64,000 bases of DNA from Burkholderiaceae bacterium (GTDB lineage Bacteria; Pseudomonadota; Gammaproteobacteria; Burkholderiales; Burkholderiaceae_C): NCBI GenBank assembly GCA_017992055.1, contig JAGOPK010000001.1, positions 682,001 through 746,000 on the forward strand, read 5' to 3'. The notes below the pieces were generated by a model that saw only the letters and a program-made list of their open reading frames with translations, was not told where the DNA came from and did not search any database. The position numbers and the translations under genes were made by a program. Shown piece after piece: positions 1 to 64,000 of the stretch (positions are counted from its first letter, which is position 1; each line of letters opens with the position of its first letter).

Positions 1-434
1 CCCGCACCTACACCATCACCGAGCTGGCGCAGGAGTTCGACGTCACGCCGCGGGCGATCCGCTTCTACGAGGACATGGGCCTGCTGTCGCCCGGTCGCGC
101 CGGCCGCAACCGCGTCTACGACGGCATCGACCGCACACGGCTCAAGCTCACGCTGCGTGGCAAGCGCCTGGGCCTGTCGCTGCAGGACATCAAGCAGCTG
201 GTCACGATGTACGACAGCGATGCCGACACCGTGCCGCAGCTGGAGGCCTTTCTGGCCGTGGTCAGCGCGCACAAGCAGTCGCTGGAGCAGCAGCTGGAGG
301 ACATCCGCGTGACGCTGGAAGAGCTGTCGCTGCACGAGGGCCGCTGCCGCCAGCTGCTGCAGGAAAAGGCTGCGGCGCCGGCGGCTGCGTCGGCCCCCCC
401 CGCACGCAAGCGCGTGCGTCCGGCCGCCGCCTGA
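1..434 (+). CDS. liuR: MerR-family regulator, LiuR type (5' end missing)
   Basis: Transcriptional regulator expected to control leucine/isovalerate catabolism. The reading frame is open from base 3, so the gene starts before the window. The first visible residues (RTYTITELAQEFDVTPRAIR) form a MerR winged-helix recognition segment, followed by FYEDMGLLSPGR, the usual second half of the DNA-binding domain. Next comes a helical dimerisation region (SAHKQSLEQQLEDIRVTLEEL), then a short Ala/Pro-rich, basic tail. About 143 residues are visible, close to full length for LiuR-like proteins, so only a few N-terminal residues are missing. The assignment as LiuR rests on the next gene being isovaleryl-CoA dehydrogenase and on a perfect palindrome lying between the two. 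The MerR family is clear; the LiuR name is inference from context. Confidence 0.85.
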   Translation, partial: RTYTITELAQEFDVTPRAIRFYEDMGLLSPGRAGRNRVYDGIDRTRLKLTLRGKRLGLSLQDIKQLVTMYDSDADTVPQLEAFLAVVSAHKQSLEQQLEDIRVTLEELSLHEGRCRQLLQEKAAAPAAASAPPARKRVRPAAA

Positions 435-487
435 GGCCGCCGTCCCCAGTTTCCCCAGTTCGCAGTCGGCACCGGGCCGGCTATGAT

Positions 488-507
488 TGACGTTTACGTA
501 AACGTCA
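488..507. promoter_or_regulatory. Probable LiuR operator (perfect 20-bp palindrome)
   Basis: TGACGTTTACGTAAACGTCA is its own reverse complement over all 20 bases. It lies 53 bp past the regulator stop and 56 bp before the isovaleryl-CoA dehydrogenase start. It is strikingly AT-rich against its surroundings. A TATGAT hexamer at 482-487 abuts it and could be a -10 element, but I find no convincing -35. LiuR operators in proteobacteria are known to be palindromes around a TTTACGTAAA-like core, which fits. Confidence 0.75.
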
Positions 508-563
508 TTTGAAGGCCCGCGGCAGCGTATATCGTTGCCCCCGGACCCTCCAGGAGACATGCC

Positions 564-1763
564 ATGACCCAGCTCCCCGGCCTCGACTTCCAGCTTGGCG
601 ACGACATCAATGCGCTGCGCGACGCGGTGCGCGACTTTGCCGCCGCCGAGATCGCGCCGCGCGCGGCCGAGATCGACCGCAGCGACCAGTTCCCGATGGA
701 CCTGTGGCGCAAGATGGGCGAACTGGGCGTGCTGGGCGTGACCGTGCCCGAGGAATACGGCGGCGCCGGCCTGGGCTATCTGGCCCACATGGTGGCGATG
801 GAGGAGATCAGCCGCGCCAGCGCCTCGGTGGGCCTGTCCTATGGCGCGCACAGCAATCTGTGCGTCAACCAGATCAAGCGCAACGGCAGCGAGGCGCAAA
901 AGCGCAAGTACCTGCCCAAGCTGATCAGCGGCGAGCATGTGGGCGCGCTGGCGATGAGCGAGCCCGGTGCCGGCAGCGACGTGATCAGCATGAAGCTGCG
1001 CGCCGAGTGGAAGGAACCAAGCTCCGCCGGGGGCGGCTACTACCTGCTGAACGGCAGCAAGTTCTGGATCACCAACGGGCCCGATGCCGACACCCTGGTG
1101 GTGTATGCCAAGACCGAGCCCGAGCTGGGCGCGCGTGGCGTCACCGCCTTCCTGATCGAGAAGGGCATGCCGGGCTTTTCCATCGCGCAAAAGCTCGACA
1201 AGCTGGGCATGCGCGGCAGCCACACCGGCGAGCTGGTGTTCCACAACGTCGAGGTGCCGGCCGCCAATGTGCTGGGCAACGTGGGCGGCGGTGCCAAGGT
1301 GCTGATGAGCGGCCTGGACTACGAGCGCGCGGTGCTGGCCGCCGGGCCCATCGGCATCATGCAGGCGGTGATGGACAACGTCGTGCCCTATGTGCACGAC
1401 CGCAAGCAGTTCGGCCAGAGCATCGGCGAGTTCCAGCTGATCCAGGGCAAGCTGGCCGACATGTACACGGTGCTGCAGGCCGGCCGGGCCTTCTGCTACA
1501 CCATCGGCAAGAACCTCGACAGCCTGGGCAGCGAGCATGTGCGCCAGGTGCGCAAGGACTGCGCCTCGGTGATCCTGTGGTGCGCCGAGAAGGCCACCTG
1601 GATGGCCGGCGAGGGCGTGCAGATCTTCGGCGGCAACGGCTACATCAACGACTATCCGCTGGGCCGGCTGTGGCGCGATGCCAAGCTCTACGAGATCGGC
1701 GCCGGCACCTCCGAGATCCGCCGCATGCTGATCGGCCGCGAGCTGTTCGCCGAGACCATGTAA
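564..1763 (+). CDS. liuA: Isovaleryl-CoA dehydrogenase
   Basis: FAD flavoprotein oxidising isovaleryl-CoA to 3-methylcrotonyl-CoA in leucine breakdown, passing electrons to ETF. At 399 aa it has the family's usual length. Acyl-CoA dehydrogenase signature 1 is at residues 129-140 ([12 protein letters not shown]). The C-terminal signature [20 protein letters not shown] is followed by [13 protein letters not shown]. The catalytic glutamate is at residue 254, inside [13 protein letters not shown]. This position is diagnostic for isovaleryl-CoA dehydrogenase, because most other acyl-CoA dehydrogenases carry the base near the C-terminus. An AGGAG ribosome-binding site at 552-556 supports the ATG. 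The gene sits directly behind the probable LiuR operator. The methylcrotonyl-CoA carboxylase genes that usually accompany it are not in this window. Confidence 0.93.
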
Positions 1764-1836
1764 GCCCCGCGCGAGTCCGCAGCCGGGGGCCGCTGCGTAA
1801 ACTGTGCACTGCAACAAAAGCCACTCCAGCCCGCCC

Positions 1837-2529
1837 ATGAGCCACGACCTGACCGAACTGTTTGACAAGAACCGGGCCTGGGCCGCGGACACCGAGGCCC
1901 GCGAACCCGGCTTCTTCACCCGTCTGCTGCAGCAGCAGACGCCGCAGTACCTGTGGATCGGCTGCGCCGACAGCCGCGTGCCGGCCAACGAGCTGGTCGA
2001 CCTGCTGCCCGGCGAGCTGTTCGTGCACCGCAACGTGGCCAATGTGCTGGTGCACTCCGACCTCAATGCGCTGTCGGTGATCCAGTACGCGGTGGATGTG
2101 CTGAACGTGCAGCACATCATCGTCGTCGGCCACAGCGGCTGCGGCGGCGTCAAGGCGGCGCTGCTGAACCAGCGCGCCGGCCTGGTCGACAACTGGCTGC
2201 GCCATGTGCAGGACGTGCGCGATGCCCACGAGGGCTTTCTGGCCGGCCTGCATCCCGACCTGCAGGTCAATGCCCTGGTCGAGCTGAACGTGCTGGAGCA
2301 GGCGCGCAACGTCTGCCGCACCACGGTCGTGCGCGATGCCTGGCAGCGTGGCCAGGCGGTGGTGGTGCATGGCTGGGTCTATGGCCTGCACAACGGCCTG
2401 CTGGAGGACCTGCGCCTCACCGCCGCCAGCGCCGACGAGGTGGGCCTGGCCTACGACACCGCGCTGGCCCTGGTCAAGCAGCGCCACCGCCAGCTGCATG
2501 CGGCGCTGGCGGCGGTGCAGTCGGACTGA
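1837..2529 (+). CDS. can: Beta-class carbonic anhydrase
   Basis: Zinc enzyme interconverting CO2 and bicarbonate in the cytoplasm. The 230-residue protein carries the beta-class zinc ligands: Cys43 and Asp45 in IGCADSR, then His99 and Cys102 in [10 protein letters not shown] start at 1837 ([15 protein letters not shown]) matches the normal N-terminus of Can-type enzymes; an in-frame ATG 33 bases upstream would add a non-conserved extension. It sits between liuA and aceK on the same strand. A plausible local role is bicarbonate supply for the biotin-dependent carboxylase step of leucine breakdown, but that is inference from position. Confidence 0.92.
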
Positions 2530-2548
2530 CGCGCCGGAGCCCGCCGCG

Positions 2549-4312
2549 ATGTTTCCGCACCGCCTGACCGACAGCCGCGCCTACGACATCGCCGCGGCGA
2601 TGCTGCAGGGCTTCAACCGCCACTACCGGCTGTTCTCCGAGACCAACCGCGAGGCCAAGCGCCGCTTCGAGCAGGCCGACTGGCATGGCCAGCAGCGTGC
2701 CCAGCGCGAGCGCATCGAGTTCTACGACATCCGCGTGGACGAGGCGGTTCAGCGCCTGCAGACCGAGTTCGACATCGCCTCGATCTCCGACGACACCTGG
2801 CAGCAGGTCAAGCTGCACTACATCGGCCTCCTGGTCGACCACCACCAGCCCGAGCTGGCCGAGACCTTCTTCAACTCGGTCACCACGCGCATCCTGCACC
2901 ACAGCTATTTCCGCAACGACTTCATCTTCGTGCGGCCGGCGGTCAGCACCGAATACATCGAGAACGACGAGCCGGCGGCCCTGCCCACCTACCGCGCGTA
3001 TTACCCGACCAAGGACACGCTGCGCGAGACGCTGATGCGCATCGTCGACAACTTCCAGCTGCAGTGCGAGTTCGAGGACCTGCAGCGCGACATCGACGAC
3101 GTGATGGCGGCGCTGCGCCGCGAGGTCGGCGACAACGTGCGGTTGCGCGCCAATTTCCAGATCCAGGTGCTCAGCTCGCTGTTCTTCCGCAACAAGGGCG
3201 CCTACATCATCGGCAAGATCGTCAACGGCTTTGCCAGCACGCCGTTTGCGCTGCCGGTGCTGCATGGCGACGGCGGCAAGCTGATCCTCGACACCGCGCT
3301 GTTCACCGAGGACGACCTGCTGATGCTGTTCAGCTTTGCGCGGGCCTACTTCATGGTGGACATGGAGATCCCGTCGGCCTATGTGCAGTTCCTGCGCAGC
3401 CTGATGCCGCGCAAGCCGCGCAGCGAGCTGTATTCGGCGCTGGGCCTGCAAAAGCAGGGCAAGAACGCCTTCTACCGCGACTTCCTCTACCACCTGCGCC
3501 ACAGCTCCGACCAGTTCCGCATCGCGCCCGGCATCAAGGGCATGGTGATGCTGGTGTTCGACCTGCCGTCCTTCCCCTACGTGTTCAAGGTCATCAAGGA
3601 CTTCTATCCGCCGCAGAAGGACACCACGCGCGAGCAGATCAAGGGCAAGTACCTGCTGGTGAAGACCCACGACCGCGTCGGCCGCATGGCCGATACGCTG
3701 GAGTACACCAAGGTCGCCTTCCCGCGTGCGCGCATCGAGCAGGAGCTGATCGACGAGCTGATGAACTTCTGCCCCAGCCAGATCGAGATGGACGGCGACG
3801 CCCTGGTCATCAAGCATGTCTACATCGAGCGGCGCATGATCCCGCTGAACATCTACCTGCAGGACGCCAGCCCCGAGCAGATGCAGCATGCGGTGCTGGA
3901 GTACGGCAATGCCATCAAGGACCTGGTGGCGGCCAACATCTTTCCCGGCGACATGCTGTGGAAGAACTTCGGCGTCACCCGCCACGGCAAGGTGGTGTTC
4001 TACGACTACGACGAGATCGAGTACATCACCGATTGCAACTTCCGCCGCGTGCCCGCGCCACGCAACGAGGAAGAAGAGATGTCCGGCGAGGTCTGGTATT
4101 CGGTCGGTCCCAAGGACGTGTTCCCCGAGACCTTCGGTCCCTTCCTGCTGGGCAATCCGCAGGTGCGCGACATCTTCATGAAGCACCATGGCGACCTGCT
4201 GGACGCTGCCTTCTGGCAGGGCCACAAGCAGCGCATCCTGGCCGGCCATGTGCACGACGTGTTTCCGTATGAGCCGCACCGGCGCTTTGCCGTGCAGCGC
4301 GCCGCGGCCTGA
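2549..4312 (+). CDS. aceK: Isocitrate dehydrogenase kinase/phosphatase
   Basis: Bifunctional enzyme that phosphorylates and dephosphorylates isocitrate dehydrogenase, setting the split between the TCA cycle and the glyoxylate shunt. The 587-aa length matches AceK (about 580 aa). Recognisable segments include [20 protein letters not shown] with FKVIKD in the ATP-binding region and [15 protein letters not shown] near the catalytic site. The start [15 protein letters not shown] at 2549 is chosen because it opens the conserved region; an upstream in-frame ATG would overlap can extensively. It begins 19 nt after can. Placement among acetyl-CoA-producing leucine and fatty-acid genes fits a need for the glyoxylate shunt when growing on these substrates. 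Confidence 0.95.
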
Positions 4313-4347
4313 TCCCGCCCACACCCACTGCCCCAGGAGAGCATCCC

Positions 4348-5529
4348 ATGGCCACCGATCCCATCGTCATCGTCTCCGCCGCACGCACGCCCATTGCCGG
4401 CCTGCTCGGTGATTTTTCGTCGCTGGCCGCCTGGGAGCTGGGTGCCGTGGCGATCAAGGCCGCGGTCGAGCGCGCCGGCGTGCCCGGTGATGCCGTCGAC
4501 GAGGTGCTGATGGGCAACTGCCTGATGGCCGGCCAGGGCCAGGCCCCGGCGCGCCAGGCCCTGCGCAAGGCCGGCCTGCCCGACTCGGCCGGCGCGGTGA
4601 CGCTGAGCAAGATGTGCGGCAGCGGCATGCGCGCGATGATGTTTGCCCACGACATGCTGGCCGCAGGCAGCGCCAATGTGATGGTCGCCGGCGGCATGGA
4701 GAGCATGAGCAATGCGCCGCACCTGATGTTTGCGCGCAAGGGCGTCAAGTACGGCGCGGCCCAGCTGTTCGACCACATGGCCATGGACGGCCTGGAAGAC
4801 GCCTACCAGCGTGGCAAGGCCATGGGCGTGTTCGCCGAGACCTGCGTGGAGAAGTACGGTTTCACGCGCGAGGCCCAGGACGCCTTTGCCATCACCTCCA
4901 CCACGCGCAGCAAGCAGGCCAACGAGGACGGCAGCTTCGACTGGGAGATGGCGCCCGTCAGCCTGCCGGGCAAGACGGGCGACCTCGTGATCAAGCACGA
5001 TGAGCAGCCGTTCAAGGCCAAGCTCGACAAGATCCCCGGCCTGAAGCCGGCGTTCAAGAAGGACGGCACCATCACCGCCGCCAATGCCAGCAGCATCTCC
5101 GACGGCGCCGCGGCCCTGGTGCTGGTGCGCGAGTCCACCGCCCGCCAGCTGGGCCTGACGCCGCTGGCGCGCATCGTCAGCCATGCCGTCCATGCCCAGG
5201 CGCCGGAATGGTTCACCACCGCACCGGTGGGCGCCATCGACAAGGCGCTGAAGAAGGCCGGCTGGGATGCCAAGAGCGTCAACCTGTGGGAGGTCAACGA
5301 GGCCTTTGCCGCGGTGACCATGGCCGCGATGCACGAGTACAAGCTGCCGCACGAGATCGTCAACGTGCATGGCGGCGCCTGCGCGCTGGGCCATCCCATC
5401 GGTGCCTCGGGCGCGCGCATCGTTGTCACGCTGCTGGGCGCGCTGCGCCAGCGCGGGCTGAAGAAGGGCGTGGCCGCACTGTGCATCGGGGGGGGTGAAG
5501 CCACGGCGATGGCGCTGGAAATGCTCTGA
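4348..5529 (+). CDS. Acetyl-CoA C-acyltransferase (thiolase)
   Basis: Thiolase that condenses or cleaves acyl-CoAs, probably acetoacetyl-CoA and acetyl-CoA. At 393 aa it is typical. Catalytic residues are visible: nucleophile Cys90 in TLSKMCGSGMRAMM, His349 in CALGHPIGASGAR and Cys379 in AALCIGGGEATA. An AGGAG site lies 8-12 nt before the ATG. It follows aceK by 35 nt. In leucine catabolism the end products are acetoacetate and acetyl-CoA, so a thiolase fits the pathway. Whether it works mainly as AtoB-like degradative or PhaA-like biosynthetic enzyme cannot be told from sequence. Confidence 0.9.
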   Translation: MATDPIVIVSAARTPIAGLLGDFSSLAAWELGAVAIKAAVERAGVPGDAVDEVLMGNCLMAGQGQAPARQALRKAGLPDSAGAVTLSKMCGSGMRAMMFAHDMLAAGSANVMVAGGMESMSNAPHLMFARKGVKYGAAQLFDHMAMDGLEDAYQRGKAMGVFAETCVEKYGFTREAQDAFAITSTTRSKQANEDGSFDWEMAPVSLPGKTGDLVIKHDEQPFKAKLDKIPGLKPAFKKDGTITAANASSISDGAAALVLVRESTARQLGLTPLARIVSHAVHAQAPEWFTTAPVGAIDKALKKAGWDAKSVNLWEVNEAFAAVTMAAMHEYKLPHEIVNVHGGACALGHPIGASGARIVVTLLGALRQRGLKKGVAALCIGGGEATAMALEML

Positions 5530-5575
5530 CGACTATGCTTGGCCCCGGGTTTTCCATGATCCAGGGAGCATGAAC

Positions 5576-6039
5576 ATGACAGCCGCCGTGAGCGTCGAAC
5601 CGATTGTTGCCGTCAGCCAGGGCGAGCGCTGCTCGCGCGAGGTGCGCTTCAGCCGCGAGACCATTGCCGCCTTCGCCCAGCTCAGCGGCGATAGCAATCC
5701 GCTGCACCACGATGTACAGGCCGCTCAACGTGCGCGCCATGGCGAGATCATCGCCAGCGGCCAGCAGGTGATGGCCTTGCTGATGGGCCTGGCCGCCAGC
5801 CACTTCTCGCGGCCGGGCGACGGCTTCCAGCGCGAGCTGCTGTGCCTGAACACCAATTTCGCCTTCAAGGCGCCGGTGTTCGCCGACCAGACGCTGGAGC
5901 TGGGCTGGGTCGCCTCGCAGGTGGAATGGCATGCCGGCCTGGGCGGCTGGCTGGCGCATTGCGACGGCCGCGCCGCGGTGCGCCATGCCAAGCCGGCGGT
6001 GGTGGCCCGTGGCACCTTTCTGGTCAAGGGCGTGACCGG

Positions 6040-6043
<4 letters not shown>
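5576..6043 (+). CDS. MaoC-like (R)-specific enoyl-CoA hydratase family protein
   Basis: Hot-dog-fold protein of 155 residues. The hydratase-2 motif is present as AFAQLSGDSNPLHHD, with the usual catalytic pair Asp39 and His44 (G-D-x-N-P-L-H). It probably hydrates an enoyl-CoA, or acts on a related CoA thioester, in the surrounding acyl-CoA pathway. The ribosome-binding site decides the start: AGGGAG at 5563-5568 is 7 nt before the ATG at 5576 but only 1 nt before an alternative ATG at 5570. The stop overlaps the following SDR start by 4 nt (ATGA), so the two are likely translationally coupled. Confidence 0.8.
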
Positions 6044-6705
<662 letters not shown>

Positions 6706-6742
6706 CGGCCGGCGCCACAAGAACAATCCCTGGAGACTTTCG

Positions 6743-7873
6743 ATGCTGCTGTCCGACGACCACCTGGCGGTGCAGGATGCCGTGCGCGCCTATGTGCAGG
6801 CCGAGATCGCCCCCCATGCCGCGGCCTGGGACAAGAGCCACCAGTTCCCGGCCGCCCAGCTCCAGGGCCTGGCCCAGCTCGGCTGCTATGGCGTGGCCGT
6901 GCCGGCCGAGCACGATGGCGCCGGCCTGGACTATCTGGCGCTGGCGCTGATCCTGGAGGAGATCGCCGCCGGCGACGGCGCCACCAGCACCGTGGTCAGC
7001 GTCAACAACTGCCCGGTGTGCTCCATCCTGATGGCTTATGGCAACGCGGACCAGAAGGCCCAGTTCCTGAAACCGCTGGCCCGCGGCGACATGCTGGGCG
7101 CCTTCTGCCTGACCGAGCCCCATGTGGGCAGCCAGGCCGACGGGCTGAAGACCACCGCGGTGCGCGACGGCGATGATTACGTGATCAACGGCGTCAAGCA
7201 GTTCATCACCAGCGGCAAGAACGGCGACGTGGCCATCGTCATGGCCGTCACCGACAAGGCCGCCGGCAAGCGCGGCATCAGCGCCTTTCTGGTGCCCACG
7301 GCCACGCCCGGCTACACCGTGGCGCGCATCGAGGACAAGATGGGCCAGCATGCGTCGGACACGGCGCAGATCCTGTTCGAGAACTGCCGCGTGCCGGCCG
7401 CCAACCGCATCGGCGAAGAAGGCGAGGGCCTGAAGATCGCGCTGTCGGGCCTGGAGGGCGGGCGCATCGGCATCGCCAGCCAGTGCGTGGGCATGGCGCG
7501 CGCGGCCTTTGAGTGCGCGCTGGCCTACAGCAAGGAGCGCCAGGCCTTTGGCACGGTCATCTTCAACCACCAGGCGGTGCAGTTCAAGCTGGCCGAGATG
7601 GCCATGCAGATCGAGGCGGCGCGCCAGCTGATCTGGCATGCCGCCAGCCTGAAGGATGCCGGCCGGCCCTGCCTGAAAGAAGCGGCCATGGCCAAGCTGA
7701 ATGCCAGCGAGATGGCCGAGCGCGTGTGCTCGGCGGCGATCCAGGTGCTGGGCGGCTATGGCTATGTCAGCGACTTTCCGCTGGAGCGCATCTACCGCGA
7801 TGTGCGCGTGTGCCAGATCTACGAGGGCACGTCCGAGGTGCAGAAGATCCTGATCGCGCGCGCCCTGGGCTGA
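6743..7873 (+). CDS. Acyl-CoA dehydrogenase (short-chain type)
   Basis: FAD-dependent acyl-CoA dehydrogenase of 376 residues. Signature 1 appears as [14 protein letters not shown]. The C-terminal signature [20 protein letters not shown] is followed by the catalytic base Glu361 in [10 protein letters not shown], the position used by short- and medium-chain enzymes and unlike liuA. A GGAG site precedes the ATG. It starts 37 nt after the SDR and closes this plus-strand group. It probably acts on a straight or branched short-chain acyl-CoA; the substrate is not determinable. The next gene is convergent with a 1-nt gap. Confidence 0.9.
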
Positions 7874-7874
7874 G

Positions 7875-8507
7875 TCAGTCGCGCGGCAGGTAGAGGCGAT
7901 CCGAATAGGTCGCCAGCCACTGCGGCCGGAAGGCCACGAAGATGGCCGCGAACATGCCGGTCAGAAAGGCCTCGCCGCTGGCCGCCAGCAGGCGGCCGAT
8001 CAGCAGGTCGGCCGGCTCGCTGCCCGGCGGAGCGCCGGTCACGGCCAGGGCCAGCGCGCCGGCGCTGGCCGCGGCGATCCAGGTGGCGAAGAAGCCGCGG
8101 CCCAGGATGTAGATGAACAAATGCTGCGGCAGCCAGCGCCGCAGCGCCGCGCCCAGGCCCAGGGCCAGCGTGCCCGGCACCACGCCCAGCCAGACCAGGC
8201 GGTGCAGGGCCTGGTCGGGCGCCAGCCCGCCGACCACGGCGGTGACCAGGGCCACCGGCACCATGGCCAGCATGGCCAGCGGCCAGCCGGCCAGCAGCAC
8301 CAGCAGCGAGGCGCCCGACAGCGGCTGCAGGATCGGGATGCGTGCCACCTGGTCGGCGGCCCACAGCAGCGGCAGCGCCGCCCACCAGGCCAGCCAGGGC
8401 CAGGGCGGGCCGTCGGCACCCACCGCCCGCCAGGGCCGCAGCGCCAGGGCCACGGCCAGGGCCGGGGCCAGCAGGACGGCGTTCAACCACGGGGCGGGCA
8501 GCGACAT
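7875..8507 (-). CDS. Multi-pass membrane protein, CbiM-like permease family (tentative)
   Basis: A 210-residue very hydrophobic protein with about six to seven predicted membrane segments. The C-terminal part, GEAFLTGMFAAIFVAFRPQW, resembles the conserved end of small energy-coupling-factor permease (CbiM-related) proteins found in betaproteobacteria and pseudomonads. If right, it would be a membrane component for metal or cofactor uptake, but no ATPase or EcfT partner is adjacent. The start MSLPAPWLNAV at 8507 is the first ATG giving a sensible membrane protein. It faces the acyl-CoA dehydrogenase gene convergently with 1 nt between stops. Confidence 0.55.
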   Translation of the reverse strand: MSLPAPWLNAVLLAPALAVALALRPWRAVGADGPPWPWLAWWAALPLLWAADQVARIPILQPLSGASLLVLLAGWPLAMLAMVPVALVTAVVGGLAPDQALHRLVWLGVVPGTLALGLGAALRRWLPQHLFIYILGRGFFATWIAAASAGALALAVTGAPPGSEPADLLIGRLLAASGEAFLTGMFAAIFVAFRPQWLATYSDRLYLPRD

Positions 8508-8609
8508 CGGCGCATTGTGGTGGCCGGGCCGGCGCCGGGCCTGATCCCGGTCAAGCCGGGCCGGTACCCCCTTGGACCGGGGGACACCGGCCGAGCCTCG
8601 CGGCCCGCC

Positions 8610-8623
8610 GGCACGGCGTAAGC
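8610..8623 (+). promoter_or_regulatory. Possible sigma-54 promoter of the PEP-CTERM gene
   Basis: GGCACGGCGTAAGC has the invariant GG and GC with exactly 10 bases between them (-24/-12 geometry) and a perfect GGCACG half. The -12 half is weak (AAGC in place of TTGC). It lies 28 bp before the start of the PEP-CTERM gene at 8652 and shares GGCACGGC with the stronger candidate at 63747-63763. Confidence 0.3.
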
Positions 8624-8651
8624 GGCTGTCATCCACCGTCCAGCCATCGCC

Positions 8652-10781
8652 ATGACCATCCTGACCGCCAGCCCCGCCGCGCTCCGCCCCCGGTCCGCAG
8701 GCCGGCCCGTTCACCGCCGCGCCGCGCTGGCCCTGGCGGCGCTGCTGCTGGCCGGCGCCCCGCCGGCGCGGGCCCTGGACACCACCTGGCTGGGCCAGGT
8801 GGACAACCTGTGGTTCAGCAACCCGACCGTGGTCAACGGCGTGGCGCGCTACAACTGGGCACCGGGCGCGCCGATCAACAGCGCCGACACCGCCATCATC
8901 ATCGACGGCCTGGCGGGCCGCGGCAACCGCGTGCAGGTGGCCTCGATCTCGCCGCTGAGCGCCTCGCCCGGCTGCAGCGGCAGCTTCATCTGCGCCAGCG
9001 TGGGCCCGCGCATGGGCCGGCTGACGCTGGGCGCCGGCACGCTGCTGGCGGTGGGTGGATCGGATGCCTTTGGCGACGGCCCGCAATATGCCAACGGCGG
9101 CGCGCGCCTGGAATGGATGGGCGCCAACGGCGGCGCGGCCGAGGTGCTCAACGAGGGCACGCTGCGCCTGAGCTCGCTGGGCCGCAATGCCATGGTCGGC
9201 ATCTTCGGCACGGTGCAGCTGTCGGGCAGCGGCCAGACCGTGCTGGACAACGGTTATGCCGAGGGCACGGCCCTGGCCGCTCACAATGCACGCCAGTTCT
9301 TCTACGGCGGCAATGGCGGCTATGGCGATGTGCTGGTGGTCAACGCCGGCCACACGCTGCGGGGCCGCGGCAGCCTGGGCACGGCCAATGGCTACCTGGC
9401 CATCGACAACCACGGCCTGATCCAGGCCGAGTCCGGCGGCCAGCTGCTGCTGACCGGGCTGCTGGGCATTGCGCCGCCGCGCACGCATTCCATCGTCAAC
9501 ACCGGCACGCTGCAGGCCGTGGGTGGCGCCCGGCTGACGCTGCAGGGCACCGTGGACAACCATGGCGGCCAGCTGCTGGCCCAGGCCGGCAGCGTGGTCG
9601 AGCTGGGCGCCAGCGTCAGCGGCGGTGCGCTGGCCACGGCGGACGACGGCCTGATCCGCGTCACCGGCACGGTGTCCAACCGGGTCACGCTGGCCGATGC
9701 GCGGCTGGCCGGCGAGCTGCAGGTGGGCAATGGCAAGTGGCTGGGCCTGGGGCCGGGCCTGGTCAACGACGGCCTGCTGCGCATCGGCGGCCTGGTGCCG
9801 GGCTCCAGTTCCAGCCAGGGCGCCGAGCTGCACGTGATGGAGGATGTGCGCATCGCCGGCAGCGGCCGCATCGTGATGGGCGATGCCAGCATGCCCACGC
9901 CGCGCTTCACCGGCTATAGCGGCCTGATCGGCCGCACGCCGGTGCTGACCTTCGGCGCCGGCCAGAGCCTCAGCGGCGCCGCCGCATTCGGCGGCAGCAG
10001 CGGCGCGGGCACGCTGGCCTTCGTCAACGAGGGCACCATCCAGGTCAACGGCACGGCGCCGCTGATCGTCAATGCCGCGGTGCTACCGGGGCGCAGCGAC
10101 AGCATCGGCTTTCTCAACCGCGGCCTGCTGCAGGTGCAGGGCGGCGCCATGCTGCAGTCGCTGGCGTCCAGCCTGGGCAATGGCAGCGACGGCCGGCTGA
10201 TCGTCGAGGCGGGCGGCACGCTCAGCGGCGGCCTGGTGCAGGTGGACGGCCATGTCAGCATCGACGGCCAGGCCGGCAGCATCCAGCTGCGCGGCGGCCT
10301 GCTCGACGGCAGCGGCAGCATCGGCTCGCTGACGCAGACCGGCGGCGTGTTTGCGCCGGGGCATTCGCCGGGCCGCCTGGCCATCGAGGGCAACTACACG
10401 CTCAACGGTGGCGATCTGGTGCTGGAGGTCGACGGCAGCGGCGCTGACCAGGCCGACCACCTGCACATCGGCGGCGCGCTGAACCTGTTCAACGGCCGCA
10501 TCGTGGTCGATCTTTCCGACTACCAGGGCCAGGGCGCGCTGAGCTTTGCCGATCTGCTGCAGGTAGACGGCCTGCTGCGCAGCGCCCACCCGGTGCTGGG
10601 CACGGCGGCCAGCCTGGTGATCAGCGGCCTGGCCCCGGGCCGCCAGGCCAGCCTGGCCTGGAACGGCGGCCAGCTGGGCCTGAGCGTGGCCGCGGCGCCG
10701 GTGCCCGAGCCGGCGGCCTGGGCGCTGTGGGCCGGCGGCCTGCTGCTGCTGGGCCGGCGCCTGGCGCGGCGGCGCGGCTGA
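8652..10781 (+). CDS. Large PEP-CTERM surface protein with beta-repeat passenger
   Basis: A 709-residue exported protein. It begins with a signal peptide (Arg-rich n-region, then ALALAALLLAGAPPARA) and ends with a PEP-CTERM sorting signal: VPEPAAW, a hydrophobic stretch and the basic tail RRLARRRG. The middle is Gly/Leu/Val-rich with recurring short strands such as NEGTLRLSS, NTGTLQAVGG and NEGTIQVNG, typical of beta-helix or autotransporter-like passenger regions, and GVFAPGHSPGRLAIEGNYTL near the end. It would be anchored and processed by an exosortase in the periplasm and end up at the surface or in the matrix. The exosortase gene is not in the window. Function beyond surface structure is unknown. 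Confidence 0.85.
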   Translation: MTILTASPAALRPRSAGRPVHRRAALALAALLLAGAPPARALDTTWLGQVDNLWFSNPTVVNGVARYNWAPGAPINSADTAIIIDGLAGRGNRVQVASISPLSASPGCSGSFICASVGPRMGRLTLGAGTLLAVGGSDAFGDGPQYANGGARLEWMGANGGAAEVLNEGTLRLSSLGRNAMVGIFGTVQLSGSGQTVLDNGYAEGTALAAHNARQFFYGGNGGYGDVLVVNAGHTLRGRGSLGTANGYLAIDNHGLIQAESGGQLLLTGLLGIAPPRTHSIVNTGTLQAVGGARLTLQGTVDNHGGQLLAQAGSVVELGASVSGGALATADDGLIRVTGTVSNRVTLADARLAGELQVGNGKWLGLGPGLVNDGLLRIGGLVPGSSSSQGAELHVMEDVRIAGSGRIVMGDASMPTPRFTGYSGLIGRTPVLTFGAGQSLSGAAAFGGSSGAGTLAFVNEGTIQVNGTAPLIVNAAVLPGRSDSIGFLNRGLLQVQGGAMLQSLASSLGNGSDGRLIVEAGGTLSGGLVQVDGHVSIDGQAGSIQLRGGLLDGSGSIGSLTQTGGVFAPGHSPGRLAIEGNYTLNGGDLVLEVDGSGADQADHLHIGGALNLFNGRIVVDLSDYQGQGALSFADLLQVDGLLRSAHPVLGTAASLVISGLAPGRQASLAWNGGQLGLSVAAAPVPEPAAWALWAGGLLLLGRRLARRRG

Positions 10782-10784
10782 AAT

Positions 10785-10821
10785 CCGCGTCCGCCACCGG
10801 GTCCGTCCCGGATGGACGCGG
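10785..10821 (+). terminator. Hairpin downstream of the PEP-CTERM gene
   Basis: Outer arms CCGCGTCC (10785-10792) and GGACGCGG (10814-10821) enclose an inner CCGGG/CCCGG stem. It begins 4 nt after the PEP-CTERM stop and ends before the next gene at 10849. There is no T-run, so it may be a stabilising 3' end rather than a classic intrinsic terminator. Confidence 0.5.
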
Positions 10822-10848
10822 GCGCGCTGCCGCCGCTAAGGTGCGGCG

Positions 10849-11472
10849 ATGAATGCCGTTGTCCCCGCTCCCCTCGATTTCTGGTTCGACTTCTCGTCGC
10901 CGTACTCCTACATCGCCAACGAATGGATCGATGCCCTGGCCGCGCGCCATGGCCGCACCGTGCGCCGCCATGCCATGCTGCTGGGCGTGACCTTTGCCGC
11001 CGCCGAGCTGAAGAGCCCGGTGTCCTATCCGCTGAAGCGCGAATACAGCCTGCACGACTTTGCCCGCTCGGCGCGCTTCGAGGGCCTGCCCTACCAGCTG
11101 CCGGCCCAGTTCCCCATCGCCAGCCAGAACGCCGCGCGTGTGTTCTGGTGGCTGCACGACTCGCCGGGCCAGGGACCGGAGGCCGCCGCGCAATGGACCC
11201 GCGCCGCCTTCCGCGCCTACTTCACCCAGGGCGTGCTGCTGTCGGATGCGGCCCAGCTGAAGGCCTTGTGCGCCCGCGCCGGCCTGGATGCCAATGCCGC
11301 CGAATCGGCCTGGAACGACCCGGCCTGGAAGGCGCGGCTGAAGCTGGCCAATGACATGGCGATTGCCGCCGGCGTGTTTGGCGCGCCGTTCTTCCTGGTC
11401 GATGGCGAGCCCTTCTGGGGCAATGACCGCAAGCCGCAGATCGAGCGCTGGCTGGCCCAGGGGCCGATCTGA
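10849..11472 (+). CDS. 2-hydroxychromene-2-carboxylate isomerase / DsbA-family protein
   Basis: A 207-residue thioredoxin-fold protein of the HCCA isomerase / GST-kappa family. FWFDFSSPYSYIANEW near the N-terminus carries the serine that replaces the redox cysteine in this family (Ser16/17). FGAPFFLVDGEPFWGNDR near the C-terminus contains the cis-proline glutathione-binding loop and the typical WGNDR ending. Such proteins isomerise a naphthalene-pathway intermediate with glutathione, but in genomes without aromatic clusters, as here, the true substrate is often unknown. It stands alone between the PEP-CTERM gene and allA. Confidence 0.85.
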   Translation: MNAVVPAPLDFWFDFSSPYSYIANEWIDALAARHGRTVRRHAMLLGVTFAAAELKSPVSYPLKREYSLHDFARSARFEGLPYQLPAQFPIASQNAARVFWWLHDSPGQGPEAAAQWTRAAFRAYFTQGVLLSDAAQLKALCARAGLDANAAESAWNDPAWKARLKLANDMAIAAGVFGAPFFLVDGEPFWGNDRKPQIERWLAQGPI

Positions 11473-11535
11473 GCCGATGCGCGTCCGGCCTCAGCCCCGC
11501 ACCCGGCCTGGCCCGAGGCTTGCACGGCGCCGGCC

Positions 11536-12063
11536 ATGACTTCTGCACAGACCCTGATCGCCCGGCCCCTCGACGAGGCCGGCTTCGCGCCCTATGGCCG
11601 CGTGCTGCAGGCACCGCCGGCCGGCAGCGCCACCGAGCCCATGAACCAGGGCACGGCGCAGCGCCTGGAGCTGGTGCCCGATGCCCGCCTGGGCGCCGAG
11701 GGCGACCGGCCGGTGCTGGCCTGGGTGCGCGCCCAGGCCCGGGCGCTGCCGCTGCAACTGGAGCTGATGGAGCGCCACCGCCTGGGCAGCCAGAGCTTTG
11801 TGCCGCTGGCCGCGCGCCTGCGCTTTGCGCTGGTGGTGGCCCGGCCCGGCGCCGCGCCGGCCGGCGGCTTTGCGGCGGCCGACCTAGCGGCCTTCGTCAC
11901 CGACGGCAGCCAGGGCGTGTGGCTGGCGCCCGGCACCTGGCACCACCCGCTGCTGGCGCTGGAGACCGGCGACTTCCTGGTCATCGAGCGCCGCAGCGCC
12001 CAGCCCGATTGCGACCTGGCGCCGCTGGCCGGGCCGCTGCAGCTGGTGCTGGCGCAGGCCTGA
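11536..12063 (+). CDS. allA: Ureidoglycolate lyase
   Basis: Cupin-like enzyme splitting ureidoglycolate to glyoxylate and urea in allantoin (purine) catabolism. The 175-residue protein contains the family motifs MERHRLGSQSFVPL and GVWLAPGTWHHPLLAL, whose histidines and acidic residues form the active site. The start MTSAQTLIARPLDEAGFAPYG matches family N-termini. The gene ends directly against the stop of the convergent amidase gene with no gap. No other classical allantoin genes are in the window, but the neighbouring minus-strand operon (amidase, ABC importer, Asp/Glu/hydantoin-racemase-like protein) could handle related ureides or amides. Confidence 0.85.
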   Translation: MTSAQTLIARPLDEAGFAPYGRVLQAPPAGSATEPMNQGTAQRLELVPDARLGAEGDRPVLAWVRAQARALPLQLELMERHRLGSQSFVPLAARLRFALVVARPGAAPAGGFAAADLAAFVTDGSQGVWLAPGTWHHPLLALETGDFLVIERRSAQPDCDLAPLAGPLQLVLAQA

Positions 12064-13308
12064 TCAGGCCGGGGCGGCCGCGGCCATCAGCCGCTGCGCC
12101 AGCGCCACCAGGCTGCGGTCGCTGCCACGCGGGCCCAGCAGCGACAGGCCCAGCGGCACCGGCCGCGGGCCCAGGTCGTGGCGCCAGGCCAGCGGCAGGC
12201 TCAGCTGGGGCAGGCCGGTCAGGCCGGCCAGGCACAGCAGGCGGATGGCGCGGTTGCGGTAGTCCTCCAGCGCCGACTCGGGCGCGCTGCGCAGCGGCGC
12301 CACGTCGGGCATGCTGGGCAGCAGCAGCAGGCCGTCGTTGCCCAGCAGGGCCTCGACATGGGCGCGGATGCGGCGCCGGTAGGCCCAGGCCTCGGCCACC
12401 TGGGCATCGCTGACCTGGCGCGACCAGGCAAAGCGCTCGGCCACGCCCGGGCCCAGCGGCGGCGCAAAGCGCTCGATGAAGCCGCCGTGCGTCATCCAGG
12501 CCTCGCGGCCCTGGATGTGGCGCAGATGCCAGTACATCGCATCCAGGTCGTCCAGCACCACCTCCACCGGCGTGGCCGGGCCCAGACTGGCCTGCACGGC
12601 CTCGGCCGCGGCCTGCAGCGCCGGCGCGGCCTCGGGCAGCAGCTGCTGCCACAGCGTCTGCGGCCACAGCAGGCGGGGCCGTTCGGGCAGCGGCCGGTCA
12701 TCGTCGCCCAGCAGCACCTCGGCCACGCGGGCAAAGGTGGCGGCGTCGCGGGCAAACCAGCCGCAGGTGTCCAGGCTGGGCGCCAGGTCCATCGCGCCGG
12801 CCAGGCTGACGCGGCCATGCGTGGGCCGCAGGCCCAGCAGGCCGCAGTGGCTGGCCGGCGCGCGCACGCTGCCGCCGGTGTCGGTGCCCAGCGCAAAGTC
12901 GACCAGGCCGTTGGACACCGCCGCGGCCGAGCCCGAGGACGAGCCGCCGCTGATGCGATCCGGCGCCGCGCCATTGACCGGCGCGCCGAAGTGCGCGTTC
13001 TGGCCGTTCATCGAAAACGCCAGCTCGTCGGTGACGGTCTTGCCGGCAAAGGCCGCGCCGGCGTCCAGCAGGCGCTGCACCGTGGGCGCGTTGCGGCCCT
13101 TGATGCTCGACAGCGCCAGCAGGAGGGGATTGCCGCCGCCGGTGGGGTGGCCGGCGACATCGAACAGGTCCTTGACGGCAAAGCGCAGGCCGCTCAGCGG
13201 GCCGCTGGCGGCTTGGGCCACGTGCGCCTCGGGATAGGGGACGAAGGCGTGGGCGGGATCGTGCAGCGGCATGGGTTTGGGCAGGGGCTCAGGCGTGGGC
13301 TCAGGCAT
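12064..13308 (-). CDS. Amidase-signature hydrolase
   Basis: Amidase-signature-family hydrolase of about 414 residues. With the start at 13308 the catalytic triad is Lys46 (FAVKDLFDV), the cis-Ser in GGSSSGSAAA (residues 121-130) and nucleophile Ser147 in GTDTGGSVRAPA. The overall pattern resembles the AMI1/AtzF branch, so an aryl-amide, oxamate/allophanate or similar substrate is possible. It is the last gene of the minus-strand operon. The start is chosen because the ATG overlaps the ATPase stop by 8 nt; a later ATG at 13272 (402 aa) is also possible, since the intervening segment is a low-complexity Pro/Glu stretch. No strong ribosome-binding site decides between them. Confidence 0.85.
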   Translation of the reverse strand: MPEPTPEPLPKPMPLHDPAHAFVPYPEAHVAQAASGPLSGLRFAVKDLFDVAGHPTGGGNPLLLALSSIKGRNAPTVQRLLDAGAAFAGKTVTDELAFSMNGQNAHFGAPVNGAAPDRISGGSSSGSAAAVSNGLVDFALGTDTGGSVRAPASHCGLLGLRPTHGRVSLAGAMDLAPSLDTCGWFARDAATFARVAEVLLGDDDRPLPERPRLLWPQTLWQQLLPEAAPALQAAAEAVQASLGPATPVEVVLDDLDAMYWHLRHIQGREAWMTHGGFIERFAPPLGPGVAERFAWSRQVSDAQVAEAWAYRRRIRAHVEALLGNDGLLLLPSMPDVAPLRSAPESALEDYRNRAIRLLCLAGLTGLPQLSLPLAWRHDLGPRPVPLGLSLLGPRGSDRSLVALAQRLMAAAAPA

Positions 13309-14298
13309 GGGCGGTGAGCTCGGTGCGGTGGCAGCGCGCCCGGTGGCCGGCATCGAACTTCACCGTGGGCGGCAGCGCCTGGTGGCAGGCCGGGGCGGCC
13401 AGCGGGCAGCGGGCGGCGAAGGCGCAGCCCGGCGGCAGCGCGGCCAGGTCGGGCGGGCTGCCGGCGATGGTGGCCAGGCGTGCGTCCGGATCGCTGCGGT
13501 CCATCGCGCCATGGGCGCGGCTTTGCAGCAGGGCGCGGGTGTAGGGATGGCGCGGCGTGCGGATCAGCTGGCGCGCCGATCCTTCTTCGACGATGCGGCC
13601 GGCATACATCACGGCGATGCGGTCGGCCACCTCGACGGCGGCGCCGATGTCGTGGGTGACGAAGATCACGCCCAGGCCCAGCTCGCGCTGCAGCTCGCGC
13701 AGCAGCAGCAGCACCTGGATCTGCACCGTGGCATCCAGCGCCGTGGTCGGCTCGTCGGCCAGCAGCAGCTGCGGCTGGCAGGCCAGGGCCAGCGCGATCA
13801 TCGCGCGCTGGCGCATGCCGCCGCTCATCTCATGCGGATAGGCGGCCAGGCGGCGCTCGGGGCTGGGGATGCGCACGCGCTCGAACAGCGCCAGCGCGCG
13901 CTGGTGGGCCTGCTGGGCCGTGACGGCCTCGTGGCGGCGGATGGACTCGACGATCTGCGCGCCCAGCGTATACACCGGGTCCAGTGCCAGCAGCGGCTCC
14001 TGGAAGATCATGGCCGTGGTCTTGCCGCGGTAGTCGGCCAGGGCCCGGCCCTGGAGCGCCAGCACATCGGTGCCGGCCACCCGCACCTGGCCCTGGATGC
14101 GCGTGCGGCGCTCGGGGTGCAGCTTGAGCAGGGTGCGCAGCGTGACGCTCTTGCCCGAGCCCGACTCGCCGATCAGCGCCAGCACCTCGCCACGCTGCAC
14201 CTGCAGGCTGACGTCGCTGACCGCCTGCACCGCACGGCCCGAAGCGCCGGCGCCGCTGAAGGTGACCTGCAGATTGCGGATGTCTACAAGAGCCTCGC

Positions 14299-14302
<4 letters not shown>
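13301..14302 (-). CDS. Peptide-type ABC transporter ATP-binding protein (DppD/OppD-like)
   Basis: ATPase of 333 residues for a family-5 substrate importer. It has Walker [11 protein letters not shown]-loop [15 protein letters not shown] signature MSGGMRQR, Walker [13 protein letters not shown] and the H-loop THD. The C-terminal oligopeptide/dipeptide domain has Cys residues (GCAFAARCP...ACHQALP) that in relatives can bind an Fe-S cluster. The ATG overlaps the preceding ATPase stop by 4 nt (ATGA), which fixes the start and supports co-translation. It works as a heterodimer with the next ATPase. Confidence 0.92.
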
Positions 14303-15335
<1,033 letters not shown>

Positions 15336-15339
<4 letters not shown>

Positions 15340-16229
15340 CGCTTGTTGTCCATCGCCGAACGCAGGCCGTCCGACAGCAGGTTGAAGGCGATCGAGGTGA
15401 TGAAGATCATCATGCCGGGCAGGGCCGCCACCAGCGGCTGGGTGTAGATGGCGGTGCGCAGCGTGTTCAGCATCAGGCCCCACTCGGGCTCGGGCGGCTT
15501 GACGCCCAGGCCCAGGAAGCTCAGGCCCGAGGCCAGGATCAGGCTCACCGCGATCAGGCTGGTGGCATAGACGAAGATCGGCCCCAGCACATTGCCCAGC
15601 ACATGCACGCGCACGATGGTGAAGGCGCCGGCGCCCGAGGCGCGTGCCGCCTCCACATAGTCGCGGCCCTTGGCCTGGGCGGTGACGGCCTCGGCCACGC
15701 GGGCGATCTGCGGCACGAAGACGATGGTCAGCGAGATCAGCGAGTTGACGATGCCCGCGCCCAGCGCGCCGCTCAGCGCGATCGCCAGCAGCACCGACGG
15801 GAAGGCATAGAACACGTCGATGGTGCGCATGATGGCGCTGTTGATCCAGCCGCCGGCATAACCTGCCAGGATGCCCAGGCCCGAGCCGATGACAAAGGCC
15901 ATCAGCACCGGCGTGATGCCCATGAACAGGCTCAGCCGCGCGCCGACGATCAGCCGGCTCAGCAGGTCGCGGCCCAGTTCGTCGCTGCCCAGCGGATAGC
16001 CCTCGGCGCCCACCGGCTGCAGGCGCTTGAGCATCGAGCTCTGATAGGGATCGGCCGGCGCCAGCCAGGGGCCGAACAGGGCCAGGCCGACCAGCAGCAG
16101 CACCACCAGGCCGGCGGCCATGGCCAGGCGGTCGGCCAGCAGGCGCGTGAGCACGCTGCGCCAGTAGCCCGGCGAGTGCTGCACCGCGGCCGTGGCCGCG
16201 GGCGGGGACAGGGTGGCGCTGGAGCTCAT
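15336..16229 (-). CDS. ABC transporter permease (DppC-like)
   Basis: Inner-membrane permease of 297 residues with an N-terminal cytoplasmic stretch, a first membrane segment ([20 protein letters not shown]), [15 protein letters not shown] (a near-universal DppC/OppC motif) and the EAA coupling loop around [20 protein letters not shown]. It starts 4 nt inside the DppB-like gene and overlaps the next ATPase by 4 nt. It forms the translocation pore with the DppB-like subunit. Confidence 0.92.
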
Positions 16230-17179
16230 GATCTGGCGATGCGCGGGTCGAGCAGGCTTTGCACGATGTCGACCAGCAGGTTGAGCACGACGAAGAACAG
16301 CGCCAGCACCAGGATCGTGCCCTGCAGCAGCGGCAGGTCACGCTGGAAGATGGCGCTGTTGAGCAGGAAGCCGGTGCCGGGCCAGGAGAACACGGTCTCG
16401 ATCAGGATCGAGCCGCCCAGCAGATAGCCCAGTTGCAGGCCCATCACCGCCAGCGCGGTGGGCGCGGCGTTTTTCACCACATGGCCGAACACGCCCAGGT
16501 CGGTGAGGCCCTTGGCGCGCAGGCCGACGATGAACTCCTGGGCCAGGATCTCGGCCACCAGGGCGCGCACGGTGCGGGCAATGATGCCCATCGGGATCAC
16601 GCTCATCGTCAGCGCCGGCAGCAGCATGTACTGCAGATGGGTCCAGTCCCAGGCCCAGGAGCCCGAGCCGTCGGGACCGGCGCCGGTGCTGGGCAGCCAG
16701 CCGGTCAGCGCCGAGAACAGGATCACCATCACCATGCCCAGCCAGTAGTGCGGCACGCTGACGCCCAGCACGCTCAGCAGCGAGGCCAGGCGGTCGGGCC
16801 AGCTGCCCTGGAAGTAGCCGGCGACAAAGCCGAACAGGCTGCCCAGCACAAAGCCGATGGCCGTGGCCAGCAGCGCCAGGCGCAGCGTATTGCCCACCGC
16901 ATTGAAGACCTCGGCCGCCACCGGCCGGCCGGTGGCGATGCTCAGGCCCAGGTCGCCCTGCAGCGCGCGGCCGACCCAGCCGAAGAACTGCTCGGGCAGG
17001 CTGCGGTCGAAGCCGTAGAGCACGCGCATCTGCGCCGCCAGCTCGGCCGAGGCATCGGGCGGCAGGATGGACACCAGCGGGTCGCCCGGTGCCAGGTGCA
17101 CCAGGGCAAAACACACCAGGGCCACGCCGGCCCTGATGGGCAGCGCGTACAGCACGCGCCGCAGCAGGGTGATCAGCAT
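16226..17179 (-). CDS. ABC transporter permease (DppB-like)
   Basis: Inner-membrane permease, 317 residues. It shows the DppB hallmarks: an N-terminal membrane segment followed by HLAPGDPL, YGFDRSLPEQFFGWVGRAL, SVPHYWLGMVMVILFS, and the EAA loop EFIVGLRAKGLTDLGVFGHV. ETVFSWPGTGFLLNSAIFQRD is the conserved C-terminal periplasmic segment. It starts 22 nt after the binding-protein gene and overlaps the DppC-like start by 4 nt. Confidence 0.93.
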   Translation of the reverse strand: MLITLLRRVLYALPIRAGVALVCFALVHLAPGDPLVSILPPDASAELAAQMRVLYGFDRSLPEQFFGWVGRALQGDLGLSIATGRPVAAEVFNAVGNTLRLALLATAIGFVLGSLFGFVAGYFQGSWPDRLASLLSVLGVSVPHYWLGMVMVILFSALTGWLPSTGAGPDGSGSWAWDWTHLQYMLLPALTMSVIPMGIIARTVRALVAEILAQEFIVGLRAKGLTDLGVFGHVVKNAAPTALAVMGLQLGYLLGGSILIETVFSWPGTGFLLNSAIFQRDLPLLQGTILVLALFFVVLNLLVDIVQSLLDPRIARS

Positions 17180-17201
17180 GGGCTGGCGGCGGCGTGGGGC
17201 T

Positions 17202-18845
17202 TCAGTCCACCGTCACCGGTGCCAGGTCGATGAACCAGCTGCGCGGCTGCACCACGCCCTTGACCTTGGCGGCGATGGCGCGCGGGCCCACGTCGTGGGC
17301 GATCCAGACGAAGGCCGCGTCCTCGACGATGCGTGCATGCAGCTTGGCCAGCGCGGCGTCGCGGGCCTTGTCGTCGAAGCTGGTGCGCGCGGCGGCGATC
17401 AGCTTGTCGATCTCCTCGTTGCCGTAATAGCCCCAGTTGTTGCTGACCGGCGGGAAGGTCTTGGTGCTGGAGAAGCGCACCATCGCGAAGAACGGGTCCA
17501 TCGCCGCGAAGCTGACGTTGATGGCATTGCTGCCATTGGCCGACGGGTCCTTGGCGCCCTTGCGCCAGTTGGTGAACAGCGTGTTCCACTCGATCACGTC
17601 GAACTGCACGTCGAAGCCGCAGGCCTTCAGGCTTTGCTGCACGAACTCGTTCATCGGCAGTGGCTGCATCTGGCCCGAGCCGCTGGCGCTGATCTGCACC
17701 TTCACCTTGAGCGGCTTGGCCGGCGTGTGACCGGCCTCGGCCATCAGCTTCTTGCCCTCGGCCGGGTCGTAGCGGATGTCGAACTTGGGATTGCCCCACC
17801 AGGGATGGCCCGGCGGCACCGTGCCCTTGGGCACGGCCATCATGCCGCCCAGCAGCTTGAGCAGGCCGGTGCGGTCCACGCACAGGTTGGCGGCCTGGCG
17901 CACGCGCTTGTCCAGCCAGGGCGAGCCTTCGGCAAAGCTCAGCTGCCAGGGCCAGACATGGGGCTGCTGGTTGAAGTAGATCTTGTGGCCACGGCCGGTG
18001 ATGGCGCCCATGGCATCGGGCGCCGGGGCCTCGATCCAGTCCACCTGGCCCGACAGCAGGGCGGCGGTGCGCGCATTGGCCTCGGGCATGGGCAGCAGCA
18101 CCACCTTGTCGATCTTGGGCGTGCGCTTGGGGTCCCAGTAGGCCTTGTTCGGCGCCAGCTCCAGCCGCTCGCGGGCGACGAAGCGCGTCATGCGGAACGG
18201 GCCCGAGCCCGAGGCATCGGCGGCAAAGGCGGTCCAGGCGGCCTTGGCCTTGTCGGCCGGCGTGGCGCCGGCGGCGGCGTCGAACTTCTTCTGCCAGTGG
18301 GCCGGCGAGGCCATGAACAGATTGGTCAGGTTCAGCGGCAGGAAGGCATCGGGCTCGCTGGTCACCAGCTCGACGGTCAGGTCGTCGATCTTCTTCGCGC
18401 TGCGCAGCGTGGGCATGCGGCTGGCGGTCACGCCCACCTGGCTGGCGTCGAAGTGCGGCGCGTCCTTGTCCAGCACCTTGCGCACGTTCCACACCACGGC
18501 GTCGGCATTGAAGGCGCTGCCGTCGTGGAACTTCACGCCCGGGCGCAGCTTGAACAGCCACTTGGTCTTGTCCTTGGCATCCACCGCCCAGCTCAGCGCC
18601 AGGCCGGGCACCGGCACGCTGGGCGCGTCGGCCTTGCTCAGGTCCCAGTGCACCAGCGCGTCGTACAGCGGGATGCCGGTGAAACGGTTGCCTTCGAAGC
18701 CCTGGTCGGGCTGGCCCAGCGTGCGCGGGATGTCGGCCGCGGTCATCGCGATGCGCAGCACTTTTTCCTGCGCCTGGGCGGCGGTGGCGGCGAGCAGCGA
18801 GGCGGCGGCGAGGGCCGCCAGCGCGGCAAACTTGGGCTGGGTCAT
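17202..18845 (-). CDS. ABC transporter periplasmic substrate-binding protein, family 5
   Basis: Exported solute-binding protein of 547 residues. A Sec signal peptide (KFAALAALAAASLLAATAAQAQ) ends near residue 26. The family-5 signature region is visible (LALSWAVDAKDKTKWLFKLR followed by PGVKFHDGSAFNADAVVWNV). Family members bind peptides, nickel, glutathione or other small polar compounds. Here the operon partners (amidase, racemase-like protein) suggest an amide-, ureide- or D-amino-acid-like ligand. It is the second gene of the operon, 15 nt after the racemase-like gene. Confidence 0.92.
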   Translation of the reverse strand: MTQPKFAALAALAAASLLAATAAQAQEKVLRIAMTAADIPRTLGQPDQGFEGNRFTGIPLYDALVHWDLSKADAPSVPVPGLALSWAVDAKDKTKWLFKLRPGVKFHDGSAFNADAVVWNVRKVLDKDAPHFDASQVGVTASRMPTLRSAKKIDDLTVELVTSEPDAFLPLNLTNLFMASPAHWQKKFDAAAGATPADKAKAAWTAFAADASGSGPFRMTRFVARERLELAPNKAYWDPKRTPKIDKVVLLPMPEANARTAALLSGQVDWIEAPAPDAMGAITGRGHKIYFNQQPHVWPWQLSFAEGSPWLDKRVRQAANLCVDRTGLLKLLGGMMAVPKGTVPPGHPWWGNPKFDIRYDPAEGKKLMAEAGHTPAKPLKVKVQISASGSGQMQPLPMNEFVQQSLKACGFDVQFDVIEWNTLFTNWRKGAKDPSANGSNAINVSFAAMDPFFAMVRFSSTKTFPPVSNNWGYYGNEEIDKLIAAARTSFDDKARDAALAKLHARIVEDAAFVWIAHDVGPRAIAAKVKGVVQPRSWFIDLAPVTVD

Positions 18846-18860
18846 TCGGTGATCACTCCA

Positions 18861-19532
18861 TCAACGGGAACCCACCACACCGCAAGCGGCGTGCCAGGCG
18901 GTTTGCAACCCCAGTCGCACGTTGTCGATCAGGGGCACGGGCAGCAGCGGCGCCAGCGGCGCCGCCAGGTCGGCCAGCGCGGCGCCGCCGATGACGATGG
19001 CGCGCACGCCGCCCAGGGCCAGGGCCTGGTGGCAGGCGCCCAGCAGCAGGGCCTGGGCGGCCTCCGGATCGGCCATCAGCTCGGCGCCGGTGCGTTCCAC
19101 CGTCACCACGCCGGCCAGGTCGGCCTGCAGGCCACGCTGGTGCGCCAGTGCTTCCAGCATCGGCTTCCAGGCCGCGCCGCCGGTGACGATGGCATAGCGG
19201 CCATGGCGGGCGGCCTCGCGCATCGCCACCTCGGCCAGGCCCAGCACCGGCCGGTCGGTGAGCGCGCGCAGCGCATCGACGCCGGGGTCGCCGAAGCAGG
19301 CCACCAGCACCGCATCGGGCTGGCCGTGGACGGCGACATGGGCCGCCCAGGCCGCCGGCACCGCCTGGGCGGCCACCGCCGCGGCCTCGGGGCTGGCGAT
19401 GTAGGCGGCGCCGAAGGGCGCGGTCAGCGCATGCAGCCTGGCACCGGCCGGTGCCAGCGCCTGTGCGTGGCCGGCCAGCAGTTCGGTGACGGCCACGGTG
19501 GTGTTGGGATTGACGATCAGCAGCTGGGGCAT
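18861..19532 (-). CDS. Asp/Glu/hydantoin racemase-family protein lacking the second catalytic Cys
   Basis: A 223-residue protein of the Asp/Glu/hydantoin racemase superfamily, first gene of the operon. MPQLLIVNPNTTVAVT is the typical substrate-binding start. The first catalytic cysteine is present (Cys79 in LVACFGDPGVDALR). At the second site, where racemases read G-C-(A/T)-G-M, this protein reads AIVIGGAALADL: glycine at residue 183 replaces cysteine. Two-base racemisation needs both cysteines. The related arylmalonate decarboxylase keeps only the second. Here only the first remains, so a one-cysteine decarboxylase or isomerase role is possible. The start at 19532 is the conserved one; an ATG at 19547 would add five residues. 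Confidence 0.85.
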   Translation of the reverse strand: MPQLLIVNPNTTVAVTELLAGHAQALAPAGARLHALTAPFGAAYIASPEAAAVAAQAVPAAWAAHVAVHGQPDAVLVACFGDPGVDALRALTDRPVLGLAEVAMREAARHGRYAIVTGGAAWKPMLEALAHQRGLQADLAGVVTVERTGAELMADPEAAQALLLGACHQALALGGVRAIVIGGAALADLAAPLAPLLPVPLIDNVRLGLQTAWHAACGVVGSR

Positions 19533-19572
19533 GGTCGGCCTGACCATGCAAAGCCTATGCGCGCCAGGCCTG

Positions 19573-19587
19573 GCACCCATCTGGTGC
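19573..19587. promoter_or_regulatory. Possible operator upstream of the racemase-ABC-amidase operon
   Basis: Inverted repeat GCACC-CATCT-GGTGC (5-bp arms, 5-bp centre) lies 41-55 bp before the first gene of the minus-strand operon. On the minus strand a TTGCAC hexamer overlaps it. No regulator gene is adjacent, so this is a weak candidate. Confidence 0.25.
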
Positions 19588-19680
19588 AAACCATGAGGCC
19601 GAAGCCGGCCGCATCCGGCCCCAACCGCCCGGCCGGGGCGGGCGCCAGTGCACCGCTGCGGTGCGTCGCCCGGTCTATCG

Positions 19681-20562
19681 TCAGTACGCCACGGCCGCCT
19701 GGCGGTTGGTGGCATTGCCTTCCAGCTGCGGCACCTGGCTGAACTTTCCCTTCAGCTCGGCGCGCACCTTGGCGATCACGTCCTTGCGCGAGAGCTTGTT
19801 CTGCGTCGCCCGCATCACCTTGACCCAGGAGTAGGTGAAGGCGCCGCTGTAGCGGCCGTTGAAATAGGCGTCGGCGCTGGTCTGGTTGCTCTTGCAGCCG
19901 GTCCACAGCACATGGTGGGCGCCGGCCACCGCCTTGGCGCTGCTGGCGGCAGCGGCCTTGGCCGCCTTCTTGGCCGGCTTGGCCGGCGGGGCCTCGAGCG
20001 TGAAGCCGCGCACCTGGCGCTGCTTGACCGGGCCCTGGAACTCGCCGGCCGGCGGCGCCACATAACGGGCGCGTGGCGCGTTCAGGCTGAATTCGGCGCC
20101 ACGCAGGCCGGTGCCGCTGTGGCAGGTGTCCAGATAGACCTCCAGCAGCACATTCGCCGGCAGCTGGGCGAACAGCGCATTGAACTCGTCGTCGCTGATG
20201 ATGCGCGCCGGGTCCCACTGGTTGCCCTTCTGCGCGATGTCGTAGGGCACGAAGGCCTCGTCCATGCCATCGGGCTCGTCGCCGGACTTGTCGGCCATCT
20301 GCGTGCCATGCGAGGACAGGCTGAACAGCAGGTAGTTGATCTTGCCGGCCTTGGCCTCGGCCACCGCCGCCTGCAGCGCGGCCATGATCGCCGCCTTGGT
20401 GGCCTGGGCATCGGTGAGGGTCTTGATCTGCGTGCTCTTGAAGCCCAGCAGGTCCTTGCAGATGGCTGCCATGTCCTTGGCATCGTTGACGCAGCCGTTC
20501 AGGGCGAACTGCGGGAAGTTGGCGAACTTGTTGATGCCGACGCAGATGGCGCGCTTGCTCAT
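19681..20562 (-). CDS. Caspase-fold (metacaspase-like) cysteine protease
   Basis: A 293-residue protein of the caspase family (peptidase C14). The beginning, RAICVGINKFANFPQFALNG, is the classic first strand and loop of the p20 domain. The catalytic dyad is visible: His85 in FSLSSHGTQ and Cys147 in LDTCHSGTG. A Lys/Ala/Pro-rich segment at about residues 190-215 (PPAKPAKKAAKAAAASSAKA) could be a cleavable linker between the large and small subunits. There is no signal peptide, so it is probably cytoplasmic. GAGGAGA 7 nt before the ATG is a good ribosome-binding site. No obvious partner gene (sensor, effector or toxin) is adjacent. Possible roles are programmed cell death, phage defence or stress proteolysis, none shown by the sequence. 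Confidence 0.88.
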   Translation of the reverse strand: MSKRAICVGINKFANFPQFALNGCVNDAKDMAAICKDLLGFKSTQIKTLTDAQATKAAIMAALQAAVAEAKAGKINYLLFSLSSHGTQMADKSGDEPDGMDEAFVPYDIAQKGNQWDPARIISDDEFNALFAQLPANVLLEVYLDTCHSGTGLRGAEFSLNAPRARYVAPPAGEFQGPVKQRQVRGFTLEAPPAKPAKKAAKAAAASSAKAVAGAHHVLWTGCKSNQTSADAYFNGRYSGAFTYSWVKVMRATQNKLSRKDVIAKVRAELKGKFSQVPQLEGNATNRQAAVAY

Positions 20563-20859
20563 GGGTGTCTCCTCGGGGCCGTGTGATGGTGGTTTGGCTT
20601 CGGGACCTTGCCCCCGCGCTTGCCATCGGGACCATCCCTAGGCGTGCCGGCCCGGCCTGGCCGTTGCGCCCCGGCCACGCCCGCGGCGCCGGCCGCGGCC
20701 GTCCCCTGTCCGGGTGGCGGCCCCCATGAACCGGGGGGCGGATGACGGGGCTGCGTCAAACCCGGGCCAGTGGCCGCATGCCATCATGGTTTCCAGCAGC
20801 GCCAATGTGAAGCCAGCATTGCGCGACCGTATGTGACTGACAAGCTGTGTGGGGGCGAC
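20563..20859. other. Divergent intergenic region between caspase and PEP-CTERM genes
   Basis: 297 bp separating two divergent genes. It holds the caspase ribosome-binding site at its left end and a very GC-rich, palindrome-prone block around 20640-20720. I find no convincing sigma-70 promoter pair and no -24/-12 element with both halves intact. A reading frame from 20770 runs into the PEP-CTERM gene, but its first 30 codons are not needed for the signal peptide. Confidence 0.4.
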
Positions 20860-21474
20860 ATGAAGATTCCGATGGGCCATGGGGCCAAGCGTGTTTTGCT
20901 GGCCATGGCGGCCGCAATGGCCTGTGCGTCGACGCAGGCTGCCGGTGATCCGACCTGGTTCGGCGTCGATGTGGCGCCCACCGCCGGTGGCAGCTTCTGG
21001 CTGAGCTGGCTCGACGATGCCGTGCCCGAGGACACCGGCTTCTCAGACACCAGCGTGGTCGTGGCCTACGACGCGTCGGTGCTGACGCTGACGGCCGCTG
21101 CCGCCGGCCAGGCCTTCGGCGTGGCCGCTCTGGGTCAGGTCGATGGCTACTGGGATCTGGAGATCGCCGGTGTGCCCTATGCGAACAGCCTGTTCTCGCT
21201 GTCGCGTGTCGAGGGCCTCGCGGCCTACCCGACCGACCTGCTGCACCTGCAGTTCGACGTGAAGCCCGGCACCCAGGGGCAGCTGACCAGCATCTACTTC
21301 TTCAATCCTGAGCCTGGCTTGGTCATGAACGGCTACTACTCGTTCGTGGACACCGGCACCGCGATCCAGGTGGCCGTGCCCGAGCCCGCCACCGTGGCTT
21401 CGATGCTGGCCGGCCTGGGCTTGCTGGCCGGCCTGGGCGTGGCCCGCAAGCGCCGGACGCCGCAGGCCGCCTGA
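20860..21474 (+). CDS. Small PEP-CTERM protein, possibly cohesin-like
   Basis: A 204-residue exported protein: basic start and signal peptide (KRVLLAMAAAMACASTQAAG), a beta-rich body, and a C-terminal PEP-CTERM signal (VPEPATVASMLAGLGLLAGL followed by ARKRR). The body has a pattern reminiscent of cohesin domains: SVVVAYDASVLTLTAAAAGQ in the first half and LLHLQFDVKPGTQGQLTSIY in the second. That fold assignment is tentative. It sits 139 bp before the giant LEPR-XLL gene, whose product ends in a dockerin-like pair, so a binding partnership is conceivable. The start at 20860 is the ATG opening the signal peptide. Confidence 0.8.
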   Translation: MKIPMGHGAKRVLLAMAAAMACASTQAAGDPTWFGVDVAPTAGGSFWLSWLDDAVPEDTGFSDTSVVVAYDASVLTLTAAAAGQAFGVAALGQVDGYWDLEIAGVPYANSLFSLSRVEGLAAYPTDLLHLQFDVKPGTQGQLTSIYFFNPEPGLVMNGYYSFVDTGTAIQVAVPEPATVASMLAGLGLLAGLGVARKRRTPQAA

Positions 21475-21489
21475 ACGATCTCCGGCCAG

Positions 21490-21509
21490 CCGGCGGCCTG
21501 GGCCGCCGG
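21490..21509 (+). terminator. GC hairpin between PEP-CTERM and LEPR-XLL genes
   Basis: CCGGCGGCC (21490-21498) pairs perfectly with GGCCGCCGG (21501-21509), starting 16 nt after the PEP-CTERM stop. No T-run follows. It could end the upstream transcript or shape a shared one. Confidence 0.5.
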
Positions 21510-21613
21510 TGCGCCGCCACACGATGACCGACTGATCACCAGGGGCGCGCTCACGGCGGCCCGTTGCACGGTGTCCGCCCGCCCCTCGCGACAACGCACG
21601 AGGAGAGACAGGG

Positions 21614-24600
21614 ATGAACACCTTCGCCAATACGCCGATTCGTAACAGCGCGTACGAAGTTCCGCCGTTCCGCCGCAAGGCCTTGTTCGAGGCCCTGGAG
21701 CCGCGGCTGCTGCTGTCGGCCGATCTGCTGCCCGGCGGCACGCCGGCGGTGGTGGTGGCGGCCTCGGCCGCGGCCGAGCCCAGCGTCGAGCTGAGTCCGC
21801 AGGCCAGCGAAAGCGCCACGCCGCTGCAGCTTTCACCGGTGGGGCCGCTGGAAGGCGGCGTGCGCCTGTCGCAGACCGAGAGCGGCTCGACCTCCGGCCA
21901 CTGGAACGACCTGCCGTTCGAGCACGAGTTCAGCGTCGACCTGGCCGCCGGCCAGCGGCTGAGCGTGGCCGGCATGCTCGATGCCGGCGAGTCCAACGAC
22001 TACTACGGCGTCGTGCTGACGCTGCTGGACCCCGAGGGCAACGAGGTCGGCAGCGCCGATGGCAACCAGCGTGCGCTGCTGCAGACCCTGGCGGCGCCGA
22101 TGGATGGCAGCTACAGCGTGCTGCTGCGGCTGGAGTTCCGGGCCGAGCCCGGCGAGTACAGCCCGCCCGAGAGCATCGCCTGGGAGCTGGTGGCGACCAT
22201 CGACGCGGCCATCGAGCAAGAGGCCATCGGCGACGGCAGCAACAGCTGGCTGGGCGATGCCCAGGCGCTGGACGACTTCCGCCCGCTGCCGCTGGGCGGC
22301 GCTTCGCGCACCGCGGTGGTCGGCGTGCTGGAGCGCGCGGCCGGCAACGGCAGCGATGCCGACACCTACCGCATCGACCTGGGCGCCGGCGAGACCCTGG
22401 AGGTCGAGACCACGCTGAGCAACCAGTACGGTTACCTGCAGCTGCTCAACGACCAGGGCCAGGTGGTGGCCGCGGCGGTGCGCACCGGCGAGTCCATGGC
22501 CTGGGAAGGTCCGATCGGCCTGCCGCGTTTCGTCAGCGAGGTCGATGCAACCTACTTCCTGCGCCTGGAGACCTGGTGGGACGAGACGCCCGGCCTGCCG
22601 CCGCTGGAATACACCCTGGTCGTGGCGCGCAATGCCAGCCTGGACCCGGACAGCCATGAGCGCCTGGGCGAGACCGGCGTGCAGCTGGTCGGCTTCCAGA
22701 CGCCGCCCGTCGAAGCCTCGGCCTCCGGCGAGCTGGCGCCGGCCTCGACGCAGATCGGCAACCAGCACCAGTACCTTGCGCTGGCCCAGTCAGACAGCGT
22801 GCTGATCGATCTGGCGCCCATCGCCGATGCCGGCAACCTCGGCGGCCTGTGGGCCGACCTGCGCGTCGAAGATGCCGACAGCGGCGAGACCCTGCTGCTC
22901 AGCGAGCAGGCCCCGCCCGAGGGCCAGGCCGGCCGCCGCTTCAGCGTGGCCACCGAGGTCGGCCAGCGCCTGCGCATCGTGCTGGAGGCCTATGACAACG
23001 GCCAGCTGCTGATGCAGGTGCAGGGCGCGGCGGGCGAGAACCCGCTGCCCGAGGTGCTGTACAGCTCGCTGGACGATGGCCGGGTGGCCGCCAGCTCGCC
23101 CTGGCAGTGGCTGACGCTGTCCGAGCCGGTGCTGGCCGACCGCCTGGGCGCGCCGCGTCTGCTGGACGGCGAGGGCCTGCAGATCGGCACGGCCCTGCTG
23201 CAGATCTACAGCCAGGGCGACTCGCTGAGCCTGCGCCTGCCCGACAACCTGCCGGCCGGCGACTACACCCTGGTCTTCGACGACGGCATGCTGTCCGATC
23301 TGAGCGGCCAGCCGCTGCCGGGCTTCGAGTACAGCTTCAGCGTCGACGACCAGCGGCCGCAGCTGCTGTCGCCGTCGCTGGCCACGCCGCTGGAGCTGCA
23401 GCCGGTCGACCAGAGCATCACGCTGCAGTTCGACGAGGCCATGAACACGGCCTACTGGCCCAACCCCAGCTTCACCGATGCCCAGGGCCAGCCCATGGAG
23501 CTGGGCTGGAGCCATGCCTGGTCGGCAGATGGCACCCAGCTGACGCTGCACCTGCAGGGCGAGCTGCCCGAAGGCCAGTTCACGATGTCGCTGGACGAAT
23601 GGGTGCTGCAGGACCTGGCCGGCAATACGCTGGACGCCGATCCGCTGAGCGCCGGCGTGCAGCCGCTGCAGCTGCGGCTGTCGGTGGACCGCGAGGTCTA
23701 TGCGATGCCGGCGCTGGCCGAGCGCGAGCCTTTCGGCGCCCTGGTCTATGCCAGCAGCGTGAATGCGGTGATCAACGGCGGCACCGGCAGCGACGATGTT
23801 GACGAGTTCACCATCGAGCTGCAGGCCGGCATGCGCATCACGCCGGTGCTCAGCGCCGCGCTGGGCCAGGCCGTGTCCACGCTGCCGCGGCTGGGCGTGG
23901 TGCTGGTCGATCCGGAGGGCGTCGAGCGGGCCTGGGGCGAAACCACCGCGCCCGGCCGCGCGCTGCTGCTGGATGAGTTCGTGGTGCCGCAGACCGGCAC
24001 CTGGCGCCTGCGCGTCAGCTCGCCCGATGGCGGCAGCGGCGCCTACCAGGCCTCGATCATCGTCGGCGCCGCGCTGCAGCGCGAGTTCACCGAGCTGAAC
24101 GGCCAGCTGCAGCCGTCCAATGGCAGCCGCGCCCAGGCCGAGGACCTGGAGCCCAGCTCGCGCAGCCTGGCCGAGGGCATCGACCGGCTGGCCAGCGTCG
24201 GCCGCTTCTCGCCGTCGTTCCATCCCGACACCGGCGCCCTGCAGTCCGACCTGGACTTCTTCAGCTTCACGCTGGAGGCCGGCCAGACCGCCAGCATCGT
24301 GCTGGCGATCCAGGGCACGACCCCGGTCAGCAACCTGCGCATGGCGCTGTTCGACGACTCGGGCGACTGGGCCAGTTCGGCCGGCCAGCTGGTGGCCGCG
24401 GCCATCAGCAGCCAGAGCGCCGACCGCATCATCCTCGACTACACCAACCACGGCGACAGCGCAGTGACGCTGTTCGCCCGCCCGCGGGCCGACAGCTCGG
24501 CCAGCTACACCCTGGTGGTGACGCGTGGCGCCGGCTTCGACGTCGGTGCCACCGACGGCGTGCCCCAGGCCCTGGGCCCCACCGGCGCGGTGCTGGGCGC

Positions 24601-27600
24601 CATCGACGGCTCCAGCGCCACCGTGGCCGGCGGCGTGGGCCCGATCAGCGGCAGCCCGGCCAGCCAGATGGACGTCTACGACGGCAACGGCTTCTACTGG
24701 GACATCGAATCGGACGGCAGCGTCAACAACGGCACCAGCGACGCCTACGACGGCGGCCTGTACCTGTCGCTGCAGGAAAACGGCAGCGACCAGGGCTTCG
24801 ACTACGAAAACGGCACGCGGGCCAATGCCAGCCAGACCCTGGCGCTGAGTGACGACACCGGCAACGACCTGCGGCTGGACCGCCGCATCTTCGTGCCCAC
24901 CAACGACGGCTTTGCACGCTACCTCGACCAGGTCACCAACACCGGCAGCAGCTCGCGCACGCTGACGCTGACCCTGGCCACCAACCTGGGCTCGGACAGC
25001 GGCACCCAGCTGATCGCCACCGACGCCGGCGACCTGGGCTACGACGCGGCCGACCACTGGCTGATCACCGACGATGCCGACGGCATGTACGACCCGTCGA
25101 TGGCCCATGTGGTGTGGGGCGACGGCGGCCAGGCGCCCGACAGCGCCTCGCTGTCGCGCGACAACATGCAGCAGCGCTGGACCGTCACCCTGGCCCCGGG
25201 CCAGACCGTGGGCCTGCTGCACTTCGCCGTGCAGGCGCAGAACCAGGCCACGGCGCGGGCCACGGCCGAGCGCCTGGTGCAGCTGCCGGCCGAGGCCCTG
25301 GCCGGGCTGTCACCGGCCGAGCTGGCCAGCATCGTCAACTTCAACACCGCCGCCGGTGATGCCTACCGCTTCTGGGCCCAGGCCGGCGACGAGCTGGCGC
25401 TCAGCGTGCAGGCCCTGGTCGACGGCGGCCTGCCGTTCACGCTGCGCCTGGTGGCGCCCGATGGCTCGGTGCGCCTGGACACCGGCACGCCCAGCGGCGC
25501 CCTGGCCGGCCTGAGCACCGGCCTCACGGTCGACCTGGCCGGCGAATGGACGGTCCAGGTCTATGGCGGCCAGTCGCGCGGCGAGTACCTGCTGCTGCTG
25601 CAGGGCGCCACCGGCACGGCGCCGGCGCCCCAGGTGGTGGCGGTGTCGCCCACCGCCGACCAGCCGGTGGCGGCCACGCCGGCCTACATCGACGTCAGCT
25701 TCGACAGCTTCATCCGTTCGGATTCGGCCCAGGCCGAGGACCTGGCGCTGGACGCCAGTGCCACCGCGGCCGGCGTCGCCGTCAGCTCGGTGGAGGTGCG
25801 CAGCGGCAAGACCCTGCGCTTCCATCTCAACGGCGTGCAGCAGCCCGAGGGCCTGGTCGGCTGGTCCATCGCCGATGGCGCCCTGATGGGCCATGACGGC
25901 CAGGGCAACCAGGCCGCCGACGGCAGCTTCTTCATCGACCGCACGGCGCCGGTGGTGCTGGGCGGCAGCAGCGGCTCGCAGCGCGCGCCGCTGCAGCAGC
26001 TGCAGTTCGTGCTGTCCGAGGCCATGGCCACGGCCGGGCTGGACCTGGACGACATCCTGTCCTTCACCGGCCCGCTGGGCGAGGATCTGCGCAACCAGAT
26101 CTATGCCGTCGAGGCCGATGGCGACCTGCTGACGGTGCGCTTCTACAACCAGTCCGCGCTGGGCCTCTACAGCATGACCCTGGCCGGCAGCGTGACCGAC
26201 CGCGCCGGCAATGCCCTGGACCAGGACGGCGACGGCCAGTTCGGCGAGCTGCAGGACGACAGCTTCAGCATCAGCGTGGAGGTCACCCAGGTCGACCTGG
26301 TGGCCGGCTCGCTGACGCTGCCCGAGAGCATGACCACCGGCCAGCAGGTGCAGCTGAGCTGGGTCATCACCAACCAGGGCAACAGCCCGCTGCCGGCCGA
26401 TTCCAGCTGGTACGACCGGGTCTGGCTGGAGTCCGAGGACGGCACGGTGCAGGTGCACCTGGGCGATTTCTCGCGCTACCAGTACGAGCCGCTGCCCAGC
26501 GGCGAATCGGTGCTGATCTCGCAGTGGATCACCGTGCCGCAGAACGCCAACCTGGCGTCGGGCAACTACCGGCTGCGCGTGCAGGCCGACATCTACGGCT
26601 ACATCGCCGAGTCCAACGACAACAACAACGGCGCGCTGTCCGAGGCCAGCACGGCGCTGACCGTGCTGCGCCCCGACATGGTGGTGCGTGATCTGGTGGT
26701 GCCGGCCCAGGTGCAGGGCGGCCAGAACTTCGAGGTCCGCTGGACCGACTTCAACCAGGGCGATGCCAATGCCAGCTCGCCCTATGGCTACTACTACGCG
26801 CGCATCGAGCTGCTGGACAGCAGCGACGGCGTGGTCGGCAGCTGGAGCCAGTACTACTACACCGACGGGCCCATCGAGGCCGGCACCGGCGAGGCGCGCA
26901 GCTACTGGCTGACCGTGCCCAGCGATCGGCCCGAGGGCGAGTACCGGGTGCGCGTCACCACCGACCTCTACAACTACATCGTCGAGCCGGGCGCCGAGGA
27001 CAACAACAGCAGCGTCTCCGAGCCCATTGCCGTGAGCCAGGTGGACCTGGTGCCGGTGTCGGTGACCACCAGCGCCAGCAGCGTCGACATGGGCGCCTCG
27101 CTGACCATCTCGTGGGAGGTGCGCAACGACGGCAGCGCCACCACCGAAGGCAGCAGCTGGTACGACCTGGTGCTGCTGATCGATCCGACCACGGGCCAGG
27201 AGGCCTGGTCCAGCTATGTGTCGGTCACGCCGACCCTGGTCTCGGGCGCCAGCTACAGCCAGTCCTACACCTTCAACGTGCCGATGTCCGCCGCGCTGGC
27301 CCGCGGCGACTACATCGTGCGCGTGATCGCCGACGGCTGGGGCTACCGCACCGAAGGCAACGAGAGCAACAACACGCGGGACGCCGAGCAGCTGCTGCAC
27401 ATCGTGCCGGCCTCGGTGGCCGACCTGGTGGTCACCGAAGTCACGCCGGGGGTGGCCAGCATCGCCGCCAACCTGGAGCTGGCGCTGAGCTGGACCGTCG
27501 CCAACCAGGGCGACGCCGCCAGCGGCTATTTCTACGACCGCATCTTCCTGGTCAACGAGGCGGGCAGCGCCACCTACCTGGGCGAGATCTACCAGAACGC

Positions 27601-30600
27601 CGGCCTGGCCGCCGGCGCCTCGATCACGCGCGAGACCACGGTGCACGTGCCGCACACGCTGCCGGTGGGCAACTACCGGGTGCGCGTGGTCAGCGACTGG
27701 TACGACCATGTGGAGGAGTTCAACGACGAGAACAACAACACCGGCGAGTCCACGCCGATCAGCGTGACCACGGCCATCGTCGCCGACCTGCGCATCGACA
27801 GCGTCACGCCGCCGGCCTCGATCACGCTGGGCCAGCCCATCACCGTGGCCTGGACCGGATCGAACCAGGGCACCGGCGACATCCCCGCCGGCAGCGGCTG
27901 GTACGAGCGCGTCGAGCTGCTGCGCGCCAGCAACAACGCCGTGGCCTTCACCACCTATGTCTGGGTCACGCCCAGCGGCGGCGTGCCCGCCGGCGGTGGC
28001 AGCTACAGCGGCAGCCTGACGTTCACGCCGCCGCTGGACGCGGCCAACCTGCCCGAGGGCGACTACCGCATCCGCGTCACGGCCGACCAGTACTACAACT
28101 ATGTGCGCGAGTCCGACGAGAACAACAACAGCCTGACCAGCAGCGGCGTGGTGCCGCTGCTGGCCGCGCCCACGCCCGACCTGGTGCCCGAGGTGCCGGT
28201 GGTGTCGACCAGCTCGGCACCGGCCAATACCCGCGTCACCATCAGCTGGAACGAGCGCAACGACGGCGACGCGGCCACGTCCGGCGGCTACTACACCCGC
28301 ATCGACCTGATTCGGGTCAGCAACGGCAGCACGGTGCTGCAGCAGTTCCCGCTGTTCAATACGCCGGCCAGCATCAACCCCGGCGAAACGGTGGCGCGCA
28401 GCCAGGAGATCGTGCTGCCGGCCAGTCTGACGCCGGGCCAGTACCGGGTGCGCGTGGTCACCGACCACTACGGCAACATCAACGAATACGACCGCGAGGG
28501 CAACAACACCGCGCAGTCGGTCGAGTTCACCGTCACCGAGGCCATCCGCGCCGACCTGGGCAATGTGCGCATCACCTCCGAGCTGCCGGCCGCGCCGCAG
28601 TTCGGCAGCACGCTGAGCCTGACCTATGCGGTCGACAACATCGGCAGCGGCAGCACGCAGAACGTGCGCTGGAACGACAGCGTGCGCCTGGTGCGCATCA
28701 GCGACGGTGCCGTCATCTCGACCACCAATGTGACCTCGGGCAACACCGGCACCGGCGTGGCCGCCGGCGGCAGCTACAGCAACACCGTGGTGCTGAGCCT
28801 GCCGCTGCAGGCCGGCACCAACTCGGGCGACTACCGCATCGAGATCCTGACCGACACCAACAATGCGTTGAACGAGGCCGACCGCAGCAACAACAACGGT
28901 GCCAGCGCAGCCCTGGCCGTTGCCGTGCCGCCGCTGGCCAACCTGGTGGTGCGTGATGTCACGGCCCCGGCCGCCGTCACCGCCGGGCTGGAAATGGACG
29001 TGTCCTGGGTTGTCGACAACATCGGCGACGGTGGCCTGTACCTGCGCCACGGCGCCAGCTACAACTACTTCCACGACCGCGTCTACCTGGCCGATGCCAG
29101 CGGCGCCAACCTGCTGCGCGAGCTGGGCACCTTCCAGGTCAACGGCCCGTTCCCGGCCGATGCCGACCCGCTGGCGCGGGTGCAGCGCATCACGCTGCCG
29201 GACACGGTGGTCAACGGCACCTACACCATCGTCGTCGTCACCGACTATCACAACTACATCGAGGAACACAACGGCGAGAGCGACAACCGCGCCGTCTCGG
29301 CCCAGTTCACCGTCACCCAGCCGCCGCGCGTGGACCTGCAGGTCGATACCGTGGCCGTGCCGCCCAGCGCCCAGGCCGGCAGCACGCTGTCGCTGACCTG
29401 GCGCACGCGCAATGCCGGCAGCGCCGACTTCGTCGGTGGCTTCCGCGAGCAGGTGCAGATCTCGCCGGTGGCCGACTTCAGCAGCGGCGTGCAGACGCTG
29501 TCGCCGGCGGCCGACTTCAGCGGCAACCTGGCCGCCGGGGCCAGCGTCGAGCGCAGCGCCACGCTGACGCTGCCGATCTCGGTCAACGGTCCCAACGACG
29601 TGACGCGCAGCTGGTATGTGCGCGTGGTCACCGACACGCTGAACCAGGTCTATGAATACGACCTGGAGAACAACAACGCCAGCACCCCGGGCAGCACCGT
29701 CATCACCCGGCCGGCCCTGCCCGACCTGGTGGTCGACAGCGTGGACGCGCCCGATGCCGCCGTGGCCGGCACCGAGGTGGTGGTGACCTACACCGTCACC
29801 AACAACGGCAGCGCCGAGGCCGGTGCACGCACCGACCGCATCCGCCTGAACGTCGAGAGCGGCTCGGCCTGGGCCCTGGTGCTCGACAACGTCGTCGATA
29901 CGCCGCTGGCCGCCGGCGCCTCGCAGACCCTGACCGCGCGCTTCACGCTGCCGGTGAACAACGGCAACACCGGCTTCAGCGGCCGGCTGCGCGCCCAGGT
30001 CACCACCGACGTGCTGGGCCAGGTCAGCGAATACCCGCTGGACGACAACAACTCGCGCCTGGACCTGAACCAGCTGGTGGTGAGCCTGCCGCCGCTGCCC
30101 AATCTGACGGTGGGCGACATCGTCGTGCCGCTGGATGCGCTGACCGAGACCGACATCCCGCTGCGCTGGACCATCAGCAACAGCGGCGCGGCCGCCGTCA
30201 CCGGCGGCTGGACCGACTACCTCTACCTGTCGGCCGACGGCGTCATCGATGCCAGCGACCGCTTCGTCGGGGCCTACAACATCGAGGCCCAGCTGGCCGC
30301 CGGTGCCTCCATCGAGCGGGTGCAGACCTACACCGTGCCGCAGGACCTGGTGGGCACCTGGCGCCTGCTGGTGCGCACCGATGCCGCGGGCCAGATCTTC
30401 GAGGGTGCAGGCGGCGAGAACGACAACGTCGGCATCGATGGCCAGACCCTGAGCACGCGGCTGCGTCCGCTGCCCAACCTGGTGGTGCAGACGGTCACGC
30501 CGCCGGTGAATGCCTTCTCCGGCCAGGAGGCCGTGGTCAGCTGGACCGTGGGCAACGTCGGCACCGGCGCCACCTCGGTGCCGGTGTGGCGCGACGCCGT

Positions 30601-33600
30601 CTACCTGTCGCTGGACGATGTGCTGGACAGCGCCGACACCCTGCTGGCCACTGCCGCCAACCCCGGCTACCTGGAGGTGGGCGGAGCCTATGCCAACAGC
30701 GCCAGCTTCACGCTGCCGCGGGGCATCGACGGCAACTACCGCTTCATCGTCGTCACCGACGTCTACCGCGAGATGTTCGAGGGCCTGGCCGCCTCGGCCG
30801 CCGAGACCGACAACACCAGCGCCCCGGCCCTGGCCCGCGTCACGCTGACGCCGCCGCCGGACCTGCAGGTCAGCACCGTCAGCGCGCCGCCCCAGGCCTT
30901 CTCGGGCGAGCCGGTGACGGTGAACTGGACGGTGATCAACGACGGCGACGGCCGCACCCGCGAGGCCAGCTGGTCCGACCGCATCTACCTGTCCACCGAC
31001 GACAGCCTGGACGGTGCCGACACCGTGCTGGCCACCATCGCCCACAACGGCGCGCTGGATGCCGGCGAGCACTACAACGGCAGCGCCAGCCTGCAGCTGC
31101 CGATCGGCATCTCCGGGCCGTTCTACTTCATCGTCGTCAGCGACATCTACAGCCAGGTCTACGAGCACACCAGCGAGAACAACAACGGCCGCGTCGAGGA
31201 GACGCCGACCGAGATCCTGCTGACGCCGCCGCCCGACCTGGAGATCACCGACGCCGGCTTCGCCGCCACCGCCCGCGCCGGCACCACCTACACGGTGCAG
31301 CTGCGCGTGGACAACCTGGGCGCCAGCGACACGCCGGACCGCCAGTCCTGGTGGTATGACCAGCTCTGGCTGTCGCTGGACGACATCGTCGACGGCTCCG
31401 ACCTGGCGCTGGGCTCGCTGTGGCACTACGGCACGGTGGCCGCCGACGGCGGCTACAACCTCAGCATCAGCGGCCTGCTGCCGGCCGGCATGCAGGGCCG
31501 CTACAAGCTGCTGGCCCGCGTGGACGTGGACAACCGGCTGTTCGAAGGCGTGGCCGGCAGCGCCGGCGAGGCCAACAACTTCCAGCTGCTGGGGGCGGTG
31601 GACGTCTACCAGTCGCGGCCCGATCTGGTGGTCAGCAGCTTCAGCATGCCCGACACGGTCGAGGCCGGCCGCACGGCCACCTTCTCGTGGACGGTGGGCA
31701 ACCAGGGCGATGGCGACACCATCACCGCCGGCTGGAGCGACAGCCTGTGGGTCAGCCTGGACGGCACGCTGGGCAATGGCGACGACGTGCTGATCGGCAG
31801 CGTCGGCCATGCCGGCGTGCTGGCCCCGGGCGGCAGCTACACCGTCACGGTGGCGCCGACGCTGCCGTTCTCGCTGATCGGCAACGGCCGCTTCTATGTG
31901 CGCACCGACGGCGGCGCCCAGGTCACCGAGTCGAACGAGACCAACAACCTGAGCACGCCGGTGCTGACACCGATCAGCCGCCGCGACTCGGACCTGGTGG
32001 TCAGCGAGGCCCAGGTCACGCCGGTGGCCGGCGACGACCGCAGCTTCGACCTGCGCTACGTGGTCACCAACACCGGCGAGGCCGCCACCCACCTGAACGC
32101 CTGGAGCGACGGCATCTGGCTGTCCAGCGACGGCGTCATCGGCGCCGGCGACACCCGCGTCAAGACCGTCTTCCGCGGCAACCCGCTGGCCGCTGGCGAG
32201 CACTATGTGGTCACCCAGCGCATCACCGTGCCGGCCGATGTGCCCGAGGGCAGCTTCAAGGTGCTGGTGCGTGCCGACGAGGACAACGCCGTCATCGAGG
32301 CCAGCGATGCCAACAACGTGGCCCAGGCCGAGGTGCGCATCGGCGGCCTGCCGGCGCCCGACGGCGAGCTGCCCATCGGCGGCCTGGAGGTGCTGACGCC
32401 CGAGTTCACGGTCACCGCGGTCGATGCGCCCGAGGCCGCGTTCAGCGGCCAGCAGGTCACGCTGCGCTGGACCGTGCGCAACGACGGCGATGCGGCGCAG
32501 AACCCGTACTGGTGGTACGGCGCCTACGACCAGGTGTTCCTGTCGTCCGACCCGTTCCTGGACAACGGCGACCTGTCGCTGGGCTTTGCCGGCTGGAACA
32601 ACCAGGCCGGCGGCGGCAACGAGGTCGAGCGCAGCCTGCAGGTCACGCTGCCGGTGGGCCGCGCCGGGGCCTTCTACGTGCTGGTCAAGGCCGATGCCGG
32701 CAACCACTTCGCCGAGAGCAACGACGCCAACAACACGGCCTTCGACCCGGCTCTGCTCGACATCACGCTGGCCCCGCCGGCCGACCTGGTGGCCGGCAGC
32801 ATCAGCCTGCCCGCCAATGCCCAGCCGGGCCAGGCCATGGCCATCACCTACCGCGTCGACAACGCCAGCAGCAATGCCGCGCTGGGCGCCTGGCGCGACA
32901 CCCTGTACCTGTCCAAGGACGATGTGCTGGACACCGGCGACGTGGTCTTCGGCAGTGTCGACGTCTACGGCCCGGTGGCCGGCGGCACGTTCTATACGCG
33001 CACCGTCAATGCCACCGTGCCGGGCGTGGACCCGGGCGAGTACAAGCTGATCGTGCGCAGCGACGTGCGCAATGTGCTGGTCGAGGCCAGCGAGGCCAAC
33101 AACCTGTCGGCCTCGGTCGACGCGGTGACGCTGGACCTGCCCGAGCTGCAGCTGGGCGTGCCCACCACCGGCACCCTGGGCGCGGGCCAGTCGCTGTTCT
33201 TCAAGGTCACGGTGGGCGCCGGCGAAGCCCTGCGCTTCACGCTGGACGGCCCCGGCGACGACGTGGCCCACGACCTCTGGGTCGGCCACAACAGCGTGCC
33301 CTCGCGCTCGCGCAACGACGTGGGCAGCGGCGAGCAGTACACGCCCGATCCGGTGCTGACCGTGCCCACCACCGAGGCCGGCACCTACTACGTGCGCATC
33401 GACGCCTCGGCCTTCGTGTCGGGTGCCTATTCGCTGCGTGCCGACCTGGTGCCGTTCTCGGTCGAGGCCGTGGATGAAGACACGGTGGGCAACCGCGGCG
33501 AGGCCACGGTGCGCGTGGACGGCGCCCGCTTCGACGCCGACACCCAGTTCGAGCTGGTGGCCACCGACGGCACGGTCTACCGCGCGGTCGAGGTCAACCT

Positions 33601-36600
33601 GCGCGATGCCGGCCGTGCCTATGTCACCTTCGACCTGTATGGCGCCGAGGTCGGCCAGTACGACCTGCGCGCGCTGCGCACCGATGCCGCCACCGGCGCC
33701 ACGGTGCAGGCGGTGCTGGCCGCTTCGGTGGCGGTGGTCGAGGGCGTCGGCGCCGATGCCTTCCTGACCATCAACGGCCCGACCGCGGTGCAGGTCAACC
33801 GCGATGCCAGCTTCCAGCTGAACTACAGCAACGATGGCGACGCCGACACCATGGCGCCGCTGATCATCGTCACGCCCAGCAACGGCACCCAGGTCGGCAT
33901 GAGCAGCAAGAGCCTGGGCAGCGAGCCGCTGTTCATCCTGGGCACCAGCCTGGATGGACCGCTGGACCTGCTGCGCCCCGGCGCGCGCTACAGCCTGCCG
34001 GTGGCCTACAAGGCGCCGGGCGAAACCGGCTTCCTGTCCATCGAGGCGCGGCCGGTGCAGAGCGACAGCACCGAGGCCATCACCGACTGGGCGGCGATCG
34101 AGCGCGCCCTGCGCCCGACCGGCGTCAACCTGCCGGCCTGGCAGAGCTTCTGGGCCCGGGTGCAGCCGGCCATCGGCAGCACCCTGGGCGACCTGGTGCA
34201 GGTGCTCAACGACATGGCCGTGCGCCTGTCGCCGGCCGGTGACCCGGTGCGCGACGTGCGCCAGCTGTTTGCGCTGCAGCTGGCCGCCGATCCGGACTGG
34301 CTGCCCACGCGCGCCGTGGCCGGCCAGCTGCTGTCGTCCGACGACGGCACGGCCGTGGCCGGCGCCACCGTGCAGCTGGTGGCCCAGCGGGGCGACACCT
34401 GGCAGGTGGTGGGCTCGGCGGTCACCGCCGCCGACGGCAGCTTCGGCATCTCCGGCGTGCGCGCCGGCAACTACTACTGGGCCCTGGGCTCGGGCCAGTT
34501 CGACATGGACCGCGACGGCGCGGCCGACACCGTGCTGACGCCGCTGTCCGTGGCCGCCAATGCCGCGGTGCCGTCCAGCACGCTGTACCTGCTGCCCTCG
34601 TCCTACGACGATGCGGTCGACCGCCAGGACAGCAATGCCCAGCTGCTGGTCGACAGCAGCGGCGTGGTGCACATGATGTGGACCCGCGGCGACCTGCTGT
34701 ACCACGCCTGGCGCGATGCCTCGGGCGAGTGGGTGGACGCGCGGCCGATCTCCGAGCGTGCCGGCAGCAACCTGGCGGTGGCCGCCGGCGCCACCCTGGT
34801 CGGTGGCGAGCCGGGCCTGATCGCGGTGTGGGAGGAGGGCGTCGGCAACGACACCCAGGTCTTCGCCGCGGTGGCGGTGGCCGCCGAGGGCGGCGGCTAT
34901 GTCTGGTCGCGGCCGACGCAGATCACCGACGAGGACGTGGGCAGCTACGCGCCGTCGGTGGAGATCAACGGCCTGGGCCAGGCCGTGGTCACCTTCCTGC
35001 GCCGCGACTTCGACATCCAGGACGATCCCGACCAGTACCACGCGCTGATCGAGATCGATCCGAATGCGCTGGTGTGGAGCGACATCGACGGCTACCTCGG
35101 CACGCCGGCGGCCCAGGCGGCCTTCGACGCGGCCGAGATCGAGCCGCTGGGCACGACCAAGATCTCGGTGGGCTATCCGTCCAAGGACTTCGGCCCCTAT
35201 GAGATCGCCGGCTTCAGCTTCAACGCCAGCTTCGAGGGCACGATCTCCAGCACGCTGGACGATGCGGCCTGCACCGTCACCGATGCGCTGACCGGCAAGG
35301 CTTCGCTGGCCTTCCGCGTGCCCGAGATCGGCCGCGCCGTGTTCGAGGGCCAGGCCAGCGGCAATGCCAACTGGTCTGTGGATCCGAACACCCAGGACTG
35401 GAAGTTCGGCGGCGCGCAGATCGATGCCGCGGCCTCGGGCAAGCTCGAGGTCAAGGACGGCATCTTCAAGGTGCTGCAGGCCATCCCGGCCACGGCGCCG
35501 GTGGCGCTGAGCCTGCGCAAGGCGATGAACTTCATCTCCAACAAGACCGGCGGCGCGGTCAAGCTGGAGAACACCGTCATCCTGGGCCCGTTCGGCTTCG
35601 AGGCGAAGGATCTGCGCTGGAGCACCAATGCGCCGTTCCCGGCCTTCATCTGGCCTGACTCCATCGGCGAGTTCTCCATCGGCGGCGAGATCGGCCTGGC
35701 CGCCAAGGCGGTGGTCAAGTCCTGGGATGCCGAGCTGAGCCTGGAAGGCCGCGTCGGCCTGAAGGCCAAGCTCTATCCCAGCTTCCAGCTCGATGCCAAC
35801 TACACCGTCAGCCTGCAGGGCAAGGTGGCCGGCTGGGTGCTGATCAACGGCGAATGGTCCGACTCGGGCAACATCGTCGGCGGCAGCAGCCTGGAGTCGG
35901 CCAGCGGCGCCGCCAACCCCGAGGACGCCGACGACCTGATCTTCGTCTGGGACCCGGCGGCCACGCTGGGCACGACCAATGTCTACGGCAGCGGCGCCAT
36001 CGATTCCGGCGTGGCCGGCAACCGCGTCGGCGACTCGTCGCTGGAACTGGCGCGGGGCAACGACGGCACGGTCTACGGCCTGTTCGCCCGCGACGGCGAT
36101 GCCGTGGCCGGCGAGATCGGCAACCGCATCATGGTCACCTCGCTGGCCGGCGGCGGCTGGGGCTCGGCCACGGCCATCGACGGCACGCTGGGCTTCAACA
36201 GCGAGGGCGAGCTGGCGGTGCTGGCCGACGGCTCGCGCCTGGCGCTGTGGTCGCATGCCTCGACCGACGGCCTGACCACGGCCTCGGCCATCGACGATGT
36301 GATGGCTGCGCGCAAGCAGTCCGACCTCTACTTCTCCATCGACACCGGCAGCGGCTTCTCGCCGGCCGTGCGCCTGACCGATGCCGTGGGCAGCGACGGC
36401 GACGTGGCGATTGCCAAGGGTGCCGATGGCAGCATCGCCATCGCCTGGGTCAACGACAACGGCGGCGAGCAGGTGCTGTACAGCGCGCGCTGGAACGGCA
36501 CCGGCTTCGACGCGCCCACCGAGGTGGCGCGCACCACCGGCGGCACGCTGTCCAACGTGACCATCGCGCTGTCCGGCGGCCAGACCCTGCTGGCCTGGAA

Positions 36601-39600
36601 CCTGGACAGCGACGCGGCCGACGATGCCAATGCGCTGAGCCTGCAGTTCGCCACGCTGGACGGCGCCACGGCCGAGGTCGGCGAGTTCGAGACCGCGGCC
36701 ATGGACCCGGCCTTCGAGAAGCTGCTGGTCACGCCGGCGCCGGTGGACACCGGCACCGGCCTGGACTCGGCCTCGCTGATGCCGCTGGCCGGCTGGCCGC
36801 TGTTTGCCGTGCCCGAGGACTGCAAGCAGTGCACGCCCGAGAAGCTGAAGAAGATCACCGAGGCGGCGCCCGACTGCCGCCCCGGCGGCGGCTCCAGCAC
36901 CACGCTGGACAGCAAGAAGTGCATCGAGAAGACCATCACCTACGCGCCCTGCGTGACGCGGCCCAGCGACCCCAACGACATCGTCGGTCCGGACGGCTAT
37001 GGCGAGGAGAAGTGGGTCAAGGCCAGCGAGGCGCTGGAGTACACGATCCGCTTCGAGAACCAGGCCAGCGCCACCGCGCCGGCCCAGGTGGTGACCATCA
37101 CGCAGACGCTGGACGAGGACCTGGATGCGCGCAGCTTCCGCGTCACCGGCTTCGGCTTTGCCGACCTGCGCATCGACCCGGCGCAGAGCCGCGCCTCCTA
37201 CAGCGGCCGGCTGGACCTGCGCGAGAGCCAGGGCATCTACCTGGACGTGACGGCCAACATCGACACCGCCACGCGCCTGATCACCTGGACCTTCACCACC
37301 ATCGACCCGGCCACCGGTGACGTGCCGGTGGATGCCAACCTCGGCTTCCTGCTGCCCAACGACGACACCGGCCGTGGCGACGGCTTCGTCAGCTACACGG
37401 TCAAGCCGCTGCGTGCGGCCGACACCGGCACGGTGATCGACGCCCAGGCGCGCATCGTCTTCGACACCGAGGCGCCCATCGACACGCCGGCGATCTTCAA
37501 TACGCTGGACGTCGGCCTGCCCAGCAGCCAGGTCGAGGCCCTGCCCGAGACCACCAGCGAGTCCACCTTCACCGTGCGCTGGGGCGGCACCGACGCCGAA
37601 GGCGGCTCGGCCATCCGCGACTACGAGGTCTACGTCAGCACCGACGGCGGCGAATGGACGCTGTGGCAGCTGGCCACCAGCGACACCGAGGCGGTGTTCG
37701 AAGGCGAGGGCGGCCACGTCTATGCCTTCTACAGCGTGGCGCGCGACAACGCCGGCAACGTCGAGGCCGCGCCGGCCACGGCCGATGCCACGATCCGCGT
37801 GCTGGCCCAGACCGGCAGCGTGTCCGGCATCGTCTTCGGCGACATCGACGCCGATGGCAGCCAGGACGAGGGCGAGGCCGCGGCCGAAGGCTGGACCGTG
37901 TTCGTCGACGCCGACGCCGACGGCACGCTGGACGAGGGCGAGCTGTCGGTGGTCACCGCCGCCGACGGCGCCTGGAGCTTTGCCGAGCTGCAGCCCGGCG
38001 ACTGGCGCATCGCCATCCAGCCGCGCTCGGGCTTCGAGGTCACGTCGCCGCTGGCCGGCTACCACGATGTGGCGGTCACCGCCGGCGGCGCCGTGTCGGG
38101 CCGCAACTTCGGCACGCTGGCCCTGGGCTCGATTGCCGGGGCGCAGTTCAACGATGTCAACGGCAACGGCCAGCGCGAGGCCGGCGAAGACGGCCTGGCC
38201 GGCTGGACGGTGTTCATCGACGCCGACGGCGACGGCCTGCTCGACGCCGGCGAGCGCTCCACGCTCACCGCCGCCGACGGCAGCTATGCCTTCGACGGCC
38301 TGCGTGCCGGCACCTACCAGGTGGCGGTGGTCACGCCCGAGGGCTGGATCCAGACCCGGCCGGGCACCTCGGCCGCCGGCCAGGCCAGCACCGCCACCGT
38401 GGTCACGCTGGCCGGCTCGCTGGCCTCGATCAGCCTGCCGGCCTGCGCCTGCGGCGGCACCGTCACCACGCTGGCCGCGCAGCAGGCCGGCTGGGACGAG
38501 CAGCTGGTCGAGCTGGACCAGCTGCGCGCCGACCCGGGTTATGCCGGCGTCGACGGCAGCGGCATCCGCGTGGTGGTCATCGACACCGGCATCGACGCCT
38601 CGCATCCGTTCTTCGACGGGCGCGTGGTCTACCAGTACGACTTTGCCGACAACGATGCCCAGGCCATCGACCGCAACGGCCATGGCACGCACGTGGCCGG
38701 CGTCATCGCCGGTGCCGACGCCATGTTCGGCGGCGTGGCCCAGGGTGCCGAGCTGATCGTGCTGAAGGTCTTCGGCGACGACGGCAGCGGCTCCTTCGCC
38801 AACCTGGAGCGCGCGCTGCAGTGGGTCAATGCCAATGCCGCGGCCTGGAACATCGGCGTCGTCAACCTGTCGCTGGGCGACGGCAGCAACTGGGACAACG
38901 CGGGCAGCCGCTACGGCCTGGGTGACGAGTTCGCGTCCCTGGCGGCCAAGAACATCATCACCGTGGCCGCGGCCGGCAACAACTACGCCAGCGTCAATGC
39001 GCTGGGCGTGGCCTATCCGGCCGCCGACCCGGCGGTGCTGGCGGTGGGCGCGGTGTGGACCGGCGACTTCGGCGGCCCCTGGAGCTTCGGCAACGGCGGC
39101 ACCGACCATGTCACCGGCCTGGACCACATCGCCAGCTTCAGCCAGCGCGACGATGACCAGGTGGACATCTTCGCGCCCGGCGCGCGGCTCACCTCGGCGG
39201 CCATCGGTGGCGGCGTGCGCACCATGCAGGGCACCAGCCAGTCGGCAGCCTATGTCTCCGGCGTGGCCGCGCTGGCCCAGCAGCTGGCCCACCAGCACCT
39301 GGGCCGCTCGCTGACCGTGGGCGAGTTCCACGAGCTGCTGGCCAGCACCGCCGTCAGCATCAACGACGGCGACGACGAGCGCGACAACGTCAACAACACC
39401 GGCCTGAACTACGGCCGGCTGGACGTCAAGGCGCTGGCCGACGCCATCGTCGCCATGTCCGGTGGCAGCACCGGCGGCGGCCAGCCCGGCGGCGGCGACG
39501 AAGGCGGCGACGGCGACACGCCGACGCTGCCGGCCGCCGGCGGCGGTGCCATCACCGTCGAGCTGGGCGTGGGCGAGGCCGAGACCGGTGCCGACTTCGG

Positions 39601-41350
39601 CGCCTTCCAGCTGGGCCGCGTGTCCGGCATGGTCTGGGACGACCGCGATGCCGATGGCCTGCGCGACGCCGATGAAGCCGGCATCGCCGGTGCCACGGTG
39701 TTTGTCGATGCCAATGCCAACGGCAGCCTGGACGACGGCGAGACCACGGTCACCACCGACGAGCATGGCCACTGGTCGCTGACCAGCCTGCGCGCCGGCA
39801 CGCTGAGCGTGGTCGAGCAGTTGCCGGCCGGCTGGGCCCGCGCCGGTGCCCCGGCCAGCCACAGCATCAGCGTGACCAGCGGCCTGGACCGCAGCGACCT
39901 GGACTTCGGCCGCCACGACATCGCGCCCGAGGCCCAGGACGACAGCGCCAGCGTGGTCGCCGGCCAGACGGTGGCCGGCAATGTGCTGGACAACGACAGC
40001 GACCCCGGCCGCGCCGACAAGTCGCTGCTGGTCGTGACCCTGGTCGAAGGCCCGGCCCATGGCGGCCTGGTGCTGGGTGAGGACGGCAGCTTCAGCTACA
40101 CGCCGGCGGCGGGCTACGAAGGTGGCGACAGCTTCCGCTATGCGGTCAGCGACGGCGTCAGCAGCCGCGAGGCCACGGTGCAGATCGTCGTGCGCCACCA
40201 GATGCTGACCGTGGTCGGCTTCAGCGGCGGCCACGACGGCTTCACGGTGCAGTTCTCGCGGCCGCTGGCCAGCGACGGCCTGGACCTCGGCGGTGCCGAT
40301 GGCGACATCGTCGTCACCGACGCCGCCGGCCAGGTGGTGGCCGGCTCGCTGTTCGTCGCCGCCGATGGTCTGAGCGCACGCTTCCTGGCCAGCGGCTCGC
40401 TGCTGGCCGACGGCGTCTACGGCGTGCGCCTGCGCGCCGGCGCCGCCGCGCTGCACGACCAGGCCGGCGTGGCGCTGGATGGCGATGCCAATGGCACGGG
40501 TGGCGACGACTGGCTGGGCAGCTTCAGCGTGGCGCGTGGCGCGGCGCTGAGCGTGGGCCTGGCCGACACCGCCCGCGGCCCGGGCCAGGTGCTGGGCGTG
40601 GCCATCGCCGACACCGGCCTGGCCGTGCGCCTGAGCAATGGCGCGGGCGTGACCTCGGTGCGCTTCACGCTGGCCTATAACCCGGCCCTGCTGGGCCTGG
40701 CCACGGTGGCCCGCGGGGCCGGCCTGCCGGCCGGTGCCAGCTTCAGCGCCACGGCCCTGGGCAGTGGCCTGATCGCGGTGGAGATCAGCGCCGCGGGCGG
40801 CTTGCCGGCCGGTGCGCTGACCCTGGCCCAGCTGGTGGCCACCGTGCCCAGCGGCGCCAGCTACGGCGCGGCGGCGGTGATCGACGTGCGCGAGCTGCAG
40901 GTCAACGGCGGGGCCCTGGCCGCGCTGGACGACGATGCCGTGCATGTGGCGGCCTATGCCGGCGACGTCAGCCGCGACCGCCAGCACAGCACGGCCGACG
41001 TATCGCTGATGCGCCAGCTGCTGTCGGGCGTGATCAACCGCCTGCCGGGCTGGGCCCTGGTCGACGGCCGCATCATCGGCGATGTCAACGGCAGCGGTGC
41101 CTTCGACGCGGTGGACCCGCTGCGCCTGGAGCAGGCCCTGGCCGGCATGCCCGGCGTCACGGTGCCGATCCCTGGCGCGCCGGTGGTCACGCCGCCGGTG
41201 CCGCCGGTGATCCGCATCACCGTGCCGCCGCGTGTGCTGCCGCCGGTGATCACGCCCAAGCTCAGCAGCACACCCCTGAGCACGGTGACGCCGCTGGTGA
41301 CCCCCTCTGCCACAATCAGTGCCAACAGCAGCATCCGAGTGACGCTGTGA
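21614..41350 (+). CDS. Giant LEPR-XLL surface/secreted protein with CARDB array, subtilisin domain and dockerin
   Basis: A 6578-residue protein. There is no classical signal peptide. Instead the N-terminus has the LEPR-XLL motif (LFEALEPRLLLSADLLPGG, residues 25-43), a known conserved start of very long repetitive proteins. Approximate layout: pre-peptidase-like and Ig-like domains 100-1550; 18 CARDB-like repeats 1558-3840; pre-peptidase and carboxypeptidase-regulatory-like domains 3845-4300; propeller-like segments 4335-5030; a Cys-rich patch 5070-5115; a DUF11-like domain 5130-5300; FnIII 5310-5400; two SdrD_B-like domains to 5610; a subtilisin domain 5640-5950 (Asp5657, His5690, Ser5875); a third SdrD_B-like and a cadherin-like domain to about 6195; a cohesin-like region; a dockerin pair from 6450; and a Pro/Thr/Val-rich tail. 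An AGGAGAGACAGGG sequence directly before the ATG supports the start. Likely exported by the downstream cluster and active at the surface in adhesion or matrix work. Confidence 0.9.
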   Translation: MNTFANTPIRNSAYEVPPFRRKALFEALEPRLLLSADLLPGGTPAVVVAASAAAEPSVELSPQASESATPLQLSPVGPLEGGVRLSQTESGSTSGHWNDLPFEHEFSVDLAAGQRLSVAGMLDAGESNDYYGVVLTLLDPEGNEVGSADGNQRALLQTLAAPMDGSYSVLLRLEFRAEPGEYSPPESIAWELVATIDAAIEQEAIGDGSNSWLGDAQALDDFRPLPLGGASRTAVVGVLERAAGNGSDADTYRIDLGAGETLEVETTLSNQYGYLQLLNDQGQVVAAAVRTGESMAWEGPIGLPRFVSEVDATYFLRLETWWDETPGLPPLEYTLVVARNASLDPDSHERLGETGVQLVGFQTPPVEASASGELAPASTQIGNQHQYLALAQSDSVLIDLAPIADAGNLGGLWADLRVEDADSGETLLLSEQAPPEGQAGRRFSVATEVGQRLRIVLEAYDNGQLLMQVQGAAGENPLPEVLYSSLDDGRVAASSPWQWLTLSEPVLADRLGAPRLLDGEGLQIGTALLQIYSQGDSLSLRLPDNLPAGDYTLVFDDGMLSDLSGQPLPGFEYSFSVDDQRPQLLSPSLATPLELQPVDQSITLQFDEAMNTAYWPNPSFTDAQGQPMELGWSHAWSADGTQLTLHLQGELPEGQFTMSLDEWVLQDLAGNTLDADPLSAGVQPLQLRLSVDREVYAMPALAEREPFGALVYASSVNAVINGGTGSDDVDEFTIELQAGMRITPVLSAALGQAVSTLPRLGVVLVDPEGVERAWGETTAPGRALLLDEFVVPQTGTWRLRVSSPDGGSGAYQASIIVGAALQREFTELNGQLQPSNGSRAQAEDLEPSSRSLAEGIDRLASVGRFSPSFHPDTGALQSDLDFFSFTLEAGQTASIVLAIQGTTPVSNLRMALFDDSGDWASSAGQLVAAAISSQSADRIILDYTNHGDSAVTLFARPRADSSASYTLVVTRGAGFDVGATDGVPQALGPTGAVLGAIDGSSATVAGGVGPISGSPASQMDVYDGNGFYWDIESDGSVNNGTSDAYDGGLYLSLQENGSDQGFDYENGTRANASQTLALSDDTGNDLRLDRRIFVPTNDGFARYLDQVTNTGSSSRTLTLTLATNLGSDSGTQLIATDAGDLGYDAADHWLITDDADGMYDPSMAHVVWGDGGQAPDSASLSRDNMQQRWTVTLAPGQTVGLLHFAVQAQNQATARATAERLVQLPAEALAGLSPAELASIVNFNTAAGDAYRFWAQAGDELALSVQALVDGGLPFTLRLVAPDGSVRLDTGTPSGALAGLSTGLTVDLAGEWTVQVYGGQSRGEYLLLLQGATGTAPAPQVVAVSPTADQPVAATPAYIDVSFDSFIRSDSAQAEDLALDASATAAGVAVSSVEVRSGKTLRFHLNGVQQPEGLVGWSIADGALMGHDGQGNQAADGSFFIDRTAPVVLGGSSGSQRAPLQQLQFVLSEAMATAGLDLDDILSFTGPLGEDLRNQIYAVEADGDLLTVRFYNQSALGLYSMTLAGSVTDRAGNALDQDGDGQFGELQDDSFSISVEVTQVDLVAGSLTLPESMTTGQQVQLSWVITNQGNSPLPADSSWYDRVWLESEDGTVQVHLGDFSRYQYEPLPSGESVLISQWITVPQNANLASGNYRLRVQADIYGYIAESNDNNNGALSEASTALTVLRPDMVVRDLVVPAQVQGGQNFEVRWTDFNQGDANASSPYGYYYARIELLDSSDGVVGSWSQYYYTDGPIEAGTGEARSYWLTVPSDRPEGEYRVRVTTDLYNYIVEPGAEDNNSSVSEPIAVSQVDLVPVSVTTSASSVDMGASLTISWEVRNDGSATTEGSSWYDLVLLIDPTTGQEAWSSYVSVTPTLVSGASYSQSYTFNVPMSAALARGDYIVRVIADGWGYRTEGNESNNTRDAEQLLHIVPASVADLVVTEVTPGVASIAANLELALSWTVANQGDAASGYFYDRIFLVNEAGSATYLGEIYQNAGLAAGASITRETTVHVPHTLPVGNYRVRVVSDWYDHVEEFNDENNNTGESTPISVTTAIVADLRIDSVTPPASITLGQPITVAWTGSNQGTGDIPAGSGWYERVELLRASNNAVAFTTYVWVTPSGGVPAGGGSYSGSLTFTPPLDAANLPEGDYRIRVTADQYYNYVRESDENNNSLTSSGVVPLLAAPTPDLVPEVPVVSTSSAPANTRVTISWNERNDGDAATSGGYYTRIDLIRVSNGSTVLQQFPLFNTPASINPGETVARSQEIVLPASLTPGQYRVRVVTDHYGNINEYDREGNNTAQSVEFTVTEAIRADLGNVRITSELPAAPQFGSTLSLTYAVDNIGSGSTQNVRWNDSVRLVRISDGAVISTTNVTSGNTGTGVAAGGSYSNTVVLSLPLQAGTNSGDYRIEILTDTNNALNEADRSNNNGASAALAVAVPPLANLVVRDVTAPAAVTAGLEMDVSWVVDNIGDGGLYLRHGASYNYFHDRVYLADASGANLLRELGTFQVNGPFPADADPLARVQRITLPDTVVNGTYTIVVVTDYHNYIEEHNGESDNRAVSAQFTVTQPPRVDLQVDTVAVPPSAQAGSTLSLTWRTRNAGSADFVGGFREQVQISPVADFSSGVQTLSPAADFSGNLAAGASVERSATLTLPISVNGPNDVTRSWYVRVVTDTLNQVYEYDLENNNASTPGSTVITRPALPDLVVDSVDAPDAAVAGTEVVVTYTVTNNGSAEAGARTDRIRLNVESGSAWALVLDNVVDTPLAAGASQTLTARFTLPVNNGNTGFSGRLRAQVTTDVLGQVSEYPLDDNNSRLDLNQLVVSLPPLPNLTVGDIVVPLDALTETDIPLRWTISNSGAAAVTGGWTDYLYLSADGVIDASDRFVGAYNIEAQLAAGASIERVQTYTVPQDLVGTWRLLVRTDAAGQIFEGAGGENDNVGIDGQTLSTRLRPLPNLVVQTVTPPVNAFSGQEAVVSWTVGNVGTGATSVPVWRDAVYLSLDDVLDSADTLLATAANPGYLEVGGAYANSASFTLPRGIDGNYRFIVVTDVYREMFEGLAASAAETDNTSAPALARVTLTPPPDLQVSTVSAPPQAFSGEPVTVNWTVINDGDGRTREASWSDRIYLSTDDSLDGADTVLATIAHNGALDAGEHYNGSASLQLPIGISGPFYFIVVSDIYSQVYEHTSENNNGRVEETPTEILLTPPPDLEITDAGFAATARAGTTYTVQLRVDNLGASDTPDRQSWWYDQLWLSLDDIVDGSDLALGSLWHYGTVAADGGYNLSISGLLPAGMQGRYKLLARVDVDNRLFEGVAGSAGEANNFQLLGAVDVYQSRPDLVVSSFSMPDTVEAGRTATFSWTVGNQGDGDTITAGWSDSLWVSLDGTLGNGDDVLIGSVGHAGVLAPGGSYTVTVAPTLPFSLIGNGRFYVRTDGGAQVTESNETNNLSTPVLTPISRRDSDLVVSEAQVTPVAGDDRSFDLRYVVTNTGEAATHLNAWSDGIWLSSDGVIGAGDTRVKTVFRGNPLAAGEHYVVTQRITVPADVPEGSFKVLVRADEDNAVIEASDANNVAQAEVRIGGLPAPDGELPIGGLEVLTPEFTVTAVDAPEAAFSGQQVTLRWTVRNDGDAAQNPYWWYGAYDQVFLSSDPFLDNGDLSLGFAGWNNQAGGGNEVERSLQVTLPVGRAGAFYVLVKADAGNHFAESNDANNTAFDPALLDITLAPPADLVAGSISLPANAQPGQAMAITYRVDNASSNAALGAWRDTLYLSKDDVLDTGDVVFGSVDVYGPVAGGTFYTRTVNATVPGVDPGEYKLIVRSDVRNVLVEASEANNLSASVDAVTLDLPELQLGVPTTGTLGAGQSLFFKVTVGAGEALRFTLDGPGDDVAHDLWVGHNSVPSRSRNDVGSGEQYTPDPVLTVPTTEAGTYYVRIDASAFVSGAYSLRADLVPFSVEAVDEDTVGNRGEATVRVDGARFDADTQFELVATDGTVYRAVEVNLRDAGRAYVTFDLYGAEVGQYDLRALRTDAATGATVQAVLAASVAVVEGVGADAFLTINGPTAVQVNRDASFQLNYSNDGDADTMAPLIIVTPSNGTQVGMSSKSLGSEPLFILGTSLDGPLDLLRPGARYSLPVAYKAPGETGFLSIEARPVQSDSTEAITDWAAIERALRPTGVNLPAWQSFWARVQPAIGSTLGDLVQVLNDMAVRLSPAGDPVRDVRQLFALQLAADPDWLPTRAVAGQLLSSDDGTAVAGATVQLVAQRGDTWQVVGSAVTAADGSFGISGVRAGNYYWALGSGQFDMDRDGAADTVLTPLSVAANAAVPSSTLYLLPSSYDDAVDRQDSNAQLLVDSSGVVHMMWTRGDLLYHAWRDASGEWVDARPISERAGSNLAVAAGATLVGGEPGLIAVWEEGVGNDTQVFAAVAVAAEGGGYVWSRPTQITDEDVGSYAPSVEINGLGQAVVTFLRRDFDIQDDPDQYHALIEIDPNALVWSDIDGYLGTPAAQAAFDAAEIEPLGTTKISVGYPSKDFGPYEIAGFSFNASFEGTISSTLDDAACTVTDALTGKASLAFRVPEIGRAVFEGQASGNANWSVDPNTQDWKFGGAQIDAAASGKLEVKDGIFKVLQAIPATAPVALSLRKAMNFISNKTGGAVKLENTVILGPFGFEAKDLRWSTNAPFPAFIWPDSIGEFSIGGEIGLAAKAVVKSWDAELSLEGRVGLKAKLYPSFQLDANYTVSLQGKVAGWVLINGEWSDSGNIVGGSSLESASGAANPEDADDLIFVWDPAATLGTTNVYGSGAIDSGVAGNRVGDSSLELARGNDGTVYGLFARDGDAVAGEIGNRIMVTSLAGGGWGSATAIDGTLGFNSEGELAVLADGSRLALWSHASTDGLTTASAIDDVMAARKQSDLYFSIDTGSGFSPAVRLTDAVGSDGDVAIAKGADGSIAIAWVNDNGGEQVLYSARWNGTGFDAPTEVARTTGGTLSNVTIALSGGQTLLAWNLDSDAADDANALSLQFATLDGATAEVGEFETAAMDPAFEKLLVTPAPVDTGTGLDSASLMPLAGWPLFAVPEDCKQCTPEKLKKITEAAPDCRPGGGSSTTLDSKKCIEKTITYAPCVTRPSDPNDIVGPDGYGEEKWVKASEALEYTIRFENQASATAPAQVVTITQTLDEDLDARSFRVTGFGFADLRIDPAQSRASYSGRLDLRESQGIYLDVTANIDTATRLITWTFTTIDPATGDVPVDANLGFLLPNDDTGRGDGFVSYTVKPLRAADTGTVIDAQARIVFDTEAPIDTPAIFNTLDVGLPSSQVEALPETTSESTFTVRWGGTDAEGGSAIRDYEVYVSTDGGEWTLWQLATSDTEAVFEGEGGHVYAFYSVARDNAGNVEAAPATADATIRVLAQTGSVSGIVFGDIDADGSQDEGEAAAEGWTVFVDADADGTLDEGELSVVTAADGAWSFAELQPGDWRIAIQPRSGFEVTSPLAGYHDVAVTAGGAVSGRNFGTLALGSIAGAQFNDVNGNGQREAGEDGLAGWTVFIDADGDGLLDAGERSTLTAADGSYAFDGLRAGTYQVAVVTPEGWIQTRPGTSAAGQASTATVVTLAGSLASISLPACACGGTVTTLAAQQAGWDEQLVELDQLRADPGYAGVDGSGIRVVVIDTGIDASHPFFDGRVVYQYDFADNDAQAIDRNGHGTHVAGVIAGADAMFGGVAQGAELIVLKVFGDDGSGSFANLERALQWVNANAAAWNIGVVNLSLGDGSNWDNAGSRYGLGDEFASLAAKNIITVAAAGNNYASVNALGVAYPAADPAVLAVGAVWTGDFGGPWSFGNGGTDHVTGLDHIASFSQRDDDQVDIFAPGARLTSAAIGGGVRTMQGTSQSAAYVSGVAALAQQLAHQHLGRSLTVGEFHELLASTAVSINDGDDERDNVNNTGLNYGRLDVKALADAIVAMSGGSTGGGQPGGGDEGGDGDTPTLPAAGGGAITVELGVGEAETGADFGAFQLGRVSGMVWDDRDADGLRDADEAGIAGATVFVDANANGSLDDGETTVTTDEHGHWSLTSLRAGTLSVVEQLPAGWARAGAPASHSISVTSGLDRSDLDFGRHDIAPEAQDDSASVVAGQTVAGNVLDNDSDPGRADKSLLVVTLVEGPAHGGLVLGEDGSFSYTPAAGYEGGDSFRYAVSDGVSSREATVQIVVRHQMLTVVGFSGGHDGFTVQFSRPLASDGLDLGGADGDIVVTDAAGQVVAGSLFVAADGLSARFLASGSLLADGVYGVRLRAGAAALHDQAGVALDGDANGTGGDDWLGSFSVARGAALSVGLADTARGPGQVLGVAIADTGLAVRLSNGAGVTSVRFTLAYNPALLGLATVARGAGLPAGASFSATALGSGLIAVEISAAGGLPAGALTLAQLVATVPSGASYGAAAVIDVRELQVNGGALAALDDDAVHVAAYAGDVSRDRQHSTADVSLMRQLLSGVINRLPGWALVDGRIIGDVNGSGAFDAVDPLRLEQALAGMPGVTVPIPGAPVVTPPVPPVIRITVPPRVLPPVITPKLSSTPLSTVTPLVTPSATISANSSIRVTL
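26285..33133 (+). repeat. Array of 18 CARDB-like repeats within the giant protein
   Basis: Each unit is about 120-130 residues. It opens with a (P/A/V)DLVV-type strand, has a WTV-x-N-x-G core, a W-x-D-x-(I/V)(Y/W)LS segment and ends in an E-x-(N/D)E-x-NN turn. Approximate unit starts: 26290, 26673, 27041, 27420, 27784, 28177, 28552, 28936, 29332, 29723, 30100, 30474, 30861, 31233, 31620, 31990, 32402 and 32782. Units are diverged in sequence (not recent copies), though units 11-18 share the S(L/T)DD-like turn more closely. CARDB repeats are Ig-like adhesion folds. Confidence 0.85.
38530..39460 (+). other. Subtilisin-like (S8) protease domain inside the giant protein
   Basis: The catalytic triad is complete: Asp5657 in VVVIDTGIDASHPF, His5690 in NGHGTHVAGVIAG and Ser5875 in MQGTSQSAAYVSG. 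The oxyanion Asn is in AAAGNNYASVN. The usual GTSMA is GTSQSA here. The domain is inserted between SdrD_B-like modules and lacks its own propeptide or signal, so it may cut the host protein itself or matrix partners. Confidence 0.88.
40950..41165 (+). other. Dockerin-like calcium-binding pair near the C-terminus
   Basis: Two 22-residue-type repeats are visible: GDVSRDRQHSTADVSLMRQL (from residue 6450) and IGDVNGSGAFDAVDPLRLEQ about 40 residues later. Both have the D-x-(N/S)-x-(S/D)-G calcium-loop pattern and a following helix. A cohesin-like region immediately precedes them in the same chain. A roughly 60-residue Pro/Thr/Val tail follows. Confidence 0.7.
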
Positions 41351-41386
41351 TGCCGGCCTGAACGTCAGAACGACGGCGGCAGCAAG

Positions 41387-41414
41387 GATCAGGGGGCCCT
41401 CGGGCCCCCTGATC
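41387..41414. terminator. Strong hairpin after the LEPR-XLL gene
   Basis: Two 13-base arms, GATCAGGGGGCCC and GGGCCCCCTGATC, are perfect reverse complements with only 2 nt between them. It starts 37 nt after the giant gene's stop and ends 4 nt before the nominal start of the next gene. There is no T-run. It may end most transcripts or act as a processing or attenuation point that lowers expression of the downstream export genes. Confidence 0.65.
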
Positions 41415-41418
41415 GCTG

Positions 41419-43389
41419 ATGTCCGTCGCGGGCCGCCTGTCTCATCCGTTCTCGCGCCGGAGTCCCGTCGTCTTGGAACCGAACGAACGTGAAGGGCGGA
41501 GCGCCACCGCCGCGGTCGCCACCGTCGCCGCAGCGGCCAGCTCCGCCAACCAGGCCTGGACGGCCTTCACCCAGGCCGACTCGGTCGGCGCCTTCGCCCA
41601 GTCCTGGCTGGCCCTGGTGGCCGAGCAGGTGGGCCGTGCGCGGCGCGCCATGGTGCTGCTGCGGGGCGCCGATGGCAGCTTTGCGCCGGTGGCCTTCTGG
41701 CCCGCCGCCGAGCTGGACATGACCGACCTGGCCGAGCCGGCACGGCGCTGCCTGGCCGCGCGCAGTGCCCAGGCCGAGCTGCTGGCGCCACCGGCCGGCG
41801 CCGCGGCCGGCACGCCGGCGGCCGTGCCGGGCCTGGTGCTGGCCTATCCGGTGGACCTGCGCGGCGAGCTGCGCGGCGCCGTGGTGATGGACGTGATGGG
41901 CCGGCCCGAGGCCCAGGTGCAGCAGGCCTTTCGCGCGCTGACCTGGGGCATGGGCTGGCTGGACGCCATGCTGCGCGGCGAGGAGGCCACGCAGCAGGCC
42001 ACGGCCGCCGAGCGCAGCCGCCAGGTCATCGACGCCATGCTGCGCGTGGCCGAGGCCGCCGACCTGGACGAGGCCGCGCACCTGGCGGTGGACGGCCTGG
42101 CCGAGCGCCTGGGCCTGTCGCGGGCCTCGCTGGGCCTGGTCGACGATGGTGGCGACCGCGTGCGGCTGCAGGCCTTGTCGGCCACCGCCTGGTTCGACCA
42201 CCGCAGCGCCCTGGTGCGGCGGCTGGAAAACGCCATGGAGGAGGCCTGGGACCAGCGTGCCAGCCTGGTGCTGCCGGCGCTGGCCGAGCGGCCGGTGGCG
42301 GTGGACCTGGCCCACCAGGCGCTGGCCGGCGGCGGTGAGGGCGGTGCCGGCGCGGTCAGCGTGGCCTCGGCCGTGGTGCTGGCGCGCAGCCAGGCGCTGG
42401 GCGTGCTGTGCATCGAGCGCCCGGCCGAGCGGCCGATCAGCGCTGCCGACCTGGCCACGCTGGAGGCCTGGGCCCAGGCCCTGGGCCCGGTGCTGGCCCT
42501 GCACCGCGACGGCAACCGCTGGCTTGCCGGACGCTCGCGCCGGCAGTGGCTGGCCGTGCGCGAGGCCTTCAGCGATCCACGCCGTCCGTCCTGGCGCATC
42601 GGCGCGGCGGTGGTGGCCGTGCTGCTGCTGGCGCTGGTGTTTGCCGACGGCCACTGGCGCATCAGCGCGCCGGCCACCATCGAGGGCGCGGTGCAGCGCG
42701 CCGTGGTGGCGCCGTTCGAGGGCTTTGTGCGCAGCGCGCCGGTCAAGGCCGGCCAGCGCGTCAAGGCCGGCGATGTGCTGGCCACGCTGGACGACCGCGA
42801 CCTGCTGCTGGAGCGCGAGCGCCATGCCAGCGAGCGCGACCGCCACGAGCGCCGCTACCGCGATGCGCTGTCGCGCCACGAGCGCGCCGAGGCGCGCATC
42901 GCCGCGGCCGAGATGGCCGAGGCCCAGGCCCAGCTGGCCCTGGTCGAAGAACGCCTGGCACGCACCCGACTGGTCGCGCCGTTTGACGGCCTGGTGGTCT
43001 CGGGCGACCTGAGCCAGCAGCTGGGCAGCCCGGTGGAAAAGGGCAAGACGCTGTTCGAGGTGGCGCCGCTGGATGCCTTCCGCGTGGTGCTCAAGGTCGA
43101 CGAGACCGACATGCGCGGCGTCGCCGTGGGCCAGCGCGGCCAGCTGGTGCTGGCCGGCCTGACCGGCGATACGCTGGGCTTTGCGGTGCGTGGCATCTCG
43201 GTGGCGGCGCCGGCCGATGGCCGCAATGCCTTCGAGGTCGAGGCTCAGCTCGATGCCGCGCCGGCCATGCTGCGCCCGGGCATGGAAGGCGTCGGCAAGA
43301 TCGAGGCCGGCGAGCGCCGCTTGCTGTGGATCTGGACCCACCGCTTCACCGACTGGCTGCGCCTCAAGCTCTGGCAGTGGCTGCCCTGA
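41419..43389 (+). CDS. GAF-HlyD fusion: membrane-fusion adaptor with cytoplasmic GAF domains
   Basis: A 656-residue protein. Residues about 55-185 and 190-370 look like two GAF-type sensor domains (VIDAMLRVAEAADLDEAAHL ... ALGVLCIERPAERPISAADL). A single membrane segment follows (WRIGAAVVAVLLLALVFADG, about 391-410). Then comes a HlyD-type periplasmic part: lipoyl half VVAPFEGFVRSAPVKAGQRV, a charged coiled coil (ERHASERDRHERRYRDALSR), second lipoyl half TRLVAPFDGLVVSGDLSQQL, and a beta-barrel. The topology puts GAF inside and HlyD outside. The start is uncertain: the ATG at 41419 has no clear ribosome-binding site, while a TTG at 41473 has GGAG 10 nt upstream. First gene of the candidate export cluster, 4 nt before the next gene. 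Confidence 0.82.
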   Translation: MSVAGRLSHPFSRRSPVVLEPNEREGRSATAAVATVAAAASSANQAWTAFTQADSVGAFAQSWLALVAEQVGRARRAMVLLRGADGSFAPVAFWPAAELDMTDLAEPARRCLAARSAQAELLAPPAGAAAGTPAAVPGLVLAYPVDLRGELRGAVVMDVMGRPEAQVQQAFRALTWGMGWLDAMLRGEEATQQATAAERSRQVIDAMLRVAEAADLDEAAHLAVDGLAERLGLSRASLGLVDDGGDRVRLQALSATAWFDHRSALVRRLENAMEEAWDQRASLVLPALAERPVAVDLAHQALAGGGEGGAGAVSVASAVVLARSQALGVLCIERPAERPISAADLATLEAWAQALGPVLALHRDGNRWLAGRSRRQWLAVREAFSDPRRPSWRIGAAVVAVLLLALVFADGHWRISAPATIEGAVQRAVVAPFEGFVRSAPVKAGQRVKAGDVLATLDDRDLLLERERHASERDRHERRYRDALSRHERAEARIAAAEMAEAQAQLALVEERLARTRLVAPFDGLVVSGDLSQQLGSPVEKGKTLFEVAPLDAFRVVLKVDETDMRGVAVGQRGQLVLAGLTGDTLGFAVRGISVAAPADGRNAFEVEAQLDAAPAMLRPGMEGVGKIEAGERRLLWIWTHRFTDWLRLKLWQWLP

Positions 43390-43393
43390 ACGC

Positions 43394-45541
43394 ATGACCG
43401 CCGCCTTCCACAGCGACGCCTGGTATCGCATCGCCGAGCTGGTGCCGCGCCTGGCGCGCGAGGCCCAGGTGCACCGCCAGCGCTACCGCGGCGCGGCCTG
43501 GTATGTGCTGCGCGAACCGGCCGGCGGGCGCCTGCACCGCTTCACGCCGGCGGCCTGGCTGCTGGTGTCGCTGATGGACGGCCAGCGCACGGTGGATGCG
43601 ATCTGGCAGCAGGCCGTGGCCCGCCTGGGCGACGATGCACCGACGCAGGACGAGGTGCTGGGCCTGCTGGCCCAGCTGCACCAGGCCGACCTGCTGCTGG
43701 CCGATGTCTCGCCCGATGTCGACGACCTGCTGTCGCGCGGGCGCAAGCAGCGCCGCTCGCTGTGGGTGAAGAACCTCACCAATCCGATGTCGCTGCGCCT
43801 GCCGCTGTGGGATCCGGATGCGTTCCTGACGCGCACCCTGCCGGGCCTGCGCTGGCTGCTGTCGCCGCTGGGCGTGGCGCTCTGGCTGGCCCTGCTGCTG
43901 CCGGCCGGCGTGGCCGCGGCCATGCACTGGCAGGCCCTGACCGGCAACCTGAGCGACCGCGCGCTGGCGCCGGACAACCTGCTGCTGCTGCTGATCGTGT
44001 TTCCGCTGGTCAAGGCGGTGCATGAGCTGGCCCATGGCTGGGCCGTCAAGGCCGGCGGCGGCGAGGTGCACGAGATGGGCCTGATGCTGCTGGTGCTGGC
44101 GCCGGTGCCTTATGTCGATGCCTCGGCCAGCACCGGCTTTCGCAGCCGCTGGGCGCGGGCCGGCGTGGGTGCGGCCGGCATGATGGCCGAGCTGGGCCTG
44201 GCGGCGCTGGCCATGGGCGCGTGGCTGCTGGTCGAGCCCGGCCTGGTGCGCAGCCTGGCCTTCAACGTGATGCTGGTGGCCGGCGTGTCCACCCTGGTCT
44301 TCAATGCCAACCCGCTGCTGCGCTACGACGGCTACTACATCCTCTGCGACCTGATCTCCATGCCCAACCTGGGCCAGCGCGCCACGCGCTGGTGGGGCTG
44401 GCTGGTGCAGCGCCATGCCTTCGGCGCCCACGACATCGAGCCGCCCGACGAAAGCCCGGCCGAGCGCCGCATCCTGCAGGCCTATGGCGGCCTGTCCTGG
44501 GTCTACCGCATGCTGGTGGTGTTCGGCATTGCGCTGTTCATTGCCGAGCAGTACTTCTTCATCGGCGTGCTGCTGGCGGTGTGGGGCGTGGTGCAGGGCG
44601 CGCTGTGGCCGCTGCTGAAGTCGCTGCGCTTCGTCATCGCCTCGCCGCTGCTGGCGCGCCAGCGCCAGCGCGCGGTGGGCATCACCGCCGGTGTGCTGGG
44701 CCTGGTGGCGCTGCTGCTGGTGGCGGTGCCGATGCCGCTGTCCACGCTGGCCGAGGGCGTGGTCTGGGTGCCCGAGCAGGCCGAGATCCGCGCCCGCGCG
44801 CCGGGCACGCTGGCACGCCTGCTGGTGGCGCCGGGCCAGGCCGTGGTGGCCGGCCAGCCGGTGGCCGAGCTGTCCGATCCGGGCCTGTGGACCGAATACG
44901 ACGTGCAGCGCGCCCGCGTCGAGCGCCTGCAGGTGCAGGTGGCTTCCGAGCTGGTCAGCGACCGCGCCCAGGCCGCCGCCACCGCCACCACGCTGGACCG
45001 CGAGCTGCGCGGCCTGGCGCGGCTGGAGGAGCGCATCGACCAGCTGGTGCTGGTGGCCGGCAGCGACGGCCGGCTGCTGGTGCCGCGCGCCGCCGATGCC
45101 GAGGGCCGCTGGCTGAAGCAGGGCGACCAGCTGGGCTATGTGCTCGACGGCGCGCTGCGCAGCGCGCGCCTGGTGGTCACGCAGGACGACATCGGCCTGG
45201 TGCGCCACCGCCTGCGCCACATCCGCGTGCGCCTGGCCGACCGCCTGGATCAGGTGCACGAGGCGCGCATCGTGCGCGAGGTGCCGGGCGGCAGCGACCG
45301 CCTGCCGTCCAAGGCGCTGACGCCGGCGGGCGGCGGCCAGCTGCTGGTCGACCCCAGCGATGCCGACGGCCTGCGCACGCTGAACCGCGTGTTCGTGTTC
45401 GAGCTGGCCCTGCCGGCCGACATCGGCTCGCCGCAGCTGGGCACGCGCCTGCATGTGCGGCTGGAGCACGAGCCCGAGCCGCTGGCGGCCCAGGCCTGGC
45501 GGCGGCTGCGCCAGCTGTTCCTGAGCCGCTTCGACCTGTGA
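43394..45541 (+). CDS. PqqD-like / M50 (site-2-type) peptidase / lipoyl fusion
   Basis: A 715-residue multi-domain membrane protein. Residues about 25-105 resemble a PqqD-type winged-helix peptide-binding domain (RFTPAAWLLVSLMDGQRTVD, then LLAQLHQADLLLAD). A multi-pass region follows with the M50 zinc motif HELAH (His210, Glu211, His214) and the third-ligand motif NPLLRYDG (residues 306-313). After further membrane segments, the C-terminal part carries a HlyD-like lipoyl half (RARAPGTLARLLVAPGQAVV), a coiled coil and a barrel. In peptide-modification systems PqqD-like domains grip leader peptides, so this protein might bind and cut the LEPR-XLL leader of the giant protein; that link is inference. 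Confidence 0.85.
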   Translation: MTAAFHSDAWYRIAELVPRLAREAQVHRQRYRGAAWYVLREPAGGRLHRFTPAAWLLVSLMDGQRTVDAIWQQAVARLGDDAPTQDEVLGLLAQLHQADLLLADVSPDVDDLLSRGRKQRRSLWVKNLTNPMSLRLPLWDPDAFLTRTLPGLRWLLSPLGVALWLALLLPAGVAAAMHWQALTGNLSDRALAPDNLLLLLIVFPLVKAVHELAHGWAVKAGGGEVHEMGLMLLVLAPVPYVDASASTGFRSRWARAGVGAAGMMAELGLAALAMGAWLLVEPGLVRSLAFNVMLVAGVSTLVFNANPLLRYDGYYILCDLISMPNLGQRATRWWGWLVQRHAFGAHDIEPPDESPAERRILQAYGGLSWVYRMLVVFGIALFIAEQYFFIGVLLAVWGVVQGALWPLLKSLRFVIASPLLARQRQRAVGITAGVLGLVALLLVAVPMPLSTLAEGVVWVPEQAEIRARAPGTLARLLVAPGQAVVAGQPVAELSDPGLWTEYDVQRARVERLQVQVASELVSDRAQAAATATTLDRELRGLARLEERIDQLVLVAGSDGRLLVPRAADAEGRWLKQGDQLGYVLDGALRSARLVVTQDDIGLVRHRLRHIRVRLADRLDQVHEARIVREVPGGSDRLPSKALTPAGGGQLLVDPSDADGLRTLNRVFVFELALPADIGSPQLGTRLHVRLEHEPEPLAAQAWRRLRQLFLSRFDL

Positions 45542-45554
45542 TGGGCGGCCTGTC

Positions 45555-47585
45555 GTGAGCCGCGTCTTGCTGCAGCAATGGCAGGCCCAGCATCTGCGCG
45601 CCGGCCCGGTGGTCGAGCGCGACGACGGCCACGAGCAGGCGCTGGACCGCTGGCTGGCCGGCTGGCATGGCTGGGCCGCGCCCTGGCTGTCGGCCTGGCG
45701 CTGCCGCCGCCTGCGTGCCGACGTGGCCGCGGTGCTGGCCCAGGAAGCAGCGCTGCAGGCGCTGGACGAGGCCGGGCTCGATGCCCACCTGGCCGCCACC
45801 CGGGCGCGCCTGCAGTCCGAGGGCCTGACGCGCGGTGCGGTGCAGCAGGGCTTTGCGCTGGTGCGCGAGGTGTCGCGCCGCACCCTGGGCAAGGCCCATT
45901 ACCCGGCCCAGCTGACCGGCGGCCTGGTGCTGCTGGACGGGCGCCTGGCCGAGATGCAGACCGGCGAGGGCAAGACCCTGACCGCGCTGCTGCCGGCCGT
46001 CACCGTGGCCCTGGCCGGCGCGCCGGCCCATGTGGTGACGGTCAACGACTACCTGGCCGCGCGCGATGCGCAGATCATGGAGCCGGTCTACCGCCGCTGC
46101 GGCCTGCAGGTGGGCGTGGTGGTCGAAGGCCAGGAGCCCGAGCAGCGCCAGGCCGCCTGGCGCTGCCCGGTGGTCTACACCACCAACAAGGACCTGGTGT
46201 TCGACTACCTGCGCGACCAGCTCGACCATGGCGGCCGCCACCTGCACGCGGCCGTGCGCCCGCTGCTGGGCGAGCGCGGCGGCGCGGCCGCGCGGCGGCT
46301 GCGCGGCCTGTACTTCGTGCTCATCGACGAGGCCGACAGCGTGCTGGTCGACGAGGCGCGCACGCCGCTGATCCTGTCGGCCGAGCGCCCGGGCGGCGAC
46401 GAGGCCGGCGCCTGGGCCGCGGCGCTGGAGGCGGCGCGTGCGCTGGAGCCGGGCATCGACTTCCGCCTGCGCCTGCGCGAGCGCCAGATCGAGCTGCTGC
46501 CGGCCGGCCAGGTGCGCATCGACGCGCTGTGCCAGGGCATGCACCCGCTGCTGGCGGCGCGCCGCGCCCGCCAGGCCATGGTGCAGCAGGGGCTGTCGGC
46601 GCTGCACCTGTTCCAGCGCGACCGCCAGTACATCGTGCGCGAGCACGAGGGCAAGCCCACGGTGCAGATCGTCGACGAGAACACCGGCCGCGTCATGCCC
46701 GACCGCACCTGGGAGCGTGGCCTGCACCAGATGGTCGAGCTGAAGGAAGGCCTGGCCGCCAGCAACAAGCGCGACACGCTGTCGCGCCTGACCTACCAGC
46801 GCTTCTTCCGCCGCTACCTGCGCCTGTGCGGCATGAGCGGCACGGCCATGGAGGTGGCGGCCGAGCTGCGCTCGGTGTATGCGCTGGACGTGGTGCGCGT
46901 GCCCACGCACCGGCCGGTGCAGCGCCGCCAGCTGGGCGCGCGCGTCTACTGGCGGGCCCAGGCGCGCTGGCAGGCGGTGGCCGAGCGCGCGCGCGAGTTC
47001 GCGGCCCAGGGCCGCGCGGTGCTGATCGGCACGCGCTCGGTGGGCGCGTCCGAATCGGTCAGCGCCGCACTGCAGGCGCTGGGCCTGGAGCATGCGCTGC
47101 TCAATGCCCGCCAGGACGCGGCCGAGGCCGAGATCGTGGCCCAGGCCGGCCAGCCCGGGCGCATCACGGTGGCCACCAACATGGCCGGGCGCGGCACCGA
47201 CATCCTGCTGCACGACGCGGTGCGCACCGCCGGCGGCCTGCATGTGATCCTGACCGAGTTCCACGAATCGGCGCGGGTCGACCGCCAGCTCTACGGCCGC
47301 GCCGGCCGCCAGGGCGACCCCGGCAGCTGCGAGGCCCTGGTGAGCCTGGAAGACGACCTGTTCAGCGGCTTCGGCGCGCTGCCGATGCGCCTGGTGCGGG
47401 CGCTGCTGGGCCATGCCCATGCCGCCGAGACCGACACCGCCCACCTGCCGTCCTGGCTGGGCCAGGCGCTGCGCCGCTGGGCCCAGCAGCGCGCCGAGGC
47501 GCATTTTTCCGCGGTGCGCCGCCGTACCATCACCCAGGACCGCGAGCTGGACCGCCGCCTGGCCTTCGGCGGCAAGCCGATCTGA
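45555..47585 (+). CDS. Shortened SecA-like ATPase
   Basis: A 676-residue SecA homologue with a GTG start. Motor motifs are intact: AEMQTGEGKT (Walker A, Lys140), VVTVNDYLA, VLIDEADSVLVDEARTPLIL (Walker B Asp258-Glu259), IVDENTGRVMPDRTWERGLH, and TNMAGRGTDI with the QLYGRAGRQGDPG arginine-finger region. The preprotein-crosslinking segment between the nucleotide-binding halves is present. After that the chain ends within about 70 residues, so most of the helical scaffold, the wing domain and the zinc tail of housekeeping SecA (about 900 aa) are absent. This is a specialised paralogue, located 13 nt after the M50 gene and 20 nt before a HlyD gene. Confidence 0.9.
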   Translation: MSRVLLQQWQAQHLRAGPVVERDDGHEQALDRWLAGWHGWAAPWLSAWRCRRLRADVAAVLAQEAALQALDEAGLDAHLAATRARLQSEGLTRGAVQQGFALVREVSRRTLGKAHYPAQLTGGLVLLDGRLAEMQTGEGKTLTALLPAVTVALAGAPAHVVTVNDYLAARDAQIMEPVYRRCGLQVGVVVEGQEPEQRQAAWRCPVVYTTNKDLVFDYLRDQLDHGGRHLHAAVRPLLGERGGAAARRLRGLYFVLIDEADSVLVDEARTPLILSAERPGGDEAGAWAAALEAARALEPGIDFRLRLRERQIELLPAGQVRIDALCQGMHPLLAARRARQAMVQQGLSALHLFQRDRQYIVREHEGKPTVQIVDENTGRVMPDRTWERGLHQMVELKEGLAASNKRDTLSRLTYQRFFRRYLRLCGMSGTAMEVAAELRSVYALDVVRVPTHRPVQRRQLGARVYWRAQARWQAVAERAREFAAQGRAVLIGTRSVGASESVSAALQALGLEHALLNARQDAAEAEIVAQAGQPGRITVATNMAGRGTDILLHDAVRTAGGLHVILTEFHESARVDRQLYGRAGRQGDPGSCEALVSLEDDLFSGFGALPMRLVRALLGHAHAAETDTAHLPSWLGQALRRWAQQRAEAHFSAVRRRTITQDRELDRRLAFGGKPI

Positions 47586-47605
47586 GACTTCTCTGCGAGA
47601 TCCCC

Positions 47606-48517
47606 ATGAGCCCCCTGACTCGCTACTCCTTTCTGCCCCTCTTGCTGTTGCCGCTGGCAGCCCTGGCCGGCGAGCACGACTGCGTGCTGGAGCCCCGCAT
47701 GACGGTGGACGTGCGCGCCCCGGTCGAAGGCCTGATCGAGCAGGTCTTCGTCGACCGCGGCGAGCGCATCCGCGCCGGCCAGGTGCTGCTGGTGCTGGAC
47801 AGCGGGCTGGAAAAGGCCAATCTGGAGCAAGCCAAGTACCGCGCCACGATGATCGGCGCGGTCAAGTCCGGCGAGAGCCGGGTCGAGTTCTCGACGCTGA
47901 AGCTGCAGCGACGCGAGAAGCTGGCCGACGGCCAGTTCGTCTCGCTGCAGGACCGCGACGAGGCCGCCGCCGAGAAGCGCCTGGCAGAGGCCGAGCTGGT
48001 GCAGGCGCGCGAGAACCAGCGCGTGGCCGTGCTGGAGCAGGTGAGGGCGTCCGAGCAGCTGCGGCTGCGCACCATCAAGAGCCCGTTCAACGGCGTGGTC
48101 ACCGAGCGCATGGCCCATCCGGGCGACCTGGCCGACAACCGCGACATCCGCAAGCCGCTGCTGCGCATCGCCGACATCGCCGTGCTGCATGTCGAGGCCC
48201 TGCTGCCGGTGGCCGCCTACCGCAAGCTGCAGCCGGGCCAGGCGCTGGAGGTGCGGCCCGATGCACCGGTGGGCGGCAAGCTGACGGCCAAGGTCAAGAC
48301 CCTGGACCCGGTCATCGACGTGGCCAGCGGCACCTTCCGCGTGCGCATGGAGCTGCCCAATGCCGACCTGAAGCTGCCCGCCGGCCTGACCTGCCGGGTC
48401 GAGGTGCCGGGCGTGGAGCGTGGTGGCGGCGGCCTGTCGGGTGCGCGCAGCCGGCCGGTGCCGGCGCCGGCTCCGGCCCCCAGCGGCGTGCCGGCCGCCG
48501 CTGCGGCGGCGCGCTAG
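47606..48517 (+). CDS. Periplasmic adaptor (HlyD/RND membrane-fusion family)
   Basis: A 303-residue exported protein: signal peptide (SFLPLLLLPLAALAGEHDC), lipoyl half DVRAPVEGLIEQVFVDRGER, a helical hairpin of about 95 residues, second lipoyl half IKSPFNGVVTERMAHPGDLA, a beta-barrel, and a short Pro/Ala-rich tail. The cleavage site might be followed by Cys26, but the spacing is not a clear lipobox. It would bridge inner-membrane parts to an outer-membrane channel, which is not encoded here. It follows the SecA-like gene by 20 nt and belongs to the same probable operon. Confidence 0.88.
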   Translation: MSPLTRYSFLPLLLLPLAALAGEHDCVLEPRMTVDVRAPVEGLIEQVFVDRGERIRAGQVLLVLDSGLEKANLEQAKYRATMIGAVKSGESRVEFSTLKLQRREKLADGQFVSLQDRDEAAAEKRLAEAELVQARENQRVAVLEQVRASEQLRLRTIKSPFNGVVTERMAHPGDLADNRDIRKPLLRIADIAVLHVEALLPVAAYRKLQPGQALEVRPDAPVGGKLTAKVKTLDPVIDVASGTFRVRMELPNADLKLPAGLTCRVEVPGVERGGGGLSGARSRPVPAPAPAPSGVPAAAAAAR

Positions 48518-48530
48518 GCCGGGAGCCCGG

Positions 48531-49283
48531 GTGTCGCGCCGCCGCAGTCGCAGCAGCAGCAGCGATGCCGGCCGTGCGGCGCGGCCGCTGCCGGCCTGGC
48601 AGCGTGGCCTGGCGGCCCTGGTGGTCACGCTGCTGGGCCTGTCGGCGCTGTGGACGGCCTCCGGCCTGGCGCGCACGCTGTGGCAGGCCCAGGCCACGCG
48701 CCACTGGCAGCCGGTCAGCGCCCAGCTGCTGCACTGGCAGTCGCTGGGCCTGGGCCGCGGCACGGTGATGCCGCGCGCCGGCGCCGTGCCCATGCAGCAG
48801 GTCGTCGCGCGCTACCGGTATGAAGTCGACGGCCGCAGCCACGAGGCCGACGGCGTGGCGCTGACGCCGCTGCGCGACAACTTCTCCGACCGCCACCGCG
48901 ACCGCATCATCGCCACGCTGCGCGCGGCCGAGGCCGATGGCGGCCGCCTGCAGGTGTGGGTCGATCCGGCCCAGCCGCAGCAGGCCCTGGTCGACCGCCG
49001 CCTGCCGCTGGCGGCCTGCGGCTTCCAGGCCCTGCTGCTGCTGTTTCCGGGCGGCCTGGCTACGCTGGTGGCGGTGTCCTGGGGGGGCCGCCTGGCCGGC
49101 CGGCCGGCGCTGGCCCTGCCCCTGTGGGCCCTGCTGCACGGGCTGACGGCCCTGCCCATCCTGGCCCTGGCCGCGGCCGAAGATCTGCAGGGCGGCCCGC
49201 TGCTGCTGCTGGCGGCCCTGGTGCTGCTGGGTGCGCTGGGCGCGATCACGCTGCTGGCGCGGCTGCGCCGGCCGGCGGCTTAG
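48531..49283 (+). CDS. DUF3592-type membrane protein
   Basis: A 250-residue protein with a basic, Ser-rich N-terminus, one membrane helix, an extracytoplasmic domain and two or three C-terminal membrane helices. The middle shows the DUF3592 pattern: WQPVSAQLLHWQ, then VARYRYEVDGRSHEADGVAL, and LQVWVDPAQPQQALVDRRLP. The function of this family is unknown. The start is GTG at 48531 with GGGAG 5 nt upstream. It is 13 nt after the adaptor gene and may be the last gene of the export operon. Its stop overlaps the stop of the convergent MFS gene. Confidence 0.75.
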   Translation: MSRRRSRSSSSDAGRAARPLPAWQRGLAALVVTLLGLSALWTASGLARTLWQAQATRHWQPVSAQLLHWQSLGLGRGTVMPRAGAVPMQQVVARYRYEVDGRSHEADGVALTPLRDNFSDRHRDRIIATLRAAEADGGRLQVWVDPAQPQQALVDRRLPLAACGFQALLLLFPGGLATLVAVSWGGRLAGRPALALPLWALLHGLTALPILALAAAEDLQGGPLLLLAALVLLGALGAITLLARLRRPAA

Positions 49284-50575
49284 GCCGCCGCCCGCGCGGC
49301 CTGCTCGCCACGGCCCATGTCCAGGCGGCGCAGCAGCAGCAGGCTGGCCACGAAGAACAGCCCGGTCGAGGCGATGGCCAGCCGGTGGTTGCCGGCGGTG
49401 GCCCAGGTCACCAGGCCATAGCTCAGCGGGCCGACGATGGCCGCCAGGCTGGTGGCCACGGCCCACAGGCCGTAGAACTCGGCCAGGCGCCGGGCCGGCG
49501 CCAGCAGGCCGACCATGGCCCGGCCGGCCGACTGGCTGGAGCCCATGCACAGGCCGGCGATCACCGCCGCGGCCCAGAACAGCGGGCGGTTGGTGGCCAC
49601 GCCGGCCAGCAGGGTCATCAGCACCCAGCCGGCCAGGGTCAGGCCCAGCGCGCGGCGGTGGCCGATGCGGTCCTGCCAGTAGCCGAAGGCAAAGGCGCCC
49701 AGGGCGGCGGCGATGTTGACCAGGAAGATCAGCATCATGGTCTCGACCATGCCGAAGCCCAGCGCCTGCTCGGCATACACCGCGGCCAGCGCAATCACCA
49801 CGGCAATGCCGCACTGGTAGGCAAAGCCGCAGGCCAGCAGCCAGCTGAAGTCGGTGAAGCTGCGCGCCTCGCGCCAGCTGCGGGCCAGACGCTGCAGCGC
49901 CGCGGCCAGGCCGCCGCCGTCGCCGCCTTGCGGCAGCGCACGCTCGCGCAGCAGCGCAAACGTGGCCAGCGCGGCGCCGCCGTAGATGGCCGCGGTGATC
50001 AGCATCGTCACCGGCACGTACTGCGCGGCCGGCAGCTTCTGCCCCTGGGCCCACAGCACATAGCCCAGGCCCAGGCCCAGCGCCAGCATGCCGCCGCAGT
50101 AGCCGAAGCTCCAGCCCCAGCCCGACACCCGGCCCAGGGCCTGGGGCCGCGCCAGCTCGGGCAAAAAGGCGGCGATGGTCGCCTCGCCGATGCTGAAGGC
50201 CAGGTTGCTGGCGACGATCAGCGCCACCGCCAGCGCCACGTCGCCCGGCCCCACCCAGGCCAGGCCGGCGGTGGCGGCCACGCAGGCCACGGTGCTGGCC
50301 GCCAGCAATCGCTTCTTGGCCGCATGGCGGTCGGCCCAGGCGCCGAGGGCCGGCATCAGCAGCATCACCAGCGCCCGCGACAGCGCCAGCGAGGCGGTCC
50401 AGGCCAGCGTGGCCCAGGCCGCGCCGCCGGCCACCGCGCCGACGAAGTAGGCATTGAACACCGCCGTCAGCACCACCGTGGTGTAGCCCGAGTTGGCGAA
50501 GTCGTACATGGCCCAGCCGGCCACCTCGCGCCGGCGCACGCCGGGGTTCAGCGCGTCAGCGGGAAACAGCGCCAT
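49280..50575 (-). CDS. MFS transporter, UMF1/Atg22-like
   Basis: A 431-residue, 12-helix major-facilitator protein. The opening REVAGWAMYDFANSGYTTVV is diagnostic for the UMF1 (Atg22-related) family, and GEATIAAFLPELA is a conserved segment after helix 4. Family members are thought to export small solutes or amino acids; the substrate is unknown. It is transcribed on the minus strand, converging on the DUF3592 gene (4-nt stop overlap), with its start 120 bp from the divergent amidohydrolase gene. Confidence 0.88.
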   Translation of the reverse strand: MALFPADALNPGVRRREVAGWAMYDFANSGYTTVVLTAVFNAYFVGAVAGGAAWATLAWTASLALSRALVMLLMPALGAWADRHAAKKRLLAASTVACVAATAGLAWVGPGDVALAVALIVASNLAFSIGEATIAAFLPELARPQALGRVSGWGWSFGYCGGMLALGLGLGYVLWAQGQKLPAAQYVPVTMLITAAIYGGAALATFALLRERALPQGGDGGGLAAALQRLARSWREARSFTDFSWLLACGFAYQCGIAVVIALAAVYAEQALGFGMVETMMLIFLVNIAAALGAFAFGYWQDRIGHRRALGLTLAGWVLMTLLAGVATNRPLFWAAAVIAGLCMGSSQSAGRAMVGLLAPARRLAEFYGLWAVATSLAAIVGPLSYGLVTWATAGNHRLAIASTGLFFVASLLLLRRLDMGRGEQAARAAA

Positions 50576-50694
50576 CGGCGTCTCCGGTGGCAGGGGCAGG
50601 GGTGTGCTGCATGATGCGGGTCCAGGGCGGCGGGTGCCGGGGCCGGCGCAGTATGCGCGAAGCCCGGCCCGCCGCCAGGCTGCGGAGCACGACG

Positions 50695-52824
50695 ATGATC
50701 CCGACCCTGACCCTGCCAGTGCGCCTGCTGCGGCGCCTGGCGCTGCTGGCCCTGCTGCTGACGCCGTTGCTGTCGCTGGGCCAGGCGCTGTCCCCGGCCA
50801 CGCTGACCGGCCGCTGGCAGGTCATCAGCGAGTCCAGCGGCCAGGTCATCGGCAGCCTGCAGGTGCGCGCCGGCGACGGCCCGCGCCGGCTGCAGGCGCT
50901 GTTCGACTACAAGGACAACGGCCGCGGCCCGACCAGCGAAGAGTGGCTGGAGCTGGCCGAGGACGGCACGCCGCGCAGCTACCGCGTCAGCGGCACCGGC
51001 ACCTATGGCAATGCGCTGGCCGAGCAGTACCGGCGCGCCGATGGACGCGTCAGCTGGCAGTCGCCGGTGGACCGCGGCGACCAGGCCCTGCCGGCCGGCC
51101 AGGACCGGCCGGCGCTGTATGTGGCCATGGGCGGCTCGCCGCTGCTGGACGCGCTGGCCGTGGCCGCGCTGGCGCAGGCCGGCGCCGAGCGGGCGCTGCC
51201 GCTGTGGCCCAGCGGCCGGCTGGTGCAGCAGACGCTGCAACGCCTGACGCTGGACCATGGCGGCCGGCCGCTGGCACTGCAGCTGCTGGCCCACACCGGC
51301 CTGGGCCTGTCGCCCACGCTGCTGTGGGCCAGCGACGAGGCCAGCCCGCGCCTGCTGGCCATGGTCTGGCCCGGCTGGGGCGCGCTGGTCGCCGAAGGCC
51401 ACGAGGCCCTGCTGCCGCAGCTGCGCCAGCAGCAGCTGGCGGCCCAGGGCCTGCTGCACCGCCAGCGCGTGGCCGACTGGCTGCAGCCGCTGCCGGGCCT
51501 GACCCTGCTGCGCAATGCGCGTGTCTTCGACAGCGCCACGGCGCGCCTGCTGCCGCCGCAGGACCTGTTCATCGCCGGCGGCCGCATCACCGCCATGCAG
51601 CCCGCCGGCAGCCTGACCGCGCAGCAGCCCGATACGCTGATCGACGCCGCCGGCCGCGTGCTGCTGCCCGGCCTGTACGACATGCATGCCCACAGCGACC
51701 GCGACAGCGGCGTGCTGCACCTGGCCGCAGGCGTGACCACGCTGCGCGACATGGGCAATGGCAATGCCAACCTGCAGGCGCTGCTGGACGAGGCCGCGCG
51801 CGGCCAGCTGCTGCATCCGCGCGTGGTGCCGGCCGGCTTCATCGAGGGCGCCAGCCCGTTCTCCAGCCAGAACGGTCGCATGGTGCGCACGCTGGACGAG
51901 GCCAAGGCGGCGGTCGACTGGTATGCCCAGCGCGGCTACACCATGGTCAAGATCTACAACTCCTTCCCGCGCGAGCACCTGGCCGCCACCGTGGCCCATG
52001 CCCATGCGCGCGGCCTGCGCGTGGGCGGCCATGTGCCGGCCTTTCTGCGCGCCGACGAGGCGCTGGACGCCGGCTTCGACGAGATCTCGCATGTCAACCA
52101 GCTGCTGCTGAACTTTCTGGTCACGCCCGAGACCGATACGCGCACGCTGCAGCGCTTCTACCTGCCGGCCGAGCGCCTGGGCACGCTGGACCTGGACAGC
52201 CCGGCGGTGCAGGCCTTCATCGCCCGGCTCAAGGCGCGCGGCACGGTGGCCGACCTGACGCTGATGACCTTCCAGTTTCTGCAGCAGCGCGACGGCGAGG
52301 CGCCGGCCGAGCTGGCCGAGGTCATGGCCCATCTGCCGCCGGACCTGCAGCGCGGCCTGCGTGCGGGGCAGATGAAGATTCCCGACGAGGCCACGGCCCA
52401 GCGCTATCGCGCCGCGGTGGCCAGGCTGGCCGAGTTTGCCGGCCGCCTGTACCGCGCCGGCGTGCCCCTGGTGGCCGGCACCGATCACATCGCCGGCCTG
52501 GTGCTGCACAGCGAGCTGATCGGCTATGTGCAGCAGGCCGGGCTGACGCCGGCCCAGGCGCTGCAGATCGCCACCCACCAGGCGGCGCGCATCAGCGGCA
52601 CGCTGGCCGACCGCGGCCAGGTGGCGCCCGGCCGGCTGGCCGACCTGCTGCTGGTCGAGGGCGATCCCACGCAGCGCATCACCGACCTGCGGCGCGTGTC
52701 CCTGGTCATCACCCAGGGCGGCCTGCTGCGGCCACGCCGCGTGCATCAGGCGCTGGGTCTGAAGCCCTTTGTCGAGCCTGGCGAAGAACCGCTTGTCACG
52801 ACCGCCGCACCTGAACGGCGTTAA
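50695..52824 (+). CDS. Exported metal-dependent amidohydrolase
   Basis: A 709-residue secreted enzyme. The signal peptide is LLRRLALLALLLTPLLSLGQA. An N-terminal domain of about 250 residues precedes the amidohydrolase barrel. Barrel motifs in order: YDMHAHSD (H-x-H, about residue 330), MVKIYNS (metal-bridging Lys, about 418), VGGHVPA and ISHVNQ (metal His, about 446-466), and VAGTDHIAG (catalytic Asp, about 597). GLTPAQALQIATHQAARISG and GQVAPGRLADLLLVEGDP are the standard C-terminal segments. It probably hydrolyses a cyclic amide, lactone or dipeptide-like compound in the periplasm. GGAG 8 nt before the ATG at 50695 sets the start; the upstream in-frame ATG lacks one. Confidence 0.88.
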   Translation: MIPTLTLPVRLLRRLALLALLLTPLLSLGQALSPATLTGRWQVISESSGQVIGSLQVRAGDGPRRLQALFDYKDNGRGPTSEEWLELAEDGTPRSYRVSGTGTYGNALAEQYRRADGRVSWQSPVDRGDQALPAGQDRPALYVAMGGSPLLDALAVAALAQAGAERALPLWPSGRLVQQTLQRLTLDHGGRPLALQLLAHTGLGLSPTLLWASDEASPRLLAMVWPGWGALVAEGHEALLPQLRQQQLAAQGLLHRQRVADWLQPLPGLTLLRNARVFDSATARLLPPQDLFIAGGRITAMQPAGSLTAQQPDTLIDAAGRVLLPGLYDMHAHSDRDSGVLHLAAGVTTLRDMGNGNANLQALLDEAARGQLLHPRVVPAGFIEGASPFSSQNGRMVRTLDEAKAAVDWYAQRGYTMVKIYNSFPREHLAATVAHAHARGLRVGGHVPAFLRADEALDAGFDEISHVNQLLLNFLVTPETDTRTLQRFYLPAERLGTLDLDSPAVQAFIARLKARGTVADLTLMTFQFLQQRDGEAPAELAEVMAHLPPDLQRGLRAGQMKIPDEATAQRYRAAVARLAEFAGRLYRAGVPLVAGTDHIAGLVLHSELIGYVQQAGLTPAQALQIATHQAARISGTLADRGQVAPGRLADLLLVEGDPTQRITDLRRVSLVITQGGLLRPRRVHQALGLKPFVEPGEEPLVTTAAPERR

Positions 52825-52866
52825 GCTGCGCGCCTTGCCGACCAGGCCCGTCACCGAGCCGCTGCC

Positions 52867-53307
52867 ATGACCGCCGCCGACGAACAGCCTGCCGAGCCGC
52901 TGCGCGGCACGGTGTTGTACATCGAGGACGAGCCCGTCAGCGCCCTGCTGGCTGGCGAGATGCTGCGTGCCCACCCCGACGTGCGGCTGCAGCTGGCCAG
53001 CACCGGCGCCGAGGGCGTGCGCCTGGTGCGCGAGACCCGGCCCGACTTCGTGCTGCTGGACATGCACCTGCCGGACATGAACGGCCTGGAGGTGGTGCGC
53101 CAGCTCAGCGAGCAGATCGCCAACCGCGGCCTGCGCATCACCATCCTCACCGGCGACCGGCTGACCATGGACATCATCAAGGCCATGAGCCTGGGCGCCT
53201 ACGAATACTGGGTCAAGCCGCTGGATGCCGCGGTGTTCGAGGCCGGCCTGCGCCGCGCCCTGACCGGCAAACGCGCCGATCCGGCGCGCACCCTGGTGGC
53301 GCGTTGA
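52867..53307 (+). CDS. Stand-alone response-regulator receiver protein
   Basis: A 146-residue CheY-like protein with only a receiver domain. The acidic pair is in YIEDEP, the phospho-acceptor is Asp65 in LLDMHLPDMNG, the switch Thr95 is in TILTGDR, and Lys117 is in YWVKPLD. No output domain and no histidine kinase is nearby, so it probably serves as a phosphorelay intermediate or signals by protein contact. It is 42 bp after the amidohydrolase gene. Confidence 0.92.
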   Translation: MTAADEQPAEPLRGTVLYIEDEPVSALLAGEMLRAHPDVRLQLASTGAEGVRLVRETRPDFVLLDMHLPDMNGLEVVRQLSEQIANRGLRITILTGDRLTMDIIKAMSLGAYEYWVKPLDAAVFEAGLRRALTGKRADPARTLVAR

Positions 53308-53328
53308 GCCGACGGCGATAACCCGGGT

Positions 53329-53847
53329 CTACTGCGGCGCGGCCAGCGTCAGCACCCAGAAGCGCTCGTGGCCGGCGCGCTGGCGGCAGGCCAGGCCCAG
53401 CAGGCTCATGCGCGGGTGCATCAGGTTGGCGCAGTGCACGGCGCTCTGCGACCAGTGCAGCACCAGCGCATCGATGCCGTCGTGGCCGCGGCCCAGGTTC
53501 TCGGCCCAGGCGCGCCAGCGCAGGCCGGCGCGCTCCAGCCGCCGATCGGCCTGGCTGCCGTCGCTGCCGCGGTGGTCCATCTGATCGTGCCGGGCCGAAT
53601 CGGCGGCATGGGCCGCCGCCGCTGCGGCCACCGGCTCCGACCAGGCCAGCGCCGCCACCGGCGGCCAGTCGCGGTCGCCGCAGTGCGCGCCGGCGGCACG
53701 CCGGGCATTCACCGCGGCCAGCACCTGGGCCACCCGGTCCGGCGGCGCGCAGTCCAGCAGGCCCTCGGACGGCTCGGCCCGGAGCGCCTGGGTGGCCAGG
53801 GCCAGCAGCCCGGCCAGGGCCAGTGCGGCCCGGGCCGGTCGGCTCAC
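53329..53847 (-). CDS. Exported CAP-domain (SCP/PR1-like) protein
   Basis: A 172-residue protein with a signal peptide ([20 protein letters not shown]) and a CAP domain: [17 protein letters not shown], then [33 protein letters not shown], and [23 protein letters not shown] proteins are extracytoplasmic, sometimes lipid-binding, and of uncertain function in bacteria. Two Cys pairs could form disulfides. The start is a GTG at 53847 that overlaps the TGA of the FAD oxidoreductase by 4 nt, so translation is probably coupled. Confidence 0.85.
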
Positions 53848-54995
53848 CGGCCGGCCTCCAGCAGCGCGCACACGGCCTCGGCAATGGCCAGCGAGGCGGT
53901 CAGCCCCGGCGACTCGATGCCGAACAGGTTGACCAGGCCGGGCAGGCCATGGCGGGCCGGGCCGTCGATGCGGAAGTCGGCCGCCGGCTCGCCCGGCCCG
54001 CTGATCTTGGGGCGCATGCCGGCATAGCCCGGCTGCAGGCTGCCGTCGGCCAGGCCCGGCCAGTAGCGCCGCACCTCGGCATAAAAGCCGTCGGCAATCG
54101 CCGGGTCGACCCGGTAGTCCAGCGCTGCCGCGTCCTGCGTGTCCATCCAGGCGAAGCTGGGGCCGAAGCGGGCCTGGCCGCCCAGGTCCAGCGTCAGGTG
54201 CACGCCCAGGTGGCCGGCCTTGCCGTGGGCGCCGGGTGCCGGGTAGATCAGGCGCGAAAACGGTGCCCGTCCGGGCAGCGTGAAATAGCAACCCTTGGCG
54301 AAATGCGGCTGCGGCACCTGCTCGGCGGCCAGGCCCTGGCCGACCAGGGTCCGGGCCAGGGCCGGCGCCTGCAGGCCGGCGGCATTGACCACCTGGCGCG
54401 CGCGCAGCCGGCTGGGCGTGGCGCCACCGACGTCCAGCTCCAGCCCGCCGTCCACCGGCCGCAGGCCGGTCACCGGCGAGCACAGCGCCAGCATCGCGCC
54501 ATGGCCCTCGGCCTCGCCCAGCAGGGCCAGCATCAGGCCATGGCTGTCGACGATGCCGGTGGACGGGCTCAGCAGCGCGGCCACGCCGGCCAGCTCGGGC
54601 TCCAGCGCCCGCGCCTGGGCAGCGTCCAGCCATTGCAGGTCGTGCAGGCCACAGGCCAGCGCATTGGTCTGCAGCGCCTGCAACTGCGGCAGCTCGTCAT
54701 CGCTGCAGGCCACCACCAGCTTGCCGCAGCGGCGGTGGGCCACGCCATGGCTTTGGCAGAACTCGTACAGCAAGGCCTTGCCACGCAGGCACAGCCGGGC
54801 GCGCAGCGAGCCCGGCGGGTAGTACAGGCCGGCATGGATGACCTCGCTGTTGCGCGCGCTGGTGCCGGTGCCGAAGGCGTTCTCGGCCTCCAGCACCACC
54901 ACCTCGTGGCCGGCGCGGGCCAGCGCGCGGGCGCAGGCCAGGCCGACCACGCCGGCGCCGATGACCACGGTGTCGATCTGTTCCGGCGAGTCCAT
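53844..54995 (-). CDS. FAD-dependent oxidoreductase, L-2-hydroxyglutarate-oxidase-like
   Basis: A 383-residue flavoprotein of the DAO family. The Rossmann FAD motif [20 protein letters not shown] is near the N-terminus. [20 protein letters not shown] closely follows the segment typical of L-2-hydroxyglutarate oxidases and dehydrogenases (LhgO). [12 protein letters not shown] and [18 protein letters not shown] at the C-terminus are the second FAD-binding signature. It probably oxidises a 2-hydroxy acid in the cytoplasm. It is divergent from the nitronate-monooxygenase-like gene and shares a 142-bp promoter region carrying an FNR-type box. Confidence 0.88.
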
Positions 54996-55037
54996 GCCCG
55001 CATTGTCGCGTTGCGGCAGGCGCCATGTCCTGCCGTC

Positions 55038-55051
55038 CTGATGTCGATCAA
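55038..55051. promoter_or_regulatory. FNR/Anr/Dnr-type box before the NMO-nnrS pair
   Basis: CTGAT-GTCG-ATCAA matches the TTGAT-N4-ATCAA palindrome at 9 of 10 conserved positions. A TAGCCT hexamer at 55074-55079 lies with its centre 32 bp downstream, the spacing expected for a class II (-41.5) activator site. Activation would therefore point towards the gene at 55138. Confidence 0.65.
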
Positions 55052-55137
55052 GTCCGGCGCGCCGCGGCTGGGCTAGCCTGCGCGCCTTTGTAGCCTTCCT
55101 GCACCCGGTCGCCTTGCTTCGCGACGGGCCTGCCGCC

Positions 55138-56376
55138 ATGCCCCGCGAATCCGCTCCCGACGCCATCCCCGCCAACCTGCAACCGGCCCTGGCCGCCAGC
55201 GGCCTGCAGGCCCTGCGCCTGGCCGGCCGCCAGCTGCTGCCCATCGTGCAAGGCGGCATGGGCGTGGGCGTGTCGGCGCACCGCCTGGCCGGCGCCGTGG
55301 CCGCTCAGGGCGGCGTGGGCACGCTCAGCTCGGTGGACCTGCGCCGCCACCATCCCGACCTGATGGCGCGCACCGAGGGCCTGTCGGCCCGCGCCGGCCA
55401 GGATGCCGACACCAAGGCGCAGATCGACGCCGCCAACCTCGAAGCCGTCGAGCGCGAGGTCAAGGCCGCCCGCGCCGCCGCCGGCGGCCTGGGCCTGATC
55501 GCGATGAATGTGATGCGCGCGGTCAGCGACTACGCCGCCTATGTCAGGCGCTCGCTGGAGGCCGGCGTGGACATGGTGGTGGTCGGCGCCGGCCTGCCAC
55601 TGGACCTGCCGGAGCTGGCCGCCGATCACCCCAAGGCGCTGCTGGTGCCCATCCTGTCCGATGCGCGCGGCATCCAGCTGATCGTCAAGAAGTGGGAGCG
55701 CAAGAAGCGCCTGCCCGACGCCATCGTCATCGAGCATCCGCGCCTGGCGGGCGGCCACCTGGGCGCGGCGCGCATCGCCGACCTCAACGACCCGCGCTTC
55801 GACTTCGAGCGCGTGATCCCCGAGGCCCGGGCCTTCTTCGACAAGGCCGGCCTGGACATCCCGCTGATCGCCGCCGGCGGCATCCGCAGCTGCGAGGACA
55901 TCGCCCGCATCCAGGCCCTGGGCGGTGCCGGCGTGCAGCTGGGCACGCCGTTTGCCGTGACCGCCGAATGCGATGCCAGCCCGGGCTTCAAGCAGGTGCT
56001 GGCCGAGGCCCGCGACGAGGACATGGTCGAGTTCACCAGCGTTGCCGGCCTGCCGGCGCGCGCCGTGGCCACGCCCTGGCTGAAGGCCTATCTGAAGGCC
56101 GAGCCGGCGCTGCAGGCCGTGGCCCATGCCAAGGCCCGCTGCACCAAGGCCTTCGACTGCCTGGCGCAATGCGGGCTGCGCGACGGCTTCAAGGACTGGG
56201 GCCAGTTCTGCATCGACAACCAGCTGGCCGCGGCGCTGCGCGGCGATCTGAAGAAGGGCCTGTATTTCCGCGGCGTCGGCGCGCTGCCCTTCGGCGCCCA
56301 GGTGCGCAGCGTGCGCGAGCTGATGGAGCGCCTGCTGACCCGCGGCATGGCCGTGCCGGCGCCGCTGCCCGCCTGA
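55138..56376 (+). CDS. Nitronate monooxygenase-like flavoprotein with Cys-rich tail
   Basis: A 412-residue TIM-barrel flavoprotein of the 2-nitropropane dioxygenase family, which oxidises alkyl nitronates with [23 protein letters not shown] is the conserved start, and [20 protein letters not shown] followed by [20 protein letters not shown] the phosphate-binding and active-site end. About 55 residues before the C-terminus is a cysteine cluster (Cys-x5-Cys-x3-Cys-x12-Cys in [13 protein letters not shown] and the next 13 residues) that ordinary nitronate monooxygenases lack and that could hold an Fe-S cluster. Pairing with nnrS 7 nt downstream and an FNR-type box upstream suggests a role under nitric-oxide or low-oxygen stress. 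Confidence 0.88.
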
Positions 56377-56383
56377 GGCCGCG

Positions 56384-57727
56384 ATGCTGCCGCTGCAAAC
56401 CGCCACCGCCGGCCCGCCGTCCGGCGGCTCCCGCAGCTTCGGCCACCGCCGCTCCAGTGCCTCGCGGGCACGCCTGGGCCGGCTGTTCGACGCGCCGCAC
56501 CGCCTGGGCTTCTTCGCCGGCGCGCTGATGATGGCCTTGCTGGCCCTGTGGTGGGGCGTGGCCCTGCTGGCCCGCCATGCCGGCCTGCTGCTGCCCTGGG
56601 CGGTGGCCCCGTCCACGGCCCACGGCCTGGCCATGGGCTTCGGTTTCATGCCGCTGTTCTTCACCGGCTTCCTGTTCACCGCCGGTCCGCGCTGGCTGGG
56701 CCTGGAGCCGGTGCCTGCGGCGCGCCTGGCGGTGCCGGTGGCGGTGATGCTGGGCGGCTGGGCGCTGGCGTTGGCCGGTTTCCATTTCTCGTCGGCGCTG
56801 GCTGCGCTGGGCCTGGGCGCGGCGGCCATGGGCCTGGCCCTGGCCACCGGCCTGTTCGGCCTGATGCTGCTGGACAGCCGCGAGCGCCAGCCCGAGCTGG
56901 ACCGCGACCATGCCTGGCTGGTGCTGCTGGGCTGTCTGGTTTGCGTGCTGGCGGTCTGGACCGCGGCGGTGGCCGTGGCCCTGGGCCGCGACGGCATCGC
57001 CCGGGCCGCCCTGCAGGGCGGGCTGTGGGCCGGGCTGTGCCTGGTGTTCGTGGTGGTTGCGCACCGCATGATTCCGTTCTTCAGCAGTGCCGCGCTGCCG
57101 GCGCTGGACGCCTGGCGTCCACGTGCCCTGCTCGGCCTGCTGGCCGGGCTGGTGCTGCTGCAGGCGCCGCTGGCGGCGGCCGAGGCCCTGCTGGGGGTCG
57201 ACCTGCCGCTGCCGCTGCTGGCCGTGCGCGCCGTGCTGGAACTGTGCGGCGGTGCGCTGCTGCTGTGGCTGGCGCTGCGCTGGGGCCTGCGGCAAAGCCT
57301 GGGCCATGGCCCGGCGATGCGCCTGCTGGCCATGCTGCACCTGGGCTTCTTCTGGCTGGGCCTGGCCTTTGTGCTGGGCGCCGCCTCGCATGGGCTGATG
57401 CTGGCCAGCGAGGGCCGGCTGTCGCTGGGCCTGGCGCCGCTGCATGCGCTGACCATGGGTTATCTGGGCAGCACCTTGCTGGCCATGGCCACGCGCGTGG
57501 CCGCCGGCCATTCGGGCCGCACGCTGGCCGCCGACAACTGGGCCTGGATGATGTTCTGGGTGCTGCAGGTCGGCATTGCCGCGCGCCTGGCGGCGGCGCT
57601 GTGGCCGGCCATGGCCACGCCGCTGACGCTGTTTGCCGCCCAGTGCTGGCTGGCCGCGCTGGGCGCCTGGGCGCTGCGCTACGGCCGCTGGTTTCTGCGG
57701 CCGCGCGCCGACGGCCGGCCGGGCTGA
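56384..57727 (+). CDS. nnrS: NnrS family haem/copper membrane protein
   Basis: A 447-residue, roughly 12-helix membrane protein. Family markers: FGFMPLFFTGFLFTAGPRWL, FVVVAHRMIPFFSSAALPAL, and HALTMGYLGSTLLAMATRVA followed by GHSGR. NnrS proteins contain haem and copper and protect against nitric oxide. They are usually controlled by NO-responsive FNR/CRP-family regulators. The gene starts 7 nt after the nitronate-monooxygenase-like gene, so it is probably driven from the FNR-type box at 55038. Confidence 0.93.
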   Translation: MLPLQTATAGPPSGGSRSFGHRRSSASRARLGRLFDAPHRLGFFAGALMMALLALWWGVALLARHAGLLLPWAVAPSTAHGLAMGFGFMPLFFTGFLFTAGPRWLGLEPVPAARLAVPVAVMLGGWALALAGFHFSSALAALGLGAAAMGLALATGLFGLMLLDSRERQPELDRDHAWLVLLGCLVCVLAVWTAAVAVALGRDGIARAALQGGLWAGLCLVFVVVAHRMIPFFSSAALPALDAWRPRALLGLLAGLVLLQAPLAAAEALLGVDLPLPLLAVRAVLELCGGALLLWLALRWGLRQSLGHGPAMRLLAMLHLGFFWLGLAFVLGAASHGLMLASEGRLSLGLAPLHALTMGYLGSTLLAMATRVAAGHSGRTLAADNWAWMMFWVLQVGIAARLAAALWPAMATPLTLFAAQCWLAALGAWALRYGRWFLRPRADGRPG

Positions 57728-57807
57728 GGCCGGGCCCGGCGCGCCCGCTGCATCGGCGCCGGCATCGGCACCGGGCAGCGCAACATCGCTGGTGCAAGAT
57801 CGCGGCT

Positions 57808-59163
57808 GTGTCCGCCGACCTTGCCCCACCGCCCGCCGAGCCCCGTTGGCCGGGCCAGCGGCCGACCCCGCTGAGCCAGTGCCTGACGCTGGCCCTGCTG
57901 CTGCACCTGCTGGCGCTGCTGGTGCTGGGCAATGCGCCGGGCGGCAGCGCCCGCCGCGGTGAAGGCGTTTGGGGAGCGATCAATGTCACGCTGCGCGGTG
58001 CCGAGCGCGGCGGCGACGGTCCCGAGGCCACGGTGGCCAGCGATGCCTACAGCGGCCCGCAGGGCCAGGCCGAGCAGCGCCGCTGGGGCGGCACGGTGCG
58101 CCAGACGCCACAGGCCGAAGCCGCCCAGCGCCAGCCCGGCGCGGCCCGGCTGGGCCAGTGGCAGGCCAGCGAGATGCCGGCCGCGGCGCCTGCACCAGCG
58201 CCGGCGGCGACACCCGAGGCCATGCCGGCGCCGCCAACGGCGCCCGCTATCGCGACTCCGGCTCCGGCCGCCGATGCGCCTGCCGTGGTGACGGCGCCGG
58301 ACCTGGCCCCCAGCCTGCCGGCGCCTGCCCCGGCCTTGCCGCCGGCCATCGCCCCGCTGCGCAGCATCACCAGCGCCGATACCTCGATCCGCCCGCTGCC
58401 GCTGCCCGAACTGCCGTCGGTGCCTGCACCTGCACCTGCACCTGCACCTGCTCCCGCCGCCATGCCGGCACCGATGCCCGCCGCCATGCCGGCACCGATG
58501 CCCGCCGCCAGACCGACGCCGCCGACGCCAGTGCCTGCGTCCCCTGCGCCGCCAGCCCCAAGGCCACTGCCACCGGCCCCGGTTCCTGCACCTGCACCTG
58601 CACCTGCCCCCGTGCCTGCACCTGCCCCTGTGCCTGCACCTGCCCCTGTGCCTGCCCCGGCGGCCGCCCCGGTGGCCGCTCCGGTGGTCGCCCCTGCAGC
58701 CGCGCCAGCGCCGGCTCCGGCTCCCGCACCGGTCTCATCCACCGCAGCCACGCCGGTCCAGGCGCCTGCCGCGGCCAGTCCGCAGCCACCGGCTGCGGCA
58801 GGTCCTCCGTCCGCGGCCCTGCCGTCGCCGCAGTCCGTGCCCGGTGGTGCTGCACGCAGCGCCGGAGCGCCCGACGCCGGTTCGCGCGTCGGCCACGATG
58901 TGGCCACGCCGCCGTCGCTGCCGGCCAGCGCGCCGCGTCTCAACCTTGAACTGGTGCGGCCACGCGGCGGCGAGCTGTCGCGCTCGCCGTCCACCGGCCT
59001 GGTGCCGCTGCTGCCGCGTCCGCCCGAGCAGAAGTCCAAGCTGGCCTCGGACCTGGAGAAGGCGGCGCGGCCCGATTGCCGCCAGGCCTATGCCGGCCAG
59101 GGCCTGCTGGCGGTGGTGCCGCTGGCCCGCGACGCGGTCAAGGGCGAGGGCTGCCGCTGGTGA
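57808..59163 (+). CDS. Pro/Ala-rich TonB-like envelope protein
   Basis: A 451-residue protein with one N-terminal membrane segment (LTLALLLHLLALLVLGNAPG), a long Pro-Ala-(Val/Pro) region at about residues 130-350 and a small conserved-looking C-terminus (DLEKAARPDCRQAYAGQGLL, ending VKGEGCRW) with two Cys. The layout resembles TonB or TolA-like periplasm-spanning proteins, but no recognisable TonB C-terminal domain is visible. The start is a GTG at 57808. The Pro-rich stretch is encoded by hexanucleotide repeats (58423-58656), so its length may vary between strains. It follows nnrS by 80 bp. Confidence 0.65.
   Translation: MSADLAPPPAEPRWPGQRPTPLSQCLTLALLLHLLALLVLGNAPGGSARRGEGVWGAINVTLRGAERGGDGPEATVASDAYSGPQGQAEQRRWGGTVRQTPQAEAAQRQPGAARLGQWQASEMPAAAPAPAPAATPEAMPAPPTAPAIATPAPAADAPAVVTAPDLAPSLPAPAPALPPAIAPLRSITSADTSIRPLPLPELPSVPAPAPAPAPAPAAMPAPMPAAMPAPMPAARPTPPTPVPASPAPPAPRPLPPAPVPAPAPAPAPVPAPAPVPAPAPVPAPAAAPVAAPVVAPAAAPAPAPAPAPVSSTAATPVQAPAAASPQPPAAAGPPSAALPSPQSVPGGAARSAGAPDAGSRVGHDVATPPSLPASAPRLNLELVRPRGGELSRSPSTGLVPLLPRPPEQKSKLASDLEKAARPDCRQAYAGQGLLAVVPLARDAVKGEGCRW
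58423..58656 (+). repeat. In-frame hexanucleotide and 24-bp tandem repeats
   Basis: CCTGCA units (Pro-Ala) repeat four times from 58423. A 24-bp unit repeats twice at 58453-58500. A second tract of twelve CCTGCA/CCTGCC/CCTGTG-type hexamers runs 58585-58656, including an 18-bp unit repeated twice. All changes are multiples of 3, so slippage would lengthen or shorten the Pro-Ala stalk without a frameshift. Confidence 0.85.
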
Positions 59164-59479
59164 GGCGCGGCAGGCCGCGTCACCTGGGCGTGCAAAGCGC
59201 ACGATCCGGGGCCGCAAGCTGTGCAAGCTATGCATAACCACGTAGCGTGCAAACGCCGCGACAACGATAGAATTGCTAAAAGACCACAGACCTCCACCCG
59301 TCCTGCGAGCGGGGGTCTGCAGGTCGGGCCGGGGCACGGATCGGGCGCTGAACGATCCAGGCGGTTGGGAGTGCCAGGGCCGGATCTGCGGGTCGACAAC
59401 AACGACAAATCGGGACGCCGTGCGGCGCTGTTCGGCCGGCGGTGTGCCAAGGGAGGAGCCCTTGACCCGCGTGCACACC
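59164..59479 (+). other. 316-bp leader before the AP2-like gene
   Basis: Contains an AT-rich patch at 59226-59282, with TAGAAT at 59268-59273 as a possible -10 but no good -35. A structured segment follows in which AGACC (59288-59292) can pair with GGTCT (59314-59318), with further pairing inside. A strong GGGAGGAG ribosome-binding site is at 59451-59458. The length suggests a long 5' untranslated region. No known riboswitch class is recognised. Confidence 0.35.
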
Positions 59480-59998
59480 ATGAACACCAGAACCGTCACC
59501 ATCTACTCCGGCGTCCGCATCCGCGTGCCCGAACACATCCAGCGCATCGACACCCACAGCACTCATGGCTGGCAGATGCGCTACGGCCAGCCGACGCTGT
59601 TCTTCTCCGACGGCCAGGGCCCCGGCAATGGCCCGCGCCCGGCACTGAAACGGGCCACCGAGGCGCTGCTGCAGCGCATCGCCGAGCTGCCGGCCCCCAC
59701 CGGTCTGCAGCGCGACATCAGCCCGAACAAGCAGAACGACCTGCCGGTGGGCATCAGCGGCCCGATCCTGCGCCACCGTCCCGGGCGCTCGGTGCCGGAA
59801 TGCCATTTTTCGGTGAACCTGCCGCGCTACAACGCCAAGCCCTTGCGCCGCAGCGTCTACATCGCCAACCAGAACACCTACACGCCCGAGCGCTACCAGG
59901 CGGCGCTGGATTCGGCCATCGAGATGCGCCGTGCCGCCGAGGAGCAGTACCAGCTCGACGCCACCGAGGCCAAGCGCCGGGCCGCAGCCAAGCTCTGA
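59480..59998 (+). CDS. Possible AP2-like DNA-binding protein
   Basis: A 172-residue soluble, basic protein with no signal peptide. Two halves each show a three-strand-then-helix pattern: GWQMRYGQPTLFFSDGQG with ALKRATEALLQRIAEL, and ECHFSVNLPRYNAKPLRRSV with TYTPERYQAALDSAIEMRRA. That pattern is reminiscent of AP2/integrase-type DNA-binding domains. This is a fold guess from pattern only. The start is uncertain: the strong GGGAGGAG ends 21 nt before the ATG, so a TTG at 59462 or GTG at 59471 in the same frame may be used. Confidence 0.55.
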   Translation: MNTRTVTIYSGVRIRVPEHIQRIDTHSTHGWQMRYGQPTLFFSDGQGPGNGPRPALKRATEALLQRIAELPAPTGLQRDISPNKQNDLPVGISGPILRHRPGRSVPECHFSVNLPRYNAKPLRRSVYIANQNTYTPERYQAALDSAIEMRRAAEEQYQLDATEAKRRAAAKL

Positions 59999-60108
59999 GG
60001 CCGGTGAGGGCCGCGCCGGCGGTGGCATGGCCGCCGTCGGTCGCGGTCCGCGACGCTTGAGCGCGACGCGGCTGCAGTTCGTCGCATCCGGCTCGCGCGG
60101 CCGGGGGC

Positions 60109-60137
60109 CTGTGCCGATGATTCAAACATCGACACAG
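60109..60137. promoter_or_regulatory. 11-bp-arm inverted repeat before the small membrane-protein genes
   Basis: CTGTGCCGATG (60109-60119) and CATCGACACAG (60127-60137) pair at 10 of 11 positions around a 7-bp AT-rich centre. It ends 13 bp before the GGAG ribosome-binding site at 60151. It could be an operator or a hairpin terminating the upstream gene; a short TCTTT follows. Confidence 0.45.
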
Positions 60138-60160
60138 TCTTTCGCCCCCCGGAGCCGACC

Positions 60161-60370
60161 ATGACCACCGCCCAAGCCCGCCTGTCCGCCACTTCTTCCT
60201 ATGCTGCCGGCTCGCGCCAGCGCCTGGCTGCCGCCATGCTGTCGGCGCTGATGACCCTGGCCCTGCTGGCCACGATGGGCGGCCTGGCCGACGGCTACCA
60301 CGGCGAGGTGCAGGGCGCTGCGCAGTGGGCGCAGTCCGCACCGTCCGCTCAGGCTGCGCGTCAGTCCTGA
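60161..60370 (+). CDS. Small single-span membrane protein (copy A)
   Basis: A 69-residue protein with one hydrophobic helix and the motif LALLATMGGLADGYHGEV. GGAG is 6 nt before the ATG. It is paralogous to the next small gene, which carries LVLLASMGGQADGRHAEV. No known family is recognised. Two adjacent copies with the same motif argue that both are real genes. Confidence 0.65.
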   Translation: MTTAQARLSATSSYAAGSRQRLAAAMLSALMTLALLATMGGLADGYHGEVQGAAQWAQSAPSAQAARQS

Positions 60371-60411
60371 ACGTCCATCCTGAGCGTCCAGCGTTGTTGC
60401 AGGAGACTGCG

Positions 60412-60609
60412 ATGAACACGAGCCACGCCTATCAGACCCTGGATGCCCGCGGCCAGCTGCTGTCGCTGGGCGGGGCCCTGCTGGTGCCCCTGGTGCTGCT
60501 GGCCAGCATGGGGGGCCAGGCCGATGGCCGCCATGCCGAGGTGCTGGCGGCGCAGGCGCGGCTGCAGCAGCAGGCCCAGCTGATGTGCGCGGCGCCGCCG
60601 CGCTCCTGA
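60412..60609 (+). CDS. Small single-span membrane protein (copy B)
   Basis: A 65-residue protein with a hydrophobic helix (LGGALLVPLVLLASMGGQAD) and the shared M-G-G-x-A-D-G-x-H-x-E-V motif, then a Gln/Ala-rich end. AGGAG at 60401-60405 precedes the ATG. It is 41 bp after copy A and probably arose by duplication. Function unknown. Confidence 0.65.
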   Translation: MNTSHAYQTLDARGQLLSLGGALLVPLVLLASMGGQADGRHAEVLAAQARLQQQAQLMCAAPPRS

Positions 60610-60642
60610 GCGCAGGCTCAGGCCGAGTGCCGCAAGGCAGGC

Positions 60643-61011
60643 TCAGGCCTGGTGCCGCACGTAGATGTCGGTGTCCGGCAGCAGCCGGCGCAGCGTCTGG
60701 AAGGCGGTATCGGCCAGCTCGGCACCGCCGCATTGCGGGGCCACGGCCAGCGTCAGCTCCACCTCGCCGTCCTGCACGTGCAGGGCGCGCACCACGCGGT
60801 TGTCCTGGCCCTGCACCGGCAGGCCCAGTGACTCGCCCAGCGCCTGCAGCAGGCGCTGCAGCTGCTGGCCGGGGCCGCTGAGCGTCGGCGCGCCGCAGGC
60901 CTGGCCCAGCACCGTGCGGCACACCGGCCCGCTGGACGCTTGAACGCAGGCCGAGCAGCCGCGCGAGGCCTGGGCCGGCAGGATGGGAATGGTGGTGGCG
61001 GTGCGTGCCAT
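60643..61011 (-). CDS. MIP18/DUF59-family protein with N-terminal CxxC
   Basis: A 122-residue protein. The C-terminal two-thirds follow the MIP18 (Fe-S assembly) pattern: LLQALGESLGLPVQGQDNRV, a two-strand region, APQCGGAELADTAFQTLRRL, and an ending in PDTDIYVR. The N-terminus has ASRGCSACVQA with a C-x-x-C. It may help insert or repair metal-sulfur centres. The start at 61011 is preferred because AGGA lies 8-10 nt upstream of it but touches the alternative ATG at 61020. Two FNR-type boxes lie just upstream, so it is probably induced at low oxygen or by NO. Confidence 0.72.
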   Translation of the reverse strand: MARTATTIPILPAQASRGCSACVQASSGPVCRTVLGQACGAPTLSGPGQQLQRLLQALGESLGLPVQGQDNRVVRALHVQDGEVELTLAVAPQCGGAELADTAFQTLRRLLPDTDIYVRHQA

Positions 61012-61045
61012 GTTGTGCATCCTGCCTGAACTGGCTGACGCCAGC

Positions 61046-61059
61046 TTGACCAACATCAA
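61046..61059. promoter_or_regulatory. FNR/CRP-family box (proximal)
   Basis: TTGAC-CAAC-ATCAA matches TTGAT-N4-ATCAA at 9 of 10 conserved positions. Its centre is 41-42 bp upstream of the chosen MIP18-family start codon on the minus strand. Confidence 0.65.
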
Positions 61060-61063
61060 ACAC

Positions 61064-61077
61064 TTGACCGAAGTCAA
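61064..61077. promoter_or_regulatory. FNR/CRP-family box (distal)
   Basis: TTGAC-CGAA-GTCAA is a perfect inverted repeat (6-bp arms if the flanking C and G are counted) with 8 of 10 FNR consensus positions. Its centre is 18 bp from that of the proximal box. The HAD gene stop lies 16 bp further on. Confidence 0.65.
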
Positions 61078-61092
61078 GCGCAGCCCTGGCGA

Positions 61093-61836
61093 TCAGAGGC
61101 CCAGCCGCGCCGCCAGATCGCCCAGATCGTCGGCCACGAGGTCGAAGCGGGCCTCGCCCACCGGCTCCATGGCACCCCCCGGGCCACGTTCCAGCGGGCG
61201 CGGGATGTAGGCCGTGCGCAGGCCGGCACGCTGGGCCGCGACCAGGTCGCTGGGGTGGGCGGCCACCATCATCAGCTGGTCCGGCGCCAGGTCCAGCAGG
61301 CGGGCTGCGCCCAGGTAGACCGCGGGATCGGGCTTGTAGCGCTGGAACAGCTCGGCCGACAGCACGCAGTCCCAGGGCAGGCCGCCGGCGCGGGCCATGG
61401 CCACCAGCAGCGACAGGTTGCCGTTGGACAGCGTGGCCAGCACGTAGCGCTGTCGCAGCCGGGTCAGGCCGGCGACGCTGTCGGGCCAGGGGGCGAGGCG
61501 GTGCCAGGCGCGGTTGAGGTCGGCGCGCTGCGCCTCGTCCAGCGCCTCCAGGCCGAAGCGCGGCAGCAGCCCGTCGAGGATGATGCGGTGCAGGCGGTCG
61601 ATGGTCGTCCACGGCAGCTCGCCGCGGGCCACGCGGGCCATGGCCGGTGCGTAGCCGTCGCGCCAGGCGTCGGCCAGCGCTGCCCAGTCCACCTCGGGCG
61701 CCAGCCCCAGGCGCTGGCCCAGGGCCTGGCCTTCGCGGATCAGCGAGCCACGCCAGTCGACCACGGTGCCGAAGATGTCGAAGGCCAGGGTGCGAACGCC
61801 GCGCAGCGCCTCGGGCACGGGAGCGTCGCCGGCCAT
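61093..61836 (-). CDS. HAD hydrolase, haloacid-dehalogenase type II-like
   Basis: A 247-residue HAD-superfamily hydrolase. The nucleophile Asp20 is in LAFDIFGTVVDW, motif II is TLSNGN (Ser137), motif III Lys168 is in FQRYKPDPAVY, and the last acidic motif is VAAHPSDLVAA. The layout is that of L-2-haloacid dehalogenase. But positions equivalent to the dehalogenase Ser175 and Asn177 appear as Ala and His, so true dehalogenase activity is uncertain. It starts 1 nt after the cupin gene's stop; the two form an operon. Confidence 0.85.
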   Translation of the reverse strand: MAGDAPVPEALRGVRTLAFDIFGTVVDWRGSLIREGQALGQRLGLAPEVDWAALADAWRDGYAPAMARVARGELPWTTIDRLHRIILDGLLPRFGLEALDEAQRADLNRAWHRLAPWPDSVAGLTRLRQRYVLATLSNGNLSLLVAMARAGGLPWDCVLSAELFQRYKPDPAVYLGAARLLDLAPDQLMMVAAHPSDLVAAQRAGLRTAYIPRPLERGPGGAMEPVGEARFDLVADDLGDLAARLGL

Positions 61837-61837
61837 C

Positions 61838-62227
61838 TCAGCCCCGCACGAACAGCGTCACCAGCGGCTGCTCGCCGACCTGGCGGCTCCAGTGGCCGTG
61901 CACCGCGGGGTCGAAGCTGGCGCCGGCCGGCAGGGTGTCGGCGGAATAGAAGTGCTCGCCGGGACCGAAGACGCGCGAACTGCCGTCCTGCAGGCCGATT
62001 TCCATGCGGCCGGCCAGGATGAACACCCATTGCGCATCGCCGGTGCAGTGGAACTCGCTGCGAAAGCCGACCGGGCTTTCGCGCAGCTGGTAGCCGGCGC
62101 TGGGCAGCAGCGGCGACAACCGCGCCTGCGGCTTGCCCTCGCTGAGCGCGATGGCCGTGTCGCGCCAGCGCGCACGGCCGTCGACGTCGGTGAACAGTTC
62201 GACGCGGGTGAAGATGGGCTGGCTCAA
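61838..62227 (-). CDS. Small cupin-domain protein
   Basis: A 129-residue single cupin with metal-binding-like motifs: EFHCTGDAQWVFILAGRMEI in the first half and GPGEHFYSADTLPAG in the second. The start is a TTG at 62227, chosen because GGAG lies 8 nt upstream and the conserved sequence begins there (SQPIFTRVELFTD). Substrate unknown. It is the first gene of a two-gene operon with the HAD hydrolase. Confidence 0.78.
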   Translation of the reverse strand: MSQPIFTRVELFTDVDGRARWRDTAIALSEGKPQARLSPLLPSAGYQLRESPVGFRSEFHCTGDAQWVFILAGRMEIGLQDGSSRVFGPGEHFYSADTLPAGASFDPAVHGHWSRQVGEQPLVTLFVRG

Positions 62228-62304
62228 GGCAAAAGCTCCGGGCTGGATGGACCAGGCCGGAGCATAGGGCCAGACCGCGGGGCCTGGCGCCGGGGGCGAG
62301 TCGC

Positions 62305-62985
62305 TTACTCGGCGCGGCGGCGGCGCTTGGCCAGCAGGCCGAACATGCCCAGGCCGGACAGCATCAGGGCCAGGCTGGCGGGTTCGGGCACCGGGGCGGC
62401 GGCATAGGTGTAGGTGATGTCGGCATAGCCGCCGGCGCGGGTCTGGATCCACGAGGCCAGGTTGGCCGAGCCGGTGACCGTCGAGGCACTCTTGCCGGTC
62501 AGCGGCGCGCTCAGCGAGCCCACGCCGGTGAACAGCAGCAGGTCGGCGGCCGCGGTGCTGCTGTAGCTCTCCGAGCGCGACCCGGTCAGGCCCAGCAGCG
62601 TGGCGCCCGAGCTTCCGGACCAGTTCAGGCTGCCATCGAAGGCCGTCAGCGACAGCACCTGGGTCACCAGCGGCACGGTGATGACCAGGGTGGTCTGGTC
62701 CGGCCGCGACAGCGTCAGCGTGGAGGCCAGGTTGAGCGTGACCGTGGAGGCCTTGGCGTCGGTGCTTTCGATGCGCGCGTCGCCGATGACGTTGCCGTGC
62801 AGCGTGATGTCGACCTGCAGCAGGTCACCCAGCGAGCTGTCGAACAGCGGCAGGCTCAGGCTGCTGGCCCAGTTGGTGGTGGTCAGCGGCACCACGTTGG
62901 AGGTGTAGGTCACCTGGGTGGCGGCATTGGCGCCGGCAGCCAGCGAGAACAGCAGGGTCGACAGCAGGGCGGTGGAGAGCTTCAT
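62305..62985 (-). CDS. PEP-CTERM protein, choice-of-anchor-E type (copy 2)
   Basis: A 226-residue exported protein: signal peptide (ALLSTLLFSLAAGANA), a body opening with PLTTTNWASSLSLPLFDSSL (the choice-of-anchor-E pattern), and a PEP-CTERM signal (VPEPASLALMLSGLGMFGLL followed by AKRRRRAE). It is paralogous to the next gene upstream on the same strand, 50 bp away, and probably co-transcribed with it. It would be a surface or matrix protein processed by an exosortase not encoded here. Confidence 0.88.
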   Translation of the reverse strand: MKLSTALLSTLLFSLAAGANAATQVTYTSNVVPLTTTNWASSLSLPLFDSSLGDLLQVDITLHGNVIGDARIESTDAKASTVTLNLASTLTLSRPDQTTLVITVPLVTQVLSLTAFDGSLNWSGSSGATLLGLTGSRSESYSSTAAADLLLFTGVGSLSAPLTGKSASTVTGSANLASWIQTRAGGYADITYTYAAAPVPEPASLALMLSGLGMFGLLAKRRRRAE

Positions 62986-63035
62986 GGGATGTTCCAGGGG
63001 GCGGTGTGCGGGGTGTCGATGGATGCCGGCGCGAC

Positions 63036-63683
63036 TCAGGCGCGGCGGCGGCGGGTCGACAGGCCCACGCCGGCCAGGGCCAGGCCCACCAGCGCCAGCG
63101 AGGCCGGTTCCGGCACCTGGGCATTCGGGGTGTAGTCGTAGGTCACCCGCAGATTGGCGCCGGCCGTGGTCTGGATGATGGTGATCAGGTTGCCCGAGCC
63201 GCTGGCGTTCGAGGTGCCGGCGGCGCTGACGCCGATGCTGTAGAGGTCGCTGCCGATCAGGCCGCCGAAGCCGCTGTTCATGACCGCCAGGCCGCTGTTG
63301 CTGGCCGTCAGCGCTGCGCCGCTGAAGCCGGAGGCGCCGCCGAAATCGACGTCGCCATCAAAGGCCGCGACGTCGCGCGTGCTGCTGTTGCTCAGGTTCA
63401 GCACCACGGAGATCGGCAGGCCGAAGGTCAGCGCGGCCAGCGTATTGGTGCTGATGGTGGTGGCGGCGCTGTCCAGGCTTTCGATGCCGAAGGTCGACGT
63501 CGCCGAGCCGCTGTAGGCAAAGCTCACCGAGTTCAGCGTGCCCAGGCTGGCATCGAACTTCTGGAACGTCAGCGTGCTGTCCCAGTTGGTCGTGGACACC
63601 GCGATCACGGCCGAGGTGCTGATGGTGGCGGCTTGGGCTGCGGTGGCGGCGACCAGGGCGAGGGCGGTGAGCAGGCGCTTCAT
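63036..63683 (-). CDS. PEP-CTERM protein, choice-of-anchor-E type (copy 1)
   Basis: A 215-residue exported protein with a signal peptide (KRLLTALALVAATAAQAA), a body starting AVSTTNWDSTLTFQKFDASL, and a PEP-CTERM signal (VPEPASLALVGLALAGVGLS followed by TRRRRA). It shares the TTNW-S/DS-L-x-F-D-x-SLG opening with copy 2. GGGAA lies 5 nt before the ATG. A -24/-12 promoter at 63747-63763 is correctly placed to drive it and copy 2. Confidence 0.88.
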   Translation of the reverse strand: MKRLLTALALVAATAAQAATISTSAVIAVSTTNWDSTLTFQKFDASLGTLNSVSFAYSGSATSTFGIESLDSAATTISTNTLAALTFGLPISVVLNLSNSSTRDVAAFDGDVDFGGASGFSGAALTASNSGLAVMNSGFGGLIGSDLYSIGVSAAGTSNASGSGNLITIIQTTAGANLRVTYDYTPNAQVPEPASLALVGLALAGVGLSTRRRRA

Positions 63684-64000
63684 GGGGTTCCCGAACGACG
63701 TTGTGGTGGTGGAGCCGGGCCGGTGACCTGGCGTTTGAGTTCTCTTAAGCGAATGCCGTGCCAGGTCTTTTGATGGCAATAAAACCCATATAAATCAATT
63801 GCTTGAATCTGATTTTGAAGGTGCAACCAGGGTTGGCCCAGGCCCCCCCTTGTTCCTTGTCAAAGTGCCTGACGTGCGTTCTTTCACGGATGGCCGCGGT
63901 TCGTGACGGATCGCACGCCGCGGCCGGCCGCGGGGGGCTTGTGGCTGTCAAGGAATTCGACAGGGCAAGCCTGCACAGCCCGTCGGCGCCGGCGTGACAG
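63684..64000. other. Upstream region of the PEP-CTERM pair (to window end)
   Basis: 317 bp without a supported gene. It includes the sigma-54-type promoter and, further upstream, an AT-rich block at 63765-63830, unusually AT-rich for this window and a plausible site for an enhancer-binding activator. Two short open frames here (68 and 64 codons) have no ribosome-binding site or family features. Confidence 0.5.
63747..63763 (-). promoter_or_regulatory. Sigma-54 (-24/-12) promoter of the PEP-CTERM pair
   Basis: On the minus strand TGGCACGGCATTCGCTT matches the RpoN consensus TGGCACG-N4-TTGCW: the -24 half is perfect, the -12 half has one mismatch, and GG and GC are exactly 10 bases apart. Transcription would begin about 54 nt before the ATG at 63683. 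PEP-CTERM genes in related bacteria are known to be controlled by RpoN with the PrsK/PrsR system. Confidence 0.7.

Follow-up and report, generated by a model that had tools for sequence, protein, structure and literature searches.

Bacteria that encode giant proteins with an LEPR tag nearly always carry a gene module for membrane and motor proteins that resembles a dedicated exporter, often adjoining the gene of the giant. Given this association we propose that the module is probably an export machine of non-ABC type that serves specifically the giants with an LEPR tag. The window analyzed here (the whole stretch of 64,000 nucleotides from the genome of a Burkholderiaceae bacterium) contains a giant with its module, the features of which are as follows:

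21614..41350, + strand: giant LEPR-XLL protein, 6578 aa (open reading frame with ATG start)
21683..21736, + strand: LEPR-XLL tag, residues 24-41 of the giant, class 1 type LEPRLLLSAD (NCBIfam NF012209)
38555..39373, + strand: subtilase (Peptidase_S8) domain within the giant (Pfam PF00082, 141 bits)
41387..41414, + strand: perfect stem-loop of 13 bp in the gap between giant and module, without T-run; possible attenuator
41419..43389, + strand: GAF-HlyD protein, 656 aa (PF01590, PF13437, PF16576)
43394..45541, + strand: PqqD/M50/HlyD protein, 715 aa (Pfam/NCBIfam profiles)
43502..43696, + strand: PqqD-like (RRE) domain within the M50 protein, candidate tag reader (PF05402)
44021..44035, + strand: HExxH zinc motif, M50 residues 210-214 (H210, E211 and H214 invariant in 24/24 sequences)
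45555..47585, + strand: SecA-like ATPase, 676 aa; behind its second motor domain only a single long helix follows
47606..48517, + strand: periplasmic HlyD/RND-type adaptor, 303 aa, with N-terminal hydrophobic signal

The giant belongs to the LEPR-XLL family, with 32.5 bits against NF012209 (curated cut-off 17) near its N-terminus. An earlier note on this DNA had the protein begin with the tag; the tag itself is confirmed, but 23 residues precede it, with RRK directly before the tag. The lack of a signal peptide is supported: over residues 1-70 the best 12-residue Kyte-Doolittle mean is 1.69, against 2.48 in the soluble adaptor, and because a strong hydrophobic core is absent the giant was set aside as a classical Sec substrate. 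Profile searches reveal PPC, CARDB repeats, SdrD_B, subtilase and Big/cadherin-like domains, and no DNA repeats of 150 bases or more were found inside the gene. A minus-strand open reading frame (25310-40987, 5225 aa) overlaps the giant and is probably the mirror frame of a G+C-rich gene. A DNA pattern search was useless, giving 131 matches in the own genome and more for a control pattern.

Behind the giant the GAF-HlyD, PqqD/M50/HlyD, SecA-like and HlyD adaptor genes follow on the + strand with gaps of 68, 4, 13 and 20 nt; the last three were given correctly before and the first is added here. The 68-nt gap folds with -41.7 kcal/mol (z -4.84; equal stability in 0/200 shuffles), while a terminator scan leaves the stem at 41387-41414 unlisted, its T-run being missing. 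Given this stem, it is uncertain whether transcription runs on from the giant into the module; a promoter and terminator scan over the module shows no signal clearly above chance. In agreement with the earlier note, a search of the four genes against Pfam and NCBIfam matches no ABC exporter domain. The GAF-HlyD protein has, judged by eye, a single membrane segment separating its GAF and HlyD parts, and the last gene encodes a periplasmic HlyD-type adaptor by its score against TIGR01730 (123.7 bits, cut-off 94.9). No TolC-type gene was found inside the 64-kb window; outside it the own genome holds 25 OEP matches, one of them adjoining its fourth module, and TolC-type genes adjoin some modules. 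The GAF-HlyD/M50/HlyD trio is present at 26 of the 28 SecA-like copies in the order sample (window counted), and both remaining copies (L113 and L115) start at a contig end.

The SecA-like ATPase is indeed shortened, as had been claimed. Pfam reports SecA_DEAD (309 bits) and SecA_PP_bind (76 bits) and does not list SecA_SW at E up to 0.01, and all eight NCBIfam SecA/SecA2 scores stay under their cut-offs (558 against 814 for the best, 429 against 930 for the SecA2 profile). In the structure model the C-terminal end is one long helix (633-670). The Walker A and DEAD residues G137, G139, K140, T141, D258, E259 and D261 are unchanged across 26 SecA-like sequences. By TM-score the best fit of the model is to SecY-engaged SecA (0.81-0.82), and the best PDB match by sequence is C. 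difficile SecA2.

The M50 protein combines a protease-like membrane part with a PqqD-like domain, the latter matching PF05402 at 25.6 bits (gathering score 23.4); the PqqC/D chain 5sxy matches residues 18-102 (E 0.027). In the model this stretch belongs to the regions of lower confidence, with blocks of 62-64 pLDDT at residues 31-50. Against Pfam M50 the protein scores 18.1 bits, under the gathering score of 27.2, and against the daptide HExxH protease NF041824 it reaches 153 bits over residues 18-396 (cut-off 300). Besides HExxH, the second M50 motif (NP-x4-DG type) is kept, N306, P307 and D312 being invariant across 24 sequences.

The earlier note proposed that tag and module should co-occur far above chance, and this is what we observe. 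Among 150 genomes of the order, LEPR matches occur in 16/18 genomes with the SecA-like gene against 5/132 without (Fisher p = 2e-15), the SecA-like set being hand-picked with a minimum of 399 bits, to which G147 was added (364 bits in a 757-aa frame). Housekeeping SecA, in frames about 900 aa long, scores up to 366 bits, and since the order-sample matches listed go down to about 317 bits, SecA-like relatives scoring lower may have escaped. The phylum sample of 398 genomes overlaps the order sample (G000, G049, G093 and others), and its M50 survey scored no more than the two top candidate places in each genome; here LEPR is found in 32/37 genomes with a class-1 M50 against 9/361 without (p = 8e-34); only 1/305 genomes without an M50 match at E up to 1e-20 has the tag. 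The top 80 among at least 577 M50 relatives overlap the order sample and lead to 75 searched module genomes, 64 of them with LEPR (the LEPR places of G168 being identical to those of G118). A giant beside L167 was overlooked by the LEPR profile and adds to these, leaving 10/75 without the tag.

The reverse case, in which the SecA-like/M50/GAF-HlyD trio would occur routinely without LEPR proteins, is not what we see: the exceptions amount to 2/18 in the order sample (G052, G114), 5/37 in the phylum sample (G226, G304, G345, G361, G404) and the 10/75 just mentioned. The latter include G182, a chromosome record of 2.8 Mb with a SecA-like frame of 524 aa and no LEPR match. A SecA-like match is found at 77/80 of the best M50-relative loci (E up to 1e-5). 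This is no random draw, since the 80 were selected as the top class-1 M50 matches from at least 577, and the 77 include contig-end pieces and low scores (L156, L171, L186). At the Omnitrophota locus L155 the giant and the M50 gene are present, with no SecA-like match in the 10 kb behind. Overall, the module is spread widely and patchily over several phyla.

Tag and module are also frequently neighbors. Of 59 LEPR places (out of 106, chosen by coordinates at hand, with a contig check for 41 of the 59), 23 lie on the contig of the module within 20 kb, and 22 of these 23 are on the same strand. The own genome of the window has three adjacent giant-module pairs. Cultured carriers with a linked pair include Dyella sp. 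OK004, Frateuria sp. Soil773, Ramlibacter paludis and Massilia sp. Leaf139. In several genomes, for example G055 and G140, LEPR genes are located on contigs other than that of the module, although contig breaks could hide linkage. By eye, the long frames ahead of the modules at L133 and L187 end in calcium-binding-like repeats.

The tags fall into two classes, each with its own set of genes. Class 1 tags end in S-A-D and go with the SecA-like set; class 2 tags end in (F/L)-D-(G/A), and their giants are paired with a related set, TolC/HlyD/HlyD/M50, next to which a SecA-like gene is missing. In the SecA-like-positive order genomes 51/51 tags are class 1. Four of the five LEPR matches in SecA-like-negative order genomes (G093, G120, G032, G058) are class 2, each in a genome with a class-2 M50, and the fifth (G094) lies inside a 23-residue frame, so that we rejected these genomes as counterexamples. 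Two genomes (G029, G088) hold both classes, each of which keeps its own tag, and an OEP gene adjoins the class-2 M50 in L299 and L301. In the phylum sample, tags were read for the 9 LEPR genomes without class-1 M50 (G093 via the order sample) and for G000 and G049. Because class 2 frames were chosen by HExxH, the count of 15 of 15 class 2 loci says that each of them contains an HExxH frame longer than 500 aa. The pattern YTNGAR...GAYGSN was rejected for finding class 2 tags: it matches 11/15 class-2 genomes but also 13/135 others and misses LD[GA] tags. Several of these 13 matches look like chance (VVFD forms etc.).

On the M50 tree the tag variants need 2 and 3 changes, as few in 0/500 shuffles, a match that is expected even without recognition because adjacent genes are inherited together; some of the 50 tag/M50 pairs were joined by coordinates without contig check (16 such rows in the neighborhood list), and in two (G171, G209) tag and M50 are on different strands. 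The count of 4/5 against 0/13 for clade A refers to M50 copies on the tree, with for example those of G005, G052, G100, G137, G140 and G016 left off. Given the class pairing, it is the M50 family, with its leader-binding domain of PqqD type, that the tag follows, and not the SecA-like motor. We rejected SecA-like gene and LEPR tag as an obligate pair, and the earlier view of this gene as the general LEPR partner has to be given up: FD[GA]/LD[GA] tags go with a homologous M50/HlyD/TolC set, and the motor is not a general one, since none of the class 2 stretches read contains a SecA-like gene. The M50/HlyD part would then be the core and the motor class-specific.

In the machine that we propose, the tag, usually a basic stretch followed by [FLV]-E-x-L-E-[PQ]-R-x-L-x-S-A-D, would act as the export signal, and the M50 membrane protein would bind it in the cytoplasm through its PqqD-like domain. 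The chain would be pushed by the SecA-like ATPase into a pore formed by, or next to, the M50 protein. This ATPase retains both motor domains as well as the substrate clamp; the helical wing, the two-helix finger and the C-tail, SecA's means of working SecY, are gone from it. The periplasm may be bridged by GAF-HlyD, the HlyD part of the M50 protein and the soluble HlyD adaptor, and the outer end would be a TolC-type pore encoded elsewhere in the own genome; the M50 site perhaps removes the tag. We infer export of the giant, tag reading, motor role, pore and cutting from the observed genes and motifs, their linkage and co-occurrence, and the match between tag class and machine class.

It might be argued that the giant is exported by SecYEG and housekeeping SecA and that the module matures it afterwards in the membrane, through GAF-regulated M50 cutting, with the SecA-like protein unfolding the chain or feeding it to SecY. 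The clamp and motors that are kept, the closest structural fit and the sequence match to SecA2 are all in line with this, as is the class 2 cluster that manages without the SecA-like gene. Nonetheless, a 12-residue hydrophobicity of at least 2.0 is reached in only 3/149 LEPR N-termini (both tag classes; near-duplicates are among them, and the search pattern set a few of them off the tag) against 13/19 soluble adaptors. Moreover, SecYEG export has no need of HlyD adaptors and TolC genes, which counts against this explanation, and we consider it unlikely.

That a usual type I ABC exporter from another locus exports the giant, and that the module has another job and is a neighbor by shared regulation, seems very unlikely to us. 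The own genome does have two LssB-type ABC exporters above the cut-off, the calcium-binding-like tails at L133 and L187 would suit such a route, and RTX and serralysin domains are reported for an LEPR giant of Vibrio in the available text of PMC10868602. Against this, one LssB-type gene lies about 100 kb from the module on the same contig (C18), the other is on a contig (C3) without LEPR or SecA-like match, and both co-occurrence and class matching go with the module. Highly improbable, finally, is a package of giants and module that moves by horizontal transfer without a working link. The wide and patchy spread fits, and horizontal transfer was inferred by Kamneva et al. (PMC4452313, available text); yet LEPR genes occur off the module's contig in G055, G140 and others (contig breaks could hide linkage), and the two classes keep their own tags even where one genome holds both.

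If the dedicated export machine is real, it bears on the route by which bacterial proteins 5,000 to 15,000 residues long leave the cell without signal peptide. We see an even chance for a wider reading, in which LEPR-type tags are address labels for non-ABC exporters of giant proteins, the PqqD-M50 protein reads the label, and two sister machines each take their own tag, ...L-S-A-D being served by the one with a stripped SecA motor and ...[FL]-D-[GA] by the one lacking it. Address-label reading would then define a secretion system separate from the numbered types, with both machines sometimes in one cell. The tag is common to the cargo and rare without the M50 family, which gives the giants and the module published in 2015 a partner and makes the cargo question testable by single-gene deletion. 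Class 2 lets the contribution of the SecA motor be asked within one family.

The earlier note left open whether the module had been described; it has been known since 2015, without cargo. Kamneva, Poudel and Ward 2015 (PMC4452313) describe, in the text available, a secretion-related locus of unknown role with the order GAF, M50, SecA_DEAD, HlyD in Methylobacterium extorquens AM1, a SecA that lost its wing-scaffold, no ABC transporter, M50 as the proposed pore and a patchy, wide spread. The window has the same four proteins in the same order, and its SecA-like protein shares the absence of the wing-scaffold. That account names no cargo or signal in its main text, where 'LEPR', 'giant' and 'PqqD' are absent; added here are the link with LEPR giants, the PqqD domain and the second class without SecA-like gene. 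We found no paper joining LEPR giants with the module in the open-licence literature, which is not proof of absence. In the available texts, PMC3482391 has SecA-like domains in a different context, PMC11573180 lacks LEPR, SecA and HlyD, PMC12057145 lacks SecA and HlyD, and PMC5313232, PMC12288469 and PMC10066038 lack LEPR and HlyD, with SecA in PMC5313232 only as a citation of the 2015 paper.

The module resembles type I secretion in its HlyD adaptors, the TolC-type pore at some loci and the large repeat-rich cargo, but has no ABC exporter, and its candidate signal is N-terminal instead of C-terminal. Accessory SecA2 systems serve dedicated cargo. They are similar in having a second SecA beside the housekeeping one (PMC4452313, available text), whereas the SecA-like protein here stops after one scaffold helix, scores below all SecA2 cut-offs and has HlyD and M50 proteins as partners. 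With PqqD/RRE-dependent RiPP maturation and the daptide protease NF041824 the module shares a PqqD-like domain beside an intramembrane-type HExxH protease; it differs from the daptide system in a score under the cut-off, a cargo of thousands of residues and the C-terminal HlyD fusion.

The earlier note had described a giant gene with a LEPR-XLL tag and four genes behind it, and open reading frames together with domain and profile searches confirmed all of these. The features are:

20860-21474, + strand, small protein with a PEP-CTERM tail, directly upstream of the giant
21614-41350, + strand, giant of 6578 residues
41387-41414, + strand, stem-loop (13-bp perfect stem, no T-run) between giant and module
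41419-48517, + strand, module: GAF-HlyD, PqqD/M50/HlyD (the M50 protein), SecA-like ATPase, periplasmic HlyD adaptor

The tag covers residues 24-41 of the giant, and the stretch preceding it ends in RRK. PPC, CARDB repeats, SdrD_B, subtilase and cadherin-like domains follow, a set that is usual for surface proteins; read by eye, and with no tool match, the C-terminal part is cohesin-like and dockerin-like. The 68 nt separating giant and module contain the strong stem-loop, which may govern how much machine transcript is made relative to that of the giant. The PEP-CTERM tail (PF07589, 25.1 bits) places another sorting system next to the tagged giant.

Giant and module occur together far beyond the window. 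Among 150 genomes of the window's order (the order sample), a profile search found the LEPR family in 21 and the SecA-like protein in 18 (28 copies, told apart from housekeeping SecA by hand using score and length), with both present in 16 (Fisher p = 2e-15). The trio of GAF-HlyD, M50 and SecA-like genes is intact at 26 of the 28 copies, window included, and the other two both begin at a contig end. The SecA-like protein lacks a LEPR partner in G052 and G114, both fragmented genomes; the reverse is seen in five genomes, one of which has its match in a 23-residue frame.

Similar results were obtained for the phylum sample (398 genomes, a few of them common to both samples), in which M50 proteins were scored at two candidate places per genome and called class 1, the class with the SecA-like set, from 650 bits upwards, so that G384 and G257 (best match 517 to 547 bits) were not included. 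With LEPR called at E up to 0.001, 37 genomes carry a class-1 M50 and 41 carry LEPR; LEPR is present in 32 of these 37 against 9 of the 361 others (p = 8e-34), the five without it being G226, G304, G345, G361 and G404. Of the 305 genomes in which no M50 protein was matched with an E of 1e-20 or lower, only one has LEPR (G428, 86% complete, tag LEPRVLLYGD).

The best 80 of at least 577 M50 relatives span Pseudomonadota, Thermodesulfobacteriota, Myxococcota, Nitrospirota, Rokubacteria and Omnitrophota, and the stretches around them hold a SecA-like protein in 77, GAF-HlyD in 77 and a soluble HlyD in 58. Searching 75 of their genomes turned up LEPR in 64 (41/48 and 23/27; three loci fell outside the search and two sit in the same genome as another one), as against none of 14 well-known control genomes. 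In a 65th genome the profile overlooked a giant that bears LEARLLFSAD and lies immediately behind the module, and the 10 remaining genomes are all titled 'MAG'. At L187 and L189 long open frames that start outside the stretch adjoin the module, and G182, one of the ten and a 2.8-Mb chromosome record having the module and no LEPR match, is a real exception. On an Omnitrophota contig (L155), a LEPR giant comes 0.6 kb after GAF-HlyD and M50 genes, and the 10 kb behind show no SecA-like match; this connects the system with a phylum noted for its giant genes.

Giants lie either upstream of GAF-HlyD or downstream of the last module gene. Out of 59 LEPR places entered with a limit of 20 kb, 23 are confirmed on the contig of the module (22 on the same strand), and 16 more fit by coordinates with the contig unconfirmed (14 on the same strand). 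Of the 28 SecA-like copies in the order sample, 13 share their contig with a LEPR start whose frame runs toward or away from the module; many of the remaining copies sit on short contigs. The genome of the window itself has four giants and four modules, forming three adjacent pairs (contigs C17, C18 and C15), and the frame of the fourth giant extends to base 1 of its contig. The fourth module (L065, on C15) is rearranged in gene order, with a TolC-type gene adjoining the M50 gene and no LEPR match nearby.

Reading the tags of all 56 LEPR matches in the order sample revealed two classes. In SecA-like-positive genomes, 51 of 51 follow L-E-x-R-x-[LM]-[LMYH]-[SA] (the first L sometimes M or I), against L-E-P-R-x-[LM]-F-D-[GA] in four of five from SecA-like-negative genomes, the fifth being the 23-residue frame. 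Behind the class-2 giants of G093 and G120 we find OEP/TolC, HlyD, an HlyD protein resembling GAF-HlyD (no GAF match) and M50 genes, and the stretches read contain neither a SecA-like match nor an ABC motif; the giants of G058 and G032 extend past the contig end. The M50 proteins of both classes are full-length homologues (hhalign probability 100, E 2e-85, 22% identity). Class-2 M50 is present in 15 of the 150 genomes, and 11 of these have the class-2 tag pattern against 13 of the 135 others (p = 1.6e-7), while cross-pairing is at chance in this sample, with p = 0.13 for the FD pattern against the SecA-like protein and p = 0.49 for the SAD tag against class-2 M50. Of 12 pattern places in class-2 genomes, 8 lie about 17 kb or less from the M50 gene on the same strand. 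Both classes are present in G029 and G088, and there each class has its own tag on its contig. G028, G069 and G131, which have no class-2 M50 by the search used, show further LE-x-R-x-x-FD-[GA] matches that may form a third tag group or be due to chance.

In the phylum sample, all eight LEPR genomes with only a lower-scoring M50 have D-[GA] tags (one, G093, is shared with the order sample); there are 54 genomes with only a lower-scoring M50, and in the other 46 LEPR is not matched at the 0.001 threshold. Four places in these 54 genomes were read: at L351 a LEQRILFDGA giant adjoins OEP-like (by eye), HlyD and HlyD genes, at L348 and L350 a long open frame ends beside similar genes, and L349 has no giant within the stretch. 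At L299, L301 and L351 a sister module (OEP, HlyD, HlyD, M50) without SecA-like stands behind LE[PQ]R-x-[LM]-F-D-G giants.

The SecA-like protein aligns to SecA from the first motor domain through the substrate clamp to the second motor domain, and ends there. Two SecA2 chains, the top one from C. difficile going by its title, lead the PDB sequence search ahead of other SecAs, one chain of 781 residues being aligned up to residue 607. The AlphaFold2 model (mean pLDDT 86.6) ends in a single long helix; its best Foldseek TM-scores (0.81 and 0.82) are to SecY-bound SecA with a translocating chain, and free B. subtilis SecA, which has the lowest E-value, scores 0.67. Since the Walker A and DEAD-box residues do not vary in 26 sequences and both match and model end early, the protein is probably an active motor that lacks the wing and the two-helix finger.

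The N-terminus of the M50 protein is of PqqD type (PF05402 scores above gathering; a PqqC/D chain matches its profile at E 0.027), its membrane part contains invariant HExxH and N-P-x4-D-G, and its C-terminal part is HlyD-like and resembles MexA/MacA adaptors in fold; confidence in the model (mean pLDDT 84.7, pTM 0.59) is lower near residues 31-50.

Tag variants also track this protein. In 50 linked tag/M50 pairs, an aromatic residue or His takes the third position after R in 5 tags and the first in 12; placed on the M50 tree these need 2 and 3 changes, respectively, and none of 500 shuffles equals these few changes. Y/H tags occur in 4 of 5 SecA-like genomes with M50 clade A against 0 of the 13 others, two of which are without any tag (p = 0.0016, 18 genomes). 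Linked inheritance alone could be the source of part of this pattern. One M50 clade goes with tags in which prolines come after [QR]R[FY]L[LM]-x-A-[EQ] (L194, L175, L076 and L147, the last with its giant placed in the same genome only).

Summarizing, tag and M50 family go together across the phylum, and the SecA-like motor accompanies one of the two kinds of tag. Because PqqD-type domains bind leaders, the simplest model is that the tag would be read by the PqqD-bearing M50 protein. That the module is a dedicated exporter of LEPR giants, as the earlier note had suggested, we consider somewhat more probable than the opposite, and we infer its roles in export, cutting and pore formation.

The available parts of the LEPR-XLL papers PMC10868602 and PMC9611531 do not mention HlyD or SecA. 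A text search of PMC4452313 shows no mention of LEPR, giant, large protein, cadherin or PqqD, and its authors call the broader role of the module completely unknown. To this four-gene module, which was already in print (Kamneva, Poudel and Ward 2015), we add a link to its cargo, a PqqD domain, a division into two classes and the match between tag and machine, none of which we found in the open-licence literature searched.
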